The position numbers and the translations under genes are program-made. Shown piece after piece: positions 1-64,000 of a stretch of 64,000 nucleotides of DNA (the stretch's first letter is position 1; every line of letters begins with the position of its first letter). The notes beneath the pieces are model-generated. The model worked only from the letters and a program-made list of their open reading frames with translations, ran no database searches and was not told the origin of the DNA. The DNA is from Synechococcus sp. PCC 6312 (GTDB lineage: Bacteria > Cyanobacteriota > Cyanobacteriia > Thermosynechococcales > Thermosynechococcaceae), in NCBI RefSeq assembly GCF_000316685.1, contig NC_019680.1:1799501-1863500 (forward strand), given 5' to 3'.

Positions 1-237
1 ACCAGAGATGAACGCCACAACAATCAGCATGATCAGCATGACATTGCGAAATTGATCCAGGAAAATCTGAAACTTACTGCGACCCTGAGTTTCTTTGAGT
101 TCATTGGGCCCGTAATAGTCGTGGCGTTGTTCAACCTGCTCAGTTGTCAGTCCTCGGTTGGGATCTGTTTGCAGATGGACAGCGGTATCTTGGCGACTGA
201 GGGTATGCCAGGCCGGAGAGTTGGGGGAGACAACCAT
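1..237 (-). CDS. Cation-transporting P-type ATPase, N-terminal part
   Basis: The gene runs off the left edge; only about the first 79 codons are visible on the minus strand. They show the N-terminal cation-ATPase domain (GLTTEQVEQR, then YGPNELKE and FLDQFRNVMLIML leading into the first membrane helix), typical of P2-type Ca/Mg/Na pumps in the cytoplasmic membrane. The ATG at 237 is chosen; a GTG at 249 in the same frame would add four residues. It follows mrp closely on the same strand, and the mrp stop codon is in the same frame. The phosphorylation motif and ion-site residues lie outside the window, so the transported ion is unknown. Confidence 0.85.
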   Translation of the reverse strand, partial: MVVSPNSPAWHTLSRQDTAVHLQTDPNRGLTTEQVEQRHDYYGPNELKETQGRSKFQIFLDQFRNVMLIMLIVVAFISG

Positions 238-255
238 AAAGTTATTCACGCTAAC

Positions 256-1332
256 CTAAATACCCACTAAAGCCGCGATAGAAACCCTGGCCGCCACCTG
301 TTGGGCAATTTGACGTAGGGCCTGAGCCGAGGCGGAATCAGGATAGTTCAAGACAATCGGTAAACCCGCATCGCCCCCCTCCCGGACATTGAGTTCCAAG
401 GGTACACAACCCAACAAGGGCACATTTAACTCCTTGGCCATCCGCTCCCCGCCTTGAGAGCCAAAAATGTCATAACGGCGATCCGGTAAATCCGGCGGAA
501 TAAAGTAGCTCATATTTTCCACCAGGCCGAGGACATGCACCCCTAAATTCTGAAACATTTTCAGGCCCCGCCGGGCATCTTGAAGGGCCACAGTTTGGGG
601 AGTGGTGACAATGACAACACCGGCCATGGGGACAGCCTGAGCTAGGGTTAATTGCGCGTCTCCGGTTCCAGGCGGTAAATCCACAATTAAATAATCCAAT
701 TCGCCCCAGTCGGCCTGGTAGAGAAATTGGCGAATAATCCCGTTCAACATCGGCCCACGCCAGACCACCGGCTGATCCGGATCAATGAGAAAGCCCATGG
801 AGACCATTTTCACCCCGTAATGACTGGGTGGCTCTAGGACATCCCCTTGGGGGGTTTTCCGAACTTCAATAATGGCGTTCTCTAGACCCAACATGGTCGG
901 CACATTCGGCCCATAAATATCGGCATCAATCATTCCCACGGCCGAACCCGCCTCTGCCAGGGCCACAGCAATGTTGACGGCTACCGTACTTTTACCCACC
1001 CCGCCCTTGCCGCTGGAAACCGCAATGATATTTTTAACCCCTGGAATCCCGGTTCGGTCGGGCAAACTTTTTTGTTGAGGTGTTTCTGCTGTCACATCCA
1101 CCTGCACATCTGCAACCCCTGGCAAGGCAAAGACAGCTTTTTTACAATCATCAACAATAAATTCCCGTAACGGACAGGAGGGAGTTGTCAAGACCAAGGT
1201 AAAGCGCACCGTCCCGGACTGGATATCCACATTGCGGATCATGTTCAGTTCCACCAAACTCCGCCGTAACTCGGGATCTTCTACTGGTCGCAAGACATCC
1301 AAAACTGAGGCAGGACTGAGGGTAGGGGGCAT
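256..1332 (-). CDS. mrp: Mrp/ApbC-type iron-sulfur cluster carrier ATPase
   Basis: The 358-aa protein has an N-terminal MIP18/DUF59 domain (about residues 8-85) and a deviant Walker A P-loop, GKGGVGKST, at 108-116, followed by DADIYGPNVP and the switch region DLPPGTGDAQLT. Members of this ParA/MinD-related family carry and transfer Fe-S clusters in the cytosol. The C-terminal C-x-x-C used for cluster binding in enterobacterial ApbC is absent: after ENMSYF the sequence is IPPDLPDRR. This may be normal for cyanobacterial members, but any cluster would then need other ligands. The P-type ATPase gene lies just downstream on the same strand. Confidence 0.9.
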   Translation of the reverse strand: MPPTLSPASVLDVLRPVEDPELRRSLVELNMIRNVDIQSGTVRFTLVLTTPSCPLREFIVDDCKKAVFALPGVADVQVDVTAETPQQKSLPDRTGIPGVKNIIAVSSGKGGVGKSTVAVNIAVALAEAGSAVGMIDADIYGPNVPTMLGLENAIIEVRKTPQGDVLEPPSHYGVKMVSMGFLIDPDQPVVWRGPMLNGIIRQFLYQADWGELDYLIVDLPPGTGDAQLTLAQAVPMAGVVIVTTPQTVALQDARRGLKMFQNLGVHVLGLVENMSYFIPPDLPDRRYDIFGSQGGERMAKELNVPLLGCVPLELNVREGGDAGLPIVLNYPDSASAQALRQIAQQVAARVSIAALVGI

Positions 1333-1400
1333 AAAGACTAACTCTTGAGGGGACTTAAGGAAAAATCTTTCTATCTCTAATTATAAATTGCCCTGAGGGA

Positions 1401-2726
1401 TCAATTGGTGCGGGGGAGGGAGACGGTGAAGCTGGTGCCTTGGTTAATCCCACTCTTAACTTGGATTTTGCCCTGATGATTGTGGACAATGGCCTGGGCA
1501 ATGGCTAATCCTAACCCGGTGCCGTCTGACTGTGTTGGCTTCAGGCGAAAGAAGCGATCAAAAATCCGCGGCAGAGATTCACTGGGAATCCCCGGCCCCT
1601 GATCTTGAATCGTGACCTGATAGGATTGAGCCTCCTGGGAGAGTTGAATCCGAATCCAGCCAGACCCAGGACTGTGGACAATGGCATTACTGATTAAGTT
1701 TGTAAATAGACGTAATAGTTGATCCTCATCGCCTTGGAGAGTGAAGGGTTCATCATTGGGATTTGGGTTCAGGGCTTCCATATCGGCAATCTCGAGATCC
1801 AGGGTGATTTGCAGCGACTGGGCAATGATTTCCTGCTCCCCAATTACATTCATCAAGATGCCATCTAAGGCGCAGGGTTGTAATCGCAGCGGAACAATCC
1901 CACTATCTTGGCGGGCGAGAAACAGTAAATCATCCACTAAGCGGCCCAATCGTCTGGTGATCCGTTCAATAGCTTGTAATTGCTGGGCCTGGCGGTCGGG
2001 GTGGGGATCGGCTAAGGCCACTTGGACATTGGTTTGAATCAGGGCAATGGGGTTGCGCAGTTCATGGGAGGCATCGGCGGTGAATTGTTTCAGGTAGGCG
2101 TAGGATTCCCAAATTGGTTCCATGGCCAGCCGAGACAGAAACCAACCACTGGCCGCCACCAGGCCCACCATGGCCCCCAGGCCCAGGCCCAGATCCCGTA
2201 ATAACTCTTGGCTGGGGCGTGTTACCTCAAACCAAGGATGACTGACTCGCAAATAACCAATCACCTGATTTTTTTGGCGCAGGGTAACGGTGATTTGCCT
2301 TAACCAGTGGCGTGATTCCGGTGGGGCGAGGGGATTGGTGATGATTGTGACGGGATTTCGGCTGGGACGCAGGGGAATTTCCAACACATCTCCCAAGGTT
2401 GACCAGGCCAGTTCTCCGGCTGCATTAAACCCTTCCAAGTCAATGTGGTCTTCTTCAAGGGCTGCTGTGGCCAAGGGGTTATGGTCAAAACTAACCGGCC
2501 AGTTGATCGGATCTGGGGCATCGGGGCTAATAATCAGGGAGCGACTGACGACTTCCACCACATGATTGAGGGTATCGTCCACCCGCTCGATGAGTGTACC
2601 CCGCACATACCAGAAAAACCCTGTGGCGAAAATCAATAACAACAGGCCTGTGACCAAGGTGTACCAAATGGCCAGGCGGCGTTGGGTGGCCTGGAATAGG
2701 GGCAGTTGAGTGAGGACATTACCCAT
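1401..2726 (-). CDS. Membrane-bound sensor histidine kinase
   Basis: The 441-aa protein has two membrane helices (about 22-42 and 180-200) enclosing a roughly 135-residue extracytoplasmic sensor region. The HisKA phosphoacceptor motif FTADASHELRNP follows, with H221. The HATPase_c domain has an N box (LFTNLISNAI), G1 (QDQGPGIP), F box (IFDRFFR) and G2 (GTGLGLAIAQ), so all catalytic boxes are present. A short linker instead of a clear HAMP domain follows TM2. No response regulator is adjacent, so the kinase is an orphan in this window and its signal is unknown. The start is the first ATG. Confidence 0.88.
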   Translation of the reverse strand: MGNVLTQLPLFQATQRRLAIWYTLVTGLLLLIFATGFFWYVRGTLIERVDDTLNHVVEVVSRSLIISPDAPDPINWPVSFDHNPLATAALEEDHIDLEGFNAAGELAWSTLGDVLEIPLRPSRNPVTIITNPLAPPESRHWLRQITVTLRQKNQVIGYLRVSHPWFEVTRPSQELLRDLGLGLGAMVGLVAASGWFLSRLAMEPIWESYAYLKQFTADASHELRNPIALIQTNVQVALADPHPDRQAQQLQAIERITRRLGRLVDDLLFLARQDSGIVPLRLQPCALDGILMNVIGEQEIIAQSLQITLDLEIADMEALNPNPNDEPFTLQGDEDQLLRLFTNLISNAIVHSPGSGWIRIQLSQEAQSYQVTIQDQGPGIPSESLPRIFDRFFRLKPTQSDGTGLGLAIAQAIVHNHQGKIQVKSGINQGTSFTVSLPRTN

Positions 2727-2778
2727 AGTCTAAATTTGGGAGCTATTAGGAGAGGGGGCTGAATTTAGCTTAACCAGC

Positions 2779-2955
2779 TTAGTTAAGGGTGAAATTGGGC
2801 GGGTTCATGATGCCCGTAAATATCGCCAATTCGAGGCAATGGCCAGAATCGCCCCCAAAAATAGGATCGCTGGTAAGGGTAATCAACTGCCGCAACCCAA
2901 TCACCAGTTCTGTTAGGATTAAAAGCCCAATAAAACTACTAATTGCAATCCCCAT
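2779..2955 (-). CDS. Possible 58-aa membrane peptide
   Basis: A minus-strand frame begins ATGGGGATTGCAATTAG and would encode a peptide with one hydrophobic segment (SSFIGLLILTELVIGL) near its N-terminus. It fills the gap between the histidine kinase and the large protein upstream of it, in the same orientation. I recognise no family and see no clear ribosome binding site. It could be a real small membrane protein or chance. Confidence 0.25.
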   Translation of the reverse strand: MGIAISSFIGLLILTELVIGLRQLITLTSDPIFGGDSGHCLELAIFTGIMNPPNFTLN

Positions 2956-2976
2956 TATTCCCCCATCGGCTTAGAC

Positions 2977-4665
2977 TTAACTCTCCGGTGTTTGGCCCGG
3001 GATCAAGTGTTGGCGCATGACTACAGTTTGGCTTTCCCGGCCAGTTTTTTCATCCACGGCAATGGCCATCAGGGCAATAACCTTGACGGTGGCCGGAATC
3101 CCCAAGCTTAGATGGGTTGTTGCTGTTTCCGTCTCGGCACCGGCCTGGAAGCTTGTTAGCCAGCGTGGACCAGCAATTAAGTCCCCGGTTTCGGCATTGG
3201 TAACCCACAGTTTTACCCCAATCCCCGGATAATATTCGGGCAAGTCCAAATTTAGGGAAAATAATGTCCCGGCCTGGAGAGAGTTGGGGGCAATGTGCAA
3301 AATGGGGGCCGCTAAGGGGCGCGGGAGGATTGGGGATGAGAATTTAGGGGCAGGGGCGACCAGAGGGGATATGGGCTCTGGACTTTCAGGTTCCGGATTC
3401 AGAACAGCCACATCACCCGCTAAGTTAACCAGGGTTTTCAAAAACCGATGTTGGCGTTTGAGAGTCGCAAAACTGCGGGGCTGAACAGGGGCAGGGGGTG
3501 TGGATGGCGACCGCTGGCAAAAATGGGGCAACTGCACGGCCTGGTGGTCGAGGTAAGGGTCTGCCGCTGCTGCCAGTTTGGGGGGCATGACTAACCCAGG
3601 CGAGGGGACGGTGGATAAGGCAATGGGAGCTAGAATCGGTAATTCTGGACGGGGTGAAGTGGGCTTTGGCGATGCAGGTGGTAAGGGTTTATCGGCCTCG
3701 ACATTAAACAGATCAGGGGCCGATTGCGCCTTGCGACTGGTTACCACAGGGTCAGGGAATAGCGCATGTGCACCAGTGCTAGCCGAGGTACAGTCCCGTT
3801 CGGAAAGTCTAGTGCTGTTAAGGGACGCAGAGGGGGATAAGAGTTGGTTGAGGAGTTCCGTATCTGGGGGGAGCAAAACCGTAATCATAAAGGCTTGGGA
3901 GGCCCGCAGATGGGGTTGCTGTTCACCAGAACTGGGGATTAACCGCGCTTCGCCAACTAAAACACAATTGGCCTGGGGCAGATTTAAGGTACAACTAAAC
4001 CGCTGGGGCACTGGATCTATCAAGTGGATTGTTTGCTCGCAGGTAAGCTCTTGGGTCAGGGGGTCTCGCAGACGAATGGTTAACTCTCCCGCTGCCCAGA
4101 CCTGGCCTGTCAAGGTGACGACTTCATCCGCAAATACCGTATGGGCACTTTGATCCAAAACCAAGAGAGGTGTCGGCCCAGGGGATAGCGTAGATGCAGT
4201 GGCTGGTTCCGGTCGTGGGAATTCCCCAGGTGCAGGTGGGTTGAGGGTCTGGGGTAATTCGGGCTGAGTAGCATTGTCCCCCTCCAGGCCGGGTTCTGGC
4301 TCCCAGTCCCATTCAGTATTCATCAATTGGGGTAAAACCTCTAGCTTCAGTTGAACAGACTGACTTGGATCAATGGGAGTTTGCTGGAGACTACAGGTTA
4401 ATTCCCACAGGCCCGGTTCAAGATAGGTAAAGGGAATGACCCCCAAAAGCCCAGAGGCACTACTGCGGTGGGTACGGTGCTGTTGACGATGTTTGGTTAG
4501 GCCGGCCTGGTCAAAGTAATGATTAATTTCAATATCAATAGAAGCATCGGGGTGGGGACATTTAGCCATCAACCGATAACAGCCTTCCAACACGGACCCA
4601 TGGGCCGATTCGAGGGAAAGCCATTCACGATCGCCTTCTTTTTGCAGTAAAAATTCCCAGGTTGC
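2977..4665 (-). CDS. Large proline-rich cyanobacterial protein of unknown function
   Basis: The start is placed at the internal ATG giving MATWEFLLQKEGDREW, because this opening resembles what I recall of cyanobacterial homologues; an upstream ATG at 4710 would add 15 residues. The N-terminal ~150 residues look like a folded beta-rich domain (LEGCYRLMAKC, ITYLEPGLWELTC-like strands). Segments around 200-290 and the last ~110 residues are also beta-rich and Ig-like. They are joined by long Pro/Ser/Ala-rich linkers. No signal peptide or membrane helix is seen. The last domain (LDLPEYYPGIGVKLWV) suggests repeated beta-sandwich units. Function is unknown. Confidence 0.65.
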   Translation of the reverse strand, partial: ATWEFLLQKEGDREWLSLESAHGSVLEGCYRLMAKCPHPDASIDIEINHYFDQAGLTKHRQQHRTHRSSASGLLGVIPFTYLEPGLWELTCSLQQTPIDPSQSVQLKLEVLPQLMNTEWDWEPEPGLEGDNATQPELPQTLNPPAPGEFPRPEPATASTLSPGPTPLLVLDQSAHTVFADEVVTLTGQVWAAGELTIRLRDPLTQELTCEQTIHLIDPVPQRFSCTLNLPQANCVLVGEARLIPSSGEQQPHLRASQAFMITVLLPPDTELLNQLLSPSASLNSTRLSERDCTSASTGAHALFPDPVVTSRKAQSAPDLFNVEADKPLPPASPKPTSPRPELPILAPIALSTVPSPGLVMPPKLAAAADPYLDHQAVQLPHFCQRSPSTPPAPVQPRSFATLKRQHRFLKTLVNLAGDVAVLNPEPESPEPISPLVAPAPKFSSPILPRPLAAPILHIAPNSLQAGTLFSLNLDLPEYYPGIGVKLWVTNAETGDLIAGPRWLTSFQAGAETETATTHLSLGIPATVKVIALMAIAVDEKTGRESQTVVMRQHLIPGQTPES

Positions 4666-5072
4666 CATGCCGATCCAGGTCACATTTGCAAAACGCCTAT
4701 GGAAGGACATTGTTACCTAAGATTCCAATTATGCAAAGCCTAAAGTTAATAATTTTTGTCCTAGGTATAGACAGATGCAGTTCTAGTTCGCCCCAACCCG
4801 CCCAGCAGTCTCCCCCAACGTCAAAAAATCAGGAATTTCTGCCCTGCCAATTTCCCAAGTTTAGAAACCTTGTTAGTACCCTATGGCAACTGACCGCAAC
4901 AGGCTTTTACTCAACGACTCCGATCCGTTCCCGACCCAACTCAGCCATAATCAATCACACCCCATGACCCATGCTCCATCTCGACCTGAATCAGTCCAAC
5001 CCCCCAGATGAGTGACAAGGCCTCAGGTTAAATTTCACAATGGGACTAATCGCTGTTTTCCAGGCCTTGGTT
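4666..5072. other. Intergenic stretch without a supportable gene
   Basis: This gap separates two divergent genes. Short frames exist on both strands but show no family resemblance, hydrophobic pattern or convincing ribosome binding site. It presumably holds the promoters of the surface-type protein (minus) and of the iron permease (plus). I cannot assign specific promoter elements. Confidence 0.5.
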
Positions 5073-6788
5073 ATGACCCCGCCGCTAACATCTTCCTCTC
5101 CCACCCTCAGCCGCCGCCCAATCTCTTTGTTCAAGAAAATTAAACAGGTACTGTTCAGTGCCCAGGCCTGGATCGGCGTTGTTTGGCTGCTGGCCCTGCT
5201 GATTGCCTTGCCGATTCTTGTCATTTTGGGACAGATCCTGACAAATTCCAGCACCACCTGGCAACATCTGGCGGAAACTGTCCTCAAGGATTATGTCCTG
5301 AATTCCTGCTGGCTGATGTTAGGGGTGGGCCTGGGCGTGACGGTGATTGGGGTCGGTACAGCTTGGCTGGTGACGATGTGTGAGTTTTGGGGTTCCAGGG
5401 CCTGGAGTTGGTTATTGCTGCTCCCCTTTGCGGCCCCAGCCTACATCTTGGCCTACACCTATACGGTTTTCCTCTCCTTTGAGGGGCCAGTACAGTCAGG
5501 ATTACGAGCTTGGACCGGTTGGGAATGGGGCGACTATTGGTTTCCCGAAATTCGCTCTCTGCCAGGGGCAATCTTGATGTTGACCTTAGTCCTCTATCCC
5601 TATGTTTATCTACTGGCGCGGGTTGCATTTTTAGAGCAGGCCACCTGTACCCTAGAAGCCAGTCGTTCCTTGGGCTGTGGGCCGTGGCGGAGTTTTTGGA
5701 CGGTGGCTTTGCCCTTGGCTCGACCGGCCATTGCCGCGGGGGTGGCGTTGGCGTTGATGGAAACCCTGAACGACTTTGGCACGGTGCAATATTTTGGCGT
5801 AGATACTTTTACCACTGGGATTTACCGGACTTGGCTGGGCCTGGGGGATCGGACGGGGGCGGCTCAATTGGCTTCAGTGTTGTTGCTGTTTATTTTCGGG
5901 CTGTTGTTGGCAGAACGGTGGTCGCGGGGCCAGGCCAGATTTACGAAACAGGGCCATTCCGACCAGCTCCGCCCTTACTCCTTAAAAACTTGGCGGGCCG
6001 GATTAGCAACTCTCTTTTGTTTCTTACCTGTGGGGTTGGGCTTTATGGCTCCGGCCACAGTCTTACTCCAGATGGCCATTCGAGAAGGAGCCGGGGCCTG
6101 GAATGAAGAATTTTGGACGCATGCGGGCCATAGCTTGATTTTGTCGGGTTTAGCCGCCCTCTTAGCCGTAATTTTAGGGGTGTTCCTCGCCTATGGATTG
6201 CGCTTGTTCCCGGCCTGGAGTTTACGCTTAGGGACACAGCTTGCGGTGATGGGCTATGCAATTCCGGGGGCAGTGATTGCCGTGGGGATACTGGTGCCTT
6301 TGGGCTGGGTTGATAACCAAATGGATCGCTTTGCGGTGGCGACCTTTAATATTTCTACAGGCCTGGTATTAAGCGGAACCATTTTTGCCTTGCTCTATGC
6401 CTATTTGGTGCGGTTTTTAGCCGTCTCCTTTAACTCTGTTGAAGCCAGCCTTCTCAAAATTCGTCCCAGTCTGGATGAAGCGGCCCGGAGCTTGGGCAAA
6501 ACTGTAGTTGGAACCCTCATCTCAGTCCATTTACCCCTAATGACGACTGGGTTATTAACAGCGGCGATGATGGTGTTTGTGGATGTGATGAAGGAGTTAC
6601 CCGCCACCCTCGTGATTCGTCCCTTTAACTTTGATACCTTGGCGATTCAGGTCTATCGGCTGGCCTCCGATGAACGGCTGAATGAAGCGGCGGGAGGAGC
6701 GTTGGCAATTGTTTTAGTTGGGTTAATTCCGGTACTGTGGCTAAGTTGGCAAATTCACCGGGCCGGGCAGCAGCACGTGACCAAATAA
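5073..6788 (+). CDS. futB: FutB/SfuB-type ferric iron ABC transporter permease
   Basis: The start is set at ATGACCCCGCC, since the upstream extension looks non-coding; this gives about 571 aa. The protein is two fused binding-protein-dependent permease halves, each with about six membrane helices. The EAA-type loops are EASRSLGCGPWRSFWTVALP in the first half and EAARSLGKTV in the second. This double-permease layout is characteristic of the Fut/Sfu/Afu ferric-iron importers of the cytoplasmic membrane. The binding protein and ATPase are not nearby, as is common for dispersed cyanobacterial fut genes. Substrate assignment rests on family resemblance; thiamine or other importers share the fold. 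Confidence 0.8.
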   Translation: MTPPLTSSSPTLSRRPISLFKKIKQVLFSAQAWIGVVWLLALLIALPILVILGQILTNSSTTWQHLAETVLKDYVLNSCWLMLGVGLGVTVIGVGTAWLVTMCEFWGSRAWSWLLLLPFAAPAYILAYTYTVFLSFEGPVQSGLRAWTGWEWGDYWFPEIRSLPGAILMLTLVLYPYVYLLARVAFLEQATCTLEASRSLGCGPWRSFWTVALPLARPAIAAGVALALMETLNDFGTVQYFGVDTFTTGIYRTWLGLGDRTGAAQLASVLLLFIFGLLLAERWSRGQARFTKQGHSDQLRPYSLKTWRAGLATLFCFLPVGLGFMAPATVLLQMAIREGAGAWNEEFWTHAGHSLILSGLAALLAVILGVFLAYGLRLFPAWSLRLGTQLAVMGYAIPGAVIAVGILVPLGWVDNQMDRFAVATFNISTGLVLSGTIFALLYAYLVRFLAVSFNSVEASLLKIRPSLDEAARSLGKTVVGTLISVHLPLMTTGLLTAAMMVFVDVMKELPATLVIRPFNFDTLAIQVYRLASDERLNEAAGGALAIVLVGLIPVLWLSWQIHRAGQQHVTK

Positions 6789-6803
6789 TGAGAGTTTAAG
6801 GCA

Positions 6804-8330
6804 ATGACGACCCAACAGTTTCAAGACCTCCAAAGCCAGTTGGTACGCTGTTGGCAAGGCAGTGAAACCTTTGTCCCAGATTCAACCCAAGGGAATATCC
6901 AAGAGCGAGATATTGTCGTGATTCCGTCCTTGAGTTTTCCCCAGCGGGAACTGGCGAAGATTACTGGCTATACCCACTACGAAGAGCGACAACTCTATAC
7001 CCTGATTCAACTGCGCAACCCCCACACCCGGATGGTCTATGTCACCTCGCAACCGCTTCACCCCAGCATTATTGACTACTACCTTGACCTATTACCGGGG
7101 ATTCCCTCCTCCCATGCCCGTGAACGGCTTTTACTTTTGTCCACCTATGATTACTCGGATAAGCCCCTAACGGCAAAAATTCTTGAACGCCCTCGCCTCA
7201 TGGCCCGGATTAGTCAAGCTTTACGCTCAGATCAAGCCTATATGGTCTGTTTTAATGCCACCGGCCTGGAGCGAGAATTAGCGTTGAAACTGGGGATTCC
7301 CCTTTATGCCGTTAATCCAGATTTGCTCTACTGGGGGACAAAATCTGGGAGCCGTCAACTGTTTGCCGAAGCTGGAATTCCCCATCCTGATGGCAGTGGC
7401 CTGATCCAAACCGAGACGGGCCTGGCTGAGGAAATTGTTCACCTCTGGCAACGTAACCCTAATCTACAACGGGTCGTGGTCAAGTTAAATGAGGCGTTTT
7501 CGGGAGAAGGAAATGCTCTTTTAGATTTACGCCCCCTGACTGAAGTTCAATCTTGGCCGGAACCCTCCCAGGTCATCGCCATCACCCAGGCCCTCAGCCA
7601 AATGCAATTCCAGGCCCCCCAGGAAACATGGGAATCCTATCGAGAACGGTTTGCAGAGTTAGGGGGAATTGTGGAATGTTTCTTAGAAGGCAGAACGAAG
7701 CAATCTCCTAGTGTCCAAGGGCAAATTACACCAATTGGGCAGATTGAAATTATCTCCACCCACGACCAGATTCTCGATGCCCCCGATGGTCAAATTTTCC
7801 TGGGCTGTTCTTTTCCAGCGGCTGAACCCTATCGGTTGATGTTGCAAAAGTATGGCTTGAAAGTGGGGGAGCAGTTGGCCCGCCAAGGGGTGATTGGACA
7901 TTATGGTGTGGACTTCATTGCCAGGCCTGGGGAAGACTCGGATACTTGGGATTTACAAGCCATTGAAGTCAACCTGAGAAGAGGCGGCACGACCCATCCG
8001 TTTATGACCCTCAAGTTTTTAACCAATGGCTGGTATGACCCAGGAACGGGTTTGTTTTATAGCTACCACCATCGCCCCAAGTACTACATCGCCTCCGATA
8101 ATCTTCGTCATGCCAATTACCATGGCCTGCTACCTAACGATTTGCTTGATATTATTGCCCGCTATCACCTACATTTTGACTCTAGTACCGAAACGGGAAG
8201 TGTGTTTCACCTCATGGGGGCCTTATCCGAGTTTGGCAAGTTAGGCATCACCAGCATTGGCAATTCCCCAGAAGAAGCCAAGTCTATTTACGACCAGGCC
8301 ATTGATGTTCTTGATCAAGCCAGCCAATGA
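6804..8330 (+). CDS. ATP-grasp protein, PGM1-related peptide-ligase type
   Basis: The 508-aa protein has a pre-ATP-grasp region (about 1-165, with DIVVIPSLSFPQRELAKITG) and an ATP-grasp fold. In it VVVKLNEAFSGEGNALLDL supplies the nucleotide-binding lysine and glycine loop, and AIEVNLRRGGTTHPF supplies the metal-binding Glu and Asn. A C-terminal extension of ~100 residues ends VLDQAS. It resembles the carboxylate-amine/peptide ligase family typified by PGM1; the substrate is unknown. It sits 15 bp after the iron permease and may be cotranscribed. Its last ~65 codons are partly duplicated at 9064-9270, beyond an inserted gene cassette. Confidence 0.75.
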   Translation: MTTQQFQDLQSQLVRCWQGSETFVPDSTQGNIQERDIVVIPSLSFPQRELAKITGYTHYEERQLYTLIQLRNPHTRMVYVTSQPLHPSIIDYYLDLLPGIPSSHARERLLLLSTYDYSDKPLTAKILERPRLMARISQALRSDQAYMVCFNATGLERELALKLGIPLYAVNPDLLYWGTKSGSRQLFAEAGIPHPDGSGLIQTETGLAEEIVHLWQRNPNLQRVVVKLNEAFSGEGNALLDLRPLTEVQSWPEPSQVIAITQALSQMQFQAPQETWESYRERFAELGGIVECFLEGRTKQSPSVQGQITPIGQIEIISTHDQILDAPDGQIFLGCSFPAAEPYRLMLQKYGLKVGEQLARQGVIGHYGVDFIARPGEDSDTWDLQAIEVNLRRGGTTHPFMTLKFLTNGWYDPGTGLFYSYHHRPKYYIASDNLRHANYHGLLPNDLLDIIARYHLHFDSSTETGSVFHLMGALSEFGKLGITSIGNSPEEAKSIYDQAIDVLDQASQ

Positions 8331-8345
8331 GCCAATTCCCTGGTA

Positions 8346-8434
8346 GCTTAACGGCTCGCTTCACCCGCCGATAGTAAACTTTCGTTCTCAGCCAATCAAC
8401 TGAATCCGGTCGGTGTGCAAGCGGATTGTTAGAC
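8346..8434 (-). repeat. attC recombination site of an integron-type cassette
   Basis: Read on the minus strand the 89-bp site has R'' GTCTAAC at 8434-8428 and, at the other end, R' GTTAAGC at 8352-8346, which fits GTTRRRY. Between them are imperfect inverted L boxes around CGCTTGCAC and GTGAAGCG. They pair as CGCTT-CAC with one unpaired G in the L'' arm, the extrahelical base that is characteristic of attC sites. The central loop is about 30 nt. It begins 12 bases after the stop codon of the NTF2-like gene, as expected for a cassette. Confidence 0.85.
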
Positions 8435-8946
8435 AGTGTGTTTAAGCTAGGAAAGAGGAATACCCAACTGCCGCGCCTGTGATGCAGCATCCCTAGCACC
8501 CCAACGGCGTTTGATCTTGCCATCTTCTATTTCAAACCATTCCATAGCAACAAGCTCATAGGATTTTCCGGTAGGCTGATTCCCAAATGCCGGTGCTCTG
8601 AAAATACCTGTCTCAACATACCTTGCCGCTACGATATTGCCCTCCGCAATTAGTTCTTCGACCTGAAGCCGCATACCGTAGCCCTCGATAAGTTGACGCC
8701 AAATAGGTTCAATCTTCTCAATGAGACCTTGACCCATGACCCCCTGGATCTCAGCACCTTCAGCAAGTAAAGCTTTCAGCTCCTCTAAATCACCTTGGTT
8801 AAAAGCTGCAACGTACTGGAGAACCACCGCTTTAGCTTCTTCTTCTATCGACATCCTTCTTTCTTTACCAGCATAAGAAACAACATAAGATTAGAACAAA
8901 TTACTCATCTTTTGCCTAAATTATCTTTTATTAAATGTCGTCTAAC
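8352..8946 (-). mobile_element. Single integron-like gene cassette (NTF2-like gene plus attC)
   Basis: The segment contains one gene and its attC and nothing else. Its 5' boundary on the minus strand is GTTAGAC (8946-8940), the exact complement of the attC R'' GTCTAAC. After circularisation the two core sites would therefore pair perfectly, which is the defining cassette property. The cassette is inserted just after the 3' end of the ATP-grasp gene and next to a 64-bp attI-like flank shared with the 45-kb cassette. No integrase gene is present in the window. Confidence 0.8.
8447..8854 (-). CDS. SnoaL/NTF2-like fold protein carried by the cassette
   Basis: The 135-aa protein has the layout of the SnoaL-like/NTF2-like superfamily: an N-terminal helix (AKAVVLQYVAAFNQGDLEELKALLAE), a middle region with IWRQLIEGYG, and C-terminal strands (GIFRAPAF, YELVAMEWFEIEDGKIKRRWGARD). 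These small alpha+beta proteins bind or isomerise small hydrophobic ligands; the substrate cannot be inferred. The ATG at 8854 is preceded by the purine run AAAGAAAGAAGG. The gene occupies nearly all of an integron-like cassette, lacks the CCAGGCC motif of native genes, and is oriented away from its attI-like flank. Confidence 0.8.
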   Translation of the reverse strand: MSIEEEAKAVVLQYVAAFNQGDLEELKALLAEGAEIQGVMGQGLIEKIEPIWRQLIEGYGMRLQVEELIAEGNIVAARYVETGIFRAPAFGNQPTGKSYELVAMEWFEIEDGKIKRRWGARDAASQARQLGIPLS

Positions 8947-9010
8947 TAGAGACTAGACAGAAATATACCGCCTATCAGGAGGATTCAGGTGTTTAGCCTG
9001 AATGTTAAGT
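8947..9010 (-). repeat. attI-like flank, copy A
   Basis: A 64-bp sequence directly abuts the 5' boundary of the NTF2-like cassette. It aligns without gaps to 45791-45854 and 44223-44286; shared blocks include CAGAA, the TATACCGCCTA segment (also in the 44-kb copy), and GGTGTTT followed by CTGAATGT. In this copy and the 45.8-kb copy the cassette boundary lies exactly 11 nt before CAGAA. It behaves like the constant side of an integron insertion site; whether it also holds a cassette promoter is undecided. Confidence 0.65.
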
Positions 9011-9063
9011 ATCTGCCTAAGCACTCAGCAGGAAAGAAAATATAGAAAATTTCTGCCAGAGCA

Positions 9064-9270
9064 GCTAACGACTTGCTTGATATTATTGCTGGCTATCCTC
9101 TCCATTTTGGCTTCAGCACCGAAACGGGTCGTGTATTTCACCTGATGGGAGTGCGCTCAGAATTTGGCAAACTTGGGATCACTAGGGTTGGCAATTCCCT
9201 GGAAGAAGCAAAGCCTACTTATGTTCAGGCCATTCAGGTTCTCGATCAAGCCAGTGGCCTGAAATCCTAA
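9064..9270 (+). pseudogene. Partial second copy of the 3' end of the ATP-grasp gene
   Basis: From the CTAACGA preceding LLDIIAGYPLHF to the stop, the frame repeats about 65 C-terminal codons of the ligase gene (compare 8133-8330). Shared stretches include FHLMG, SEFGKLGIT and VLDQAS, and roughly three quarters of residues are identical. No N-terminal part or start context exists, so it is a fragment. The copies flank the gene cassette in direct orientation. The divergence suggests that the second end came from another strain or that the duplication is old. Confidence 0.8.
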
Positions 9271-9313
9271 TCATTGGTAAGGTTAATTTGTTCTGTGCAG
9301 GTGGGAGGAGAGT

Positions 9314-9964
9314 ATGGAGGTTAAGCTGGTATCAATCACGCAGCCGGTGGTAGAAGTTGCTGGGGAGAAATTATCAGCGGAAGGGTTAATGGCCTATTGC
9401 GCCAGGGTCTCCAGTCCCAATCAAGAAAACCCCAACTATGCTAAGCTGCTGGCCTATTGTATTCGCCACGGTCATTGGTCAGTGTTTGAGATGGTAGATA
9501 TGACCGTAGAGATTCTCACCACCCGGATGATTGCCCAGCAGATTTTGCGCCATCGGAGTTTTTCATTTCAAGAATTTAGTCTCCGCTATGCCCAGGCCCA
9601 GGGGTTTGAAACCTATCCCGCCCGCCGTCAAGATGTCAAAAATCGCCAAAACTCCATTGATGATCTGGCAGAATCCGACCAGGCCTGGTTCAAGGCCAGC
9701 CAGCAACAGGTTTGGGAAATGAATTTTGGGTTATATCAAGCCGCTCTGGAGCGGGGCATTGCCAAGGAATGCGCCCGGGCCCTGTTGCCCTTAAATACCG
9801 TGACCCGGATTTATATGAAAGGCTCCGTTCGCTCTTGGATTCACTACTTTCAGGTGCGCTGTGCCCCAGACTGTCAACAGGAACACCGGGAAATTGCCTG
9901 TGGGATTCGGGAAATTTTTCAGGCCCAATTTCCAACCGTAGCAACTGCACTGACTGAGGTTTAA
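9314..9964 (+). CDS. thyX: Flavin-dependent thymidylate synthase
   Basis: The 216-aa protein converts dUMP to dTMP using methylene-tetrahydrofolate and FAD/NADPH in the cytosol. The ThyX signature R-H-R-x(7)-S-x-R is present as [13 protein letters not shown] at 79-91, with GHWSVFEM upstream and the C-terminal [23 protein letters not shown] block giving the second nucleotide-binding arginines. The length is typical. A strong purine-rich site, GGGAGGAGAG, precedes the ATG. It is followed after ~45 bp by a RibD-C type reductase. ThyX releases tetrahydrofolate, so no classical DHFR is needed for this step. Confidence 0.95.
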
Positions 9965-10007
9965 TCTGTTTCTGCCAATTTCTATAGCCATATAATCTTA
10001 CGAAGAA

Positions 10008-10559
10008 ATGACTGAGGTGGCCTTGATTTGTCGGGTATTCATTGCGACTAGTTTGGATGGATTTATTGCCCGTTCCAATGGGGCGTTAGATTGGCTCCCC
10101 CAAACTCCAGAAGATTCACCAGATTTCACAGACTATGGCTATCAGGCCTTTATGGACAGTGTGGATGGAGTCGTGTTAGGGCGTAATACCTACGAATTGG
10201 TCAAATCCTTTCAGCCTTGGCCCTATGGTAACCGCCCCGTTGTGGTCTTAAGTCATCATTCCTGCAATGTTCCCGCAGCCCTCAGAACTACCGTAACAGT
10301 AATGGCAGCAGTACCAGAGCAAGTGGTGGATTATTTATCAAACCAAGGAATCAGAAGTGTTTATATTGACGGCGGACAAACGATTCAACAGTTCCTTAGG
10401 GCTGGCCTGATTCAGGATTTGATTATTTCCCGGATTCCGATCCTACTGGGAGAAGGGATTCCCCTGTTTGGGGCCCTGACAACCGATATCCCCCTAGTTC
10501 ATCAATACACCCGCTCCTATGACAATGGCCTGGTTCAAAGTCACTATCAGGTTGGCTGA
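10008..10559 (+). CDS. Dihydrofolate reductase-like (RibD C-terminal domain) reductase
   Basis: The 183-aa protein begins RVFIATSLDGFIARSNGALDWL, the opening of the RibD-C/DHFR fold. GVVLGRNTYELV and the NADPH-binding stretch RSVYIDGGQTIQQFLRAGL follow. Members reduce pteridine- or pyrimidine-like substrates with NADPH, and stand-alone members are often of unknown substrate. The location just downstream of thyX on the same strand hints at pterin/folate metabolism, which is inference. Alternative start codons lie within the first ten codons. Confidence 0.8.
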   Translation: MTEVALICRVFIATSLDGFIARSNGALDWLPQTPEDSPDFTDYGYQAFMDSVDGVVLGRNTYELVKSFQPWPYGNRPVVVLSHHSCNVPAALRTTVTVMAAVPEQVVDYLSNQGIRSVYIDGGQTIQQFLRAGLIQDLIISRIPILLGEGIPLFGALTTDIPLVHQYTRSYDNGLVQSHYQVG

Positions 10560-10569
10560 GTGTATCCAT

Positions 10570-11271
10570 TTAGACCGCTACCAGGGCCTGGTTTTGGGAG
10601 AGTTGGCCATCCTCCATGTGAACAATCCGATCCGCAAGATCTAAAATCCGGTTGTCATGGGTGACTAGTAAAATCGTGCAGCCCTGTTCTTGGGCCAGTT
10701 TTTGCATCAGGTTGACCACATCCCGCCCAGAGTGGCTATCCAACGCCGCAGTGGGTTCATCGGCTAAGAGAATTTGGGGACGGCTGACTAAGGCGCGAGC
10801 AATGGCCACCCGCTGTTTTTGCCCCCCAGATAGGTCTTTGGGATAGTAGGCAAGGCGTTCTCCCAGGCCCACTTCGGTCAAAATATCACGGGCTCTGAGA
10901 TTCCACTCGGCTTTGGGATATTGCCCATGAACTTCCAACCCCATGCGGACATTTTGCAACGCGGTTAAACTGCCGTGGAGATTATGGGCCTGGAAAATAT
11001 AGCCATTACGTCGCCGGGCTGTGACTAATTCCAGGGGAGATGCACCACAGAGTTCTTGGCCTTGAACCTTTAAGCTCCCAACCTGAGCCGCCCGTAACCC
11101 ACCAATCAACGAGAGTAATGTGGTTTTACCGGAGCCAGACGGGCCAGTCATAATCACAATTTCCCCCGCCTGAATCTCCAAGTTGATGTTGGCTAGGACT
11201 TGTTTGCGCAGTTCCCCCTGACCAAAGGCGTGACTCAGTCCCTGAATTGAAATCGCTGGTAATGATGCCAT
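10570..11271 (-). CDS. devA: DevA-type ABC exporter ATPase
   Basis: The roughly 233-aa protein has Walker A (GPSGSGKTT), the Q-loop region (GYIFQAHNLHG), the ABC signature LSGGQKQRVAIARAL, Walker B ILLADEP and the switch histidine (LVTHD). It is the nucleotide-binding subunit of a DevBCA (MacB/LolD-like) exporter. ATG at 11271 is chosen because a GGGGG run lies just upstream; a TTG five codons earlier is possible. It is the last gene of devB-devC-devA. In heterocyst formers DevBCA exports glycolipids with TolC; here the substrate is unknown. Confidence 0.88.
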   Translation of the reverse strand: MASLPAISIQGLSHAFGQGELRKQVLANINLEIQAGEIVIMTGPSGSGKTTLLSLIGGLRAAQVGSLKVQGQELCGASPLELVTARRRNGYIFQAHNLHGSLTALQNVRMGLEVHGQYPKAEWNLRARDILTEVGLGERLAYYPKDLSGGQKQRVAIARALVSRPQILLADEPTAALDSHSGRDVVNLMQKLAQEQGCTILLVTHDNRILDLADRIVHMEDGQLSQNQALVAV

Positions 11272-11308
11272 CAAACTATCCCCCAAATTTCAATTGCATT
11301 TGTTTGCC

Positions 11309-12484
11309 TTAAAAGCTATCAGCCGGGTCAGCCTGTTGCAGTTTGCGGGTGGCTATTATTCCCGAAATTCCACACATACCCAAGGTGACGAGAAACACCA
11401 AAATACTGCGGCCGAGGGTCATGGCAATGGGGAGGCTGGTGGCATTACGAGTCAAAACATACAGGCCCAGAGAAACCCCCAGGCCCGGTATAAACCCCAG
11501 GGCGGCCATAATAATGGCTTCTTCAAAGACAATCCCAAGTAAATAACGATCTCGATAGCCCATAGCTTTGAAGGTGGCATATTCTCCCAAATGAGCATTG
11601 ACATCTGTGGAAAGGACTTGATAGACAATTACGACCCCGACGATAAAGCCCATCACGGTTCCCAGGCCAAAGACAAAGCCAATGGCGGTATTGCGCGTCC
11701 AATAGTCTTTTTCAAATTGAATAAATTCCGCTCTGGTCAAAACCCGCACATCTTCCGGCAATGTGGCTCGTAGGGTTGTGGCCACCTGTTCGGCATCGGC
11801 TCCGGGCTGGAGGCTAATTAATCCGGCACTGACAGCCGTGGCCTGGCGGCGGGGAAACAGTCTTAAAAAACTCTGATCACTCGTAATTAATGTGCCATCC
11901 GTGGCAAAGGACGCGCCAATGGTAAAGGTTTGGCTGAGACGAATTGTGTGGCGTTCAATTTCCGTGGTGACGATCTGGCCCTGCTGGAGTTGGGCGATCA
12001 CGTCTTGATAGTCGCCACGGGAGGCCTGATCAAACAAGTAGTAATCGGGTAGTTTCAGATCATTGAGATGGTTGGCAACTTCTGGGAGAGCTAAGGCCGA
12101 GCGTTCCGGGCTAAAGCCAACAATCAAAATTGCTGTTTTTTGACGGGTTTGGGGGTTACGCCAATCACTGAAGTTCGTATAAAGAGCTTGGGCTGTGGCC
12201 ACGCCAGGAACATTCATGGCCTGGTAGAGTCGCCGCCGGGGAATGGTGGATAAGTTAACCAAGTTGCGGGCCTGGGGGCTAATCAGGACAAGATCTGCGT
12301 TGATGTTTTGGTGAAAGCGGGTATTACTTTCGTAGAGAGCATTCTGAAACCCCAATTGCATAAACATCAAAACATCGGCAAAGGCAATCCCCGCCAAGGC
12401 CACCAAAAAACGACCTTTTTCATGACTCAGTTGCAACCAGCCCAAGGGAGTCCGATTTTTGAGACTGTCTAACCCGGCCTTCAT
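11309..12484 (-). CDS. devC: DevC-type ABC exporter permease
   Basis: The 391-aa protein has one N-terminal membrane helix (about 28-48) and a large extracytoplasmic domain. Three C-terminal helices follow around 270-380 (IGFVFGLGTVMGFIVGVVIVYQVL and following). This is the MacB/FtsX-like topology of DevC. It overlaps the end of devB by four bases (ATGA-type overlap), so the two are translationally linked, and devA follows after ~37 bp. Together with the membrane-fusion protein it forms a trans-envelope exporter. Confidence 0.88.
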   Translation of the reverse strand: MKAGLDSLKNRTPLGWLQLSHEKGRFLVALAGIAFADVLMFMQLGFQNALYESNTRFHQNINADLVLISPQARNLVNLSTIPRRRLYQAMNVPGVATAQALYTNFSDWRNPQTRQKTAILIVGFSPERSALALPEVANHLNDLKLPDYYLFDQASRGDYQDVIAQLQQGQIVTTEIERHTIRLSQTFTIGASFATDGTLITSDQSFLRLFPRRQATAVSAGLISLQPGADAEQVATTLRATLPEDVRVLTRAEFIQFEKDYWTRNTAIGFVFGLGTVMGFIVGVVIVYQVLSTDVNAHLGEYATFKAMGYRDRYLLGIVFEEAIIMAALGFIPGLGVSLGLYVLTRNATSLPIAMTLGRSILVFLVTLGMCGISGIIATRKLQQADPADSF

Positions 12485-13662
12485 GGCATGATCACCACCT
12501 TGACTTGAAGATTGGTATAGCGGGCGGCTTTTTGACTCGAGGCGGGGTCGAGTTTAATCCGGACTTCGACAATGCGGGCATCGGTGTTGGCGGCGGGGTC
12601 GGTGTTGATCACGTTTTGACGGAGGACTTGATACCCGACTTGCTCGACTGTTCCCGCCAATGTCCCCGTCAGAGCTTCACTGCTGATGGTGGCCCCCAGG
12701 CCGGGGTGAAGATGCTTGACATCACTTTCATAGACTTCTGCCACGGCATACATCTGTTGGGTTTGTCCCAGGGAAATAATCCCCTCATTGCCGGGTCGTT
12801 CCCCAGGCCAGGTGTGGATTTTGAGCACTTGTCCAGCTTGGGGAGCCCGAACTTGGGCCAGGGCAAAATTGGCCGTAGCTTCCTTGAGATTGGCCTGGGC
12901 GGCTTGGACTTCGGCCTGGGCAACTTGGATATCCACGGGGCGGACTTCGGCAATCTGGTCAAGGGTGGCTTGGGCCTGTTGGATTTGGTTTTGGCGACTG
13001 GCCTGGGCCCGGCGGAGATTGGATTGGGCTTCTTGGAGGCGTTCTTGGGCCGTATCTCGGGTTAAGCGTTTGCTGTCCAGGAGCGAGGTGGAAATGGCCC
13101 CCTCCCTGGCTAAGGCCCGATGGCGTTGATATTCAATCTCGGCATTGTTGACTTCGGCCTGGAGGCGGCTGACGGTGGCCCTGAGGGCTTGGATATCCCC
13201 TTGGGCTTCGGCGGTAATTTGGGCAATGGTGGCCTGTTGGGCTTTAATTTCTCCCTGTTTAGCTCCGGCTCGGACTTTAGCTAAGTTGGCCTGGGCGACC
13301 TGCACCTGTTTTTGGGCCTGGAGTTGAGCCGCTTGCAACCGAGAGTAACTATCCAAGGTGGCAATTACATCCCCCGCCTTGACCCAATCGCCTTCTTGCA
13401 CCAACAATTCCTCAACTCTTGTCCCCTCGGTTTGGGTTGGGGCGGCCACTTCAATGACTTGGGTTTGGGGTTCAATGCGCCCTAGGGCCGTAATCGTCTC
13501 AGTCACGGGGGCAATAGCCACCTCCTGGGGACGGGATGCGGATTGGGTTTGAGCCATTGTCCAGGCCAGGGAACCGCCAACAACCAGGGTGGCAGATGTA
13601 ATCAAAATGGCAAGAGAGCGGGGGGAGACCTGGGGATATCTTGCGCGGCTGGCTTGGGACAT
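12481..13662 (-). CDS. devB: DevB-type membrane fusion protein (HlyD family)
   Basis: The 393-aa protein has an N-terminal signal-anchor helix (about 15-35), a lipoyl-like half motif (GRIEPQTQVIEVAAPTQTEG) and a long alanine/glutamine-rich coiled coil from ~105 to 260. The second lipoyl/beta-barrel region (VRAPQAGQVLKIHT) follows. It is the periplasmic adaptor linking DevCA to a TolC-like outer channel. The start ATG lies ~15 bp from the first of two palindromic operators, and a TetR gene is divergent, so the operon is probably repressed by that regulator. Confidence 0.88.
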   Translation of the reverse strand: MSQASRARYPQVSPRSLAILITSATLVVGGSLAWTMAQTQSASRPQEVAIAPVTETITALGRIEPQTQVIEVAAPTQTEGTRVEELLVQEGDWVKAGDVIATLDSYSRLQAAQLQAQKQVQVAQANLAKVRAGAKQGEIKAQQATIAQITAEAQGDIQALRATVSRLQAEVNNAEIEYQRHRALAREGAISTSLLDSKRLTRDTAQERLQEAQSNLRRAQASRQNQIQQAQATLDQIAEVRPVDIQVAQAEVQAAQANLKEATANFALAQVRAPQAGQVLKIHTWPGERPGNEGIISLGQTQQMYAVAEVYESDVKHLHPGLGATISSEALTGTLAGTVEQVGYQVLRQNVINTDPAANTDARIVEVRIKLDPASSQKAARYTNLQVKVVIMP

Positions 13663-13676
13663 GGGCTAAACCCCGA

Positions 13677-13691
13677 ACTAAACGGTATAGT
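13677..13691. promoter_or_regulatory. TetR-type operator, copy 1
   Basis: The 15-bp element ACTAAACGGTATAGT is one mismatch from the perfect inverted repeat at 13707-13721. It lies 15 bp upstream of the devB start. Its centre is 30 bp from the centre of the second copy, close to three helical turns, which suits side-by-side dimers on one DNA face. Confidence 0.7.
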
Positions 13692-13706
13692 TTTCTCACT
13701 AAATAG

Positions 13707-13721
13707 ACTATACGGTATAGT
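13707..13721. promoter_or_regulatory. TetR-type operator, copy 2 (perfect palindrome)
   Basis: ACTATACGGTATAGT is a perfect 7+1+7 inverted repeat in the gap between devB and the divergent TetR-family gene. Size and symmetry fit operators of TetR proteins. It could control both promoters. Binding by the neighbouring regulator is inferred from proximity. Confidence 0.75.
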
Positions 13722-13819
13722 TTAGTTAGTCAAGTATTTCTGCGATTTCCGATTAGCCCTGCAGCCGAGGAGAGCGATAGGATATTTATAGTTAAAAAAT
13801 ATTTTTAGGAACCGGCTCC

Positions 13820-14440
13820 ATGACTCCATCTCCGGCCAGTGATAAAGCCGAACAAATCTTGACTGGGGCAATGCAGGCATTTTTGGCTCAGGGTTATGCG
13901 GGCACCAGTATGGATCGAGTGGCCGCCGCGGCGGGGGTCTCAAAGGCGACGGTCTATAGTCACTTTCAAGATAAAGAACGGCTATTCCAGGCCTTGGTGC
14001 GGCGGATGGCCAAACGAAAATTTAGTGAAGTTTTTACGGATATGGATGATCCCAGGCTGGAGGGGGATCCACTGGTGGTTTTTCCGGCGATGGGGCGAAC
14101 AATCATGGCCCGGATGTTAGTGGATTCCGAACATTTAGACTTTATGCGAATGGTAATTGGCGAGTCCGGGCGTTTTCCGCAACTGGCCAAGGCCTGTATC
14201 CAAAACCTGACGAAATATTCCCTCGAGTTTTTAACTCAATATATTGCCGCCCATCCAGAATTCGGTGTGCCTGACCCGGAAGCAACGGCCCGGATTGTCC
14301 TGGGTGCAATGGTCTTTTTTGTTCTCAGCCAGAAGGCGATGCACGGGGAAGAGATTATTCCCATGGATGAAGAGCGAATGATTAATGCTACAGCATTTCT
14401 GTTATTTCGAGACCAGCAGACAGCCACCACCAATACATAG
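13820..14440 (+). CDS. TetR/AcrR-family transcriptional repressor
   Basis: The 206-aa protein has an N-terminal TetR DNA-binding domain: ILTGAMQAFLAQGYAGTS, then the helix-turn-helix VAAAAGVSKATVYSHFQDKERLF at about residues 33-55. A helical ligand-binding/dimerisation domain with an AefR-like C-terminus follows. It is transcribed away from devBCA, and twin 15-bp palindromes occupy the shared gap, so autoregulation plus control of the exporter is likely. The inducing ligand is unknown. The ATG after AGGAACCGGCTCC is used. Confidence 0.88.
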   Translation: MTPSPASDKAEQILTGAMQAFLAQGYAGTSMDRVAAAAGVSKATVYSHFQDKERLFQALVRRMAKRKFSEVFTDMDDPRLEGDPLVVFPAMGRTIMARMLVDSEHLDFMRMVIGESGRFPQLAKACIQNLTKYSLEFLTQYIAAHPEFGVPDPEATARIVLGAMVFFVLSQKAMHGEEIIPMDEERMINATAFLLFRDQQTATTNT

Positions 14441-14458
14441 AACGGCTGACCCTAAGGC

Positions 14459-15169
14459 TTACTCCGGCTGACAGGTTTTGTACCACTGCAAATGGTAGAA
14501 GAGGGGTAGGGCCAGGGTATCCCAGAAAGGCGGTTGAATGTTGGCCTCGGCGAGGGCTTTGGCCGTCCAAGAATTACAGGTGTTCCAGGCCGAATAATGT
14601 CCCGTAGCGGCATAGAAACTACTTTGGGCTTGGCGACTGGGATTAAGGCGGATGGGTCGGTCTTGGGCATCCCGTTCAAAACTGGCCAGCAAAAACTCGG
14701 TCAGGGCCTGGTAGTCCCGTTCGTTAATTCGGAGGGGAATCAGAAAGGTTGCCAAGGGGGCCTGGGGAAGTTGTGGAAAACCCTGGACATGGAGAGTTGC
14801 GGGACTCCGGCCATGAAATAAGGCTCGCCAGGCCTGGTCAGCGGGAATATCCTCAATCCGGGTCAAGTTCCGGTAGAGTTCCCGTTCGCCCCAACCAAAC
14901 CCCAAATATTCAAGATCTGTCCGGGGATTTTCCCCCAGTTGCCCCAATTCCAAATAGTTACGCCAGTTGTTTGTGGGCGTGGTGACGGGCACTAGGATAT
15001 TGGTATGAACATAGTCCCCATAAACATAAATGGTGATTGAGCTAGTGGGGTCTGCCGCTGGGGGGGATGGATTGAACTGTCCCAAGAGCATTGAACAGGG
15101 TGGCACCAGGCCCAATCCTAAGCTCAACAACCCCAAGCCAATTTTTTCTGGCCAATCTTCAAATCCCAT
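14459..15169 (-). CDS. DUF2459 (TIGR02117-type) protein
   Basis: The start is taken at the ATG giving MGFEDWPEKIG, which overlaps the malQ end by 11 bp; an upstream start would reach far into malQ. About 236 aa. An N-terminal hydrophobic segment (IGLGLLSLGLGLVPPCSMLL) suggests a membrane anchor, possibly a lipoprotein with the Cys after VPP. The family motifs YVYGDYVHTNILVP, GFGWGERELYRN and TCNSWTAKALAEA, with a conserved Cys, are present. The biochemical role of this family is unknown. It is probably cotranscribed with malQ. Confidence 0.8.
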   Translation of the reverse strand: MGFEDWPEKIGLGLLSLGLGLVPPCSMLLGQFNPSPPAADPTSSITIYVYGDYVHTNILVPVTTPTNNWRNYLELGQLGENPRTDLEYLGFGWGERELYRNLTRIEDIPADQAWRALFHGRSPATLHVQGFPQLPQAPLATFLIPLRINERDYQALTEFLLASFERDAQDRPIRLNPSRQAQSSFYAATGHYSAWNTCNSWTAKALAEANIQPPFWDTLALPLFYHLQWYKTCQPE

Positions 15170-16784
15170 TATTGTCAGACTCAGTTGCAGTGGCTCCAGT
15201 TTCCGGCGGTGGTGAGGGGTAGCGGCCATAGAGTTGCGTGAGGTATTTGAGGCGTTGTCCCAGACCCCCCTGTAAGTCCTGAAATTCCTCCGGTCTCAAC
15301 CGCCAAGCCCAATTGCCCTCTGGTTTGCTGGGAAAATTCATCCGGGCGGGTGTCCCTAATCCTAATAAATCTTGGACGGGAATGATCGCTTGATTGGCAA
15401 CGGAACTAAAGGCCAAACGAATCAAATCCCAGTGAATCCCCTCATGGGTCATGGCGCCCAAATAATCCCGAATCCGATTTTGCTCCCATTCTCCCAGTTC
15501 CGCAAACCAGCCCACAGTGGTGTTGTTATCGTGTGTTCCGGTATAGACCAAGAAATTACGCTCATAGTTAAACGGCAAAAAAGGGTTGTCAGCACCGCCC
15601 CCAAAGGCAAATTGGAGAATCTTCATACCCGGAAATGCAAACTGATCCCGCAATTCAATGACTTCTGGAGTGATTTCCCCTAAATCCTCCGCCAAAATGG
15701 GTAGCTCCCCTAACTCGGCCTGGACAACTTCAAACAACTTCGCCCCTGGGCCTTTAACCCACTCCCCCTTGATCGCCGTTTCTTCCCCCTGGGGAACTTG
15801 CCAATAGGCCTCAAAGCCTCGGAAGTGATCGACGCGGATTAAATCCATACAGTCAAAAAGCACGCGGAACCGCTCGATCCACCACCGATAGCCCTCTTGT
15901 TCCATGGCCTGCCAGTTGTAGATCGGGTTGCCCCAGAGTTGGCCCGTTTCGCTGAAATAATCCGGGGGAACACCAGCCATTTGGGCCACCAGGCCGGGTT
16001 TGGGGCTTAATTTTTCTGGGGATTCTGTATCTCCGGTCACGGTTGGTACTGCTTGGGGGGATTGGGGCACTAACTCAAACAGATGGGGAAAGGCCCAAAC
16101 ATCCGCACTATCATGGGCGACATAAATGGGAATATCCCCAATCATTTTGATCCCCTTCTGGTTGGCATAGGCCCGCAACCTTGACCATTGCTGAAAGAAG
16201 ATAAACTGCTGAAATTGATAACTAAACACCTGTGGGGCCAGGCGGGCTTCAGCGGCGGTAATGGCTTCTGGGTTTCGCCAGGCCAGGCCAGGTTCCCATT
16301 CATACCAAGGCTGATTTTCTTGCTCATCTTTGAGGGCCATGTAGAGGGCATAGGTCGGGAGCCAAAACGCCATGGCCTGGCAAAATTGCCTAAACTTAGC
16401 GTGATCCTCAGGGGTAGCTTTTTCTTTAAAGACCTGGGCCGCTTTTTGCAAGAGGGCAAGTTTGGCAGGAATCACCCCATCGTAGTCCACCCAATCATGG
16501 GCCGGAAACTGGAGAGCAGACACCGCAGCGGCCTCTAACCATCCCCCTTGAACCAGTTTATCCAGGCTAATCAGCACCGGATTCCCCGCCATCGCCGAAT
16601 AACACATATAGGGAGAGTTGCCGTAGCCGGTGGGGCCAAGGGGAAGCATTTGCCAGAGTTGTTGTCCAGTGTCGGCCATGAAATCAACAAAATCCAAAGC
16701 TGCTTGCCCTAAGTCGCCAATGCCCTGACCACCGGGTAAGGATGTCGGATGAAGGAGTAAACCAGCCGCACGGGGAAAAGGCAT
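15159..16784 (-). CDS. malQ: 4-alpha-glucanotransferase (amylomaltase, GH77)
   Basis: The 541-aa cytosolic enzyme transfers alpha-1,4-glucan segments in glycogen/maltodextrin metabolism. GH77 features are clear: N-terminal RAAGLLLHPTSLPGGQGIGDLG, the sugar-binding GYGNSPYMCYSAMAGNP, the nucleophile-region motif IRVDHFRGFEAYW, the acid/base region PILAEDLGEITPEV and the C-terminal GTHDNNTTVGW. A roughly 25-residue insertion (PQAVPTVTGDTESPEKLSPK) follows the ELVPQSP segment. A DUF2459 gene overlaps its 3' end. Confidence 0.95.
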   Translation of the reverse strand: MPFPRAAGLLLHPTSLPGGQGIGDLGQAALDFVDFMADTGQQLWQMLPLGPTGYGNSPYMCYSAMAGNPVLISLDKLVQGGWLEAAAVSALQFPAHDWVDYDGVIPAKLALLQKAAQVFKEKATPEDHAKFRQFCQAMAFWLPTYALYMALKDEQENQPWYEWEPGLAWRNPEAITAAEARLAPQVFSYQFQQFIFFQQWSRLRAYANQKGIKMIGDIPIYVAHDSADVWAFPHLFELVPQSPQAVPTVTGDTESPEKLSPKPGLVAQMAGVPPDYFSETGQLWGNPIYNWQAMEQEGYRWWIERFRVLFDCMDLIRVDHFRGFEAYWQVPQGEETAIKGEWVKGPGAKLFEVVQAELGELPILAEDLGEITPEVIELRDQFAFPGMKILQFAFGGGADNPFLPFNYERNFLVYTGTHDNNTTVGWFAELGEWEQNRIRDYLGAMTHEGIHWDLIRLAFSSVANQAIIPVQDLLGLGTPARMNFPSKPEGNWAWRLRPEEFQDLQGGLGQRLKYLTQLYGRYPSPPPETGATATESDNNGI

Positions 16785-16849
16785 TTTTTAATCTCTCTGG
16801 GAAATAGGTGCAGTTAAGCAGTCGTTCGGGAGCCTCCCCCAAGGGTAAT

Positions 16850-17171
16850 CTAGTTTTGCCCCCGGCCTGGAATGATTTGGGAAAACTTTAAGTTTGTTGA
16901 TGGGTCATCCTTCGGCCGATTAATCAACTCAATGATCAATTCCCGACCCTCAATCCAGTTCACGTTTATCTCAAAATTAATGATAGTCTCCAAGATAGCT
17001 TTAGTTTCAAAAACTCTCTCAACAGAAACGTGCGCGCGCTGTACAGAACGGGCCTTGACCTCCCTTCAGATGAGAGCCACTTATCCAGGCAGTCCATTCC
17101 CAGTAACGCTCCATTTGACCCTGAACGATAAAATACTCTTGCGCACAATTGACTTCCTTAAGTAACCACAC
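16850..17171 (-). pseudogene. Frameshifted small cyanobacterial gene of unknown function
   Basis: Two minus-strand frames join into one plausible ~106-aa protein. The first, from a GTG at 17171, reads VWLLKEVNCAQEYFIVQGQ and MERYWEWTAWISGSHL up to GPFCTARA. The second reads VSVERVFETKAILETIINF and EINVNWIEGREL to the stop at 16850. The switch of frame falls at the GCGCGCGC run at about 17032-17039, so one extra base there disrupts the gene. Both halves have coding-like composition. It is either a recent pseudogene or a sequencing error. I do not know the family. A TTG at 17243 would overlap the divergent cupin gene. Confidence 0.6.
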
Positions 17172-17219
17172 TAATCCTTGGGGCGCAAACAGTAACAGGA
17201 GATTAACCCCTATTAGACC

Positions 17220-17534
17220 ATGCCTAATCTTTATCAATCCCAAAACCCATCCAATCAGGAAGAGTTTGTCACCCTACTCCATTCCCAGGCCTGGCGGTTA
17301 GAGCAGATTATGTCCCACGGCCAAGCCAGTCCGCCAGGTTTTTGGTACGACCAGGCCGAGGCGGAATGGGTCGCGCTTCTTCAGGGGACAGCCATCTTGG
17401 AAATTGCTAACCAGGGATTAGTCAATCTTGTTGCAGGTGATTATCTTTTGCTCCCGGCCCATTGTCGTCACCGTGTTGTTGAGACATCAGAAAATGCCAT
17501 TTGGTTGGCCCTCCACTTTAGCCCCTCAAGCTAG
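17220..17534 (+). CDS. Small cupin-fold protein
   Basis: The 104-aa protein has a single conserved cupin barrel: GFWYDQAEAEWVALLQGTAIL covers motif 1 and GDYLLLPAHCRHRVVETSE covers motif 2 with a metal-type histidine pair. Motif 1 has few histidines, so metal binding may be weak. Single-domain cupins of this type include sugar isomerase-like and ectoine-synthase-like proteins; no substrate can be given. It is convergent with the gene at 17552. Confidence 0.8.
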   Translation: MPNLYQSQNPSNQEEFVTLLHSQAWRLEQIMSHGQASPPGFWYDQAEAEWVALLQGTAILEIANQGLVNLVAGDYLLLPAHCRHRVVETSENAIWLALHFSPSS

Positions 17535-17554
17535 GATTTTCATCAGGAATCCTA
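17532..17554. terminator. Hairpin between two convergent genes
   Basis: TAGGATT and AATCCTA form a 7-bp stem with a 9-nt loop that overlaps both stop codons of the convergent cupin and membrane-protein genes. It lacks a long T run, so it may be a weak bidirectional terminator. Confidence 0.35.
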
Positions 17555-17941
17555 CAGTGCGCCCCGATCTCGCTCTAGGTCATATTTAACTTTTTCCAAA
17601 TGCCACTCTATTGATTTATTCCGATTATGTTCTTGTGAATAGCTTAAAAGCCGTTGGAGTGTTTTCTGATCACCCCGTAATAACGACAGAAGTTCCCTTT
17701 CCAAATGTTTTGCTTTGGATGACATAAACCAGTTTTGCGATTGCTGCTGACGTTCATTCTTTTGAAACCTTGATCGTTGCTGAAACTGTTTGCTTGACCT
17801 TCTGGGTTGTTTTTTAACGATGTGATAAAAGTAGATACCGACCAAAATACAGACAACAACGGCAATGGCCAACAATCCCAAGATAAACGTTAGGACGTGA
17901 GTTGCCGAAACGAGCATTAATACGGTTGGAGGTGGGAGCAA
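17552..17941 (-). CDS. Small membrane-anchored basic protein, unknown
   Basis: The 129-aa frame has one strong membrane helix (about 14-40, LTFILGLLAIAVVVCILVGIYFY). A basic, glutamine-rich cytoplasmic tail (KKQPRRSSKQFQQRSRFQKN) and a helical end (LERELLSLLRGDQKTLQRLLSY, KVKYDLERD) follow. The start may be the second Met (residue 9). It lies just downstream of ctaE on the same strand. No family is recognised. Confidence 0.65.
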   Translation of the reverse strand: MLPPPTVLMLVSATHVLTFILGLLAIAVVVCILVGIYFYHIVKKQPRRSSKQFQQRSRFQKNERQQQSQNWFMSSKAKHLERELLSLLRGDQKTLQRLLSYSQEHNRNKSIEWHLEKVKYDLERDRGAL

Positions 17942-17980
17942 GTGGGCATAAAAACTGGCCAGGATTGGCCTTTATTGACG

Positions 17981-18595
17981 CTAAAACTGAGTCAAGATAT
18001 AGAGCAAGGCAAACAAAACAATCCAGATAATATCGACAAAGTGCCAATAAATTTCCGCCATTTCAATCCCGACGTGCTTGCTGGCGGAATAATGGCCCGG
18101 TCGGCGAGAGCGCCACAACACCCCCAAAATCAACAGCAAGCCGACAAAAACATGGAGACCATGAAACCCTGTCATCACATAAAAGCAATTGGCAAAAATA
18201 TTCGAGCTTAAACCATAGCCGAGGGTCATATATTCATAGACTTGCCCACCAAGAAAAATTGCCCCCATGGCTGCTGTGATCCAATACCAAAGCCGCATCC
18301 CTTGGAGATTACCCTTCTTGATTTCCACATCGCCCTTATGGATGACAAAGCTACTGGAAACCAGAATAATCGTGTTGATTGTCGGTAGGAGTAGCTCAAC
18401 TTCTGTCCCTTCTGGCGGCCAGGTTTCTGTCAGACCCCGCAAAATTAAATAAGTCGCAAAAATTCCGCCAAACATCAAGGATTCCGACATCAGGAAGACA
18501 ATCAGGCCAAAAACCCGATAATCTTCATGTTCGTGATGCTGGGCAACTTCAGTTTCGGTGGTGACTGTGGCTGAATCTAAGGTTGAACCGGTCAT
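17981..18595 (-). CDS. ctaE: Cytochrome c oxidase subunit III
   Basis: The 204-aa protein is a short COX3 with five predicted membrane helices (GLIVFLMSESLMFGGIFATYLILRG first). It has the conserved FYVMTGFHGLHVFVGLLLIL and WHFVDIIWIVLFALLYI segments. It is part of the terminal oxidase that reduces oxygen in the cytoplasmic/thylakoid membrane. It follows ctaD by 12 bp, and ctaC-ctaD-ctaE form one operon. Confidence 0.95.
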   Translation of the reverse strand: MTGSTLDSATVTTETEVAQHHEHEDYRVFGLIVFLMSESLMFGGIFATYLILRGLTETWPPEGTEVELLLPTINTIILVSSSFVIHKGDVEIKKGNLQGMRLWYWITAAMGAIFLGGQVYEYMTLGYGLSSNIFANCFYVMTGFHGLHVFVGLLLILGVLWRSRRPGHYSASKHVGIEMAEIYWHFVDIIWIVLFALLYILTQF

Positions 18596-18607
18596 TATGA
18601 TTACTCC

Positions 18608-20263
18608 CTATTCATCATCGAAGTCTGAATCATCATCTTCCGGCGAGCCGCCAAAGTCATAGGGGCCAGTGGTGAGGACAGGCAAAACAGGCCAGTTTTC
18701 AATAATCGGCGGCGAGGCCGTAGTCCATTCCAAACTTAAGCCACCCCAGGGATTATCCCCCGCTTTCGGTCCTTTCATCCAACTCCAAATGATGTTGATT
18801 AAAAACGGAACCACGGAAAACGCCAAGACAAACGCCCCAATCGTACAGATTTTATTAATGGATTCAAACTGGGGGTCATACATGGCCACGCGGCGCGGCA
18901 TTCCCTGTAAACCCAATTGATGCATCGGTAAAAAGGTGAGGTTGGTGCCAATAAAGGTCAAGACAAAATGGACTTTGCCCCAAAACTCATTCAACATCCG
19001 CCCAGTTATTTTCGGAAACCAGTGATAAATTCCGGCATATAAACCAAATACTGAGCCGCCAAACAAGACGTAATGAAAGTGGGCAACCACATAGTAGGTG
19101 TCATGAACATGGATGTCCACCGGAGCCGTCCCCAAGGTGACACCGCTTAAGCCGCCCAAGAAGAACATCGAGAGTAGGCCTACAGCAAACAACATGGCAC
19201 TGGTGTAACGAATTTTGCCGCCCCACAGTGTTGCCACCCAGCTAAAGATTTTGACTCCGGTTGGAACTGCCACAATCAGCGTGGAAATGGTGAAAAACAT
19301 CCGCATCCAAGGGGGTGTGCCGCTGGTAAACATATGATGCACCCAGACGAAGAGGCCGACCGCACAAATGGCCATACTGGAATAGGCAATGGCTTTGTAT
19401 CCAAAAATTGGCTTACGGGCGTGGATGGGAATGATTTCCGACATCACCCCAAAAATCGGCAAAATCATTAGATAAACGGCGGGGTGAGAGTAGAACCAGA
19501 ACAAATGCTGATAAATGATCACATTGCCGCCCGCATCTGGCTTGAAGAAGGAGGTGCCAAAGTTAATGTCAAAGAGCAACAGAATGAGTCCCGCCGCCAA
19601 AACCGGGGTGGAAACAAGGGCCAACAATGACGTGGCCATAATCGCCCAGCAGAACAAGGGCAGTTGATCCCAGCGCATACTGGGGATTTTCATCTTCAGG
19701 ATCGTGACGACAAAGTTGAGGGCCCCCATAATCGAGGAGGTTCCCACTAAGACGATGCTGAGGATCCACATACTCTGGGCTGTGTTGGCGGTGATCAAAC
19801 TCAAGGGCGGATAGGATGTCCAACCGGATTGCGCGCCCCCAAAGAAGAAACTACCAATCAATAAGGCTCCGGCGGGGGGATTTAACCAAAAGGCCAAAGC
19901 ATTGAGTTTGGGGAAGGCCATATCGCGGGCCCCGACCATCAACGGCACTAGATAATTGCCAAAGCCACCAATGGCTGCTGGGACAATCCACAAGAAAATC
20001 ATGATTGTGCCGTGATTGGTCAAAAAGGCGTTGTAGAGGTTGGGATTGAGGAGATCGGAGTCGGCGGTTGCCAGTTCGGCCCGCATCGCCACAGCCATTA
20101 AGCCGCCCACCAAGTAAAAGAAAAAGGCGGTGACGAGGTATTGAATCCCAATAACTTTGTGGTCAACGTTAAAGGTGAAATAGTCGTACCATTTCCAGGC
20201 CTGGGGATGTTCTGGCTCAGGAGTGGTTAAGGGAGTACCGACAGGAAGTTGTGCTTGGGCCAT
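18608..20263 (-). CDS. ctaD: Cytochrome c oxidase subunit I
   Basis: The 551-aa protein has about twelve membrane helices. Haem and CuB ligands are visible: the early FLTNHGTIMIFLW helix, YSHPAVYLMILP, VWVHHMFTSG and HDTYYVVAHFHYVLFGG. The helix VI motif is YSHPAV instead of GHPEV, so the D-channel glutamate is replaced and this is an A2-type oxidase. The C-terminal tail is acidic (DDDSDFDDE). It lies between ctaC and ctaE on the minus strand. Confidence 0.96.
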   Translation of the reverse strand: MAQAQLPVGTPLTTPEPEHPQAWKWYDYFTFNVDHKVIGIQYLVTAFFFYLVGGLMAVAMRAELATADSDLLNPNLYNAFLTNHGTIMIFLWIVPAAIGGFGNYLVPLMVGARDMAFPKLNALAFWLNPPAGALLIGSFFFGGAQSGWTSYPPLSLITANTAQSMWILSIVLVGTSSIMGALNFVVTILKMKIPSMRWDQLPLFCWAIMATSLLALVSTPVLAAGLILLLFDINFGTSFFKPDAGGNVIIYQHLFWFYSHPAVYLMILPIFGVMSEIIPIHARKPIFGYKAIAYSSMAICAVGLFVWVHHMFTSGTPPWMRMFFTISTLIVAVPTGVKIFSWVATLWGGKIRYTSAMLFAVGLLSMFFLGGLSGVTLGTAPVDIHVHDTYYVVAHFHYVLFGGSVFGLYAGIYHWFPKITGRMLNEFWGKVHFVLTFIGTNLTFLPMHQLGLQGMPRRVAMYDPQFESINKICTIGAFVLAFSVVPFLINIIWSWMKGPKAGDNPWGGLSLEWTTASPPIIENWPVLPVLTTGPYDFGGSPEDDDSDFDDE

Positions 20264-20315
20264 GATGGGTTCAGTTAGGAATCAGGTCAGTTGAGAGAAA
20301 ACCAGGACAGTCGGC

Positions 20316-21371
20316 CTAGGGATGAAGTTGGGCCAGGGTTTCGGGAGTAATGCCCATCTGGTGAATGTGACCGGCCACCATCCCATTCTTAGGAGTCATA
20401 GCAGCGGCTTGGGCGAGTAACACCGGGGACTCTGGCGGGGCATTGGCCACCGTATTTTGTTGAACCCAGGCCTGGTAGTCTTCCGGGGTATGGGCAATCA
20501 CCCTTGTCCGCATGGAACCGTGATAGCCGCCACAGAGTTCCGCGCAAACAACTGGATATGCACCCGGTTTGGTGGCCTTAAAGCGTAGTTCAGTCGGAAT
20601 CCCCGGAATTGCATCTTGTTTGAGGCGGAATTGCGGCACCCAGAAGGAATGGATCACATCTTTAGCAGAAATATTCAGTTGGACATCTTGACCCACGGGA
20701 ATATGGAGTTCACCGGAAATAATACCGCTATCGGGGTAAGTAAAAATCCAGGCATATTGCATCCCAGCCACATCCACCATTACATCAGGGGGTTTGCCGA
20801 CATTCTCGGGACTGGCACCAAAGCCAACTTCAGCAGAGGTATTGGCCTGGGCCAGCAGCATCGGGACATCAGAGGCCATATTCATGTCTGGGGCCTGGGC
20901 CACGACTGCGGCCGAGTGTTTATGGCCAACCATGGCATGACCCGCATGATCGCCCGGATTAAAGCCCCCCATCTGCTGGAAAATATCCACGCTATAGATG
21001 CCCAAGAAAATCACGATAATCGCTGGGATTGCCGTCCAGAAGGCTTCAAGGGGTAAGTTTTCCCGGATAGGAACACCATCCTCCTCATCTCCAGGCCGTT
21101 GGCGGTAGCGAATCATGAAATAGAGAATTGCACCCTGGACGACAAAGAAAAAGGCCACGGCAATCCCGACCATGATCCCAAACAGGTTATCCACCAAGGG
21201 GGCAACTGCTGAGGCTTGCTCGGGGAAAAACAGGTGGGATTGTTGACTGGCCCAGATGCTAATCAGGGTGATGATGATGCCAGCCGTCAAGGTGAGTATT
21301 GATCCAGGAATCTGTTCCATAAAGCTCTTATTTGAACTGGAATTTGCCGGAATGTCCAGAAAAATCCGCAA
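20316..21371 (-). CDS. ctaC: Cytochrome c oxidase subunit II
   Basis: The 351-aa protein has an N-terminal hydrophobic segment plus two anchor helices (VDNLFGIMVGIAVAFFFVVQ; FWTAIPAIIVIFLGIYSV) and a periplasmic/lumenal cupredoxin domain. The CuA ligands are clear: DVIHSFWVPQF and CAELCGGYHGSM, giving His, Cys-x3-Cys-x3-His-x2-Met. Between anchor and cupredoxin lies a ~55-residue His/Met-rich insert (HAGHAMVGHKH, MNMASDVPM) that could bind copper. First gene of ctaCDE. Confidence 0.95.
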   Translation of the reverse strand: MRIFLDIPANSSSNKSFMEQIPGSILTLTAGIIITLISIWASQQSHLFFPEQASAVAPLVDNLFGIMVGIAVAFFFVVQGAILYFMIRYRQRPGDEEDGVPIRENLPLEAFWTAIPAIIVIFLGIYSVDIFQQMGGFNPGDHAGHAMVGHKHSAAVVAQAPDMNMASDVPMLLAQANTSAEVGFGASPENVGKPPDVMVDVAGMQYAWIFTYPDSGIISGELHIPVGQDVQLNISAKDVIHSFWVPQFRLKQDAIPGIPTELRFKATKPGAYPVVCAELCGGYHGSMRTRVIAHTPEDYQAWVQQNTVANAPPESPVLLAQAAAMTPKNGMVAGHIHQMGITPETLAQLHP

Positions 21372-21430
21372 CTTTCCCCCCTGATCCTAGGCAGGTTCTT
21401 CCGAAAAGAGGGTTAAAAAAACCTAAAGAT

Positions 21431-22099
21431 TTATAACAAACGCACGGCTCGAGCCGCAGTCCAATGGCGATCTGAAGACTGATAAATCTCTACATTCTTG
21501 ATCCCGGCCTGCTGGATCATGGTTTTAATTTCACTCAGGGTAAAGCTGGCTCGGAGGGAATCTTGAAAGAGTTTGAGTTGGTTCGGGCTAGAGTCGCCGC
21601 CGTGGTTCATCAGAATGTTTTCCAGGCCTGCCTCGGTCTGTGGGCGGATTAAGTCTCGAATCAGTAAGCCTCCTTGGGGCTGTAAAAGTCGTTGAATTTC
21701 CTGGAGAACGGGCAAGGGATCAGGGAGATGATGCACCAAACTATTGGAAATAATCAGGTCAAATTCATGATCCCCAAAGGGTAAGGACTTTGCATCCCCT
21801 AGAAATAAAGAGATTTGCCCCTGGAGGTTGGCCTGGTCAATATGTTCTTGCCCCAGAGCTAACATGGATGCAGCTAAATCTACACCTGTGATCTGCCATT
21901 GGGGCCGGGCCTGGGCCAAGAGGAGCGGAATCCGGGCTGTACCTGTGCCTAAGTCTAAAATTTTTCCTGATTGAGGCCCCAATTCCAAAGCCAACTGGGC
22001 AAAGTCGTTGTTAACTTCTGTAAAGTCCATCCCATCGTAATCTGCCGCCGCCTGGGCCGTATCCATCACCTCTGGCTCTAGAGTGCGGGGAATGGCCAT
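21431..22099 (-). CDS. Class I SAM-dependent methyltransferase
   Basis: The 222-aa protein has motif I ILDLGTGTARIPLLLAQ (SAM binding), the acidic GVDLAASMLALGQ, DAKSLPFGDHEFDLIISNSL and a UbiE/Methyltransf_11-like end. The acceptor is unknown. It is 59 bp upstream of ctaC on the same strand, but functional linkage is uncertain. The start ATG has weak spacing from any ribosome binding site. Confidence 0.82.
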   Translation of the reverse strand: MAIPRTLEPEVMDTAQAAADYDGMDFTEVNNDFAQLALELGPQSGKILDLGTGTARIPLLLAQARPQWQITGVDLAASMLALGQEHIDQANLQGQISLFLGDAKSLPFGDHEFDLIISNSLVHHLPDPLPVLQEIQRLLQPQGGLLIRDLIRPQTEAGLENILMNHGGDSSPNQLKLFQDSLRASFTLSEIKTMIQQAGIKNVEIYQSSDRHWTAARAVRLL

Positions 22100-22152
22100 G
22101 GGAACTCCAACATTATGAATAAAAATGAATAAAACAGGCCAAAATCCTGACT

Positions 22153-22485
22153 TTAGGTTTGCCCGCAGCAGGTATCAATCCCAAGGCGTTGCATTAACAA
22201 GTCGCTCACGGCATTGGCAATGGCAAATTCGCTATAAAAGCTGCGGGAGAAATCAAACATCTGCATTTCCGTAACAATGGCAATCACAATTGACCCCAGA
22301 TCATGTTCCCCCTCCATTCGTTGTCGGAAATACACTTGAGCGGCCCGCGCGGCGATGGCCTGGTTGACAAGTTCTGGTAAATATTCCTGATCCAGCCAGG
22401 CCCCTAGGGCTGTTTGTAACCAGGCTACTTCTGCTTCTAAATCAGGGGAGGGGGGTAAGGTCACAGCCGGGATGGGTTGAGTCAT
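22153..22485 (-). CDS. Conserved hypothetical protein, helical
   Basis: The 110-aa protein is predicted mostly helical: VAWLQTALGAWLDQEYLPELVNQAIAARAAQVYFRQR, then a central GSIVIAIVTEMQMFDF and a Cys-Cys near the C-terminus (GIDTCCGQT). I recognise no domain. It lies between the methyltransferase and the ABC-2 permease on the same strand. Confidence 0.7.
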   Translation of the reverse strand: MTQPIPAVTLPPSPDLEAEVAWLQTALGAWLDQEYLPELVNQAIAARAAQVYFRQRMEGEHDLGSIVIAIVTEMQMFDFSRSFYSEFAIANAVSDLLMQRLGIDTCCGQT

Positions 22486-22561
22486 AGCCGAGGCCTGGGT
22501 GAACGTCCTGTTGGTTTTATTTTAAGGGCGGATCGGGCCAAGAATACCTGGATCAACCGAC

Positions 22562-23374
22562 TTAACTGCGTTGGAAGCGAAAGGCATCAATGGATTGGGC
22601 GGTGAGGTAAATGCCTAAAAAGATGTAGGTCGCAAACAAAACAAGGCTGTTGGTCTTAATCACACCTTGGGTGAGAGAGTTGAAATGCTCCACGGGGGAG
22701 AGGTAGGTTAAGACGCTGCCTAAATCACCACCAACACTTTTAGCAATAATGTCAAAAATCCAGAGGACGAGGATCAGCGCAAAGGTCATGACCGCCGCAA
22801 TAATCGTGTTATCTGTCAGGGAAGAAATAAACATCCCCAAGGAGAGGATAACAGCGGCTAGGAGTACCAGGCCCCCGTGACCAACCAAAATTAAGGCAAT
22901 GGACATCGGTGGATTGGCATCACTATAGGCCAAACTCTGATAGATCAACAGAGGCACAATTAAGGTCAAGTAAAAGGTGACAACGGCCAGCCACTTTCCG
23001 ACCGCCACCGCCCAGTTGGTAATGGGTGAGGTCGCCAAGAGTTCCAAGGTGCCGCGCTTGCGTTCTTCGGTGTAAAGACTCATGGAGAGCATCGGCAAAA
23101 TCACTTGGGAAATTGACCCTAAAACCCCTAAGAATCCTTGGAGAATAATTTGCGGCACATCTATAGGCTGAGGAGCCATCCCAAATTGCTGCTGGGCGAG
23201 ATCGTTTTGGGCTGCCTGCTGGGTAACGGTTTGGACAATAACCACAAAGAAGATGCCTGCCAAGAGCCAAAAGATGCCCGCAATGATGTAGGCAAAGGGA
23301 GAGTAAAAATAGCTCTGTAATTCTCGCCGATAGATGGCCAGAATGTTAGCGAAAATTAGCCGTAATTGCTTCAT
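22562..23374 (-). CDS. ABC-2 family permease (GldF/NosY-like)
   Basis: The 270-aa protein has six membrane helices, beginning IYRRELQSYFYSPFAYIIAGIFWLL. It contains the family-typical TEERKRGTLELLATSPI motif connecting to the ATPase. It is similar to ABC-2 exporters of the GldF/NosY type found in most cyanobacteria. The ATPase gene upstream overlaps it by four bases, so the pair is translationally coupled. The substrate is unknown. Confidence 0.88.
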   Translation of the reverse strand: MKQLRLIFANILAIYRRELQSYFYSPFAYIIAGIFWLLAGIFFVVIVQTVTQQAAQNDLAQQQFGMAPQPIDVPQIILQGFLGVLGSISQVILPMLSMSLYTEERKRGTLELLATSPITNWAVAVGKWLAVVTFYLTLIVPLLIYQSLAYSDANPPMSIALILVGHGGLVLLAAVILSLGMFISSLTDNTIIAAVMTFALILVLWIFDIIAKSVGGDLGSVLTYLSPVEHFNSLTQGVIKTNSLVLFATYIFLGIYLTAQSIDAFRFQRS

Positions 23375-24426
23375 GGGTTGGTGGGGGCTGGGGAATCGGA
23401 GTCAGGGGCGGCCGCTTCGGGGCTGGGAACTGGGGCTAGACTAGCTTCTGGGGTAATGTCTTCTTGGGTGGTCAGCTTGAGGAAAACATCTTCTAAGTTA
23501 TCCCGATTGCGCCGCATTTCGTATAAGTCCAGGCCAGCTTCAATCAACCTGCGGGAAATCGTCGCCCCTAAATCTTCGGGGCCGGGCAGGGTCAGGTGGA
23601 GCCGGTAAAGATTGGTTAAATCCAAATCCTTGTTGAGAGGATCGCCCCAGGCCAAGGTGGTCGCGTCCTGACTGAGAATTGGACTTAAAACGGCTTCAAT
23701 CTCGGTCTTCTCGCCGCGCACTTCTAGCTCATAGCGATAGCCGCCGGCCAACTGGGTCATTAGTTCATCCAAAGAACCCGTGGCCACCACATTGCCGCGA
23801 TTGATAATTACCACCCGATTACAGGTCATACTGACTTCCGGCAAAATGTGGGTCGATAAAATCACCGTCCGTTCGCCGGCCAACTGCTGAATCAGTTTCC
23901 GAACTTCAATGATTTGGCGCGGATCCAGGCCAACGGTCGGCTCATCTAAAATAATTGCCGGGGGATCGTGAACAATGGCCTGGGCAATGCCGACTCGCTG
24001 CCGATAGCCTTTCGAGAGTTTGCGGATTAAGGTTTTGGCTTTGTCTTCCAGGCCACAACTCAGGAGGGCTTTTTTCACCTGTTGGGGCCGATCTCCCGGA
24101 CTGACTCCCTTAATTTCGGCCACAAAGTTAAGGTACTGGGCCACGGACATTTCTGGATAAAGAGGCGGGGATTCTGGTAGATAGCCAATTCGTTGCCGCA
24201 CCGCCATCGGATTCTGATGAACTTCAAACCCATCAATGGCGGCTGTCCCCCGACTAGCGGGTAGATACCCCGATAAAATCCGCATCGTGGTTGTTTTCCC
24301 CGCACCATTGGGGCCTAATAATCCCAAGATTTCTCCGGCTTCGGCCTGGAAACTCACATCCCCCAGGGCCTGGGTCGAACCATAAACCTTGTTCAAATGG
24401 TTAACTTCAATCATTGGGGTGGGCAC
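23371..24426 (-). CDS. ABC transporter ATPase partner of the ABC-2 permease
   Basis: The 351-aa protein has Walker A GPNGAGKTTTMR, the signature LSKGYRQRVGIAQAI (K in place of the usual G), Walker B AIILDEPTVGLDP and the H-loop LSTHI. An extra ~100-residue C-terminal domain, typical of CcmA/NatA-like exporters, ends in a Pro/Ala/Asp-rich tail. It overlaps the permease gene by four bases. It energises export across the cytoplasmic membrane. Confidence 0.9.
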   Translation of the reverse strand: MPTPMIEVNHLNKVYGSTQALGDVSFQAEAGEILGLLGPNGAGKTTTMRILSGYLPASRGTAAIDGFEVHQNPMAVRQRIGYLPESPPLYPEMSVAQYLNFVAEIKGVSPGDRPQQVKKALLSCGLEDKAKTLIRKLSKGYRQRVGIAQAIVHDPPAIILDEPTVGLDPRQIIEVRKLIQQLAGERTVILSTHILPEVSMTCNRVVIINRGNVVATGSLDELMTQLAGGYRYELEVRGEKTEIEAVLSPILSQDATTLAWGDPLNKDLDLTNLYRLHLTLPGPEDLGATISRRLIEAGLDLYEMRRNRDNLEDVFLKLTTQEDITPEASLAPVPSPEAAAPDSDSPAPTNP

Positions 24427-24500
24427 AGATTACTCCCCGAATATCAGCACTCTAGAATTTTAAGCTGCTCGGCCCCGTTCTACACAGATGATCCATCCCG

Positions 24501-25619
24501 CTATGAATGGAATTGCTTGGTTTGGAACTCCGCCCAGGCCTGTTCAATGAAGGCTTTAATCTCCGTTTGGAAACGCTGAATCGTAAATTTTTGGGCGTGG
24601 GTACTGATTTCTTGAGAACTGGCAGCAATCCCGCTTTGTTCAAACTCTGCAATGGTGTGGCTGAGGCTAGGAACAGTTTGTTGCGGAAAGAATAGGCCAG
24701 TTTGTCCCGGAATAACGGTTTCACAGGCCCCCCCGCGACCATAGGCAATCACTGGCGCACCGGCCGCTTGCGCTTCCACCACCGTAATGCCAAAATCCTC
24801 TTCCGCGGCAAAGACAAAGGCTTTACAAGTTTCTAGATAGGTTTTGACCACAGCATCGGCTTGATAACCAAGGATCTGCACATTGGCACGGGCCTGGGAT
24901 TTAAGGGTTTCGGTACCATCCCCAATCATGACCAAAGGTAAGCCCAACTGATTAAATGCCTCCAAAATTAGAGCCATCTTTTTATAGGGAACATGACGAG
25001 CCATAGCCAGATAAAAGTTTTGCCGGGATTGATTGGCCTGGAACGGGGCTGTATTCACTGGGGGATAAATGACCTGGGCATCGCGCTGATAGGTTTTCTG
25101 AATCCGGCGGGCGACAAACTTAGAATTGGCAATAAAGTGATCAACCCGGTTCACGGTCGCCACATCCCAAAGCCGTAAATAGTGCAAAACTAAGGCTGGC
25201 AAAACCCGCTTCCACCCTCGGCTTAAACCACTCGTTTCCAGGTATTGCTCTTGGAGATCCCAGGCATAGCGGATCGGAGTGTGAACGTAACAGATGTGCA
25301 ACTGATCCGGCCGTGTTAAAACTCCTTTCGCGACTGCATGATGGCTGGAAAGGACTAAATCGTAGGGTCGCAAATCAAATTGCTCCACAGCCAAGGGCAT
25401 TAAGGGCAAATAACTCCGAAACTTGCGTTTGGCCAAGGGGAGGTTTTGCAGAAATGAGGTGGTTACAGATTTACCTTGGAGAAAATCACAGGCGGGCCTG
25501 GGAATAAAATCCACCAAGCTATATAAATCTGCTTCTGGATAGAGATTTAAGAGTTGCTCGACAACCCGCTCAGAACCGGCATAGCTGGCAAACCACTCAT
25601 GGACAATGGCAACGTTCAT
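24501..25619 (-). CDS. Glycosyltransferase family 4 enzyme
   Basis: The 372-aa protein has the GT-B layout: N-terminal NVAIVHEWFASYAGSERVVEQL, the inter-domain FIANSKFVARRIQKTY and the sugar-nucleotide site LVMIGDGTE. The EEDFGITVVEAQAAGAPVIAYGRGG block carries the E-x7-E catalytic motif. It probably transfers a sugar such as mannose during polysaccharide or glycolipid synthesis; donor and acceptor cannot be read from the sequence. No polysaccharide cluster surrounds it. Confidence 0.88.
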   Translation of the reverse strand: MNVAIVHEWFASYAGSERVVEQLLNLYPEADLYSLVDFIPRPACDFLQGKSVTTSFLQNLPLAKRKFRSYLPLMPLAVEQFDLRPYDLVLSSHHAVAKGVLTRPDQLHICYVHTPIRYAWDLQEQYLETSGLSRGWKRVLPALVLHYLRLWDVATVNRVDHFIANSKFVARRIQKTYQRDAQVIYPPVNTAPFQANQSRQNFYLAMARHVPYKKMALILEAFNQLGLPLVMIGDGTETLKSQARANVQILGYQADAVVKTYLETCKAFVFAAEEDFGITVVEAQAAGAPVIAYGRGGACETVIPGQTGLFFPQQTVPSLSHTIAEFEQSGIAASSQEISTHAQKFTIQRFQTEIKAFIEQAWAEFQTKQFHS

Positions 25620-25637
25620 CCAGGCCTGTATTCTTAA

Positions 25638-27803
25638 TTAATCTCGCCCACCAAAGAGCCAATTGATATTGATACCCACAGACTTGCCATCTTGAGCAAT
25701 GAATCCCCCCACAGGCATACTCTGGCCAGCGGCATTACTCCCGTAAATATCAATACTGAAATTAGTTCTGGGAATGGTATAGCGAATCCCGCCACTAAAT
25801 ACCGAACGTTGCCCAGTCAAAATTGGGGTTGCTTCAGCAATCAGCTGCAGGCCTGGGAAAACCTCAAAATTGGCCCCAAATCCTAGCCCAACGGGGACTT
25901 GATGATCACCCATGAGCGCGACTTTGGGATTAAAGAATAGGGCCAAAGAATCAATCGGGCGATAATTCATCGGAAGTTGCAGGGTAGCAATAGAAATTTG
26001 CCCACTGACGGCACGGTTAAAGGAGCCTTGAAAACCAATGGAGAAGGGATCGCCCTGGCTTTGATCGAGGAAGCGTATTTTTGCCGCCAGGCCAAAGTTG
26101 GTTTGATTGCTATAGTTGACCCCAGGCAAAAGACTAACTCCATCCTCTGGTTTCTCAACAAACAATTCAAACTGGGTATCGTAGGTTAAGCCAACCGCCA
26201 CACTGCCGCCATTGCCAACTCCGCCAAAGTTTCCATGCAAGCGCATCATTTCCGGTAAGAGCGTATCAGCGGTAACTAGGGTAATCCCATTCAGCAACAA
26301 TTGCCGATCCCGTTCGGTCAGGGGAACCCGGGGCCGGTCACGAAAACTAGGCAGGAAATTCTGACCAAACTCAGGCGTGTAGGTTAAACCAGTGCCAAAG
26401 GAAACACTAGCCCCATCGGGGGGAAAGGCAATGGTTCGCAGGGTTGGCGTTGTCCCAAAGGCATTGGTGGCATAGAGATCCACCCCAACCGCTGGATTGA
26501 CGAGAAAGCGAAAACCACCACTCCAGACCGGGGTGATAAATAACTGACCATTGGCGGCATTGATGGCATTTTGCCCAGGCCCAAAGGGAACCGTAACATC
26601 CCCAAACACGCTCACCTGCTGATTAAACTTCCAGCTAAAGCCTGTCCCAAGGTTAAAATTCGTCCCATAGAAGGGCTGCCCCCCGGTGAAGGTACTGGGC
26701 AAAAAGGTAATGCTGGGGGTCAAATGCCACTGAAAATGCCCATCATCATCAAATGTCCAAGTTAAGGGCGATTGAATCGAACCCACAATCATGCTGTCTT
26801 TAGTTGTTCCCAGGCCTGGGGCAAAGACAAAATTACTTGAGCTAAATTGCAGGTACTCAATCGAGCCGCCCACCGACCAAGCCAGGTTATCCCCCTTAAA
26901 CACTTGGTATTTGAAGTTTGGCGCAATAGTCACGACTGTGATTTCGGGATTTTGTCCTTTGATGAAGCGGTAAATTGGATCGTCATAGAAATTAGCGGTT
27001 AGCCCCAATTGCCACCGATCCGTTACCCCCCCATCCACGGAGCCATAAAAGACCTCCAGTCCATTACCCGGATCCAAGTCGGGATTGGTGGTGTAGGTAA
27101 ATAGCCCCCCAGTAAACTGAATTGTCCCCGCGGGCAGGTGGTTGGCGGTATCCAGGTTGAAAAGTCGGATTGGCGGGAGCATTAGGGGAGTAGGCGTAAA
27201 TTCAGGAGTCAACTCAGCGGGTATGGGTTCAGGATTATCTGGCGTGTCGGCATTCTGAGTCACGGCGTTGGGGCGAATACTGGTGGCATCCTCCTCCAAT
27301 AACGAAGAGGCATTACGATTACTGCCGGTCTGGTCGGTGGTTAAAAGCCCATTTTGACTGGTCACCGGAGTGGGCGGATTAGAGGGAGTTGGCTGGCTAG
27401 GTTGGGGAGAGTTGGGGGTTATGGTCTGGCTTCCGCCAGGAGTTTGTGCCTCAACAATTGGTGTATTGATCAACAGGCCATTTCGACTGATGACCGGCGT
27501 TGGCGGGTTAGTTCGGGAAGAACTAGGGCTTAAATTCTGGCTCCCAGTTTGTGTCTCAACAACCGGGGCTTTGATCAACAGACCATTTCGACTGATGACT
27601 GGCGTTGGCGGGTTAGGTTGGGGAGAACTGGGGCTTAAATTCTGGCTTCCAGCAGGAGTTTGTGTCTCAATAACCGGGGGATTGCCTTGGGGTTGCTCAG
27701 GTTTAGGCAGATCAGATGCAGTTTCTGGTGGTATGGGCAGAGCATAGGTAGACGTCCCCAGGCCCCACCACATTAGTCCCGTTGCCCATAATAATTTTTT
27801 CAT
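25638..27803 (-). CDS. Predicted outer-membrane beta-barrel protein with Pro/Ser-rich repeats
   Basis: The 721-aa protein has a signal peptide (MKKLLWATGLMWWGLGTSTYA). A low-complexity N-terminal stretch to ~210 follows, containing tandem 35-residue repeats (NPPTPVISRNGLLI and similar). The remainder is rich in alternating strands and aromatic girdles (FTGGLFTYTT, FGTGLTYTPEFG, FSGGIRYTIPRTNFSIDIYG) and ends in FG-GRD. It resembles cyanobacterial porin-like or transport barrels, but no family is certain. Its gene follows a glycosyltransferase by 18 bp. Confidence 0.7.
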   Translation of the reverse strand: MKKLLWATGLMWWGLGTSTYALPIPPETASDLPKPEQPQGNPPVIETQTPAGSQNLSPSSPQPNPPTPVISRNGLLIKAPVVETQTGSQNLSPSSSRTNPPTPVISRNGLLINTPIVEAQTPGGSQTITPNSPQPSQPTPSNPPTPVTSQNGLLTTDQTGSNRNASSLLEEDATSIRPNAVTQNADTPDNPEPIPAELTPEFTPTPLMLPPIRLFNLDTANHLPAGTIQFTGGLFTYTTNPDLDPGNGLEVFYGSVDGGVTDRWQLGLTANFYDDPIYRFIKGQNPEITVVTIAPNFKYQVFKGDNLAWSVGGSIEYLQFSSSNFVFAPGLGTTKDSMIVGSIQSPLTWTFDDDGHFQWHLTPSITFLPSTFTGGQPFYGTNFNLGTGFSWKFNQQVSVFGDVTVPFGPGQNAINAANGQLFITPVWSGGFRFLVNPAVGVDLYATNAFGTTPTLRTIAFPPDGASVSFGTGLTYTPEFGQNFLPSFRDRPRVPLTERDRQLLLNGITLVTADTLLPEMMRLHGNFGGVGNGGSVAVGLTYDTQFELFVEKPEDGVSLLPGVNYSNQTNFGLAAKIRFLDQSQGDPFSIGFQGSFNRAVSGQISIATLQLPMNYRPIDSLALFFNPKVALMGDHQVPVGLGFGANFEVFPGLQLIAEATPILTGQRSVFSGGIRYTIPRTNFSIDIYGSNAAGQSMPVGGFIAQDGKSVGININWLFGGRD
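27365..27675. repeat. In-frame tandem repeats, ~105 bp units
   Basis: Within the barrel-protein gene, the unit beginning GATCAACAG at 27468 recurs at 27573, 105 bp later, with high identity. Flanking units carry small in-frame indels. The encoded unit is about 35 residues (NPPTPVISRNGLL followed by VETQT-x-GSQNLSPSS). Copy number could vary between strains by slippage. Confidence 0.75.
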
Positions 27804-27891
27804 TGGTCTTTATACCCCTCACACCGCATTTTGTTAAGCGCGCTTTGCCAAACTTTACCGCAAACTACCTGTACTTAACTCTATCCCCTGC

Positions 27892-29025
27892 TTAAAAATC
27901 AACGCCCCGCTTTAGGTCAATCCCGCGTTCGGCATAGTGTTTGTGGCAAATCATCTCTGAGTGGACACTAGCTAAGTCAAAATAGGCGGGGGGATGCTTA
28001 CAGCGGCCGGTGATGATAATTTCTGTATCCCGTGGTTTACGGAGAAAGGCCTGGACAATGGGTTCAACGGGTAGAAGTTCTAAATCTACGGTGGGATTTA
28101 ACTCATCTAAGATAATGGTTTTGTAGAACCCAGAGGCAATGGCCATCCGGGCAATTTCCCAACCTCGTTCTGCTTCCACATAGTCCAATTCCTGTTGCTG
28201 TCCCCGCCAAACAATCGCATCCCGGCCACAGCGTTGATGATCCACGAGATAGGGATAACTCTGCTGAAGGGCCGCAATGGCCGCATCTTCCGTATAGCCT
28301 TGGCCCCCCTTAAGCCACTGCATAATGAGTACCCGATGGGATTGATCTTGGCTAATGCCTTTACCGATGGCCTGGAGGGCTTTACCGAGGGCACTGGTGG
28401 ATTTACCTTTGCCGTCACCCGTATAAATTTCAATCCCTTCAATCCCTTGTTCGATGGCGATGGGATGAAAGTGAGGCCGCATTTCTGAGTGGAGATCGGC
28501 AATTTCTAAAAGTTGGTGTGGAGTCCCCCGGCCCGTGGTGATAATTTCGAGATCATCGGATTTTTTCTTCAGTACCCGCACCACTTCATCCACGGGCAAC
28601 AGGCCCAAGTCTAAAACTGGATTCAGTTCATCTAAAACAATGACGGAATAAAGTCCAGAGGCAATGGCTCCTTTGGCAATATCCCAGCCCCGTTGCGCTT
28701 CTTGGCGATCTAAGCGGGTAATTTGGTCGGCATTAAAAAACTCAGCCCGTCCGGTCCGCACCTGATCAATGAGATGGGGAAACCCCCGTTGCAAGGCTTC
28801 AATGGCGGCATCTTCGGCATAGTCACGGCCCGGCCCCTTGAGAAACCGCAACAGCAAAACCCGCGTGTGCCAGGCCGAAGCAATCCCCAGGCCAATGGAG
28901 CGCAACACCACCCCTAAGGCTGCTTGGGATTTTCCCTTGCCGGCCCCGTCATAGACATGGATTTGTCCGGTTTGGCGTTCCGGTCTAATTTGGGCGGTTT
29001 GAATACCAATACCACTGCGCGTCAT
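27892..29025 (-). CDS. cobO: Double-domain cob(I)yrinate/cobalamin adenosyltransferase
   Basis: The 377-aa protein contains two complete CobO/BtuR-type domains in tandem. The first (about 15-185) has the P-loop DGAGKGKSQAALG and VLDELNPVLDLGLL. The second (about 190-370) has GDGKGKSTSALG and ILDELNPTVDLELL. Each also has ITTGRG/IITGRC and a terminal SEM motif. Single-domain CobO is about 190 aa and works as a dimer, adding the 5'-deoxyadenosyl group from ATP to corrinoid cobalt; here dimer halves appear fused. No cobalamin riboswitch was seen upstream. Confidence 0.9.
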   Translation of the reverse strand: MTRSGIGIQTAQIRPERQTGQIHVYDGAGKGKSQAALGVVLRSIGLGIASAWHTRVLLLRFLKGPGRDYAEDAAIEALQRGFPHLIDQVRTGRAEFFNADQITRLDRQEAQRGWDIAKGAIASGLYSVIVLDELNPVLDLGLLPVDEVVRVLKKKSDDLEIITTGRGTPHQLLEIADLHSEMRPHFHPIAIEQGIEGIEIYTGDGKGKSTSALGKALQAIGKGISQDQSHRVLIMQWLKGGQGYTEDAAIAALQQSYPYLVDHQRCGRDAIVWRGQQQELDYVEAERGWEIARMAIASGFYKTIILDELNPTVDLELLPVEPIVQAFLRKPRDTEIIITGRCKHPPAYFDLASVHSEMICHKHYAERGIDLKRGVDF

Positions 29026-29174
29026 GGAAACAATTACCAGGCCTGGGGGATAGCCACTATCTTAAGGGGGATTGATTTCTCTATTTTAGTTGAATTACCT
29101 GAGCCGGCCGAAAGGAGATTGGAATCGCAGATTAAGCCAAGCCAGGGATAAATGAAGAACTGACTAGACTAGAA

Positions 29175-30038
29175 ATGTCCTCCCCGAATGTTGATATGAG
29201 TTATCTGGATACCGCCGCCGAATTTTACGCTACTGTTGCCCAAACCCCGGACATTGGCCTGTGTTGTGTTAATGAAGAAATTCAGGCTCTCCCAGATTTA
29301 GTCATTCCTGACATCATGCAGGCCATGAACTATGGCTGTGGGACGACGGTACAGGCCTCAGAATTAGCTAATCAACCAACTGTACTTTATGTGGGTGTGG
29401 GTGGGGGCCTGGAAGCACTCCAGTTTGCCTATTTTGCTCGCCGGCCTGGGGCGGTAATTGCCGTAGATCCCGTTGCAGAAATGCGGGAGGCGGCCCAACG
29501 AAACTTAGTCGAAGCAGCCCGACTTAATCCCTGGTTTGATCCCGCCTTTGTCCAAATCTGTGCTGGGGATGCCTTTCATTTGCCCTTAGCCGCTGAGTCG
29601 GTGGATGTCGTCGCCCAAAATTGTTTATTCAATATCTTTGAACCTACTGATTTAGCCCTTGCCCTCAAGGAAGCTGCCCGTGTCCTCAAGCCCCAAGGCC
29701 GATTGCTGATGAGTGACCCGATTACCACCATCCCCATTCCCGAACATTTACGCCAAGATGAACGACTGCGGGCCATGTGTTTATCGGGGGCCTTGACCTA
29801 CGCGGAATATATTCAGCATCTAGCCCAGGCCGGGTTTGGTCAAATTGAAATTCGCGCCCGCCGCCCCTATCGTGTTTTGGATCAAGCAACCTACCACCTA
29901 GATCACGATATTGCCTTGGACAGCCTGGATTCAGTGGCTATAAAAACGCCAGTAACCTGTGGTGGCCCGAAGATCATTGATTTATCCGCAGACAGGGCCG
30001 TGATCTCCAATGGCCAGGCCCCGAAATGTTGTGGTTAG
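29175..30038 (+). CDS. arsM: Arsenite S-adenosylmethionine methyltransferase
   Basis: The 287-aa protein matches the cyanobacterial ArsM type of arsenosugar pathways: GLCCVN near residue 28, NYGCGTTVQASEL, motif I TVLYVGVGGGLEALQFAY, then AGDAFHLPLAAESVDVVAQNCLFNIFEP. The conserved cysteines bind As(III), which is methylated in the cytosol. The C-terminus ends early in KCCG, shorter than some homologues, but retains terminal cysteines. The usual radical-SAM partner ArsS is not adjacent. It is divergent from cobO. Confidence 0.85.
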   Translation: MSSPNVDMSYLDTAAEFYATVAQTPDIGLCCVNEEIQALPDLVIPDIMQAMNYGCGTTVQASELANQPTVLYVGVGGGLEALQFAYFARRPGAVIAVDPVAEMREAAQRNLVEAARLNPWFDPAFVQICAGDAFHLPLAAESVDVVAQNCLFNIFEPTDLALALKEAARVLKPQGRLLMSDPITTIPIPEHLRQDERLRAMCLSGALTYAEYIQHLAQAGFGQIEIRARRPYRVLDQATYHLDHDIALDSLDSVAIKTPVTCGGPKIIDLSADRAVISNGQAPKCCG

Positions 30039-30135
30039 TTTCCTTCCAAAAACAATTGTGATTAGTTATTGATGATCAGCCCGATCCCTCTTGCCATTGA
30101 TTAGGATAGAGGTCTGGTCTTGCAGGGATGAGCTG

Positions 30136-30561
30136 ATGAAAAAGGTTTTGGCCTTAGTCCTGATCGCGCTACTTTGGCTCGGTTGTACTCCCCCAGGCCT
30201 GGCCGCCATATCCCCCACAGATGTGAGCGTCACCCTAGGCAATACATCCGATGAGTTAAAGTTTTTCCCGAATCAGTTTGAGTTTAAAACCGGACAGAAA
30301 TACAAACTAACCTTAACGAACCCCAGTCATCTGAAGCACTATTTCACGGCCAAAGACTTTGCAGATAACAGTTGGACACAAAAAGTTGAAGCGGGGCAAG
30401 TGGAAGTCAAAGGCGCAATCCATGAACTAGAACTCCGGCCTGGGGCAACGGCGGAATGGTTTTTTGTGCCGATGAAACCCGGAACCTATCAACTCCATTG
30501 CTCTGTACCCGGCCATCAAGCAGCGGGCATGGTGGGGGAAATTATCTTAAAAGAGTCTTGA
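30136..30561 (+). CDS. Secreted cupredoxin-like copper protein
   Basis: The ATG at 30136 opens a signal peptide (MKKVLALVLIALLWLGC, then GLAAIS); the Cys could be a lipoprotein site though the box is not canonical. The mature ~120-aa domain has cupredoxin copper ligands: a histidine in SHLKHYF, and C, H and M in LHCSVPGHQAAGM. It is therefore probably a periplasmic or lumenal electron-transfer or copper-handling protein of the plastocyanin/azurin group, but divergent from PetE. Confidence 0.8.
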   Translation: MKKVLALVLIALLWLGCTPPGLAAISPTDVSVTLGNTSDELKFFPNQFEFKTGQKYKLTLTNPSHLKHYFTAKDFADNSWTQKVEAGQVEVKGAIHELELRPGATAEWFFVPMKPGTYQLHCSVPGHQAAGMVGEIILKES

Positions 30562-30570
30562 GGTCAAAAA

Positions 30571-30783
30571 ATGCTAGAAATTCCTAAACAATATGTCCTG
30601 GATGAGCAGCAACAGATTCTTGCGGTTCAGATCCCTATCGCTGTTTATCACCAAATTGAAGCAGTCTTAGAAGACTTTGGTTTGGCAGAACTGATGAAAG
30701 AGGTGGAAAATGATGAACTACTGTCTGGAGCGGCGGCTGAATCTTATTATCAATCGCTGAAGTCCGAAAATGTGGCAGGTTGA
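30571..30783 (+). CDS. Antitoxin of a RelBE/ParDE-like module
   Basis: The 70-aa acidic protein begins with a strand-rich segment (MLEIPKQYVLDEQQQILAVQIP) and continues as a helix (YHQIEAVLEDFGLAELMKEVEND). It overlaps the downstream RelE-like toxin gene by 14 bp, the usual antitoxin-first arrangement. It probably binds the toxin and autoregulates the operon. No CCAGGCC motifs occur in this pair, which fits a mobile origin. Confidence 0.75.
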   Translation: MLEIPKQYVLDEQQQILAVQIPIAVYHQIEAVLEDFGLAELMKEVENDELLSGAAAESYYQSLKSENVAG

Positions 30784-31042
30784 CTATACCAAGAAATTTC
30801 TCAAAGAACTTGCTGACCTGCCTAGCCATATCCAAGATCGAGTTGAATCTATTGTTTTTCAAGAACTCAGATCAGATAACCCATTTGCGCTTGGCTATAT
30901 TGAAAAAATGAAAGGTTATCCTGATAAGTATAAAATTCGGATTGGTGATTACCGTATTGGGATCACGATCAATAGATCAGAACAACGAATTATTTGCCAG
31001 AGAATTGCTCATCGTCGAGAAATATACAGAATTTTCCCCTAA
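30770..31042 (+). CDS. RelE/ParE-family toxin
   Basis: The 90-aa basic protein has the fold signature: MWQVDYTKKFLKELADLPSHIQDRVESIV, then KMKGYPDKYKIRIGDYRIGITI and the C-terminal RIAHRREIYRIFP. The last motif holds the basic residues used by RelE-type mRNA interferases. It likely cleaves translated mRNA in the ribosomal A site; ParE-type gyrase poisons share the fold. It lies directly downstream of, and overlapping, its antitoxin. Confidence 0.82.
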   Translation: MWQVDYTKKFLKELADLPSHIQDRVESIVFQELRSDNPFALGYIEKMKGYPDKYKIRIGDYRIGITINRSEQRIICQRIAHRREIYRIFP

Positions 31043-31129
31043 GTTGAAGTTTTAAAAAACAATACCTAGCTTTCTGGGTTTTAGGGTTATGATTTATCAG
31101 TTACGCCAGCTTGACTCACCTCGGTGATC

Positions 31130-33196
31130 ATGTCCGCCCCCCGCCTCCATCCCGATACGATTGAACAGGTACGCGCCCGCGTCGATATTGTCGAGGTCGT
31201 GTCTGAGCATGTGGCCCTACGCAAGCGCGGGAAGGATTTTGTTGGCTGCTGCCCCTTCCACGATGAAAAATCTCCCAGTTTTAGTGTCAGTCCGGCCAAG
31301 GGCTTTTACTACTGCTTTGGCTGTGGGGCTGGGGGCAATGCGGTTAAGTTCTTGATGGAGGTGCAAAAACGCTCCTTTGGTGAGGTGGTTCTTGATCTAG
31401 CCCAACGCTATCAAGTCCCGGTTCGTACCGTTGATGAACACCAACGCCAGGCCCTGCAACAGGAGCTTTCCCTCAAAGAGCAGCTTTACGAAATTTTGGC
31501 TCTGACCTGCTCGTTTTATGAACACGCCCTCCGACAACCCACCGGCCAAGCGGCGTTAGAGTATGCGGTTAATAAACGGGGCCTGGATGAAGCAACACTA
31601 CAGCAGTTTCAAATTGGCTATGCTCCGGCCGGGTGGCAAGTCCTCTATCGCTATCTTGTGGAGCAAAAGGGTTATCCCGCCTCCCTCGTGGAACAGGCCG
31701 GGCTGATTGTCCCCCGCAACCAAGGAGATGGCTACTATGACCGCTTCCGGGATCGGTTGGTGATTCCGATTCATGATCCCCAAGGGCGAGTGGTGGGTTT
31801 TGGCAGTCGGACGTTAACCAATGAAGAACCAAAATATCTCAACTCTCCCGAAACACCACTGTTTAGCAAAGGGAAATTGCTGTTTGGCCTGGACAAAGCC
31901 CGCCATGACATTGCCAAACAAGACCAGGCCATTGTGGTGGAAGGCTATTTTGATGTGATTGCCCTGCATCGGGCCGGAATTACGCAAGCTGTCGCTACCC
32001 TTGGAACTGCCCTCAGTAAAGAACAAGTCCGGCAACTGTTGCGCTATCTGGATTCTAAGCAAGTCATCCTTAACTTTGATGCCGACAAGGCCGGAGAAAA
32101 GGCCGCCCAACGGGCCATCGGGGAAGTGGCAGATTTAGCCTATAGCGGCGATGTCCAGTTGCGGATTTTAACGATTCCCCAGGGGAAAGACCCGGATGAG
32201 TTTCTAAGGCAACACTCGGCCCAAGATTATCTAAATCTGGTTAGTGCGGCCCCCTTGTGGTTAGATTGGCAGATTCAGGGACTCCTGGACACCCACGATT
32301 TATCCCAGGCCGATCAGTTTCAAGAGGTTACCCACAAAATTACGGCCCTCCTTGGGAAATTGCCCAGTGCCACTCTCCGTAGTCATTACATCCATCGCTG
32401 TGCCGAACTGTTGGGACAAGGGGATACGCGATTAACTCTCAGGCTAGAAGAATCCTTACGGCAACAGGTGCGGGGGCAACGCTGGCATGGACAAGGGCAA
32501 AAATGGCAACGACCGGCCGACACCACTCTCCGGGAAGCCGCAGAAGCTCAACTGTTACGGATTTATTTACACCTGCCCAACCAACGCGCAGCAATCCGCC
32601 AAGTGCTTCAAGATCGGGATTTAGAGTTCAGCTTTTCCCATCATCGGTTTTTGTGGCGACAAATCCTTAGCCTTGAAGAATCAGCCTTTGCCGGATTACC
32701 TGCTCCTGATGATCCCTATGGGGCCGAGTGGTTGCCCGTTCATCATGATTTGGATTTAATTACTGCGGTTCAAGATTTATGTACAGAGTTTCATACGGAA
32801 CTGCATCAAATTTGGAACCTATTGCAACTCGATGAAAAGACCCGCTTAGATCTGCATCGGCCTACCTTATCCATTCAAGCCGCGGCAGCGTCCCTCGAAC
32901 GAATTATGGTGGAAAAACGCTGTCGGCACTTACTCCAGGCCTGGGGAGAAACGATGACCTTAGTGCTTCAAGAATCCTTGGCTGGGGAAGCCCTACGCAC
33001 CTATTTAGATCGCCTGATGTTAGATGAAACGGTTCCGATGCAAGATTTTCCGGGAGTGAATCATGAGCGATTGGCAACTCTGGAAAAATTACGCCAAGAC
33101 TACTATCAACATCGCCACTATTTACAACAGTTGGATCAACAACGTTGCCCAGATTGGTGTGATTTAGTTGCCGCTAATGAAGCAATTAGCCAATGA
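31130..33196 (+). CDS. dnaG: DNA primase
   Basis: The roughly 688-aa protein synthesises RNA primers at the replication fork. The zinc-binding domain has CCPFHDEKSPSFSVSP with FYYCFGCGAGGNAVKF (Cys/His-x2/Cys-x2-Cys). The RNA polymerase domain follows, and the Toprim motif is in IVVEGYFDVIALHRAG and NFDADKAG. The C-terminal helicase-interacting region is present. ATG at 31130 is preferred over a GTG two codons earlier. It is not in a dnaG-rpoD operon here. Confidence 0.96.
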   Translation: MSAPRLHPDTIEQVRARVDIVEVVSEHVALRKRGKDFVGCCPFHDEKSPSFSVSPAKGFYYCFGCGAGGNAVKFLMEVQKRSFGEVVLDLAQRYQVPVRTVDEHQRQALQQELSLKEQLYEILALTCSFYEHALRQPTGQAALEYAVNKRGLDEATLQQFQIGYAPAGWQVLYRYLVEQKGYPASLVEQAGLIVPRNQGDGYYDRFRDRLVIPIHDPQGRVVGFGSRTLTNEEPKYLNSPETPLFSKGKLLFGLDKARHDIAKQDQAIVVEGYFDVIALHRAGITQAVATLGTALSKEQVRQLLRYLDSKQVILNFDADKAGEKAAQRAIGEVADLAYSGDVQLRILTIPQGKDPDEFLRQHSAQDYLNLVSAAPLWLDWQIQGLLDTHDLSQADQFQEVTHKITALLGKLPSATLRSHYIHRCAELLGQGDTRLTLRLEESLRQQVRGQRWHGQGQKWQRPADTTLREAAEAQLLRIYLHLPNQRAAIRQVLQDRDLEFSFSHHRFLWRQILSLEESAFAGLPAPDDPYGAEWLPVHHDLDLITAVQDLCTEFHTELHQIWNLLQLDEKTRLDLHRPTLSIQAAAASLERIMVEKRCRHLLQAWGETMTLVLQESLAGEALRTYLDRLMLDETVPMQDFPGVNHERLATLEKLRQDYYQHRHYLQQLDQQRCPDWCDLVAANEAISQ

Positions 33197-33209
33197 GGGG
33201 ATTGAAGCA

Positions 33210-34898
33210 CTAAGAAGATAGCGGGGTATTGGGGCTGTGATGTTCCTGTAGCCAAGAATCCAGGCCAGAGCCAGGGGTATCGGATTCAATTTGGCCGTAA
33301 TCCAGTTTGATAATGCGGTCTGCCACTTTGAAATAGCGATCATCATGACTAATGGCGAAGATGGTTTTTCCGCGTTGTTTCAGGGTTGGCAGCATTTGGG
33401 TATAGAAGAAATCTCGGAAGATCGGATCCTGATCGGCGGCCCATTCGTCAAACAGATAAATTGGGCGGTTTTCTAAGTAAGCCGTTAATAACCCAAGGCG
33501 TTTGCGTTCCCCCTGGGATAAATTAGTTGTAGAAAGTCGATCCCCTTGAATAGAAACTTTATGGGTCAGCCGGAGCAGTTTGATGTAATCCTCGGCCTGG
33601 GTCAAATTATTTTTAGTTTCAATTCCCAAAAGACGATCAAACAAAAAGAAGTCTGAAAACACAGTCGCAAAATGCTGCCGATACCATTCCTGTAAATCGG
33701 GGCTAATGACTTGGCCATCTAGACGAATTTCCCCATCTTCCGGCTCATACAGGCCAGTGATAATTTTAGCTAAGGTTGATTTACCGCTGCCATTGCCACC
33801 GACAATAAAGACCAATTCCCCGGCCTGGAATTTCAAATTTAAGGGGCCGAGGGTAAACGTGAACGGATTATCTTGACTGCCACTTTGATAGGTATGGCGA
33901 ATGTTAATCAGTTCTAGGGTTTGCCAGGCCCCGAGGGGAGGTAAATCTGCTTCTAAGGTTGTCGCTAAAACGTGTTCATTGAGGGATAACTGCAAGGATT
34001 CAACTTTTGTTAAAGCGACACTGGCCCGACTCAGGATTGGAATGGCTTCAATGACGTGCTGCATCGGTAACATTAAATAAATAATCGTCAAGACATAGCC
34101 CGACATCACCGGCCCACTCACCCCTAGCAAATTTGGCAGGGTAAAGAGGAAAAAACCAATGGTAACAAACAGGAGCAACTGCCCCCAACTGGCCGCAATG
34201 GCAAAGACCGTTAAGCCAATTTGATTTTGCTTGCGAGCCTCTGCTACGGTCGGTTGAAATTCTTCAGTGATAAAGGCCTGGCGGCGTTCCCGATTGAGCT
34301 TGAGTTCCTTATTGCCCTCAGTTAAGGCTCGAAAATGTTGAAACAGCCGATCCTGTTGTGACCTTGCCGCCGTTAAAAATCGCCCCGCTTTCCCCGCCAA
34401 AAAAAGATAACTCCCTGTCCCAAAGCCAATTAAGATAATCAAGATAAAAAATAGGGGAACGGAGAGCCAGGCCATGTAAAGTAAGCAGCCCAGCACAATG
34501 GCAACGGCATTAAATAAATTTGGCAAGACGGAAAATGACCGGGCCACCGCTTCTACATCGTCCGTTAAGGTGGCTAAGAGTTGGGCATTGCCGAGGGCTT
34601 CCAGTTGCCGCAGGGGTGAGGCTAAAATTCGACTTCCTAAAACTAAGCGCATCTCAGAAACAGCCTGTTGGGCGGCCTGGACGAGTAAAACTTGGGAAGC
34701 AAAATGAGTTAGGAGGAGAAGGATGCCTAAAAGCGTGAATCCCCAAGGTAAGACGGACTGCAAATCTGTAAAATTGTTCAGAGCCGCATTAATCAGGGCA
34801 ATTAATCCGGCCGTACTCGCCCCATTCAATAACCCTGCCAGGCCTGCCCCTGCCACTGTCCGCCATGCTGACCGAAGAAGTAAATAAAACAACTGCAC
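33210..34898 (-). CDS. Cyclic-peptide-type ABC exporter (YojI/PvdE-like), fused TMD-NBD
   Basis: The 562-aa half-transporter has six membrane helices (LINAALNNF, LLHLASQVL-like, IVLGCLLYMAWLSVPLFFILIIL) and a nucleotide-binding domain. That domain has Walker A VGGNGSGKSTLAKIITG, the signature LSQGERKRLGLL and Walker B IYLFDEWAADQDP. The W after the Walker B glutamate (DEWAADQDP) is typical of the cyclic peptide transporter family (TIGR01194), which exports siderophores or microcins. No peptide biosynthesis gene lies nearby. It may form a homodimer. Confidence 0.85.
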   Translation of the reverse strand: MQLFYLLLRSAWRTVAGAGLAGLLNGASTAGLIALINAALNNFTDLQSVLPWGFTLLGILLLLTHFASQVLLVQAAQQAVSEMRLVLGSRILASPLRQLEALGNAQLLATLTDDVEAVARSFSVLPNLFNAVAIVLGCLLYMAWLSVPLFFILIILIGFGTGSYLFLAGKAGRFLTAARSQQDRLFQHFRALTEGNKELKLNRERRQAFITEEFQPTVAEARKQNQIGLTVFAIAASWGQLLLFVTIGFFLFTLPNLLGVSGPVMSGYVLTIIYLMLPMQHVIEAIPILSRASVALTKVESLQLSLNEHVLATTLEADLPPLGAWQTLELINIRHTYQSGSQDNPFTFTLGPLNLKFQAGELVFIVGGNGSGKSTLAKIITGLYEPEDGEIRLDGQVISPDLQEWYRQHFATVFSDFFLFDRLLGIETKNNLTQAEDYIKLLRLTHKVSIQGDRLSTTNLSQGERKRLGLLTAYLENRPIYLFDEWAADQDPIFRDFFYTQMLPTLKQRGKTIFAISHDDRYFKVADRIIKLDYGQIESDTPGSGLDSWLQEHHSPNTPLSS

Positions 34899-34907
34899 TC
34901 GGCCTGT

Positions 34908-35231
34908 TTACCTCAAACTCAAATGAATCATCATTGCGTGTCCAGTTCTGGTCATATCCGGTTCAGATAAACAACCAATAAAATTAGTTATCCTTAACTT
35001 ACTGATTGTTGTTAACTGATCTGTCATAGCTTTATTGGGCTTACTTCTAAGGAAAACCAGTACTTCACTAGGATAAAGCCTCTTCACATTACTGCTGAGA
35101 GGAACTACCTGAACACGATTAAGATACCGATTGGCAGAGTTATTACTTATGATGACAGCGGGGCGAACTTTACGAATCTCACCTACAACTGATGGGTCAA
35201 AGTTAGCCCACCAAACCTCACCCCTGATCAT
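34908..35231 (-). CDS. MazF/PemK-family mRNA interferase toxin
   Basis: The ATG at 35231 gives MIRGEVWWANFDPSVVGEIRKVRPAVIIS, the classic MazF opening. NRVQVVPLSSNVKRLYPSEV and the TTISKLRI motif follow, about 107 aa. It probably cleaves mRNA at short sequences. A longer frame upstream overlaps the antitoxin gene and is not favoured. It overlaps the antitoxin by 14 bp. Confidence 0.88.
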   Translation of the reverse strand: MIRGEVWWANFDPSVVGEIRKVRPAVIISNNSANRYLNRVQVVPLSSNVKRLYPSEVLVFLRSKPNKAMTDQLTTISKLRITNFIGCLSEPDMTRTGHAMMIHLSLR

Positions 35232-35445
35232 CAATATCGCCAACGGTAGCCTCAGACCATGCCAGAGCTTCGGCTTCTCTTTCTTGATCCGCGGCCATTT
35301 GACGATATCCCTCATCTAAATCAACATCCATAATTTGGGGACGAATTAAGTTCTCAATCAGTTGGCTAATTGTCTCACTTCCAACAAGGCAACTCAGCTT
35401 GTTATATATCTCTTCGTCCAGAGTGATTGTCAACTCTTTTTCCAT
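35218..35445 (-). CDS. MazE-like antitoxin
   Basis: The 75-aa acidic protein has an N-terminal ribbon-helix-helix-like segment (ELTITLDEEIYNKLSCLVGSETISQLIENLI) and a disordered acidic C-terminus (MAADQEREAEALAWSEATVGDIDD) that would neutralise the toxin. Antitoxin-first order and a 14-bp overlap with the MazF-like gene support a type II module. Confidence 0.8.
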   Translation of the reverse strand: MEKELTITLDEEIYNKLSCLVGSETISQLIENLIRPQIMDVDLDEGYRQMAADQEREAEALAWSEATVGDIDDQG

Positions 35446-35548
35446 CGCTTTACCTCAAATTTCCTGACTTTAGCTTAAGATACGGGGCTGATGCGGGTCA
35501 TGACGACATTAGAAGCTCTTTGAGACTAAAGTTTGAAGGTTGCTAGTT

Positions 35549-35740
35549 TTAGGGTTCATCATCCACTTTGGGTAAAAAATCTGGGCGTTCTTTATCTTCC
35601 CAACCAGCTGGACGTTTTGAGTTATACCAGGCCACGGAACCTAAACTGACAGCAGCAATAAACCCTAACGCTAAGACAGCATAGAACGGCCCTAAGCCTT
35701 CAAAAACTGCTTCTAAACCTGCCAATGGGCCAATAAACAT
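35549..35740 (-). CDS. Small single-helix membrane protein, possibly Psb35-like
   Basis: The 63-aa protein has one membrane helix (FYAVLALGFIAAVSLGSVAWY) followed by a conserved-looking cytoplasmic tail, NSKRPAGWEDKERPDFLPKV. Such small proteins are typical photosystem accessory factors. From memory it resembles the PSII assembly protein Psb35 of cyanobacteria, but I cannot confirm this. The neighbours are a MazEF module and a PHP-domain gene, so context does not help. Confidence 0.6.
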   Translation of the reverse strand: MFIGPLAGLEAVFEGLGPFYAVLALGFIAAVSLGSVAWYNSKRPAGWEDKERPDFLPKVDDEP

Positions 35741-35831
35741 AGCAAGATACCCTTTACGGAATCAAAAAAATTACAAAGGACTTATGCCTCATCCTACGGC
35801 CGAATGTTGCCCCGTTGAACAGAACCGATGA

Positions 35832-36533
35832 CTAAATCCGGCCCAGAATATTGAGCCCGTGAGTATCTGTACCACAGGTTTCGAGAAGACCATAGCGTTG
35901 AGCAAAACCGCCGACTAAATCCGTTGTGTGGGGTGTAGGAACCCAAGGGTGGGGATTTCCATAGGCATAGTAGGTTTCGACTCCGGCAATTCCCAATTCC
36001 ACTGCTGCGGGGATCAGTTCGGTAGCTGGACGTTTATAGCGGGCTGGGTGGGCAAGAACGGTAATCGCGCCGGCCTGGTGGAGTTGCTGGATAACTATCT
36101 TGGCGGTGGCGGCGGTTCCAGTTGGCGCTGTGCCTTGGAGATAGGGTTCTAAGGCTGGGTGAGTTGCGTTAAAGCCAAACCCAAGAATATGCACTTCGAC
36201 ATCCAGTAAAGATGCTGTAATTTCTATGCCTGACCAAATTCGAGGTTTGCAGGGGACATCCCGTTGATTTAAGTCAGCCTGAGCCGCAAAATAGCCTTCA
36301 ACTGAATGATGATCTGTGATCGCAAAGTCAATCAGACCAACATCTAATGCTTGATCGACTAAAGTTTCTGGACTGAGTTGACCATCGGAAGCCGTGGTGT
36401 GGAGGTGAAAGTTGTAGAGATGGGGACAATTCTGGGCATTAATCCGGCGAAACACAGCCACCAAGTCGGGATTTGGTTTGGAAATGTTTGGGGGTGAAGA
36501 GCGACCAACATGGGTAGCTAGGGGCATAGGCAT
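35832..36533 (-). CDS. PHP-domain metal-dependent phosphoesterase
   Basis: The 233-aa protein has PHP motifs: motif I NFHLHTTASDGQLSPETLVDQA, motif II FAITDHHSVEGYF, motif III ITVLAHPARY and motif IV CGTDTHG. It probably hydrolyses a phosphate ester with two or three metal ions; related proteins act on 3',5'-nucleoside bisphosphates or oligonucleotides. The substrate is not determined. The start could be the second Met. Confidence 0.85.
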   Translation of the reverse strand: MPMPLATHVGRSSPPNISKPNPDLVAVFRRINAQNCPHLYNFHLHTTASDGQLSPETLVDQALDVGLIDFAITDHHSVEGYFAAQADLNQRDVPCKPRIWSGIEITASLLDVEVHILGFGFNATHPALEPYLQGTAPTGTAATAKIVIQQLHQAGAITVLAHPARYKRPATELIPAAVELGIAGVETYYAYGNPHPWVPTPHTTDLVGGFAQRYGLLETCGTDTHGLNILGRI

Positions 36534-36698
36534 TACGAATTATTACGGTCTATCTATCCTCAATATAAACTTTGGTAACAGGGGTTGTCTGTCAGCAAAA
36601 ATACTTAATCCTGATGGCTCACACCATTTCTTTAAATCAATTGAATTTCTCGACTGAGTTAAGCGCAGTGGTGGAGAATCGTCAGGCCCCGGTTTGAG

Positions 36699-37550
36699 TT
36701 AGGTTTCTGAGGGAGTTGAAGGCGTTGGAGTCGGGACAAGAAAGGCGATTAAAGCCCCAGCCACAAAGCCAGCAATATTACGGAAAATGGGAATCCATTC
36801 GCTTGTTCTGACCAAAACCGGCCCCAGGCCAAAGGCTAAGAACAGCATTCCCCAAAGGGGTGAAAACAATAAAATCCACTTCCAGGCTACGACTTGATTT
36901 TCTTGACGGGGACGGGCAGCAAAGCCAAAAATTACGCCACCTAGAGCAGAAGTAATCAGGGTTAATATCCACTGTTCAGAAGGTAAACCAGGAACCGCCC
37001 GACAGCCCCCCTTAACTAAACAGTTTTCAATGGCCTCCAGCGATTGAATAATGGCCTGGTCTTCACCATTTTCCCGGACAAAATATTGATTGCCAAAGCG
37101 GGTTTGCAGTTCGACCCAAAAGGTGCGTTGTAAGACTCGGTAAGCATCATCACCAACATTAAAATTGAGAATATTTCCGCCCCGAGAGTCAGCCACTAAT
37201 AAAATGCTGTGATCGTCCAGTTCCCAAAAGTCTTTCACCGCCAGGCCTGGAGTGCGATCATATTGCGTTAAGACCCGTAATTTCCAACCCGTATCCACCT
37301 CAAACTGCTCCAGTTGCGCCCCTAGTTTTTCCTGTTGCACGGGGGTTAAGGCCTGGGCGAGATCTACAATGGTTGTGGGTTGGGCCGGCAAAAGTTCTGG
37401 ATTGTTAAAGGCCCAGGCCGGGGTAGTCATGCCCAAAAATAAGCCGCAACTCAGCACCAGGCCCCAAGCTGCAATCCCCACCTGTCGCCCCCGACCCCCT
37501 AGTCTCACAGTTGTTATCCGAGAGATTGTGGCGTGAATGAGTTGCAGCAT
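36699..37550 (-). CDS. psb32: Photosystem II repair protein with TPM domain
   Basis: The 283-aa protein has a signal peptide ending near TTPAWA and then a TPM (DUF477) domain: VDLAQALTPVQQEKLGAQLEQFEVDTGWKLRVLTQYDRTPG and KDFWELDDHSILLVAD. A C-terminal membrane region with two to three helices follows. This matches cyanobacterial Psb32, a thylakoid protein that protects PSII from photodamage and speeds its repair. It is monocistronic by appearance and divergent from the DUF4079 gene. Confidence 0.88.
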   Translation of the reverse strand: MLQLIHATISRITTVRLGGRGRQVGIAAWGLVLSCGLFLGMTTPAWAFNNPELLPAQPTTIVDLAQALTPVQQEKLGAQLEQFEVDTGWKLRVLTQYDRTPGLAVKDFWELDDHSILLVADSRGGNILNFNVGDDAYRVLQRTFWVELQTRFGNQYFVRENGEDQAIIQSLEAIENCLVKGGCRAVPGLPSEQWILTLITSALGGVIFGFAARPRQENQVVAWKWILLFSPLWGMLFLAFGLGPVLVRTSEWIPIFRNIAGFVAGALIAFLVPTPTPSTPSET

Positions 37551-37756
37551 AGAGATTTATTAATAGTTTTCTTTACATATCTTAAGTTTATGTTAACGAT
37601 TAGGGGTCTTTCCGGCAATGATCCCCAAGTTTTAAGGGGCAGATTCTCAACCAAGCCTGAATCCCGGCCTGATCCCAACCACTTCTCAGGTAATTCTCAG
37701 AAATCAAACCTAGAATACAGCCCTAAAATACACATAGCCAGATTGAGACTTTAACA

Positions 37757-38482
37757 ATGCTGCTAAACCTTGCCGATATTCTCCTTTTAATCCACCCAAT
37801 TTTGGCCTGTACCTTTATCTTTCCGGTGATTGGCATCGTGGGCTATCTGGCCTGGCAAACTCGACAACGGCGGCTCTCTGCTCCGGGGGAAGCTAAGGGG
37901 AAAATTTCACCCCAAGTCGGCCGGGAGCATGTGGCCATTGGTAACCTGTTGGCGGCGGGAGTGGTCGGGATTACCCTAGTTGCTTTGGCCTATGGAGTCG
38001 TCTTTGGCTATCAAGGATTTTTGGATCAGGCCAAGGATGGCAAACTCAGAACCGTGCAAGTTGGGTTTGTGGTTGTGATGTTTATTCTGACCCTTGTTTC
38101 CTTGGGAATTTTGATGAGAACTCGGGCCAAGCTTTGGCGGGGAGTTTTTGCCACCTTAACGGGGTTGGGAATCGGGGTTTTAGGTTGGCAGCCGGGGATT
38201 TTTCATCGCAATGATGAGTGGTACATCTCCCATTACTATTTTGGCATTGTCGCCAGTTGGTTGATGATCTTTGCTGCGGCCATTGTTCAGGATATTTACC
38301 AGAGTAAGAAATGGCGGCGAGTGCATATCATCTTGAACTCCCTGGCCCTGATTTTGTTTATTCTCCAAGGGGTGACTGGGACGCGGGATTTATTGGAACT
38401 TCCCCTGAGTTGGCAAGAATCTGTCGTTTATAGCTGTAACTTTGATTCCAAATCCCCAGAGTTTAAGACCTGTCCTAAGTAG
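37757..38482 (+). CDS. DUF4079 membrane protein
   Basis: The 241-aa protein has about six membrane helices (LADILLLIHPILACTFIFPVIGIVGYLAW; VAIGNLLAAGVVGITLVALAYGVVF; and others), with histidines near helix ends (LLIHP, HVAIGN, SHYYFG) that suggest a cytochrome b561-like haem-binding arrangement. The DUF4079 family is widespread in cyanobacteria and plastids; its function is unclear. It follows a ~200-bp gap after the divergent psb32. Confidence 0.85.
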   Translation: MLLNLADILLLIHPILACTFIFPVIGIVGYLAWQTRQRRLSAPGEAKGKISPQVGREHVAIGNLLAAGVVGITLVALAYGVVFGYQGFLDQAKDGKLRTVQVGFVVVMFILTLVSLGILMRTRAKLWRGVFATLTGLGIGVLGWQPGIFHRNDEWYISHYYFGIVASWLMIFAAAIVQDIYQSKKWRRVHIILNSLALILFILQGVTGTRDLLELPLSWQESVVYSCNFDSKSPEFKTCPK

Positions 38483-38579
38483 TCCCTGCCGAAAAACTCA
38501 GGCCAGGCCAGCGTTAGTCTCCCAGTGGTGCGGCGGAATGAATTAAGGTGGCAGATGAGCCTTTTGGGTAGCTGACCGG

Positions 38580-39698
38580 ATGATGAAATTGAGTCAAGGG
38601 GTGATGCTTGTTTTGTTGGGCCTGGCCTGGGGCTGGCTTGGGGATCTACGAGTTGCTGGAGAAGAAAATGGCCTACCAGTAGCAGTCGGAGCGCGAGTAA
38701 CAAAGGACTTGGCCCGGCAGTTAAAGGTGTCTCCCCAACGCCTGAAGATTCTGGCCGCGACTCCCCAAACCTGGCCCGATACCTGTTTAGGCATTCCCAA
38801 AGCAACTCCTCAGGCCTGTAGTCCCTTGCTGGTGGTGGGTTGGCGCGTCAGTGTGAGTGATGGGCAAAAGCAATGGTTTTATCGCACCAATGATTCTGGC
38901 CAGTTAATCGTGCTAGAAAATCTCCAGTCTCCAGTACCGCTGCTCCCCCAGGCCATTGCTAACGGTATTCTAGAACGCACGGCTCAGGACTTTAACCAGG
39001 CCCCGAATACCCTGATGATTACGGCTGCCAGCCCCAAGATTTGGTCAGATGGTTGCCTGGGCCTGGGGGGCTTAAACTTGCTCTGTGCCGAAAAACTCAC
39101 CCCCGGCTGGGAAGTAGCGGTGCAAAGTCGCTTGGAAACGATTCCCCAACGCTGGCTTTACCGAACCAACCAGGCCGGAACTGTGATTGTTTGGGATGCG
39201 GCCGGCAGTCAGGTGATTGGGCAACTCGTGCAGCCACCGAGCAAAATTGACCCCACAGATTTACCGCCAGAATTAAGCGATGGGCAACTGTTTCGGATGA
39301 TCAGTTCTGGGGGGATCAGTGCGCGACAAACCGTGACTTGGCTCCTAGCCGATGGGCAAATTGTTCAGGAAAGTAGGGATCCCCAAGGGCGAACTGAAAC
39401 CAAACCTTTGCGGCAAATCTCCCCGGAACAAGTAGCCCTCTGGCAAGAACTCCTCCGTCAACGCCGCTTTAATCGCTTTAATACCTATAAATTTCCCCCT
39501 CAACCGGAAGCCCAGGCCTTTATGACTATTTTTCTCTCAAATTCCCAGTCCACCACTGAATTTACGGATATAGATCAATACAAACTGCCGAGTGATTTGT
39601 TAGCCATCCTCAAGGCCTGGGAAAAATTAGTCAGTCAAGGTCGCCTACCTGCCTCTGTGTTGCCCGATGCGCGTTTACCTAATCCTGCCAGTCGTTAA
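38580..39698 (+). CDS. Secreted cyanobacterial protein with two internal repeats, unknown
   Basis: The 372-aa protein (start ATG-ATG; either codon) has a signal peptide (VMLVLLGLAWGWLGDLRVAG). Two homologous ~75-residue modules follow, each containing a TW-x-D-x-CLG core (TPQTWPDTCLGIP; SPKIWSDGCLGLG), a second Cys (QACSPLLVVGWRV; LLCAEKLTPGWEV) and a W-x-YRTN end. The cysteines probably form a disulfide within each module. The C-terminal ~150 residues are different. Such modules recur in cyanobacterial periplasmic proteins; the function is not known to me. Confidence 0.75.
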   Translation: MMKLSQGVMLVLLGLAWGWLGDLRVAGEENGLPVAVGARVTKDLARQLKVSPQRLKILAATPQTWPDTCLGIPKATPQACSPLLVVGWRVSVSDGQKQWFYRTNDSGQLIVLENLQSPVPLLPQAIANGILERTAQDFNQAPNTLMITAASPKIWSDGCLGLGGLNLLCAEKLTPGWEVAVQSRLETIPQRWLYRTNQAGTVIVWDAAGSQVIGQLVQPPSKIDPTDLPPELSDGQLFRMISSGGISARQTVTWLLADGQIVQESRDPQGRTETKPLRQISPEQVALWQELLRQRRFNRFNTYKFPPQPEAQAFMTIFLSNSQSTTEFTDIDQYKLPSDLLAILKAWEKLVSQGRLPASVLPDARLPNPASR

Positions 39699-39719
39699 TT
39701 TTATCTGCTTAGGATCATC

Positions 39720-41483
39720 TCAGTTACTCAGATTTTGGGGCGGCTTAAAAAATATCCCAATCCCATTGGCTACTCGCGTCGTTGTCACCGAATGCCGATC
39801 AATTAACCGGCCGCCGAGATAGAGATTAGTAGAACTGCCGCCGTCTAAGTTCAGGGCCTGGGTTGCGCCGAGTTGTAAGAGAATTGCGGCCCATTCCGGT
39901 AAAGTTGGCCCAGATCCGCCTAAACGATTGTGGGTGGTGACTAAACGAATCTTGCCATCGGGCATTTGGATAATGGCACTCCGGGGGGCAGACTGAGCAT
40001 CCAGGCCCCGGCCAAATTGTTCAATCGCCGCATCGAGGACAATTTTTCCACCATCAATCAACAGTGGCCCCGCGCCAAGAATGTTGGGAAACGCATCAAA
40101 GTCACTGGGGAGAGGTGTTGTTTGTAGTTCTACAGTTTGGCCTGGGGTTAAGGTCTCTGGAAGCGGGCCTGTGCCGCGCCAAACCAACAAGTAACCATCG
40201 GTGGGAATGACCCAGGCCTGGCCGCCGGCCACTTGGCGATTGCTAATTTGCTTATTTTGCACTGTGAAAATGGTTTCATTACTGGTTTGGGCAGAATAGC
40301 GCGGCCCCCAAGCGGGAGTATAAAGAGCCAGGCCTGGTTGTAAGAAGCCACTATTCAGGTCAGTAACATTCACCTTTGCCCCTGTGGCTGTTGTTAGGGT
40401 CTGTCGTAAAGCCAAGCGTCCGACTTTGATTTGCCCCTGCTCTGTCCAGCCAATCGCCCCCCGATTCAAAATAGGCCCCGAAATCCATTGTCCCTGACTC
40501 CGGATCGCCCCCAAAGGCATTTGCTTATCTCGGTTAAAAAATCCGCCATTGATCGCCCCGGCCACCTGCCAGCGTTGGGCCAATTCCGGCAAGGGTTGGA
40601 TACCGATTAGGGTATTAGGACTCGGCCAAATCGGGCGCAAACTCAGGTTGGGTTGCTTGGGATCAAGGATCAGAGAATTTAGCGGAAACTGCCCACTGCG
40701 AAGAGAAATAGTTTCTTCCTGCCAGGCCAGACCGGGGGCCCACTGAATCGTGCGTGGCGGCGGGGGATCATTGCGAAAGTCCACCACAATCCGGGGCGGA
40801 TTCACCAGCATCGAAACTTGGGGGCGGGTAGTTCCAGACAGTGAGGTTTCCCAGATTGTGCGGGTTGGGGCGGTGGTGACTTTGATGTTGGGGATTGGTT
40901 CTGAGGCGACTTGGCTAGCTTCCACAGTAAGGGCAAATTCCCTGGGGGTCAGGCCAGTGCGACTGTTGGTGAGCCGACTAATCTGCCAAGGGGTGGGCCG
41001 ACTGACATCAATCACCCAGCGAGTTCCCCAAGGTTGTTGTCCCTGGCGAAATCCCAAAACCTGGGCGGGTGGGGTTTTAATTTGCAGCGTATCCCCTTGG
41101 GGTTGGACTTGCCAGGCCTGTTGTTGAGCAATCGCCGAAATGTCTAGATAACGGAACATCCCATTCGGACTCCAGCGGACAGTCAGGGCCTGGGAACTGC
41201 CGTTAAACCATTCCACAGGTTGGACTTGGGGGTTGCTCGTGCTGAGGAGGTTAAACCCAAAGCGATTGGCCAGGCCAGCATCACTAATTCCGAAGGTCGG
41301 CTGTCCCTGAGGATTAACCCCTTGACTCCAGGCCATGACATATTCCCGACCGTTGAGATTGACCTTTGTCCCTTCTGTGGGTGGACTTAACTGCGCCGTT
41401 GCTAATCCTGCCGCCAAACCCAAACCCAGGCCAAGGGAAACAGCTACGGGAACATAACCAGGCCAAGGGGTTTTCGTGAACAT
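39720..41483 (-). CDS. Secreted phosphodiester glycosidase-family protein (NAGPA/DUF2233)
   Basis: The 587-aa protein has a signal peptide (VAVSLGLGLGLAAGLATA), an N-terminal region resembling AMIN/copper-amine-oxidase-like modules, and a C-terminal NAGPA domain. In the latter AINGGFFNRDKQMPLGAI, NILGAGPLLIDGG, RSAIIQMPDGKIRLVTTHN and ALNLDGGSSTNLYLGG are typical. The family cleaves phosphodiester-linked sugars in cell-wall or exopolysaccharide metabolism. It probably acts in the periplasm or at the surface. Confidence 0.85.
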   Translation of the reverse strand: MFTKTPWPGYVPVAVSLGLGLGLAAGLATAQLSPPTEGTKVNLNGREYVMAWSQGVNPQGQPTFGISDAGLANRFGFNLLSTSNPQVQPVEWFNGSSQALTVRWSPNGMFRYLDISAIAQQQAWQVQPQGDTLQIKTPPAQVLGFRQGQQPWGTRWVIDVSRPTPWQISRLTNSRTGLTPREFALTVEASQVASEPIPNIKVTTAPTRTIWETSLSGTTRPQVSMLVNPPRIVVDFRNDPPPPRTIQWAPGLAWQEETISLRSGQFPLNSLILDPKQPNLSLRPIWPSPNTLIGIQPLPELAQRWQVAGAINGGFFNRDKQMPLGAIRSQGQWISGPILNRGAIGWTEQGQIKVGRLALRQTLTTATGAKVNVTDLNSGFLQPGLALYTPAWGPRYSAQTSNETIFTVQNKQISNRQVAGGQAWVIPTDGYLLVWRGTGPLPETLTPGQTVELQTTPLPSDFDAFPNILGAGPLLIDGGKIVLDAAIEQFGRGLDAQSAPRSAIIQMPDGKIRLVTTHNRLGGSGPTLPEWAAILLQLGATQALNLDGGSSTNLYLGGRLIDRHSVTTTRVANGIGIFFKPPQNLSN

Positions 41484-41606
41484 AGGGAATCTCTAACGGT
41501 CTTTTTGCATCTTAACTGAACGATGATCGAGGGTCTGTCAAGCGTGTAATATTTAAGTCCTAGCCGTCATACCTAAGCCCAACCCGTTATCTAGGAATTT
41601 TGCCCT

Positions 41607-43436
41607 ATGCGTCTCTCCCAGATGCTCTTTGTCACCTTGCGCGAAAGCCCTGCTGAGGCCGAAATTCCCAGTCATAAATTGCTCTTACGGGCGGGATATA
41701 TTCGCCGGGTGGGGAGTGGGGTCTATGTTTATCTACCCTTGCTCTGGCGAGTTTTACAAAAAATTAGTGCCATTGTCCGCGAGGAAATGAATGCTACGGG
41801 GGCCACGGAATGTTTACTGCCCCAAATTCAACCGGCTGAACTGTGGCAAGAATCGGGCCGCTGGGATACCTACACCAAAGCTGAGGGGATTATGTTTGCC
41901 CTGACGGATCGGCAAGGTCGGCAACTGGGCCTGGGGCCAACCCATGAAGAAGTGATTACGGCCGTGGCCCGGGACATGATTCGCTCTTACCGTCAGTTAC
42001 CGTTACATCTCTATCAAATTCAGTCCAAATTCCGGGATGAAATTCGGCCGCGGTTTGGCTTGATGCGGGGCCGGGAATTCATCATGAAAGATGGCTATTC
42101 GTTCCATGCCGACACCAACAGTCTCAAAGCCACCTACCAGGATATGTACCAGGCCTACACGAATATTTTGAGCCGCTGTGGGTTGACGTTTCGAGCAGTG
42201 GAAGCGGATTCTGGGGCGATTGGCGGGGCCGGTTCCCATGAGTTTATGGTCTTAGCTGATGCCGGGGAAGATGAAGTTCTCTATACCGCTGATGGGAATT
42301 ATGCGGCCAATGTGGAAAAAGCGATTTCCCGGCCCACGGCTGCAATTCCGTCAACGTTCACCACCTATGAAGAACGCCCAACTCCCGGAACAGACACGAT
42401 TGAAAAACTGGCGACCGTTGCGAACTGTGACCCGAGCCAAATTGTCAAAAATGTCCTCTACGAAGCCAGCTTAGATAATGGGTTTACCTTGTTGGTGTTG
42501 GTCAGTATTCGGGGCGACCAGGCCATCAATGAAGTTAAACTGCAAAACGCCTTAACCAACCTTGCACCCGAGTATGGCGGTAAAGCCGTGTTATCCCTGA
42601 CGGTTCCTGATGCCAATGCTCAACAACGCTGGGCCAAACAACCCTTACCTTTGGGTTATCTCAGTCCCGGCCTGGCGGATACATGGATTAAACCACCCAA
42701 ACCGGCCTCCACTGATGATGAGGGGCCTGTAGAAATCATCCTGCCAAAGTTTGTGCGCTTGGTGGATCAAACAGCAGTTGACCTGAAAAACTTTGTCACC
42801 GGAGCCGATCAACCGGGAGTTCATGGTTTTGGGGCCAACTGGAACGTTCAATATCCCTTACCCAAAACCGTTGTTGATGTTCGCAAGGCCCAGTCCGGGG
42901 ATTTAGCGGTTCATGATCCGAGCCAAACGTTAGAAACTGCCCGCGGCATTGAAATTGGGCATATTTTCCAACTGGGGACGAAATATTCTCAAGCTCTCGG
43001 GGCTACCTATACCTCGGAGTCCGGTGAAGAAATTCCCTTGGTTATGGGCTGTTATGGCATAGGAGTGTCGCGCTTGGCCCAGGCCGCGGTGGAGCAATCC
43101 TACGATAAAGATGGGATTATTTGGCCCCTGGCGATTGCCCCCTATCAGGCGATTGTGGTCATTCCCAATATTACTGATGCCAAACAAGTGGAAGTGGCGA
43201 CCCAACTCTATGAGCAACTCAATGAAGCTGGAATTGAAACCCTTTTGGATGATCGGGATGAACGGGCCGGGGTCAAGTTCAAAGATGCAGACTTAATTGG
43301 GATTCCCTTTCGGATTGTTACCGGCCGGGCTTTGGCGCAGGGCAAGGTAGAAGTCGTTAAACGGGCCACCAAAGAGTCTGAGGAAATTGCGATTGAAACG
43401 GTGGTTGAAACTCTCGGGGCCTGGTGCAAGGGATAA
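41607..43436 (+). CDS. proS: Prolyl-tRNA synthetase
   Basis: The 609-aa class II synthetase is of the bacterial type, with the editing (INS) domain between motifs 2 and 3. Motif 2 is [26 protein letters not shown]. The insert contains [18 protein letters not shown], and motif 3 is [18 protein letters not shown]. The C-terminal anticodon-binding domain ([24 protein letters not shown], then [18 protein letters not shown]) is complete. It charges tRNA-Pro. Confidence 0.97.
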
Positions 43437-43468
43437 ATCAGACAACTAGGCAAGTTATGGGGGCCAAT

Positions 43469-43588
43469 TTACCCATAAGATAACCAGGCCTGTAGGTCTG
43501 CCCCATCTTGAAACTCGAGTAAAGCCTCACCTAAATTCTCTAACTGAGCCAATATCAATTCTGCTACTTGCCCAGATAGCGTGGTTGG
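43469..43588 (-). pseudogene. Third, shortest copy of the Rpn/DUF4351 gene 3' end
   Basis: Minus-strand codons read PTTLSGQVAELILAQLENLG, then EALLEFQDGADLQAWLSYG and a stop. This is the C-terminal DUF4351 tail also present at 44411-44674 and at the end of the intact gene at 45963. The fragment is fused in frame to the 3' end of the upstream 181-aa gene: its TGA stop stands where the homologues have a leucine codon after K-x-GD. Confidence 0.8.
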
Positions 43589-44134
43589 TCAATCTCCCCT
43601 TTTTGACCTCATAACTAATTCATCTTGTTGTCGAATTCTAATTTTGATTGACCAAATTATTTCTCCTGCCAATTTTTCTGCTTCTTGAAGTTCACTAAAA
43701 GCACTACTCATATCTTTTCTATACTCATCAAATACATTATTTCCAACACCTATCCGCTTCCTAGTAAATTCGCTAAATTTTTCATTCAATTCCTGGTCAT
43801 CCAATGCTTTAATTCGAGCAGATACTGTTGACATGTCTAGAATATGTTTTTTTATTTCCGAATCTTCTTTTTTGCCTTCAAATCCTTGTATATAGACAAA
43901 AGTCATCAACTTCAATTCAGAGTCAAGAAATGTTAATATTGGCTCTATGATATTCTTTTTCTCAAATTCCCAGCTCCAGTCAAGTTTACGATGACGAACT
44001 TGAGCATTGATTTCAAATCTTTTAACAAAAATATTTGTTAATTGTGTAACAAATACACCAAATAGTGTCCCTCCAGCCCCTAATAATGCTCCGAACAAAG
44101 CTGGATTTTTATCAAGAAACTCTATTTGGATCAT
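43589..44134 (-). CDS. Orphan 181-aa membrane-associated protein, unknown
   Basis: The N-terminus has a membrane helix (ALFGALLGAGGTLFGVFVTQ) followed by a helical, charged cytoplasmic part (WSWEFEKKNIIEPILTFLDSELKLM; FSELQEAEKLAGEIIWSIKIRIR). The last residues, KRGD, belong to the Rpn-derived sequence, so the natural C-terminus may have been lost. The gene is AT-rich, lacks CCAGGCC motifs and lies downstream of attI-like copy B in the same orientation as the two cassette genes. No attC was found after it. Confidence 0.65.
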   Translation of the reverse strand: MIQIEFLDKNPALFGALLGAGGTLFGVFVTQLTNIFVKRFEINAQVRHRKLDWSWEFEKKNIIEPILTFLDSELKLMTFVYIQGFEGKKEDSEIKKHILDMSTVSARIKALDDQELNEKFSEFTRKRIGVGNNVFDEYRKDMSSAFSELQEAEKLAGEIIWSIKIRIRQQDELVMRSKRGD

Positions 44135-44222
44135 GCGTTAACTCAATTCATCAGTTTTGAATCTATGATACTGAATTTGAGCATGAGTTTAGTATTTATC
44201 TAAGAGGACTAGAGTCTAAATT

Positions 44223-44286
44223 AAGTATTAAACAGAAGTATACCGCCTAAAAGTACTATTAAGGTGCTTCAACTGAGTGTCAAGTT
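44223..44286 (-). repeat. attI-like flank, copy B (no cassette)
   Basis: The sequence aligns gap-free with copies A and C. At the equivalent insertion point it reads GAGTCTAAAT on the plus strand instead of a cassette core ending AAC. On the far side, the 13-mer ATTTATCTAAGAG (44195-44207) is also found beyond the SDR cassette (44772-44784). Copy B therefore looks like an unoccupied or decayed insertion site. Confidence 0.6.
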
Positions 44287-44327
44287 CTTGCTCGATTCTC
44301 TCTGAAAGAAAAGTTTAATTTATTTAG

Positions 44328-44421
44328 ATGGGTATCCATGCAAAGTTGAGTTTTTAGGTTTTGCTCTGTTCACAAATCATCTCTGTTTACTATCAATAGC
44401 TTGCGGCTAACTAGGCCTGGA
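44328..44421. repeat. Direct repeat downstream of the Rpn gene, copy 1
   Basis: The block containing TATCCATGCAAAGTT, TTTGCTCTGTTCA and ATCATCTCTGTTTACTATCA is repeated at 45897-45990 in the same orientation. With the adjoining Rpn 3' end and attI-like flank it forms a segmental duplication of about 300 bp. Confidence 0.85.
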
Positions 44422-44674
44422 GTTCTGAAACATCTTGAAACTCGAGTAAAGCCTCACCTAAATTCTCTAATTGAGCCAATGGCAATTCTGCTACTTGCCT
44501 AGATAGCGTGGTTGGTAAATCACCCAACTTGCGCTGTAATTGCCGAAATACGAGAGAAAAAGCTTCCTGTTTTAACCCTTCTTGCCGTCCCTCCTCCAGG
44601 CCCTCGGCTTTGACCTCTTGATAAAAACGGCTCTTTTGTAGTTCTGAGGCTGTGAACCCTAACATCTCTGCCAC
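44411..44674 (-). pseudogene. Truncated Rpn/DUF4351 gene, C-terminal part
   Basis: The frame starts MAEMLGFTASELQKSRFYQE and ends LGEALLEFQDVSELQA, matching only the last ~95 residues of the intact gene at 45963-46817; the nuclease domain is missing. The stop is premature: the tryptophan codon TGG after QA is TAG here, and codons LAASY followed by the old stop continue beyond it. It is a remnant of duplication. Confidence 0.82.
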
Positions 44675-44815
44675 CTCCTATCAACTCTTTATCTTGTAAG
44701 CACTCGCATCACACATCCTTGCATTGCCCAACTTCCAAGCAATCGCAGAGATTAGTTCCATCTGACTAAAAATTTATCTAAGAGTTGACAGAACCGCCAC
44801 TACAAAGGGGCGATA

Positions 44816-44900
44816 ATATAACGGTTGCAATCACCGGACGCATATAGCTTCTGCTAGAATCAGCACGCTTCAAAGTTCCGGTGCATTGCAGTTGTTGGGC
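44816..44900 (-). repeat. attC recombination site of the SDR cassette
   Basis: On the minus strand R'' is GCCCAAC (44900-44894) and R' is GTTATAT (44822-44816). The arms TGCAATGCACCGGAAC and GTCCGGTGATTGCA pair as TGCAAT-CACCGGA with one unpaired G in the L'' arm, at the same place as in the 8.4-kb attC. The loop is ~35 nt. The total of 85 bp and the position after the SDR gene are typical of attC. R' departs from GTTRRRY at one position. Confidence 0.82.
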
Positions 44901-45790
44901 TGCTTGTTGGTTCACTTTTGGCTGCGTGTCGGGCTTCATATGCAAAAGGAGCAGACAGCGAAGTCAGTATTTTTGCGCGGTTGGCCGCACCACAATTTCG
45001 TTCACGTCCACGTCGGCGGGTTGCTCCACAGCATAGGCGATGGCGCGTGCAATGGCTTCGGCAGGAATTAGGTCAATGCGAAACTGCTCTATTACGGTCT
45101 TTTTCATTTCAGAGTCTGAAATTGTATTGGGCAGTTCCGATTCGGTCGCTCCTGGGGCTATTATTGTCACCCGGATGGTGTTGCCCATTTCCTGCCTCAG
45201 ACCTTCTGATACCACACGCACGGCGTGCTTCGTAGCGCTATAAATCGTGGATGTAGGGCCGACCCACCTGTCGGCGATCGATGTAATGTTGACAAAATGA
45301 CCAGAGTTCTGGGCTTTGAAAACCGGCAACGCCGCCGCAATGCCATACAACACGCCTTTCAAGTTTACGTCAATCATTCTGTCCCATTCTTCTACCTTCA
45401 ATTGTTCAAGCAAAGAGAGCGGCATCAAGCCCGCATTGCTCACCAGCACGTCAACACGCCCGAATTGTACTTGTGCAAACTGGATAAATTTTTCCAGTTG
45501 TTCTTTTTGCGTAACATCCAAAGAGGTGAAGCAAACTTCTCCTCCGGCGGACTGAATTTCGTCTGCGATGGTCTTTAAATTTTCGATGCGCCGAGCGCCT
45601 AAGACGACTTTGGAGCCTTTGGTCGCCAAAAAACGTGCGGCAGCTTCACCAATTCCACTGCTGGCACCGGTAATAGCGATGACCTTTCCTGCGAGTCCTT
45701 CCTGTTGTGACGTGGTAAGTATATTCATAGATTACATCTTAACAAATTGTGATTTCCAGCCACAGAAACGCCGCGCTCAAACAGTCCAAC
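44823..45790 (-). mobile_element. Single integron-like gene cassette (SDR gene plus attC)
   Basis: The 5' boundary on the minus strand is GTTGGAC (45790-45784), complementary to the attC R'' GCCCAAC at six of seven positions, as expected for one cassette after circularisation. The segment holds only the short-chain dehydrogenase gene, and attI-like copy C abuts its 5' end. About 33 nt between the attC end and the shared 13-mer ATTTATCTAAGAG may be a remnant of another cassette. Confidence 0.78.
44964..45728 (-). CDS. Short-chain dehydrogenase/reductase carried by the cassette
   Basis: The 254-aa classical SDR has the NAD(P)-binding TGASSGIGEAAARFLA, the VSNAG motif, and the catalytic Ser (NITSI), Tyr and Lys in YSATKHA. 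The C-terminal VNEIVVRPTAQ is typical of YdfG/clavaldehyde-type oxidoreductases. R-R after GA (GARRIE) suggests NADP(H) preference. The substrate is unknown. It lacks CCAGGCC motifs and is bounded by cassette core sites, so it is imported. The start is the first ATG, 61 bp inside the cassette. Confidence 0.9.
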   Translation of the reverse strand: MNILTTSQQEGLAGKVIAITGASSGIGEAAARFLATKGSKVVLGARRIENLKTIADEIQSAGGEVCFTSLDVTQKEQLEKFIQFAQVQFGRVDVLVSNAGLMPLSLLEQLKVEEWDRMIDVNLKGVLYGIAAALPVFKAQNSGHFVNITSIADRWVGPTSTIYSATKHAVRVVSEGLRQEMGNTIRVTIIAPGATESELPNTISDSEMKKTVIEQFRIDLIPAEAIARAIAYAVEQPADVDVNEIVVRPTAQKY

Positions 45791-45854
45791 TATGAATTAG
45801 ACAGAAAGTTTCAGTCTAAAAGAACTATTAAGGTGTTTAGGCTGAATGTCAAGT
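45791..45854 (-). repeat. attI-like flank, copy C
   Basis: The 64-bp flank abuts the 5' boundary of the SDR cassette. Shared blocks with copies A and B are CAGAA, CTATTAAGGTG (also in B) and CTGAATGTCAAGT (near-identical in A). The 11-nt distance between cassette core and CAGAA equals that of copy A. Read toward the gene, it contains a TTGACA box and an A/T-rich segment that could act as a promoter. Confidence 0.65.
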
Positions 45855-45896
45855 TCCCGCTCCAATACCATCCACCAAAAAGATTATTTTTGTTTT

Positions 45897-45990
45897 GATG
45901 AGTATCCATGCAAAGTTCAGTTTTTAAGACTTGCTCTGTTCATGAATCATCTCTGTTTACTATCAATGGCTTGTGGCTAACCAGGCCTGT
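45897..45990. repeat. Direct repeat downstream of the Rpn gene, copy 2
   Basis: This is the counterpart of 44328-44421, running into the 3' end of the intact Rpn gene. High identity over ~94 bp shows that the gene's 3' region was duplicated. Confidence 0.85.
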
Positions 45991-46817
45991 AATTCTGATA
46001 CATCCTGAAAACTAAGCAACGCTTCACCGAGTAACTCTAATTGTTCAGACGTTAAGGATGTAATCTGATTTTCAAGAGAGGCATCAACACCACCTAATTT
46101 ACGCCCTAGTTGACGAACAATTACTTTTGACTCGCCTTTTTGTTCTCCAAGTTTCTCCCCTTCTTGCCGTCCAATTTGGAGTACATCTTGATAAAGCCTG
46201 GTGTGGCTGAGGTCTTCTGCTTGCAGTCCGAGCATTTTACGAATTTCCTCCAAATTTAAATCAGGAAACTTATTTCCTAATATAGCCTCAATCAAATCTA
46301 GCCATTGGGTAAAATCAGAGGTGTTGGCTAGGGATTGGATGAGGTTCTGGGCCGCCTGGGGGGTTTGGGATGCTTCGATGACGATCAACTGTAGCAAGGC
46401 CTGGCCTGGGGATAAATCTGTTGCTGTAGCCAAATCCTCTAAATACAATTTCTGCACCTGCTGTTCCAAATACAGCCGATAGGGGACATCAACACCAAGC
46501 TCATGTTGCCGAGAAGCCAGGATCAGCAAACCTTGCCAGGGTCGGATCACTTGATATTGATGCAAATAGACATGAACCTCAGCAAAAAATCGGCCATAAA
46601 ACCCCGCATCTGGTTGCATCTGGGCTTCAATAAACACAATCGGCAGGCCTGGATCTTCAGCAACTGGCGTAAACACACCATCAATCCGATATTCCGATTC
46701 CTTAACAACCGGTGCACTGTATTCAAACTCACAATTTGCGGGCAGGCCGGGGATCAATTCCGTAATCAAACGAGTCTGAAATAGAAAAATCGCATAAAAT
46801 AACTTATCCGTTCTCAT
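45963..46817 (-). CDS. Rpn-family recombination-promoting nuclease with DUF4351 tail
   Basis: The 284-aa protein starts MRTDKLFYAIFLFQTRLITEL. The PD-(D/E)xK nuclease core is visible in YRIDGVFTP (Asp) and LPIVFIEAQMQPD (E-x-Q), followed by YGRFFAEVHVYLHQY. A C-terminal DUF4351 helical domain (VIVRQLGRKLGGVDASLENQI ending SFQDVSELQAWL) completes it. RpnA-type proteins are DNA endonucleases linked to RecA-independent recombination. CCAGGCC-like motifs show that it is long resident. Two truncated copies of its 3' end lie downstream. Confidence 0.85.
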   Translation of the reverse strand: MRTDKLFYAIFLFQTRLITELIPGLPANCEFEYSAPVVKESEYRIDGVFTPVAEDPGLPIVFIEAQMQPDAGFYGRFFAEVHVYLHQYQVIRPWQGLLILASRQHELGVDVPYRLYLEQQVQKLYLEDLATATDLSPGQALLQLIVIEASQTPQAAQNLIQSLANTSDFTQWLDLIEAILGNKFPDLNLEEIRKMLGLQAEDLSHTRLYQDVLQIGRQEGEKLGEQKGESKVIVRQLGRKLGGVDASLENQITSLTSEQLELLGEALLSFQDVSELQAWLATSH

Positions 46818-46895
46818 CCTCTCTCCTCTAAATGATTCTCAGGAAGTTAAGATTGGGAGAAAGTTCTAGAAACAATCAAGGCCTGGTGCAGGGCT

Positions 46896-47930
46896 TCACA
46901 GAGGTAGCTCAGTGGTAGTTGGGGGATCACTGGTAACTTCTTCCACATTAGAAAAGCGAAAGACTAACCGCAGAGGCTGACCCATTTCTCGGGAAATAAA
47001 CTGCTGGAGTAGTTCAACCTGATTAGGGGTCACGGGTTCCGAAGCGCGTACATCAAGATTCACGGTTGGCGGGTCGGTACTCCAATTGGTCTCCATCCGA
47101 AATAGATCCAGGCGTTGAAAGGTTAAGGTTCGATTCACTAAGGCACTGCGGATATTGGCTTCAAGGCGGTTTTGCCGCAGCAGACGACCAAAACTGATCC
47201 CTAAAGGAATAACTAAGAGGCCCGTCAACACCACGCCAAGGGCAATCGGTCGCCGTCCTTTTTTCAGAGAGACATAACCGGAGAGCCAAAACACCACCAT
47301 ACAGGCAAAGGCGATTCCTAAAAGGTTAGTTAAGTAGAGTAGAGTTGCCCCCCGAGCCAGGCTGAGGTTGCTTTGGGCCAGGCCCAGGCCAATGGTACAA
47401 ACAGGTGGCATTAAGGCGACGGCAATGGCGACCCCCGCTAAGGTACTAGAAATTTTCGGCTGCACCAAGGCATACCCCCCCACAGCCCCAGCCGCAACCG
47501 CAATGCCCAAGTCCAGCAAATTGGGTTGGGAACGGGCCATAATCTCACTGCCATAGATGGGAATGCTGGTAATTAATCCCAGGCTAGAGGAGATCACAAT
47601 TGCAATCAATGTCCCAACAACAATTGCCGTACAAGCAAGGCGAAAAAGAGCTAAGTCCCCAATCAAAACCGCTAAAGCCAGACCACGAATCGGCATCATC
47701 AAGGGTGCAACAATCATCGCGCCAATAATCACGGCCGCACTATTACTCAACAGGCCCAAGGTCGCAATCAGACAAGAACCAACAATCAAAACCAGGTAGG
47801 AAATATCGGGATCACTCTCATGCCATAGGAGCGAGCGGAGTTGGGCTAATTCCTCACTGGAGGCTCGATTCCGGCGAAAATGAATGACTTGCTCAACCAG
47901 TCCCTGCCAATAGCGCATGAATTGACTCAT
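46896..47930 (-). CDS. DUF389 (TIGR00341-like) membrane protein
   Basis: The 344-aa protein has a cluster of membrane helices: YLVLIVGSCLIATLGLLSNSAAVIIGAMIVAPLMMPIRGLALAV contains the DUF389 hallmark. Five to six further helices to about residue 240 and a ~100-residue soluble C-terminus follow. Its function is unknown; transporter-like roles are suspected for the family. It is likely independent of the downstream lipA. Confidence 0.88.
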   Translation of the reverse strand: MSQFMRYWQGLVEQVIHFRRNRASSEELAQLRSLLWHESDPDISYLVLIVGSCLIATLGLLSNSAAVIIGAMIVAPLMMPIRGLALAVLIGDLALFRLACTAIVVGTLIAIVISSSLGLITSIPIYGSEIMARSQPNLLDLGIAVAAGAVGGYALVQPKISSTLAGVAIAVALMPPVCTIGLGLAQSNLSLARGATLLYLTNLLGIAFACMVVFWLSGYVSLKKGRRPIALGVVLTGLLVIPLGISFGRLLRQNRLEANIRSALVNRTLTFQRLDLFRMETNWSTDPPTVNLDVRASEPVTPNQVELLQQFISREMGQPLRLVFRFSNVEEVTSDPPTTTELPL

Positions 47931-47950
47931 TCGGAATGGCCTCAGAGAGA

Positions 47951-48841
47951 TCAGGGAGCAGTGTGGGGACGGCTACGGGGATATTGGGTCATCAGACGGC
48001 GGACTTCTTCGGCATGGTAGGAGCTACGGGTTAAGGGGGATGAAACGACCTGTAAAAAGCCTAAGGATTCCCCTAAGGTTTGCCAGGCCTGGAACTGGGC
48101 CGGGGTAATAAATTCAGACACGGGCAAATGCTTCGGGCTGGGTTGGAGATATTGCCCCAGAGTCAGAATGTCACAATCCACGGCCCGTAAGTCCTGCATC
48201 ACAGCTTCAACTTCGGCGTTTGTTTCCCCCAATCCCGCCATCATGCCCGACTTGGTATAGGTCCAGGGAGCCACCGCTCGGACACGCTTGAGTAAGGCCA
48301 AAGTCCGCTGGTAATCCCCTTGGGGACGGGTTCTTCGGTATAGGCGGGGGACGGTTTCTGTGTTGTGATTCAGAACATCGGGCTGGGCCTGGAGAATTAA
48401 ATCAAGGGCTTGCCAATTGCCGCACAGATCTGGAATCAATACTTCAATCGTGGTTTGGGGGGAACGTTGCCGGATTTGCTCAATACAACGGACAAATTGA
48501 CTCGCCCCCCCATCAACCAGATCATCCCGATTCACCGACGTAATTACCACATGATTCAGATTCAGACGGCCAACAGCTTCGGCTAATCGGATTGGTTCCG
48601 TGGGGTCTAAGGCTAAAGGCTTTTTGGTAAAGTCAATATCGCAATAGGGACAAGCGCGGGTACAGGCCGGCCCCATAATCAAAAACGTAGCGGTGCCTTG
48701 CTGGAAACATTCGCCAATATTCGGACAGGAGGCTTCTTCACAGACCGTATTGAGATTTAAATCTCGCAGCAAGCTTTTAACATCCCCCACCCGTTGCCAT
48801 TGGGGAGCTTTGACCCGCAGCCAATCTGGCTTAACTGCCAT
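47951..48841 (-). CDS. lipA: Lipoyl synthase
   Basis: The radical-SAM enzyme inserts two sulfurs into octanoyl chains on lipoyl domains. Both cluster motifs are present: the auxiliary [12 protein letters not shown] and the radical-SAM C-x3-C-x2-C in [30 protein letters not shown] is characteristic. The ATG at 48841 is chosen because AGGAAA precedes it; an upstream ATG adds seven residues. About 296 aa. Confidence 0.93.
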
Positions 48842-48977
48842 ACCGTTTCCTGTCTTAACCATCGTTCACCCTAGTTTAGCAAACTCGGTCTTTTTATAGT
48901 TTTAAGCCGAAAAATAAACCGGAGAGAGCAATCCCCCCGGCCTGGTCGGTGTAAATTTTTTCAGTCAGTCCTTGGGC

Positions 48978-49706
48978 TTAATCCCGACCATTCAAGGCAA
49001 TCAACAGCCGCAGGATAAAGATAAACAGGTTGACATAGGTCAGGTACATGGACAAGGCAGCAGGCAGATATTGATCATCTTGATAGGTACGAGGGAGCAC
49101 ATAAAAGTCCACCACCGCTGCACCCACAAACAGGATCACCCCAATTCCAGAAATGGCAATTTCGAGAAAGGTTGGTGTGAAAATTCCAAAAACAGCAAAG
49201 AGAACCTGAGCCAAAATCACCACGAACAGCGCCATAATCCCCAACTGGATTGTCTTGGTCAGGGCCATGCCATCTTTATCGGACAAATTGGAGCCAATCG
49301 GCCGGGCCGCAATAAAGGTCACGCCACAGCCAAGGGCCGCAATCCCGATGCCACCAATGCCGACCCCCTTAGTTTGGAGAGCCACAAATAATAAGCCAGC
49401 CAAGGTATAACCCGTCAGCAAACTATAAGCTGCCAAAAGAGGTAGTGCCGCCGCCTTATTCCCAGACTCAGCCACACCGCGAGCAACAAAGAACAACGCT
49501 ATGGAAGCAATAATCGCCACGATAAAGGTGGGCATGAATAGCTGTGGTGCTGAGGAAATGACCCCCAGGCCACCCCAGGCCCCGACCGACGTTAAAACTA
49601 AGCCACCCCCGACAAAGGGCAGGGCATTGGCAATCACACTGGGGCCAACGATGGCACTACTTTGGGCCTGGCGAATCGCGTCCCGAAAATTACTGGTACT
49701 ACTCAC
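48978..49706 (-). CDS. Bax inhibitor-1/YccA-like membrane protein
   Basis: The 242-aa protein has seven predicted membrane helices after a short N-terminus. FVARGVAESGNKAAALPLLAAYSLLTGYTLAGLL is typical of the family, as are the C-terminal GAAVVDFYVLPRTY and ALSMYLTYVNLFIFILRLL. Bacterial members may leak calcium or interact with proteases; no specific function can be given. It is upstream of lipA on the same strand with a ~110-bp gap. Confidence 0.87.
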   Translation of the reverse strand: MSSTSNFRDAIRQAQSSAIVGPSVIANALPFVGGGLVLTSVGAWGGLGVISSAPQLFMPTFIVAIIASIALFFVARGVAESGNKAAALPLLAAYSLLTGYTLAGLLFVALQTKGVGIGGIGIAALGCGVTFIAARPIGSNLSDKDGMALTKTIQLGIMALFVVILAQVLFAVFGIFTPTFLEIAISGIGVILFVGAAVVDFYVLPRTYQDDQYLPAALSMYLTYVNLFIFILRLLIALNGRD

Positions 49707-49877
49707 CGCAGTTCTCCTTGGTTACGCACGACTTGGGAGTTAGATATTTTTTATTTTGCCATATTCATCTCAGCCAGGCCAGCCCCGTCCCATACGGAGA
49801 ACCGCCCTTCATCAGGGTTTATTCATGGGGATTTATGCATCTTTCTTAAGCTGAGGGGCTAATTGTCTTCAGGTATC

Positions 49878-50633
49878 TTAGACATCTCGATCAACTAAAA
49901 CCGCCTCTAACCAGGCCGGTGGATCGGGGATGGGATTCCCAAGCCGGGCCAAGAGCCGCCAAGCCACCATGTGCACAATCAAGGCATAGACATAGGATTG
50001 GCAAAAGACGAGAACTACCGCCGTGGCCTGAACTAAGCCAAAACTAGGAATCAGCAAAATCCCCAATTGCACTAAGGCCCAGTCCAAAAAGCTGGTGACT
50101 TGTTGGTTGACGTAAATCCAGAGGTTTTCCCCCAGCAAAGCCGACACCACCAGGATCTGAAAGAAAAAGCCAATACTTCCCAGAACCGCTCCCCAGAATA
50201 GGGAAATATGCCAAGGTGCTTTTTGCTTCCAGAGTCCCCCTAACACGACACCCAAAATTCCGTGAGGCAATAGATATTGGAGACTGCGGGGCGGCCCCAT
50301 CAAAACCGATAGCAACAACGCACTCACAATAGCCCCCATCCAGGCCGCCCGCCGATGCCACCGTAAATAAATTAGTGCTACGGGAATTGGGAAGAAAATC
50401 CTCAATAGGGGCCCCGCTGGAACATAAAAATTGATCAGCCAAATTAAAGCCGCAGCACTGGCTAAAAAGGCAGTTTCGGTAATAACCAGGGTGCGTTGAA
50501 TCTGTTGACGAATCAAGGCCTGGGCATAGTCTGGGTCGGAAATGGTTGCGGTACTGAGTTCTGGGCCAGACCAATCCTGATCATCCAGAAAAGAATCATC
50601 TCCATCCTCCGGCGTGGGGGGCAGGGAACTCAT
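49878..50633 (-). CDS. DUF2232 membrane protein
   Basis: The 251-aa protein has an acidic N-terminus (ending SATISDPDYAQALIRQQIQRT-like) and about six membrane helices, with RIFFPIPVALIYLRWHRRAAWMGAIVSALLLSVLMGPPRSLQYL typical of DUF2232/YbbB-like S-component folds. It may be a transporter subunit or structural protein; the function is unknown. It is divergent from the CAAD gene. Confidence 0.82.
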   Translation of the reverse strand: MSSLPPTPEDGDDSFLDDQDWSGPELSTATISDPDYAQALIRQQIQRTLVITETAFLASAAALIWLINFYVPAGPLLRIFFPIPVALIYLRWHRRAAWMGAIVSALLLSVLMGPPRSLQYLLPHGILGVVLGGLWKQKAPWHISLFWGAVLGSIGFFFQILVVSALLGENLWIYVNQQVTSFLDWALVQLGILLIPSFGLVQATAVVLVFCQSYVYALIVHMVAWRLLARLGNPIPDPPAWLEAVLVDRDV

Positions 50634-50786
50634 GGGGCAGGAATGGCAAAAACCAGAGGATTTTTTAGCATTTCTCCATCTTAGACGGTTCAGCTATCCA
50701 GACCAACTCGCCCGCCAAAGAGGGTAAATAGTTCCCGAGGATGCTATAAAATATGCCAGGTATAGCATTGGGTGAGGCCAAACTGG

Positions 50787-51299
50787 ATGAGCGAAACTTA
50801 CGACTTTCATCAACCTTCTGAGCACCAAGGTCATGAAGCAGAACCCTCGCCTGTGGATGCTGCCCCAGAAGTCAGTTACGCTGAACCTGCACCGTTAGCC
50901 ATTGAAACTGAGCCGGGTACCATTGCCCCCCTTTCTCCAGAACCCACCCCAGCCGGGATGAGCGATGAGCAAATGCAGCAAATTCGGGAAAAACTCTACT
51001 GGCTCTTGACGGTGTTCCCAGAACAGATCGGAAACTTCTTTGGGGAATACAAACAACCCCTCACCACTGCTGCCATTGTTGTTGCCACGATTCCCTTTGT
51101 TGCTCTGGCCGTAGCAATTCTAGAAGTTATTGAGACCATTCCTCTCTTAGCCCCGACTTTTGAACTGATTGGGTTTGGCTTTAGCAGTTGGTTTGTCTAT
51201 CGCTACTTGTTATTTGCCAAAAGCCGGAAGGAATTTGTCCAGAATATTGAGGACTACAAGAAACAAATTTTGGGGAGCATTGAACCCCCACAATCCTGA
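50787..51299 (+). CDS. CAAD-domain thylakoid membrane protein
   Basis: The roughly 170-aa protein starts MSETYDFHQPSE. An acidic/proline-rich N-terminus is followed by the CAAD domain: QIREKLYWLLTVFPEQIGNFF, then two helices (TTAAIVVATIPFVALAVAILEVI; FELIGFGFSSWFVYRYLLF) and RKEFVQNIEDYKKQIL. The domain, first seen fused to cyanobacterial aminoacyl-tRNA synthetases, anchors proteins in thylakoids; stand-alone members resemble CURT1-type curvature proteins. ATG at 50787 is chosen. Confidence 0.88.
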   Translation: MSETYDFHQPSEHQGHEAEPSPVDAAPEVSYAEPAPLAIETEPGTIAPLSPEPTPAGMSDEQMQQIREKLYWLLTVFPEQIGNFFGEYKQPLTTAAIVVATIPFVALAVAILEVIETIPLLAPTFELIGFGFSSWFVYRYLLFAKSRKEFVQNIEDYKKQILGSIEPPQS

Positions 51300-51352
51300 G
51301 GTCTTTGGCTGATGATCCATAAGCCTAACCCCTATCCCCGACTCAAGTGAGT

Positions 51353-51658
51353 CTAGCCTTCGGATTGGGGATTAACCCGCTGAAGTTGCCAGAGAATTTG
51401 GTTCCCTTCTCGCCGAACTCGGGAAATTGCCCAATTGCGCCATGTCCATTCATCGCCCCGACTGGTGACTGCACTAGCATTGACATCCATCAAGTCCGCA
51501 AGTTCTGAACTACTAATTAAGTACCCGGCATTGGCAATTGCATCGGCCACGTGCAAGGTTGTAATTAAGTCCACCAAATTTTGCATCCGTGGTGTAGTTG
51601 CTCCGCTGGGGAAGCTACCTTCTGAATAGTGGGGGAGTAATTCTGAGAGATTAGCCAT
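51353..51658 (-). CDS. Small cyanobacterial DNA-binding-like protein
   Basis: The roughly 101-aa protein has a winged-helix-like core: LVDLITTLHVADAIANAGYLISSSELADLMDVNASAVTSRGDEW followed by WRNWAISRVRREGNQILWQLQRV. The ISSSELADLMDVNASAV segment looks like a helix-turn-helix. It is similar to small conserved cyanobacterial proteins of unknown function. The start may be either of two adjacent ATGs. Confidence 0.75.
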   Translation of the reverse strand: MANLSELLPHYSEGSFPSGATTPRMQNLVDLITTLHVADAIANAGYLISSSELADLMDVNASAVTSRGDEWTWRNWAISRVRREGNQILWQLQRVNPQSEG

Positions 51659-51833
51659 CATGGTTTGTTGAACCTCATTTTTATGGCATGGTTAGTACCC
51701 CCTTTATAGCTTATCTAAAGATTTTTGTTGGGGCTTTCCTGTCCGAGTAACTGAGGCATGATTGGAACATCTAGAACCAGCTATAAAATTGAAGCTACCG
51801 CCCCGCTAATTCAGGTACAGGTAAGGATGGCCA

Positions 51834-52436
51834 ATGGGCAAAGGCTGGCAGTTAACATTGAGATTGAGCTTAGGCGTGATCTTGGCTTTACTCTTCAGTT
51901 GGCTTGGATTGGGCCAGGCCTGGGTGGCATCTCCCATGATTCACAGTCAGGTCAATTACTATGGCATTACTGGGACAAGTGCATTAGCGTTACGTCAACA
52001 AATGAATCGACTCGGGCCATCCGGTCAAAATGGCAGACGCTTTGATGCTTACACGAAATGGCACGTGGCCTGGCGGTATCGTTACGGCTTGGTTGGGGGC
52101 AGTTGTCGCATGACCTCTTTGGCTGTCAAGACTGACATTACCTACACCATGCCCCAATGGCAAAACTTTCAACAAGCGCGCCGTTCACTTCAACAGCAAT
52201 GGCACCGCTACTACCAGGCCCTGCAAATGCATGAAGACGGTCACAGCAATCACGGTCGTGCCGCCACCCAGGAAATCTGGCAACGTTTAAGCAATCTCAC
52301 ACAACCCACCTGTGCTTCTATGGGGCAAGTTGCCAATCAAGCCGCCCAAGGGATTATCCGCCGCTACGCCCAAAAGGACATTGACTATGATCGCCAAACT
52401 GGCCATGGCCGTACCCAAGGAGCCATTTTCCCCTAA
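51834..52436 (+). CDS. DUF922-type secreted putative zinc protease
   Basis: The 200-aa protein has a signal peptide (LGVILALLFSWLGLGQAWVA) and a DUF922 domain: VNYYGITGTSALALRQQMNRLGP, KWHVAWRYRYG, and the zinc-site HEDGHSNHG, an H-E-x-x-H match. It probably acts in the periplasm as a metallopeptidase; activity is unproven for the family. Confidence 0.83.
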   Translation: MGKGWQLTLRLSLGVILALLFSWLGLGQAWVASPMIHSQVNYYGITGTSALALRQQMNRLGPSGQNGRRFDAYTKWHVAWRYRYGLVGGSCRMTSLAVKTDITYTMPQWQNFQQARRSLQQQWHRYYQALQMHEDGHSNHGRAATQEIWQRLSNLTQPTCASMGQVANQAAQGIIRRYAQKDIDYDRQTGHGRTQGAIFP

Positions 52437-52484
52437 ACACAGCCAAAATCGGTCAGGAAGATTTTTGTCTCAATTCAAGAACGC

Positions 52485-52985
52485 TTAAAAAGGCAAATCA
52501 TCTGGGGGTAAATCTGGTTCAGCCAAAGGACGAGTTGGGGTGGCTGGTGGGGGGGGGACGGGTGTACTAGAGCGAGCAGGAGCAGCAGCGGCCACCGGGG
52601 GAGGAGAGGCGGGCGTGACCGCAGATGCAGGTTTACTAGTGAGAGAAGCGGGTTCGGCCTGGCGGGTGACAATTTGGCCATCCCCCGTCAACCAATGAAT
52701 CTTACTTGCCGTCAGTTCAGCCCGCTTTTCCTTGAAGCCTTCCGGTCGTTCCCAGGTATTCATGTTCAGCCGCCCTTCAATTAAGAGGCGATCTTGGAGC
52801 TTGCATTGGTCTTGCATTTGTTGAGCTAAATTACCCCAGCCAATTACCTTGAGGGTTTCGGGAGGGTCTTCGGCCCGTTGCCCCGGAAACTGAACGATCA
52901 TCGTTGCAATGGGAGTTTGATTATCTTGGGTATAGCGTAGTTCTGGCGGTTCAATGATTTCTGCCATTAAGACACAACTATTCAT
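52485..52985 (-). CDS. Single-strand DNA-binding-like protein (Ycf41/thylakoid-associated type)
   Basis: The start at ATGAATAGTTGTGTC gives about 166 aa. The N-terminal OB fold reads MNSCVLMAEIIEPPELRYTQDNQTPIATMIVQF and LLIEGRLNMNTWERPEGF. A Pro/Ala-rich linker follows, and the acidic tip DDLPF, like that of SSB, recruits partner proteins. It resembles the cyanobacterial Ycf41/slr1034 type rather than canonical replication SSB. Confidence 0.85.
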   Translation of the reverse strand: MNSCVLMAEIIEPPELRYTQDNQTPIATMIVQFPGQRAEDPPETLKVIGWGNLAQQMQDQCKLQDRLLIEGRLNMNTWERPEGFKEKRAELTASKIHWLTGDGQIVTRQAEPASLTSKPASAVTPASPPPVAAAAPARSSTPVPPPPATPTRPLAEPDLPPDDLPF

Positions 52986-53149
52986 GGCCTTAAGTTCCAA
53001 GGAATCAGGAGCAAACTTAGTATAGCGTTAGGTTTGCCGGGAAAATAGTATTACCTTTATCAGATGAAACAGGCGAAAGCGCGGAAACATTGACAGGCAC
53101 AATTCTGTTGGGCTTTTAGCGTTTTTTCAATAAATCTCATCGCTTGAGT

Positions 53150-53340
53150 CTATTCCTTTTCTGATTCTGTGATGGCTTTCTGGGTGAGTTCTTTAAGGAT
53201 TAGGCATTTTGTAGCTTGGAGATATTTTCTTGCCACTTGATTTCAGTCTCTATGTCCTCAAGCCGTTGCTTGGCGAGTTCAAAAGTTTAAAGTCAAGTTT
53301 TTGGCTCATCGCGATCACGGGGTTCCGATGCGGCAGCCAT
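53150..53340 (-). pseudogene. Possible decayed small gene
   Basis: In the ~390-bp gap before the phosphomutase gene, minus-strand frames show coding-like pieces in different phases: an ATG at 53340 reading MAAASEPRDRDEPKT, then FELAKQRLEDIETEIKWQ to SKLQNA, then LKELTQKAITESEKE. Two frameshifts would join them. I cannot name the family. The rest of the gap (53001-53149) shows nothing recognisable. Confidence 0.35.
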
Positions 53341-53389
53341 AATCCGGTATTTTGGAAGGGCGGATATTCACAATAGGCTAGGGTCAACC

Positions 53390-54850
53390 ATGTTTTGGCA
53401 AGGGATTACCAGCAGCAGTCCAATCAAATTTGGGACTGATGGGTGGCGGGGAGTTATTGGCGCAGAGTTTACCTTTGAGCGGCTAATTCGGGCTGCCCAG
53501 GCCGCGGCCTTAGTCCTTAATACCACCTATGGCCCGTCCACCCACAGTCAGCAGATTATTGTTGGCTATGATCGGCGGTTCCTTGCAGAAGAATTTGCCC
53601 AGGCCGTGGCGGAAACGCTGAAAGACTTGGGGTTTGATGTTCTCTTGGCGAATCAATTTGCCCCCACGCCGGCCTTTAGTTGGGCCGTTAAACAACACAA
53701 GGCGTTGGGTGCGCTCGTGATTACGGCCAGCCATAACCCTGGCATCTACTCCGGTCTGAAAGTGAAAGGGGCCTTTGCTGGTTCTGTGCCGCCGGAAGTG
53801 ACCGAAAAAATTGAGGAGGAATTAACTCGCCCCCATCTCCATGTCCAGGCCCGCACCGGCAGCATGACACCATTTGACCCTTGGCCGAGTTATTGCCAGG
53901 CCTTGCAGCAAAAAGTTGATTTACCTGCGATTCAAACTGCCATAAAAACCCACCACCTGACGGTTTGGGCCGATGTGATGCACGGATCCGCAGCGGGAGG
54001 TTTAGGGCGTATTTTGGGACAACCCATTCATGAACTTAATAGCGGCCGAGATCCCCTCTTTAGTGGTGGCGCACCGGAACCGATTGGGAAATATCTCCAG
54101 GCCAGTTGTGCCAGAATTCGCCAGGCCGCCCAGGAAACCCAGGGGAAAACCGTTGGCTTGGTTTTTGACGGTGATGCGGATCGGATTGCGGCCATTGATG
54201 CCCAAGGAAATTTATTAACCGCCCAACAGTTAATCCCAATTTTGATTGATCACTTAACGGTGCAGCATGGCTATCGGGGCGAGGTGATTAAATCCATCAG
54301 TAGTTCTGATTTGATTCCCAAGGTGGTAGCCTTACATGGTCTCAGCCTCTATGAAACCCCGATTGGCTTTAAGTACATTGGTGATCGGATGCTCATGGGT
54401 GGAGATGTCCTTTTAGGAGGGGAAGAGTCCGGCGGCATCGGCTATGGCAACCATACTCCTGAACGGGATGCGCTGTTGTCGGCACTCTATGTTTTGGAGG
54501 CAGTAGTTAAGTCGGGCCTGGATTTAGCGGCTTACTATCAGTCTCTCCAAGTTAAAACCGGGTTTACATCCTACTACGACCGAATTGATCTTCATCTGCC
54601 CAATCTAGCAGCCAAAGACAACCTCCAGCATCTTCTAGAAACGAATCCGCCCCAAACTGTTCTCGAAACTCCCGTTGAAAAATTACAAACCATTGATGGC
54701 TTTAAGTTCCATTTAGGGGATCACGGTTGGCTATTGATTCGCTTTAGTGGTACCGAGCCGTTATTACGCCTTTACTGCGAAAGTATTTCCCCAGAGCGGG
54801 TGCAAGCCACCTTGAATTGGGCCAAGGCCTGGGCAGAAACCATCAGTTAG
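53390..54850 (+). CDS. Phosphoglucomutase/phosphomannomutase
   Basis: The 486-aa alpha-D-phosphohexomutase starts with SPIKFGTDGWRGVIGAEFT. The catalytic serine motif is TASHNPGIYSGLK, the metal loop is DGDADR, the sugar-binding loop is GGEESGG, and the phosphate-binding loop is RFSGTEPLLRLY. It interconverts glucose- or mannose-1-P and -6-P for glycogen and polysaccharide synthesis; sequence alone does not settle the preferred sugar. Confidence 0.92.
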   Translation: MFWQGITSSSPIKFGTDGWRGVIGAEFTFERLIRAAQAAALVLNTTYGPSTHSQQIIVGYDRRFLAEEFAQAVAETLKDLGFDVLLANQFAPTPAFSWAVKQHKALGALVITASHNPGIYSGLKVKGAFAGSVPPEVTEKIEEELTRPHLHVQARTGSMTPFDPWPSYCQALQQKVDLPAIQTAIKTHHLTVWADVMHGSAAGGLGRILGQPIHELNSGRDPLFSGGAPEPIGKYLQASCARIRQAAQETQGKTVGLVFDGDADRIAAIDAQGNLLTAQQLIPILIDHLTVQHGYRGEVIKSISSSDLIPKVVALHGLSLYETPIGFKYIGDRMLMGGDVLLGGEESGGIGYGNHTPERDALLSALYVLEAVVKSGLDLAAYYQSLQVKTGFTSYYDRIDLHLPNLAAKDNLQHLLETNPPQTVLETPVEKLQTIDGFKFHLGDHGWLLIRFSGTEPLLRLYCESISPERVQATLNWAKAWAETIS

Positions 54851-54991
54851 GGGACTAAAACTTGCCGGAATGTTGCTAATTATTAAGTTTCATGCAGACT
54901 TGACCAATCTGGTAGTATTTGGACACAATTGAAAGCAGTTGATTTTTTGGGTCTTAGGACCTGGCACGTTAGTTTACCTGGGCAATTGGGC

Positions 54992-55201
54992 ATGGAAACG
55001 CTGGAGTTTGTCATTTATCCGGATGGGCGAGTTGTGGAGCGGGTGACGGGAGTTTCTGGCTCGTCTTGCGCGGAAGTGACGGCGGCCATCGAAGCAGAAT
55101 TGGGCTGTGTCATCAGTCAGCAACCCACCTCGGACTATTTTGCCTCCACCTTGACCCAACGCCAAGAAACTCCGGCGCAAGTTAGTTTCAGTGAGTGGTA
55201 G
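54992..55201 (+). CDS. DUF2997 protein
   Basis: The ATG at 54992 gives METLEFVIYPDGRVVERVTGVSGSSCAEVTAAIE, the DUF2997 core, about 69 aa. An upstream in-frame start at 54929 looks unrelated. It is the first gene of a conserved cyanobacterial trio with ycf35 and a ferredoxin, so a role with that ferredoxin is inferred. No biochemical function is known to me. Confidence 0.85.
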   Translation: METLEFVIYPDGRVVERVTGVSGSSCAEVTAAIEAELGCVISQQPTSDYFASTLTQRQETPAQVSFSEW

Positions 55202-55258
55202 TTCTGCTGAATGCTCTTAGTCTGTTCATACATCTATCTTTTACCCTTGGGAAAAATC

Positions 55259-55645
55259 ATGTCTCACTTCAGTCAAATCAAAACCCAAATTCGCAGTCTC
55301 CCCGCCCTCAAGTCGGCTTTGAATGATTTAGAACTCACTTGGAAGCCCGGCCCACAACCCCTGCAAGGCTACCAAGGGCAAACCCAAACTGCTGATGTGG
55401 TCATTCCCCAAGATAATGGCTATGGCATTGGCTTTCGCTGGAATGGAACAGAGTATGAACTGGTGGCAGATTTAGAACTTTGGAACCAGGCCTGGAGTGT
55501 TGAACGGTTTTTAGATAAAGTCAATCAACGTTACGCCTACCATGCCGTGCTCCAATCAGCCCAGGCCCAGGGTTTTGCTGTTACAGAAGAACAACAACAA
55601 AATGATGGCAGTTTGCGGTTAGTGGTTCAACGTTGGCGGGGTTAG
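55259..55645 (+). CDS. ycf35: Ycf35/DUF1257 protein
   Basis: The start at ATGTCTCACTTCAG (MSHFSQIKTQIRSLPALKSAL) gives about 128 aa. The family motifs GFRWNGTEYELVADLELW and VNQRYAYHAVLQSAQAQGF are present. Ycf35 is encoded in cyanobacteria and some plastids. Its function is unclear. It sits between DUF2997 and a ferredoxin gene, 5 bp from the latter, so the three are probably cotranscribed. Confidence 0.9.
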   Translation: MSHFSQIKTQIRSLPALKSALNDLELTWKPGPQPLQGYQGQTQTADVVIPQDNGYGIGFRWNGTEYELVADLELWNQAWSVERFLDKVNQRYAYHAVLQSAQAQGFAVTEEQQQNDGSLRLVVQRWRG

Positions 55646-55650
55646 GCTCT

Positions 55651-55992
55651 ATGGAGCGGTCGGGCCTGGAACCGGAACTGGGCGGCCTGGTACGGCAGAA
55701 AGGGGTGTATGTGGATGAGGTCACTTGCATTGGCTGTAAACACTGCGCCCATGTGGCCCGAAATACTTTTTTTATTGAGCCAAACTACGGTCGTTCTCGG
55801 GTTGTCCGTCAAGATGGCGATAGTGAAGACCTGATCCAAGAAGCGATTGATACCTGCCCGGTAGATTGTATTCATTGGGTTGATTACACCAAGCTTAAAA
55901 CTCTGGAAGCCGAGCGTGAAACCTTAATCATTCCTTTGCCTGGGTTTCCGATAGACCGGGCTACAATCCGCCGCAAAAAACGCCCCGCCTAG
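55651..55992 (+). CDS. Ferredoxin of the ycf35 cluster (4Fe-4S type)
   Basis: The ATG at 55651 gives ~113 aa. Cluster ligands are C-x2-C-x2-C in CIGCKHCAHVA and the fourth Cys in TCPVDCIHW (two Cys in CPVDC), enough for one [4Fe-4S] cluster. YGRSRVVRQDGDSEDLIQEAIDTCP is typical of the cyanobacterial family also found near DnaJ-like proteins. It probably carries electrons for an unidentified partner. It is separated from ycf35 by only 5 bp. Confidence 0.9.
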   Translation: MERSGLEPELGGLVRQKGVYVDEVTCIGCKHCAHVARNTFFIEPNYGRSRVVRQDGDSEDLIQEAIDTCPVDCIHWVDYTKLKTLEAERETLIIPLPGFPIDRATIRRKKRPA

Positions 55993-55994
55993 GT

Positions 55995-57524
55995 TTAATA
56001 TGCTCCTTGTTGAAACAGGACAATCCGCAGCGTTTCCACCAGAATTTCTAAATCTAGGTTAAACGACCAGTTATCAATGTAATAAAGGTCAAGGCGGGCG
56101 GCTTCGTCAAAGTGCCCAATTTTAGAGCGACCCGAAATTTGCCATAGTCCCGTAATTCCCGGTAAGACATGGTGGCGAATATGATGCCAAGAATTAAACC
56201 GTTGCACATCGCGCACAGGCAGGGGCCTGGGGCCAACTAAACTCATTTGACCGAGCAAAATATTAAATAACTGGGGCAACTCATCAATACTGGTACGTCT
56301 TAACCAACGGCCGAAGGGGGTAATCCGGGGATCATCCTTAATCTTAAATAAAATCCCATCACAGGACTCATTTGCCGTTTCTAGTTCCGCTTGGCGGTGG
56401 TGAGCATTGCAATCCATGGTGCGGAATTTCCACATCTGAAAGACTCGCCCTCGCAACCCAACCCGTTCTTGGCAAAAAAATATTGGGCCGGGGGAGGTTA
56501 TCCTAATGCCGACTGCCACAACAATAAGTACCGGCGCAAGCAGTACCACTCCCAATAATGCTCCAACCACATCCAGGCCCCGTTTGAGGCGATATTCCAG
56601 GCCATTGAGATAGGTCACTTCTGCCCGGAGTGTGGGTAACGCCGCAAAAATTTCGGGAACACCGCGCCGATACAAAATCTCCAAACTGGAGGGGACTAAG
56701 CGCAAATGAATTCCCCGTTGGCGCAGTTGCCAGTAGAGGGTGGAGGCTAAATCTGTTGGGGGTAAATTTGCCGCTAAGACCTCTTGGGGACTGGACTGGA
56801 GAATGGCCTGCCAGGTTTCTGGGGTATAGGCAGCGTTGGCCTGGGCCGTACCGACAATTGCATAATGGGATTGCTTTTCTAGGGTATGCAGCAATAGTTC
56901 TAACCGTTCTGGTGGGGCAATTAAAAAAACCCGCACTTGTTGTTGATGCGCCCGCAGTTGGGTCACCAAAGTTGCCAAAAGCCGCAAGCCAATGACCAGT
57001 ATGACACTGCCAATCCAGGCCATGAAAAATAACGACCGTGGCATATCCAAAGTGGGGTCATAGCAATAACTAATCACTAGGGACAAAATGTAGCCTAAAC
57101 TAACTAACTGCCCGGCCCGGAGATAGTTTTTCCAGTCCCGGCGCGGATGATACAGCCCACCCATGGCCAAAATCAGTAAAATGCCCAGGGCAAAGCCCCA
57201 GAATAAACTTGGCAGCCCAAACCACTCCCACCAAACTAATTCCGGAGGGATTGGGGAATATAAGCGATTAAATTTCAAGCCAATTTTCCAGGCCCCGACT
57301 AAAGCCACTAAGTCGCAACTCAACAGCAATAAGGTTTGATAGCCCTGTGGGGAAAAAAGCCAGGATAACCGTACAGGTTGGGGGGCCCGGATATCACGCT
57401 CTCCCGATCCGGAAACCAGTTTTTTGGCCAGGCCTGGAAACACATTGCCTCCCATGTTCTCCCTAGTTCTACTATTCCGCAAAAGCGAGAGGAACTTACC
57501 ACCCGGCCTGGGGGAATTGCTCAA
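55995..57524 (-). CDS. Exopolysaccharide-priming undecaprenyl-phosphate sugar transferase
   Basis: The 509-aa protein has about four N-terminal membrane helices, a Rossmann-like middle domain (VRVFLIAPPERLELLLHTLEKQ) and a C-terminal polyprenyl-phosphate sugar-1-phosphate transferase domain. In that domain KRGLDVVGALLGVVLLAP, PGPIFFCQERVGLRGRVFQMWKFRTM and RRTSIDELPQLFNILLGQMSLVGPRP are the hallmarks. It starts capsule or exopolysaccharide repeat synthesis at the cytoplasmic membrane. It is convergent with the ferredoxin gene (2-bp gap). Confidence 0.92.
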   Translation of the reverse strand: MSNSPRPGGKFLSLLRNSRTRENMGGNVFPGLAKKLVSGSGERDIRAPQPVRLSWLFSPQGYQTLLLLSCDLVALVGAWKIGLKFNRLYSPIPPELVWWEWFGLPSLFWGFALGILLILAMGGLYHPRRDWKNYLRAGQLVSLGYILSLVISYCYDPTLDMPRSLFFMAWIGSVILVIGLRLLATLVTQLRAHQQQVRVFLIAPPERLELLLHTLEKQSHYAIVGTAQANAAYTPETWQAILQSSPQEVLAANLPPTDLASTLYWQLRQRGIHLRLVPSSLEILYRRGVPEIFAALPTLRAEVTYLNGLEYRLKRGLDVVGALLGVVLLAPVLIVVAVGIRITSPGPIFFCQERVGLRGRVFQMWKFRTMDCNAHHRQAELETANESCDGILFKIKDDPRITPFGRWLRRTSIDELPQLFNILLGQMSLVGPRPLPVRDVQRFNSWHHIRHHVLPGITGLWQISGRSKIGHFDEAARLDLYYIDNWSFNLDLEILVETLRIVLFQQGAY

Positions 57525-57657
57525 TCTACCCCTGAGTTAGAGTTGTCAAGAGTTACCCCTATAAACTGCCTGTGTAACGCTATAGTCAAGATCCATGCCT
57601 TAAATCCAGTCAAACTCTCTAATTTCTATCCAACCCTAATTTCTATTTAAGTAGACT

Positions 57658-58404
57658 ATGCTCCTCCATCTTTCCACCTGGCCCGAAGTTGAAACCTACT
57701 TACAAACCTCCACAGGGATCATTTTGCCCATTGGTTCAACGGAACAACACGGCCCCACGGGGTTAATTGGCACGGATGCGATTTGTGCAGAACTGATTGC
57801 CAAGGGAGTCGGGGAGGAAACCAAGGCCCTTGTTGCCCCAACCCTTAACGTCGGCATGGCCCTGCATCACATGGAATTTCCCGGCAGTATCAGCTTACGA
57901 CCGAGTACCTTAATTTTGGTGATTCGCGATTATTTAGTCGGCTTAGTCCGCGCCGGTTTTACAAAATTCTTTTTTATCAATGGTCATGGGGGAAATATTG
58001 CCACGCTCAAGGCTGCTTTTGCGGAAACCTATGCCACAGTTGCAGATCTAGGGCTGCCCCAGGCCAACGTGGTTCAATGTTATTTAGCCAACTGGTTCAT
58101 GGTTGGGGCTGTCATCAAACGAGCTAGGGAATTATATGGCGATCAAGAAGGTTCCCATGCTACTCCCAGCGAAGTTGCAGTCACTCAATTTGCCTATCCC
58201 GCTGCGATCAAACAGGCTCCTTTAACTACCCCAGTTAATCGAGATCATGTCATCTATGGAGCCGCAGATTTTCGCCAACGCTACCCCGATGGACGGATGG
58301 GTTCCAATCCCGGCCTGGCCACCCCGGAACATGGGCAAGAACTCTATGAACTGGCCGTCACTGAACTGAGTAAGAGCTATCGACAATTTTTAGCGGCTCA
58401 GTGA
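57658..58404 (+). CDS. Creatininase-family amidohydrolase
   Basis: The 248-aa protein has the metal-binding motifs [10 protein letters not shown] (Glu, His), GTDAICAE (Asp), FINGHGGN and EGSHATPSE (Glu). The family includes creatininase, mycofactocin peptidase MftE and the formamide hydrolase ArfB of riboflavin/F420 pathways. The member's substrate is unknown. The start at ATGCTCCTCCATC follows a ~130-bp gap. psbI is 64 bp downstream. Confidence 0.85.
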
Positions 58405-58468
58405 TGGGGGTAGGGTTTTCCGATATGATGATCCTGATGCTGCCGTTGAGAAACATTCAACTGATATT

Positions 58469-58585
58469 ATGGAAACTCTCAAAATTACCGTTTATATTGT
58501 CGTTAGTTTTTTCGTCCTGCTGTTCGTTTTTGGGTTTCTCTCTAGTGACCCCTCTCGGAACCCGAAGCGCAAAGATCTAGACTAG
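58469..58585 (+). CDS. psbI: Photosystem II protein PsbI
   Basis: The 38-aa frame [20 protein letters not shown], then [18 protein letters not shown], is the canonical PsbI sequence with one membrane helix. PsbI binds D1 early in PSII assembly and stabilises the reaction centre. The ATG follows AACTGATATT. The gene is monocistronic by position; a short imperfect hairpin (CTCAAGGG/CCCTGAG) follows at 58591-58615. Confidence 0.97.
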
Positions 58586-58652
58586 ACAAGCTCAAGGGGG
58601 AGGCTGCACCCTGAGAAGAGCACCCTAGCGGTTGTTTTTAATTGGCCGGATT

Positions 58653-60710
58653 ATGCCTGTTCTCCCCCCCCTATTTCTCTCTCTGCCCCCCCAACCTTTA
58701 CCCCCTCCAACCACTCTTCCTAAACCGGCTGAACTGACCGATCTCAGCGGAGAATCGGAGGCAGCACTTTTAGGGCCTGGAGTTAATCTGGCAAAAACAA
58801 ACGCCCCAAATGCGCCATCTCCGACCCAAGTTCGCTTTGTTGTGGCCTCCCCCATCCCGTGGCAAAAGCCGACTCGAGTTGACCTAGCCCAAGTTGAAAT
58901 TACAGTTCCTACCCCTGGCAATCCAGAATCCCCGCCGCCCCAGGCTAATCAAAGTAGTACTGAACCCCTGGAAACCCTGGCAGATCGGCAAGAATACGAT
59001 ACCCTGCGCCAGTTTTTTAATGCCATTGGTGATGTCTTTATCCGCTTTCGGGAAGCCGAACTAACCGCCGACCGGGTCCAAACCGACTTAAACGAAAACA
59101 TCTTAGTAGCGGAGGGCAATGTTGTCCTCACGCGCGGGGATCAAGTGATTCGGGGGGATCGCTTAGAGTACAACCTGATTTTGGATCGGGGTGTTGTTAC
59201 CCAGGCCAGCGGGGCAATCAATATCCAAAAAACTGATCAGTTTACGAGTCCCAGAGCGGCAACGCCTAATCTTCCGGGATTACCCACCTTGCCTAGCTTC
59301 CAGTCTGCCAACAATCCCGTAAATCCCGAAGGACAGTCTAATATTGATCGGCTGTTGTTCGTAGCAGATCGCTTGGAATTTGATGGGCGGCGATGGTATG
59401 CCAGTAATTTGCGGCTGACCAATGACCCCTTTGCTCCGCCTGAACTGGAATTTCGAGCCAGAGAAGCAACCCTGGAACCCATTTCTCCCCAAAATAGCCG
59501 TTTAATTGCCCGCCAAGGCCGGTTGGTGTTCGATCAATCCTTCGCGATTCCAATTCCGCGAGAGGAATATATTTTAGGTGAACAGCAGGAAATTCTCCCC
59601 TTTCAAGCTGGTTATGACAGCACCGATCGGGGTGGGTTTTACTTGTCAAAGGCATTTAGCCTTGTCCGCAATAGTTCCACCAGTTTAATCCTGTCTCCTG
59701 AGTTCTATCTACAACGGTCGATTAATAGTAATTTCGATCTGGGCCAAACGGACATCTATGGGGCAACCCTCCAAGTTAGACACGGGTTTACGCCCATGAC
59801 TCGGTTGATCGGCTATGGTCTAATTACGAACTTGGATCCCAATGCCTGGCCAACCACTGCCCGCGGGAATTTACTTCTTCAACAAAGCTTTGCATCTGGC
59901 TATGTCTTGAATACCCAAGGGATTTTTCGGGAGCGGCTGATCAATGGTTCCTTAGGAGAGCAGGATTTACAGAGCAGTTTAGGGGGGGTGTTCATTTCCC
60001 CAAATATTACCTTGGGGCAAACGGGGATTAACCTGAGCTACCAGGCCGGGGGACAGTACATTACCGCCAATAGTGATCAACCCAGTTTAGGACCCCAACC
60101 AGGCCTGGGGCGTTTGCAAGGGGTAGTCAACCTCTATCGAGAATTTCGGCTCTGGCAAGGTCAGACACTTCCACCCACCCGTGAAGAAGGCCTACGCTAC
60201 AGTCCCGCCCCCTTACAGCCCTATTTCTCCATTTACTTCACTGGGCAAGCTGTGGGTACTTATTACACCAGTGGCAATACACAACCCGCTTTACAGGGGG
60301 GTGGAGGCTTTCGAGGACAGTTAGGTCATTTAAGGCGTAATTGGTTTGACTATACAGGCTTTGACGTGGGTTACAGTCAGACCTTTAGTAGTGGTGGCTC
60401 TCCCTTTTTGTTTGACCGGATTGCCGACTTTAGTGTGCTCAACGTAGGGGCGCGGCAACAACTCTATGGGCCTGTCCTTGCGGGTGTCACCTCACAATTA
60501 AATGTCGGCACAGGTAACTTTTTTAACACGAATTTTTTCCTCGAGTACAGTCGTCGCACCTATGGGTTGTTTATTCGCTATAACGTGGATCTGGGCGTGG
60601 CGGGGATCGCCTTTCGGATTAATGGTTTCAACTGGCAGGGCAACACCAATCCCTTTAGCAGTCCAAATATCGGTGTGGTTCAGGATGGGGTGATTCGCCC
60701 GGATCGCTAA
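58653..60710 (+). CDS. DUF3769 LptD-like outer-membrane protein
   Basis: The start is taken at ATGCCTGTTCTCCC; an upstream ATG adds seven residues. The ~685-aa protein has a Pro-rich N-terminus. An OstA/LptA-like beta-jellyroll follows (REAELTADRVQTDLNENILVAEGNVVLTRGDQVIRGDRLEYN), then a long beta-barrel with aromatic strands ending in VIRPDR. Cyanobacterial DUF3769 proteins are regarded as LptD counterparts that insert lipopolysaccharide into the outer membrane. No classical signal peptide is obvious, so the true start may differ. Confidence 0.82.
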   Translation: MPVLPPLFLSLPPQPLPPPTTLPKPAELTDLSGESEAALLGPGVNLAKTNAPNAPSPTQVRFVVASPIPWQKPTRVDLAQVEITVPTPGNPESPPPQANQSSTEPLETLADRQEYDTLRQFFNAIGDVFIRFREAELTADRVQTDLNENILVAEGNVVLTRGDQVIRGDRLEYNLILDRGVVTQASGAINIQKTDQFTSPRAATPNLPGLPTLPSFQSANNPVNPEGQSNIDRLLFVADRLEFDGRRWYASNLRLTNDPFAPPELEFRAREATLEPISPQNSRLIARQGRLVFDQSFAIPIPREEYILGEQQEILPFQAGYDSTDRGGFYLSKAFSLVRNSSTSLILSPEFYLQRSINSNFDLGQTDIYGATLQVRHGFTPMTRLIGYGLITNLDPNAWPTTARGNLLLQQSFASGYVLNTQGIFRERLINGSLGEQDLQSSLGGVFISPNITLGQTGINLSYQAGGQYITANSDQPSLGPQPGLGRLQGVVNLYREFRLWQGQTLPPTREEGLRYSPAPLQPYFSIYFTGQAVGTYYTSGNTQPALQGGGGFRGQLGHLRRNWFDYTGFDVGYSQTFSSGGSPFLFDRIADFSVLNVGARQQLYGPVLAGVTSQLNVGTGNFFNTNFFLEYSRRTYGLFIRYNVDLGVAGIAFRINGFNWQGNTNPFSSPNIGVVQDGVIRPDR

Positions 60711-60860
60711 AAATATAAAACAATTGACTTTTCAAAGACCTAACATTGAACGGTTGAACTATGGATAGAGTATGATTAGCAGTCTGAGAAGTTGGGTTTA
60801 ACTTGGCCAGCGTCTTACTTCAAATTTTATTTTACTATGGTTATTGCGAGACCTTCAATT

Positions 60861-61190
60861 ATGATCCCCGGAGAGCTTTTGTCCGAGTCAGGCGAACTTT
60901 TACTCAATGCAGGTCGGCCCACCATAGTGCTTCCTGTGTCCAACTCGGGTGATCGCCCGATTCAAGTCGGCTCCCATTTTCACTTTTATGAAGTCAATCG
61001 CAGCCTGGAGTTTGATCGTGACCAGGCCTGGGGGATGCGCTTAGATATTCCGGCGGGGACAGCGGTTAGGTTTGAACCAGGAGATACCAAAACCGTACAA
61101 CTCGTGGCAATAGGCGGTAAACGGGAGATTTATGGCTTCAATGGCCAGGTGTCTGGAGCCTTGGATGCTCCCAAAGAGGTAACCAGCTAA
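60861..61190 (+). CDS. ureB: Urease beta subunit
   Basis: The ATG at 60861 gives [13 protein letters not shown], the standard UreB opening; in-frame ATGs at 60792 and 60837 would add 23 or 8 residues. The 109-aa protein has [34 protein letters not shown]-like and [30 protein letters not shown], all typical. UreB is a structural subunit of the nickel enzyme. UreA and UreC are not adjacent, so urease genes are dispersed. Confidence 0.93.
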
Positions 61191-61209
61191 CTTTAGGTCT
61201 CCTAGGGGA

Positions 61210-62232
61210 TCAACTGGGTTTAAACGTATCGTATAGTTCAACAATATCCAATGTTTTGTTACACCTAGGGTCTAAACCAGCAAGGGCCTTACACAAATCA
61301 ACCCCAAAAAAATGTCCAATCGAGGAAATTGGACTGGGCCGTGGATTTAGCTCAATAAAATAATATTTATTATTATCGAAAATAAAATCAATATCAAACA
61401 ATCCTGTAAATTTTAGCTCCCCTAGCAGTTTTCTTGTGGATGCTTCAGCTTCCTGAGCCTCAATATGTTTAACTCTTATGGCATGACCTGTATCATTAAT
61501 TTCTACCTTCTTACAAGTAAATATAGCTTTTATTTCCCCATCAAAGGCAACCCCAGTCGTCACAGCCCCAGTACCTGGCAAAAACTCTTCAATAAATGTT
61601 TCATCAGCATCTAGCAGCCAAGTTGTATTTCTGCCTAGCAGTTCACGGGCTAACTTTTTGATGATTGATGGTTTACAGAAGTTACGGTTTTTTAAGCCAT
61701 TTTTCAATTCTTTCTCATTGGCACAGATGAGAACGCCATCACCACCATGACCAACTGCTTTTTTCAAGACAACTGGAAAATTAACAGCATTCAACTCATT
61801 TAACTTAAATTTCTTTGGCATATTTATATTCAGTTTTTCCACGACCCTATTGATATATACCTTGCTGTAGGTAATCCCGTCAGTGACCGTCTCTCCCAAA
61901 GAGTCTCGGAGCAAATGCCGATTGGGAAAAGTTTCTCCATCTAGACGATATACTCGTTGCATCAGAGCCACTGCTAATTCATCTCCAGGAATTATAAAGT
62001 CGATTTTGAAATAATCTATTGCCTTATCTAAATCTCTTTTAGTTGTATCTATAAACTTGCGCCCTGGCTTTAAGAAACTTAGTAGCCTATATCCTTGTAC
62101 GGCACTACTGCTTAAAACTGATGCCCCGACTGGACTCAGTACAAAAACCTTGAAGCCTGCAGCTAATAAACTATTGGGAAGCCTATATAAGCCCACATAT
62201 CTATCTGTGCAAAATATTAATATTTTCTTCAC
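61210..62232 (-). CDS. AT-rich ATP-grasp protein, probably acquired
   Basis: The 340-aa protein has an N-terminal Rossmann-like part (ILIFCTDRYVGLYRLPNSLLAAGFKVFVLSP) and an ATP-grasp fold. In it PVVLKKAVGHGGDGVLIC binds the nucleotide and FDIDFIFDNNKYYFIELNPRPSPISS supplies the metal-binding Asp and E-x-N. It resembles carbamoyl-phosphate-synthetase-like ligases; the substrate is unknown. Codon use is far more A/T-rich than neighbours and the CCAGGCC motif is absent, suggesting horizontal transfer. It is convergent with ureB. Confidence 0.8.
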   Translation of the reverse strand: MKKILIFCTDRYVGLYRLPNSLLAAGFKVFVLSPVGASVLSSSAVQGYRLLSFLKPGRKFIDTTKRDLDKAIDYFKIDFIIPGDELAVALMQRVYRLDGETFPNRHLLRDSLGETVTDGITYSKVYINRVVEKLNINMPKKFKLNELNAVNFPVVLKKAVGHGGDGVLICANEKELKNGLKNRNFCKPSIIKKLARELLGRNTTWLLDADETFIEEFLPGTGAVTTGVAFDGEIKAIFTCKKVEINDTGHAIRVKHIEAQEAEASTRKLLGELKFTGLFDIDFIFDNNKYYFIELNPRPSPISSIGHFFGVDLCKALAGLDPRCNKTLDIVELYDTFKPS

Positions 62233-62385
62233 AATAAGATTACATCAGCAACTTTACAAAGGTTGGTAGAACACTTTTAATTGGACATCCATAATGAATA
62301 AAAAACTTTTTCGGAGATTGACAGCCTCAAAGATTCGGTGACAAATCGGACAACGCTCACGTCTGTCTCATGCGATAAAAATAGA

Positions 62386-63003
62386 CTAGCTCCACTGCAA
62401 CACTCGCCCATTATATAAATTCATACTCTGCTCCACTCCCCTCTGCACACAGGCCGTCACCGCCGCCACCGCCAAATCGAGAACATCGGGAAGTAATTTC
62501 AGGTCATCGCTGGAAAAATTGGCTAACACATAGGGCACTGCATCCCGCGGCCCTTTTTGATTCAACCGAAACTCATTGGCAATCCCGACCCGCAATCGAG
62601 GAAACTCTTCACTGCCCCCATGACTGATGATCGAGCGCATCCCATTATGACCACCGGCAGAGCCACTTAGCCGAATCCGTACTCGTCCTAGGGCCAAATC
62701 CGCATCGTCGTAAATGACCAGAATTGAATTTAGGGGTAGCTTATACCAATCCAGAACGGCCCGGAGAGACTGTCCCGACTGGTTCATGTAAGTAGTGGGC
62801 TTGAGAAGACGAATCTTTCCCTGGCCTGGGATGATGCCTTCCCCCAGTAAACCGTGAAATTTTGACTGACTCGTTAAGGAAATATGCCAGGCCTGGGCAA
62901 GGGCATCAATAACCCGAAAGCCAATATTGTGTCGGGTTTGGGCGTACTTTTCTCCCGGATTACCCAGGCCAACAATCAACTGGGGCATGACCAACCCAGC
63001 CAT
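62386..63003 (-). CDS. pth: Peptidyl-tRNA hydrolase
   Basis: The 205-aa protein (a second ATG gives MPQLIVGLGNPGEKY, 200 aa) has GLGNPGEKYAQTRHNIGF with the catalytic His, TYMNQSGQSL, and the catalytic Asp in VIYDDADLALG. It releases peptides from prematurely dropped peptidyl-tRNAs. It follows tatA by three bases on the same strand, forming psbH-tatA-pth. Confidence 0.95.
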   Translation of the reverse strand: MAGLVMPQLIVGLGNPGEKYAQTRHNIGFRVIDALAQAWHISLTSQSKFHGLLGEGIIPGQGKIRLLKPTTYMNQSGQSLRAVLDWYKLPLNSILVIYDDADLALGRVRIRLSGSAGGHNGMRSIISHGGSEEFPRLRVGIANEFRLNQKGPRDAVPYVLANFSSDDLKLLPDVLDLAVAAVTACVQRGVEQSMNLYNGRVLQWS

Positions 63004-63006
63004 AGC

Positions 63007-63339
63007 CTAGACAGCCGATTCCAATGATTCAGGCGATTTTTCAGGATTAGCCACCGCCTCTACAACCGCACTTACTTCAGCCGACTCAACTACGGATTCC
63101 ACCGGGGACAATTCCGGGGCCTGGGCTGGTGGTAAGGAGACCGTTGGGGTAGGCTCACTCTCTAAAGCAGCAGCTTGCCGTTTAAACTCATCTTGAAAGT
63201 CACGGGATGCATCCTGGAAACTCCGCAGAGCCTTGCCCAAACTTTTGCCAATTTCTGGCAGCTTTTTCGGGCCAAAGACGAGTAATGCCACGACTAAAAT
63301 CAAGATGATTTCCGGCAAGCCGATGCCAAAAAAATTCAT
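63007..63339 (-). CDS. tatA: Twin-arginine translocase subunit TatA/E
   Basis: The 110-aa protein has the TatA N-terminal helix and amphipathic helix: MNFFGIGLPEIILILVVALLVFGPKKLPEIGKSLGKALRSFQ. An acidic, proline-rich tail follows. TatA oligomers form the Sec-independent protein-conducting pore in thylakoid and cytoplasmic membranes. It lies 12 bp downstream of psbH and 3 bp upstream of pth. Confidence 0.95.
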   Translation of the reverse strand: MNFFGIGLPEIILILVVALLVFGPKKLPEIGKSLGKALRSFQDASRDFQDEFKRQAAALESEPTPTVSLPPAQAPELSPVESVVESAEVSAVVEAVANPEKSPESLESAV

Positions 63340-63351
63340 ATTCCTTAATCC

Positions 63352-63546
63352 TTAACCTTTCCAACTGGCAGTGAAGCCATCCAAAATCAAGCTGGAATTG
63401 TAGATTTCCAAAATAATTAGTAAAAAGACTAAAAACAGCCCCATAAACACCGCCATCAACGGAGTCGTCCCCCAGCCAGGAGCAACTTTCCCATATTCAG
63501 AGTTAAGGGGACGGAGAATATCGCCTAACCAAGTGCGCTTTGCCAT
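63352..63546 (-). CDS. psbH: Photosystem II protein PsbH
   Basis: The 64-aa protein [20 protein letters not shown], then [18 protein letters not shown], is unmistakable PsbH with one membrane helix. It supports PSII assembly and the QA-to-QB step. The ATG at 63546 faces psbN across a 74-bp divergent gap, which must hold both promoters. Confidence 0.98.
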
Positions 63547-63620
63547 AGGTGTATTACTTAAATGAGCAGAGTTTTAACGTTCCGTAATATTATAGAGGAA
63601 ACCGATCCCCTAAATACCCT

Positions 63621-63758
63621 ATGTCTTACGAGCCTGCAACAGTTCTTAGTATTACCCTTGCCGCTATCTGTATCGGCATTACTGGCTACTCTATCTATCT
63701 CTCCTTTGGCCCTCCTTCCAAAGAACTGGCCGATCCCTTTGATGACCACGAAGACTAA
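63621..63758 (+). CDS. psbN: PsbN photosystem II assembly factor
   Basis: The 45-aa frame MSYEPATVLSITLAAICIGI, then TGYSIYLSFGPPSKELADPF and DDHED, is PsbN with one membrane helix. Despite its name it is an assembly factor rather than a PSII subunit. It is divergent from psbH, a common cyanobacterial arrangement. Confidence 0.97.
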   Translation: MSYEPATVLSITLAAICIGITGYSIYLSFGPPSKELADPFDDHED

Positions 63759-63824
63759 AAATCTTCAATTCCCTGTTGTCGTCCAATTTTCTCAAGTTTT
63801 TTAGATCAAACACCTAACCAGGCC

Positions 63825-63833
63825 TGCTATACT
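63825..63833 (+). promoter_or_regulatory. Extended -10 promoter upstream of the secE-like gene
   Basis: TGCTATACT is an extended -10 (TGn plus TATACT) 80 bp before the GTG start at 63913. The -35 position is poor, which fits extended -10 promoters. Use in vivo is inferred. Confidence 0.5.
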
Positions 63834-63912
63834 GAAAGACCGGGCATTAAATTGCCTTGAGTTGGCCTGTCCACAAACCCCCGTTTTCAAGCCAATTAAC
63901 AGGAGTGCCAGA

Positions 63913-64000
63913 GTGACCAAAGGCAGCGATGTAGAAAAGACCGCCCCAAATAATACTGGGTTTAACCCGGCTACTTTTCTGCAAGAAACTAAAGAAGAAC
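63913..64000 (+). CDS. secE: Preprotein translocase subunit SecE, N-terminal part
   Basis: A GTG start preceded by AGGAG gives (M)TKGSDVEKTAPNNTGFNPATFLQETKEE before the window ends. The FLQETKEE end is how cyanobacterial SecE proteins lead into ELxKVVWPS. The nusG-rplK region probably follows outside. No tRNA-Trp was seen upstream. The call is based on the short visible part and position. Confidence 0.7.
   Translation, partial: MTKGSDVEKTAPNNTGFNPATFLQETKEE

Follow-up and report, generated by a model that had tools for sequence, protein, structure and literature searches.

Introduction

The attI site of an integron lies upstream of a divergent integrase gene, intI, and the attC site of a gene cassette is characterized by inverse cores and a bulged base. 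According to the IntegronFinder 2.0 description (PMC9024848), integrons typically carry one attI near the integrase gene, attI outside class 1 are poorly described and, as its authors state, are not detected by the program, and a CALIN, a cluster of attC sites without intI, is reported by default only with two or more attC. In PMC12444791, the name attG is given to sites that belong to neither the attC nor the attI type, and in PMC12901181, parts of attI are described as unusual recombination sites of cassettes (Delta-attI-type cassettes) in mobile integrons.

The DNA analysed here, a stretch of 64,000 nucleotides of Synechococcus sp. PCC 6312 (the window), resembles each of these systems in part. 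As in a sedentary chromosomal integron, an attI-type site with a GTTRRRY core is followed by attC-bearing cassettes in the same orientation, and relatives have the complete platform of intI and attI; unlike such an integron, PCC 6312 has likely attI sites numbering about fourteen at about ten places, those with visible cassettes usually carrying one or two, and intI was not found in the genome. Cassettes without intI are shared with CALIN, but the loci of PCC 6312 possess an attI each and in most cases just one attC. As with attG insertions, lone cassettes are scattered over the chromosome, but the target here is a conserved repeat, which a model of the attI of relatives (R3) indicates to be homologous to attI. 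The joining of attI sequence to cassettes is common to the Delta-attI-type cassettes, whereas in PCC 6312 the attI lies upstream of the gene and at many chromosomal places. We propose, with a probability of roughly 0.8, that the repeated 64-nucleotide flanks in the window are the cassette-proximal ends of integron attI, and that platforms were multiplied and intI decayed while attI and cassettes stayed.

Models and scope of the searches

Model R1 was built from five copies of the site in PCC 6312, including the three copies of the window (w1, w2 and w3). Model R3 was built, with zero PCC 6312 sequence, from ten attI ends of relatives beside intI or intI remnants, among them four that adjoin intI fragments and two whose neighbouring intI has stop codons. 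R2, an attC covariance model, was trained solely on PCC 6312, on nine attC behind attI whose ends were chosen by eye, and replaced a hand-made attC scanner that at its threshold recovered only loci L073 and L074. Further sites may exist in the PCC 6312 genome, because 150 of 440 candidates were scored with R1, 150 of 207 with R2 and 150 of 511 with R3.

Sites and cassettes in the window

In the initial annotation, three 64-nucleotide sequences were described as aligning without gaps. By ungapped comparison, this is correct for w1 (8947-9010) and w3 (45791-45854), which are identical at 47/64 positions, but w2 needs a shift by one base: at 44222-44285 it matches w1 at 46/64 and w3 at 49/64 positions, and at the originally assigned 44223-44286 just 15/64 and 19/64, indicating that this coordinate was off by one. 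The next-best ungapped match to w1 within the window reaches 32/64. The reported spacing of AAC, 11 nt and CAGAA is present in w1 and w3. The sense strand of the window sites is the minus strand, on which w3 ends as ...TCTAATTCATA-GTTGGAC and w1 as ...TCTAGTCTCTA-GTTAGAC; both ends are GTTRRRY cores, each opening a cassette.

The attI-type site w1 (8937-9020, minus strand; core GTTAGAC at 8940-8946) scored 77.9 bits with R1, of which it is a source, and 12.4 bits with R3 at 8942-8976. Site w3 (45782-45863, minus strand; core GTTGGAC at 45784-45790), also a source of R1 (85.7 bits), is with 21.9 bits the top R3 match of the whole genome among the matches listed. Site w2 (44214-44294, minus strand), with the damaged core TTTAGAC, scored 77.0 bits with R1, again as a source, and was not found by R3.

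Cassette 1, behind w1, encodes a SnoaL-like protein of 135 aa (8447-8854, minus strand; Pfam SnoaL, E 3e-16), followed by an attC (GTCTAAC ... GTTAAGC; 8346-8434, minus strand) recognized by its fold, by covariation and by R2 (67.9 bits, as a member of the training set). Cassette 3, behind w3, encodes a short-chain dehydrogenase of 254 aa (44964-45728, minus strand; Pfam adh_short, E 3e-52), and its attC (GCCCAAC ... GTTATAT; 44816-44900, minus strand), recognized by the same means and likewise in the R2 training set, is predicted to fold on the opposite strand into a long hairpin with one bulged base. The view that w2 has no cassette holds insofar as an attC was not found behind it, but a gene for a protein of 181 aa with no Pfam match (43589-44134, minus strand) sits directly there, and the core of w2 is damaged. 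Among other observations, one protein of the window has a Pseudanabaena relative, and a psbN 5' UTR match was also found.

Distribution of the sites and attC in the PCC 6312 genome

With R1, at least 14 copies (about fourteen) were identified at about ten places in the 3.72-Mb genome. The E values of the five source copies (5e-24 to 3e-21) are low by construction; those of six further full copies outside the model (4e-20 to 2.3e-11) are far beyond chance, and three partial matches, at 2292621 (27.5 bits), 939205 (22.6 bits) and 1607380 (20.8 bits), are counted among the 14. Left out of the count were the R1 matches at 1511984 and 1607260 (E 0.08), an other-strand match at site 834746, and an R3 match at 2213039. 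R3 gave at least 18 matches in the whole genome at E≤10, of which 17 overlapped one of the sites or lay no more than 25 bp away, and covered 11 of the 14; many of them are individually weak. These comprise one match oriented as expected on each of the 11 sites (E 6.5e-4 to 2.7), five on the opposite strand of the same palindromic sites and one located 25 bp upstream of a site; the remaining match lies elsewhere. No R3 match at three of the 14 sites was present in the whole genome at E≤10 among the matches listed.

The family attI appears to consist of a row of imperfect dyads (TTAGRCGG...CCGYCTAA) followed by the GTTRRRY core. After the core of every one of the 14 copies had been located by eye, the 26 nt preceding it gave a mean pairwise identity of 0.60, the core itself 0.73 and the sequence beyond it 0.27; ten cores are exact GTTRRRY and four are degenerate (GTTATAT, GCTAGGC, TTTAGAC and GTTTTTA).

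The nine attC show a covariation of 0.402 as compared with 0.124 in shuffled sequences (0/500 reach 0.402), and thus inverse-core attC with a covarying hairpin, the mark of integron gene cassettes, are present at nine sites; the clearest of them shows one bulged base in its long stem. An attC on the same strand within 2.5 kb downstream was found for 9/14 attI, a count that is partly circular because these nine form the R2 training set; the corresponding frequency is 0/14 on the opposite strand and 0.5% at random positions. The search for a core, a gene and an attC behind each copy, as suggested in the initial annotation, thus gave an exact core in 10/14, genes behind the copies, and an attC in 9/14, but none was found by R2 within 2.5 kb downstream of the other five, to which the situation held in advance to speak against the proposal, copies without cassettes, could apply. 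The idea of a multiplied and scattered attI-like target is supported, in that R3 finds the sites genome-wide, similarity stops at the core, and attC-bearing cassettes stand behind 9/14.

At least 17 R2 matches were obtained in PCC 6312 at E≤0.01, and since eight of these do not lie behind an attI at a distance of up to 2.5 kb (an array of four at 1906-1910 kb, a match at 725 kb and three single ones), attI is not the sole entry route. Two or more clustered attC without intI, as in CALIN, occur at loci L100 (five attC matches) and L101 (three, weak), and the two cassettes of the window have a single attC apiece. That the window cassettes are ordinary CALIN, with attI uninvolved, is therefore highly improbable even with L100 and L101 in the same genome, given the single attC of each and the repeated upstream element homologous to intI-adjacent attI.

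Search for intI in PCC 6312

The integrase profile TIGR02249 gave nothing over its cut-off in PCC 6312, the best score being 22 bits on a 23-kb contig, and with the IntI of a relative as query the only matches at E≤10 were to that same contig locus. A profile of ten IntI of the family gave no convincing match in the vicinity of the 14 sites (best E 0.66). Candidate intI remnants suggested by tblastn at L068 (E 0.033) and L072 (E 0.009) were rejected, as this profile did not support them (L072, E 0.66; L068, none). A complete platform with intI beside attI was thus found nowhere in PCC 6312, and the native integrase envisaged for a plasmid recombination assay is not detectable there. PCC 6312 seems to have lost intI, yet keeps about fourteen scattered likely attI.

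Direct repeats around the sites

Diverged direct repeats of 84-256 bp, in some cases containing the attI itself, flank or adjoin all three window sites, a pair at 2291-2292 kb and a trio at 829-834 kb. Module 1 of the window is enclosed by two copies of the 3' end of an ATP-grasp gene, one within the open reading frame 6804-8330 (8134-8323, plus strand) and a second, drifted copy (79%; 9065-9254, plus strand) on the attI side. ATP-grasp orthologs in all 11 relatives compared are closer to the former, and of the 40 differences that separate the two repeats, 25 are in the third position of a codon. This bias was considered as a sign of foreign origin and set aside, since the attI-side copy is the drifted one; from the sequence, the repeat beside attI may have originated either by duplication or by transfer. 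Upstream of w3 lies a DUF2887/DUF4351 gene (45963-46817, minus strand; Pfam), of which the 3' end together with w3 (45788-46043, minus strand) is repeated at 77% as a second DUF4351 3' end with w2 (44219-44473, minus strand); a third DUF4351 3' end without attI (43481-43598, minus strand) is 90% identical to 44408-44525. The DUF2887/DUF4351 protein, used as a query for related loci, yielded two loci (50% and 34% identity) and nothing informative on the sites.

These repeats, together with the third-position differences at site 1, are in line with homologous recombination at a common flank, by which an incoming or duplicated unit of flank, attI and cassette would leave local copies between direct repeats. 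Such a process covers neighbouring copies, but unlinked sites have only about 60-170 bp in common and the sharp end of similarity at the core is left unexplained, and we regard it as a rather doubtful account of the sites.

attI and intI in relatives of the same family

Among 29 genomes of the family, the relatives being draft assemblies, six have intI over the cut-off. R1 detected a site upstream of intI at 5/20 intI loci of relatives (best E 0.0019); these matches are individually weak, eight of ten being in the canonical orientation and two on the opposite strand of one site. The PCC 6312 sites are, by sequence comparison, homologous to the segment between intI and the first cassette of relatives, as is expected of attI. 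In six relatives, 11 attI without intI were found, with 0.12 kb (contig C53 of genome G012, at a contig end) to several kb of sequence visible on the intI side; a weak site on contig C58 of G010 (L113, E 0.005) was left out of the counts. R2, from which relatives were held out, finds attC behind intI-attI (L022 and L023) and behind 6/11 solitary attI, one of them weak, including only 1/5 in G012. Several relatives have two or more copies of the intI-attI platform, in which intI is at different stages of loss, and the states seen are intact intI, truncated intI and attI alone. In G011, four platforms have intI reduced to 5' fragments, and similarity between the copies breaks off at the core in one direction and at variable positions toward intI; the mean pairwise identity of five copies of G011 and G010 is 0.89 before the core, 0.79 in the core and 0.30 after it.

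The upstream ends bear on the possibility that attI travels with the cassette. An upstream dyad core would recombine with attC to give a circle of part of attI, the gene and attC, which would insert at a loose, attG-like genomic site, and the dispersed attI would be parts of attI-type cassettes. Units of attI, one cassette and attC would arise directly in this way, attI here can be read as a row of core-like dyads, and recombination of Delta-attI-type cassettes with IntI1 is reported in PMC12901181. Compatible upstream ends are seen in two of the five solitary copies of G012 (L129 and L131), where similarity starts near a core-like GTCTAA block, but not in G014, where 12-24 bp of intI, together with the intI-attI spacer, are retained at two solitary attI, nor in G011 with its intI fragments; in a third copy of G012 (L132), about 45 bp of additional upstream sequence is preserved. 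A cut inside attI would not carry such remnants, and they therefore count against a travelling attI. In PCC 6312, too, the upstream ends are not at one clean core, related copies being alike further out. Insertion of such circles, as well as their formation, is considered unlikely.

Discussion

That cassettes came to lie by chance next to an unrelated, dispersed repeat (small transposon, REP-type or RNA) can practically be dismissed as an account of the 64-mer. Although the 64-mer is repeated and partly palindromic, it is found by the attI model of relatives, the copies cease to be similar at the IntI core, comparable sequence is situated upstream of intI in relatives, and neither Rfam at the sites nor phage and plasmid collections searched with the site gave a match, so that the transposon end or RNA gene named beforehand as a counter-explanation finds no support in these searches.

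Under the preferred reading, in which platforms multiplied and intI then decayed, an integron platform would have been multiplied in genomes of the family, and each attI would have acquired a single cassette or a few at its core through attI x attC recombination, presumably performed by IntI. Deletion or truncation of intI at many copies would have followed the multiplication, with attI and the first cassette being retained, and all attI copies may be reachable in trans by one surviving IntI. The order of platform first and loss of intI later is drawn from the relatives, because no attI of PCC 6312 keeps a convincing trace of intI. As no intI is left there, the attI set of PCC 6312 probably represents fossils or helper-dependent sites awaiting an imported integrase. 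The initial annotation suggested a new way of distributing single cassettes; multiplication of platforms with loss of intI is no less likely than a dedicated distribution, because relatives hold several platforms with intI in stages of loss.

A wider reading, to which we give somewhat less than an even chance, is distributed capture, in which many scattered attI, each with one or a few genes, depend on the trans action of a single IntI or a few, or on that of an incoming integrase. If this is true, attI itself would be a module capable of dispersal, and attI x attI recombination would lead to chromosome rearrangements as well.

The intact, truncated and absent intI among relatives make the order of events testable. 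Many attI kept after the loss of intI would mean that dispersed single cassettes are easily missed, and integron capture could be spread across the chromosome rather than confined to one array.

The attI-type sites of the window and the genome

Copies 1 (8947-9010) and 3 (45791-45854) of the site, sense strand minus as for copy 2, are identical at 47 of 64 positions, in line with the three aligned stretches of the initial annotation, except that its coordinate for copy 2 was off by one base: in position-by-position comparison copy 2 is best placed at 44222-44285, with 46/64 and 49/64 positions identical to the other copies, as against merely 15/64 and 19/64 one base away. On the minus strand copy 3 reads ...AACTTGACATTCAGCCTAAACACCTTAATAGTTCTTTTAGACTGAAACTTTCTGTCTAATTCATA-GTTGGAC and then a gene, and the other sites are variants of this sequence, likewise followed by a gene. 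The gene behind copy 1 is SnoaL-like (8447-8854, minus strand; Pfam) with an attC-type site on its 3' side (8346-8434, minus strand), and that behind copy 3 is a short-chain dehydrogenase gene (44964-45728, minus strand; Pfam), also with an attC-type site on its 3' side (44816-44900, minus strand), both attC-type sites being identified by R2, the attC model described below. Copy 2 had been taken to be without a cassette; a gene is present there, and it is the core that is damaged and the attC that is not recognisable. Elsewhere in the window, tandem 105-nt repeats (88%) lie at 27385-27684 within an ORF of 721 aa (25638-27803) without Pfam match, and an Rfam match to Plastid-psbN 5' UTR lies at 63445-63505, barely above the gathering score.

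A total of 11 copies were identified in the genome (3.72 Mb, two contigs) at E 2.3e-11 or better by R1, a sequence-only model of five attI copies from this genome, these five included. With three partial copies (E 7e-6 to 1e-3) the count is 14, leaving out three weaker R1 matches. Since some cluster in local groups (three at 829-834 kb, two at 1843-1845 kb and two at 2291-2292 kb), the genome search proposed with the initial annotation gives about ten places for these 14 copies. The exact GTTRRRY core is present in 10 of the 14. Pairwise identity averages 0.60 over the 26 nt preceding the core and 0.73 within it, and falls to 0.27, approximately background, directly after it, indicating that the copies stop where cassette joining by an integron integrase would be expected. 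Repeats of a part of the sequence upstream of copies 2 and 3 (query bases 121-171) were found at three other places where R1 detects no attI (L004:1501-1551, L008:1501-1546 and L009:1501-1546), and this sequence may therefore be a separate interspersed repeat.

Cassette genes and attC sites

The genes were examined for 12 of the 14 sites, leaving out 2292621, which has no ORF of at least 50 aa ahead of its attC, and 1607380, which has a short ORF. The Pfam types behind attI are SnoaL-like, short-chain dehydrogenase, alpha/beta hydrolase, L-PSP (RidA-type), DUF6119, type II DNA methylase and DUF2283, and at five of the 12 sites the encoded proteins have no Pfam match. The methylase gene lies directly behind its attI copy (L068:5201-6184), and an ORF overlapping it may be its restriction partner. 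At one locus (L071:4080-4574) the second cassette encodes a ThsB-type (Thoeris) TIR protein.

Nine attC sites behind attI copies, chosen by eye, show covariation between their arms (score 0.402; shuffled sequences 0.124, with 0 of 500 shuffles reaching the observed score; slid versions 0.05 to 0.11). The clearest of them folds on the complementary strand into a long hairpin with one bulged base; the folding energies of the four sites folded (z about -1 to -1.6) are unexceptional taken alone. A covariance model of the nine sites (R2) identified 22 sites in this genome at E<=1. An attC at E<=0.01 lies within 2.5 kb downstream on the same strand of 9 of the 14 attI copies, as against none of the 14 on the opposite strand and 0.5% of random positions, a result that is partly circular because these nine are the training set of R2. 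Of the attC asked for behind each copy in the initial annotation, nine were found, and none was recognised at the other five sites. Eight of the 17 attC sites at E<=0.01 do not follow an attI, which counts against a strict rule that cassettes stand only behind attI. Three of the eight are solitary, one lies at 725 kb, and the other four belong to a CALIN-like array. The array (L100:3555-7229, G000:C1 about 1906-1910 kb) contains five attC matches and no recognisable attI; a TetR regulator and a Hypoth_Ymh protein are among its gene products. A second CALIN-like region (L101:3476-6177, G000:C1 about 722-725 kb), with three weak attC matches, carries a cassette gene for a 513-aa protein with reverse transcriptase domain (Pfam RVT_1).

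Relation to attI beside intI in relatives

In this genome the integron-integrase model gave no match above cut-off, and the IntI of one relative, used as query, matched solely a stretch of 65 residues in a different tyrosine recombinase, located on the small contig. A profile of ten IntI of the family yielded no convincing match near any of the 14 sites, the best having E 0.66; that search did detect truncated IntI at four loci of the relative G011 absent from the profile.

Among 29 genomes of the same family, six have intI above cut-off. The stretch that separates intI from the first cassette often contains a row of dyads, TTAGRCGG...CCGYCTAA, and ends in ...ATA-GTTRRRY. R1 matched five of 20 intI loci of relatives, weakly (best E 0.0019), with eight of ten matches in canonical orientation; R2 detected attC in the right orientation at two of the 20 (L022, E 3e-7; L023, E 3e-5), the match at L019 (E 0.11) being not significant. 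The decisive test of the nature of the element is the reverse of the R1 search, with a model (R3) of ten attI ends of relatives, located beside intI (four), intI with stop codons (two) or intI fragments (four), and containing no sequence from this genome. Run genome-wide, R3 gave 18 matches at E<=10. Eleven of these fall, in the expected orientation, each on a different one of the 14 sites, seven of them at E<=0.022, supporting the multiplied attI-like target of the initial annotation. Of the other seven, five cover these palindromic sites on the opposite strand, one is found 25 bp upstream of one of the sites, and one is elsewhere. This last match (G000:C1:2213039-2213079; 13.4 bits, E 0.34), the only one neither at nor near any of the 14 sites, may represent an additional attI in degenerate form.

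A total of 11 attI without intI were found in six relatives, with attC behind six. With its intI-adjacent attI as query, G014 showed two further attI without adjoining intI, each followed by an attC new to R2 (E 5e-16 and 1.6e-7) and a second attC further on; these two share about 330 bp, the intI-attI spacer included, and their match to the intact platform extends 12-24 bp into intI. G012, searched with its own attI, has five further copies away from its intI matches, one with an R2 attC; its copy on contig C53 has about 0.12 kb on the intI side before the contig end. Lone attI are also present in G003 (C165; attC E 3e-15), G009 (C316; E 5e-6) and G010 (C462; weak, E 0.009-0.017), with attC in consistent orientation, and in G013 (C407), where no attC lies within the 0.6 kb seen. 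In G011, intI is reduced at four platforms to 5' fragments (the matches begin at residue 1 and end between residues 35 and 111). Among these copies similarity runs up to the core towards the cassette; towards intI its limit varies.

Possible origin of the dispersed sites

Cyanobacterial intI, and more than one intI per genome, have long been reported (PMC2426708), and an attC model for cyanobacteria exists (PMC8352920). According to the IntegronFinder 2.0 paper, integrons typically have one attI near the integrase, attI other than class 1 go undetected, and single-attC CALINs are unreported by default (PMC9024848). PMC12444791 discusses attG insertion as well as CALINs remote from intI, and recombination of attI with attI-like secondary sites is treated in PMC10127599. 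The open-access literature searched yielded no description of attI multiplied in the absence of intI.

Each of the three sites in the window, like two further groups, adjoins or sits between direct repeats of 84-256 bp. Among these repeats are the 3' ends of a DUF2887/DUF4351 gene and of the ATP-grasp ORF (6804-8330). This arrangement suggests that the copies may have spread, at least locally, by homologous recombination at the flanking repeats. Comparison with 11 relatives (from 26 loci fetched) shows that their ATP-grasp 3' end is closer to the attC-side copy, the attI-side copy being the drifted one. Transfer as attI-carrying cassettes is an alternative (PMC12901181).

The simplest order of events is probably one in which copies of the integron platform would multiply, attI x attC recombination would then bring one or a few cassettes into each attI, and intI would finally decay at many or all copies, leaving attI with the adjoining cassette. 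As long as one IntI persists, all attI could be served in trans. In this scheme recombination, action in trans and the sequence of steps are inferred from what was observed, namely the homology to attI, the junctions ending sharply at the core, the cassettes and the different states of intI. The attI sites of this genome are probably in a fossil or helper-dependent state.
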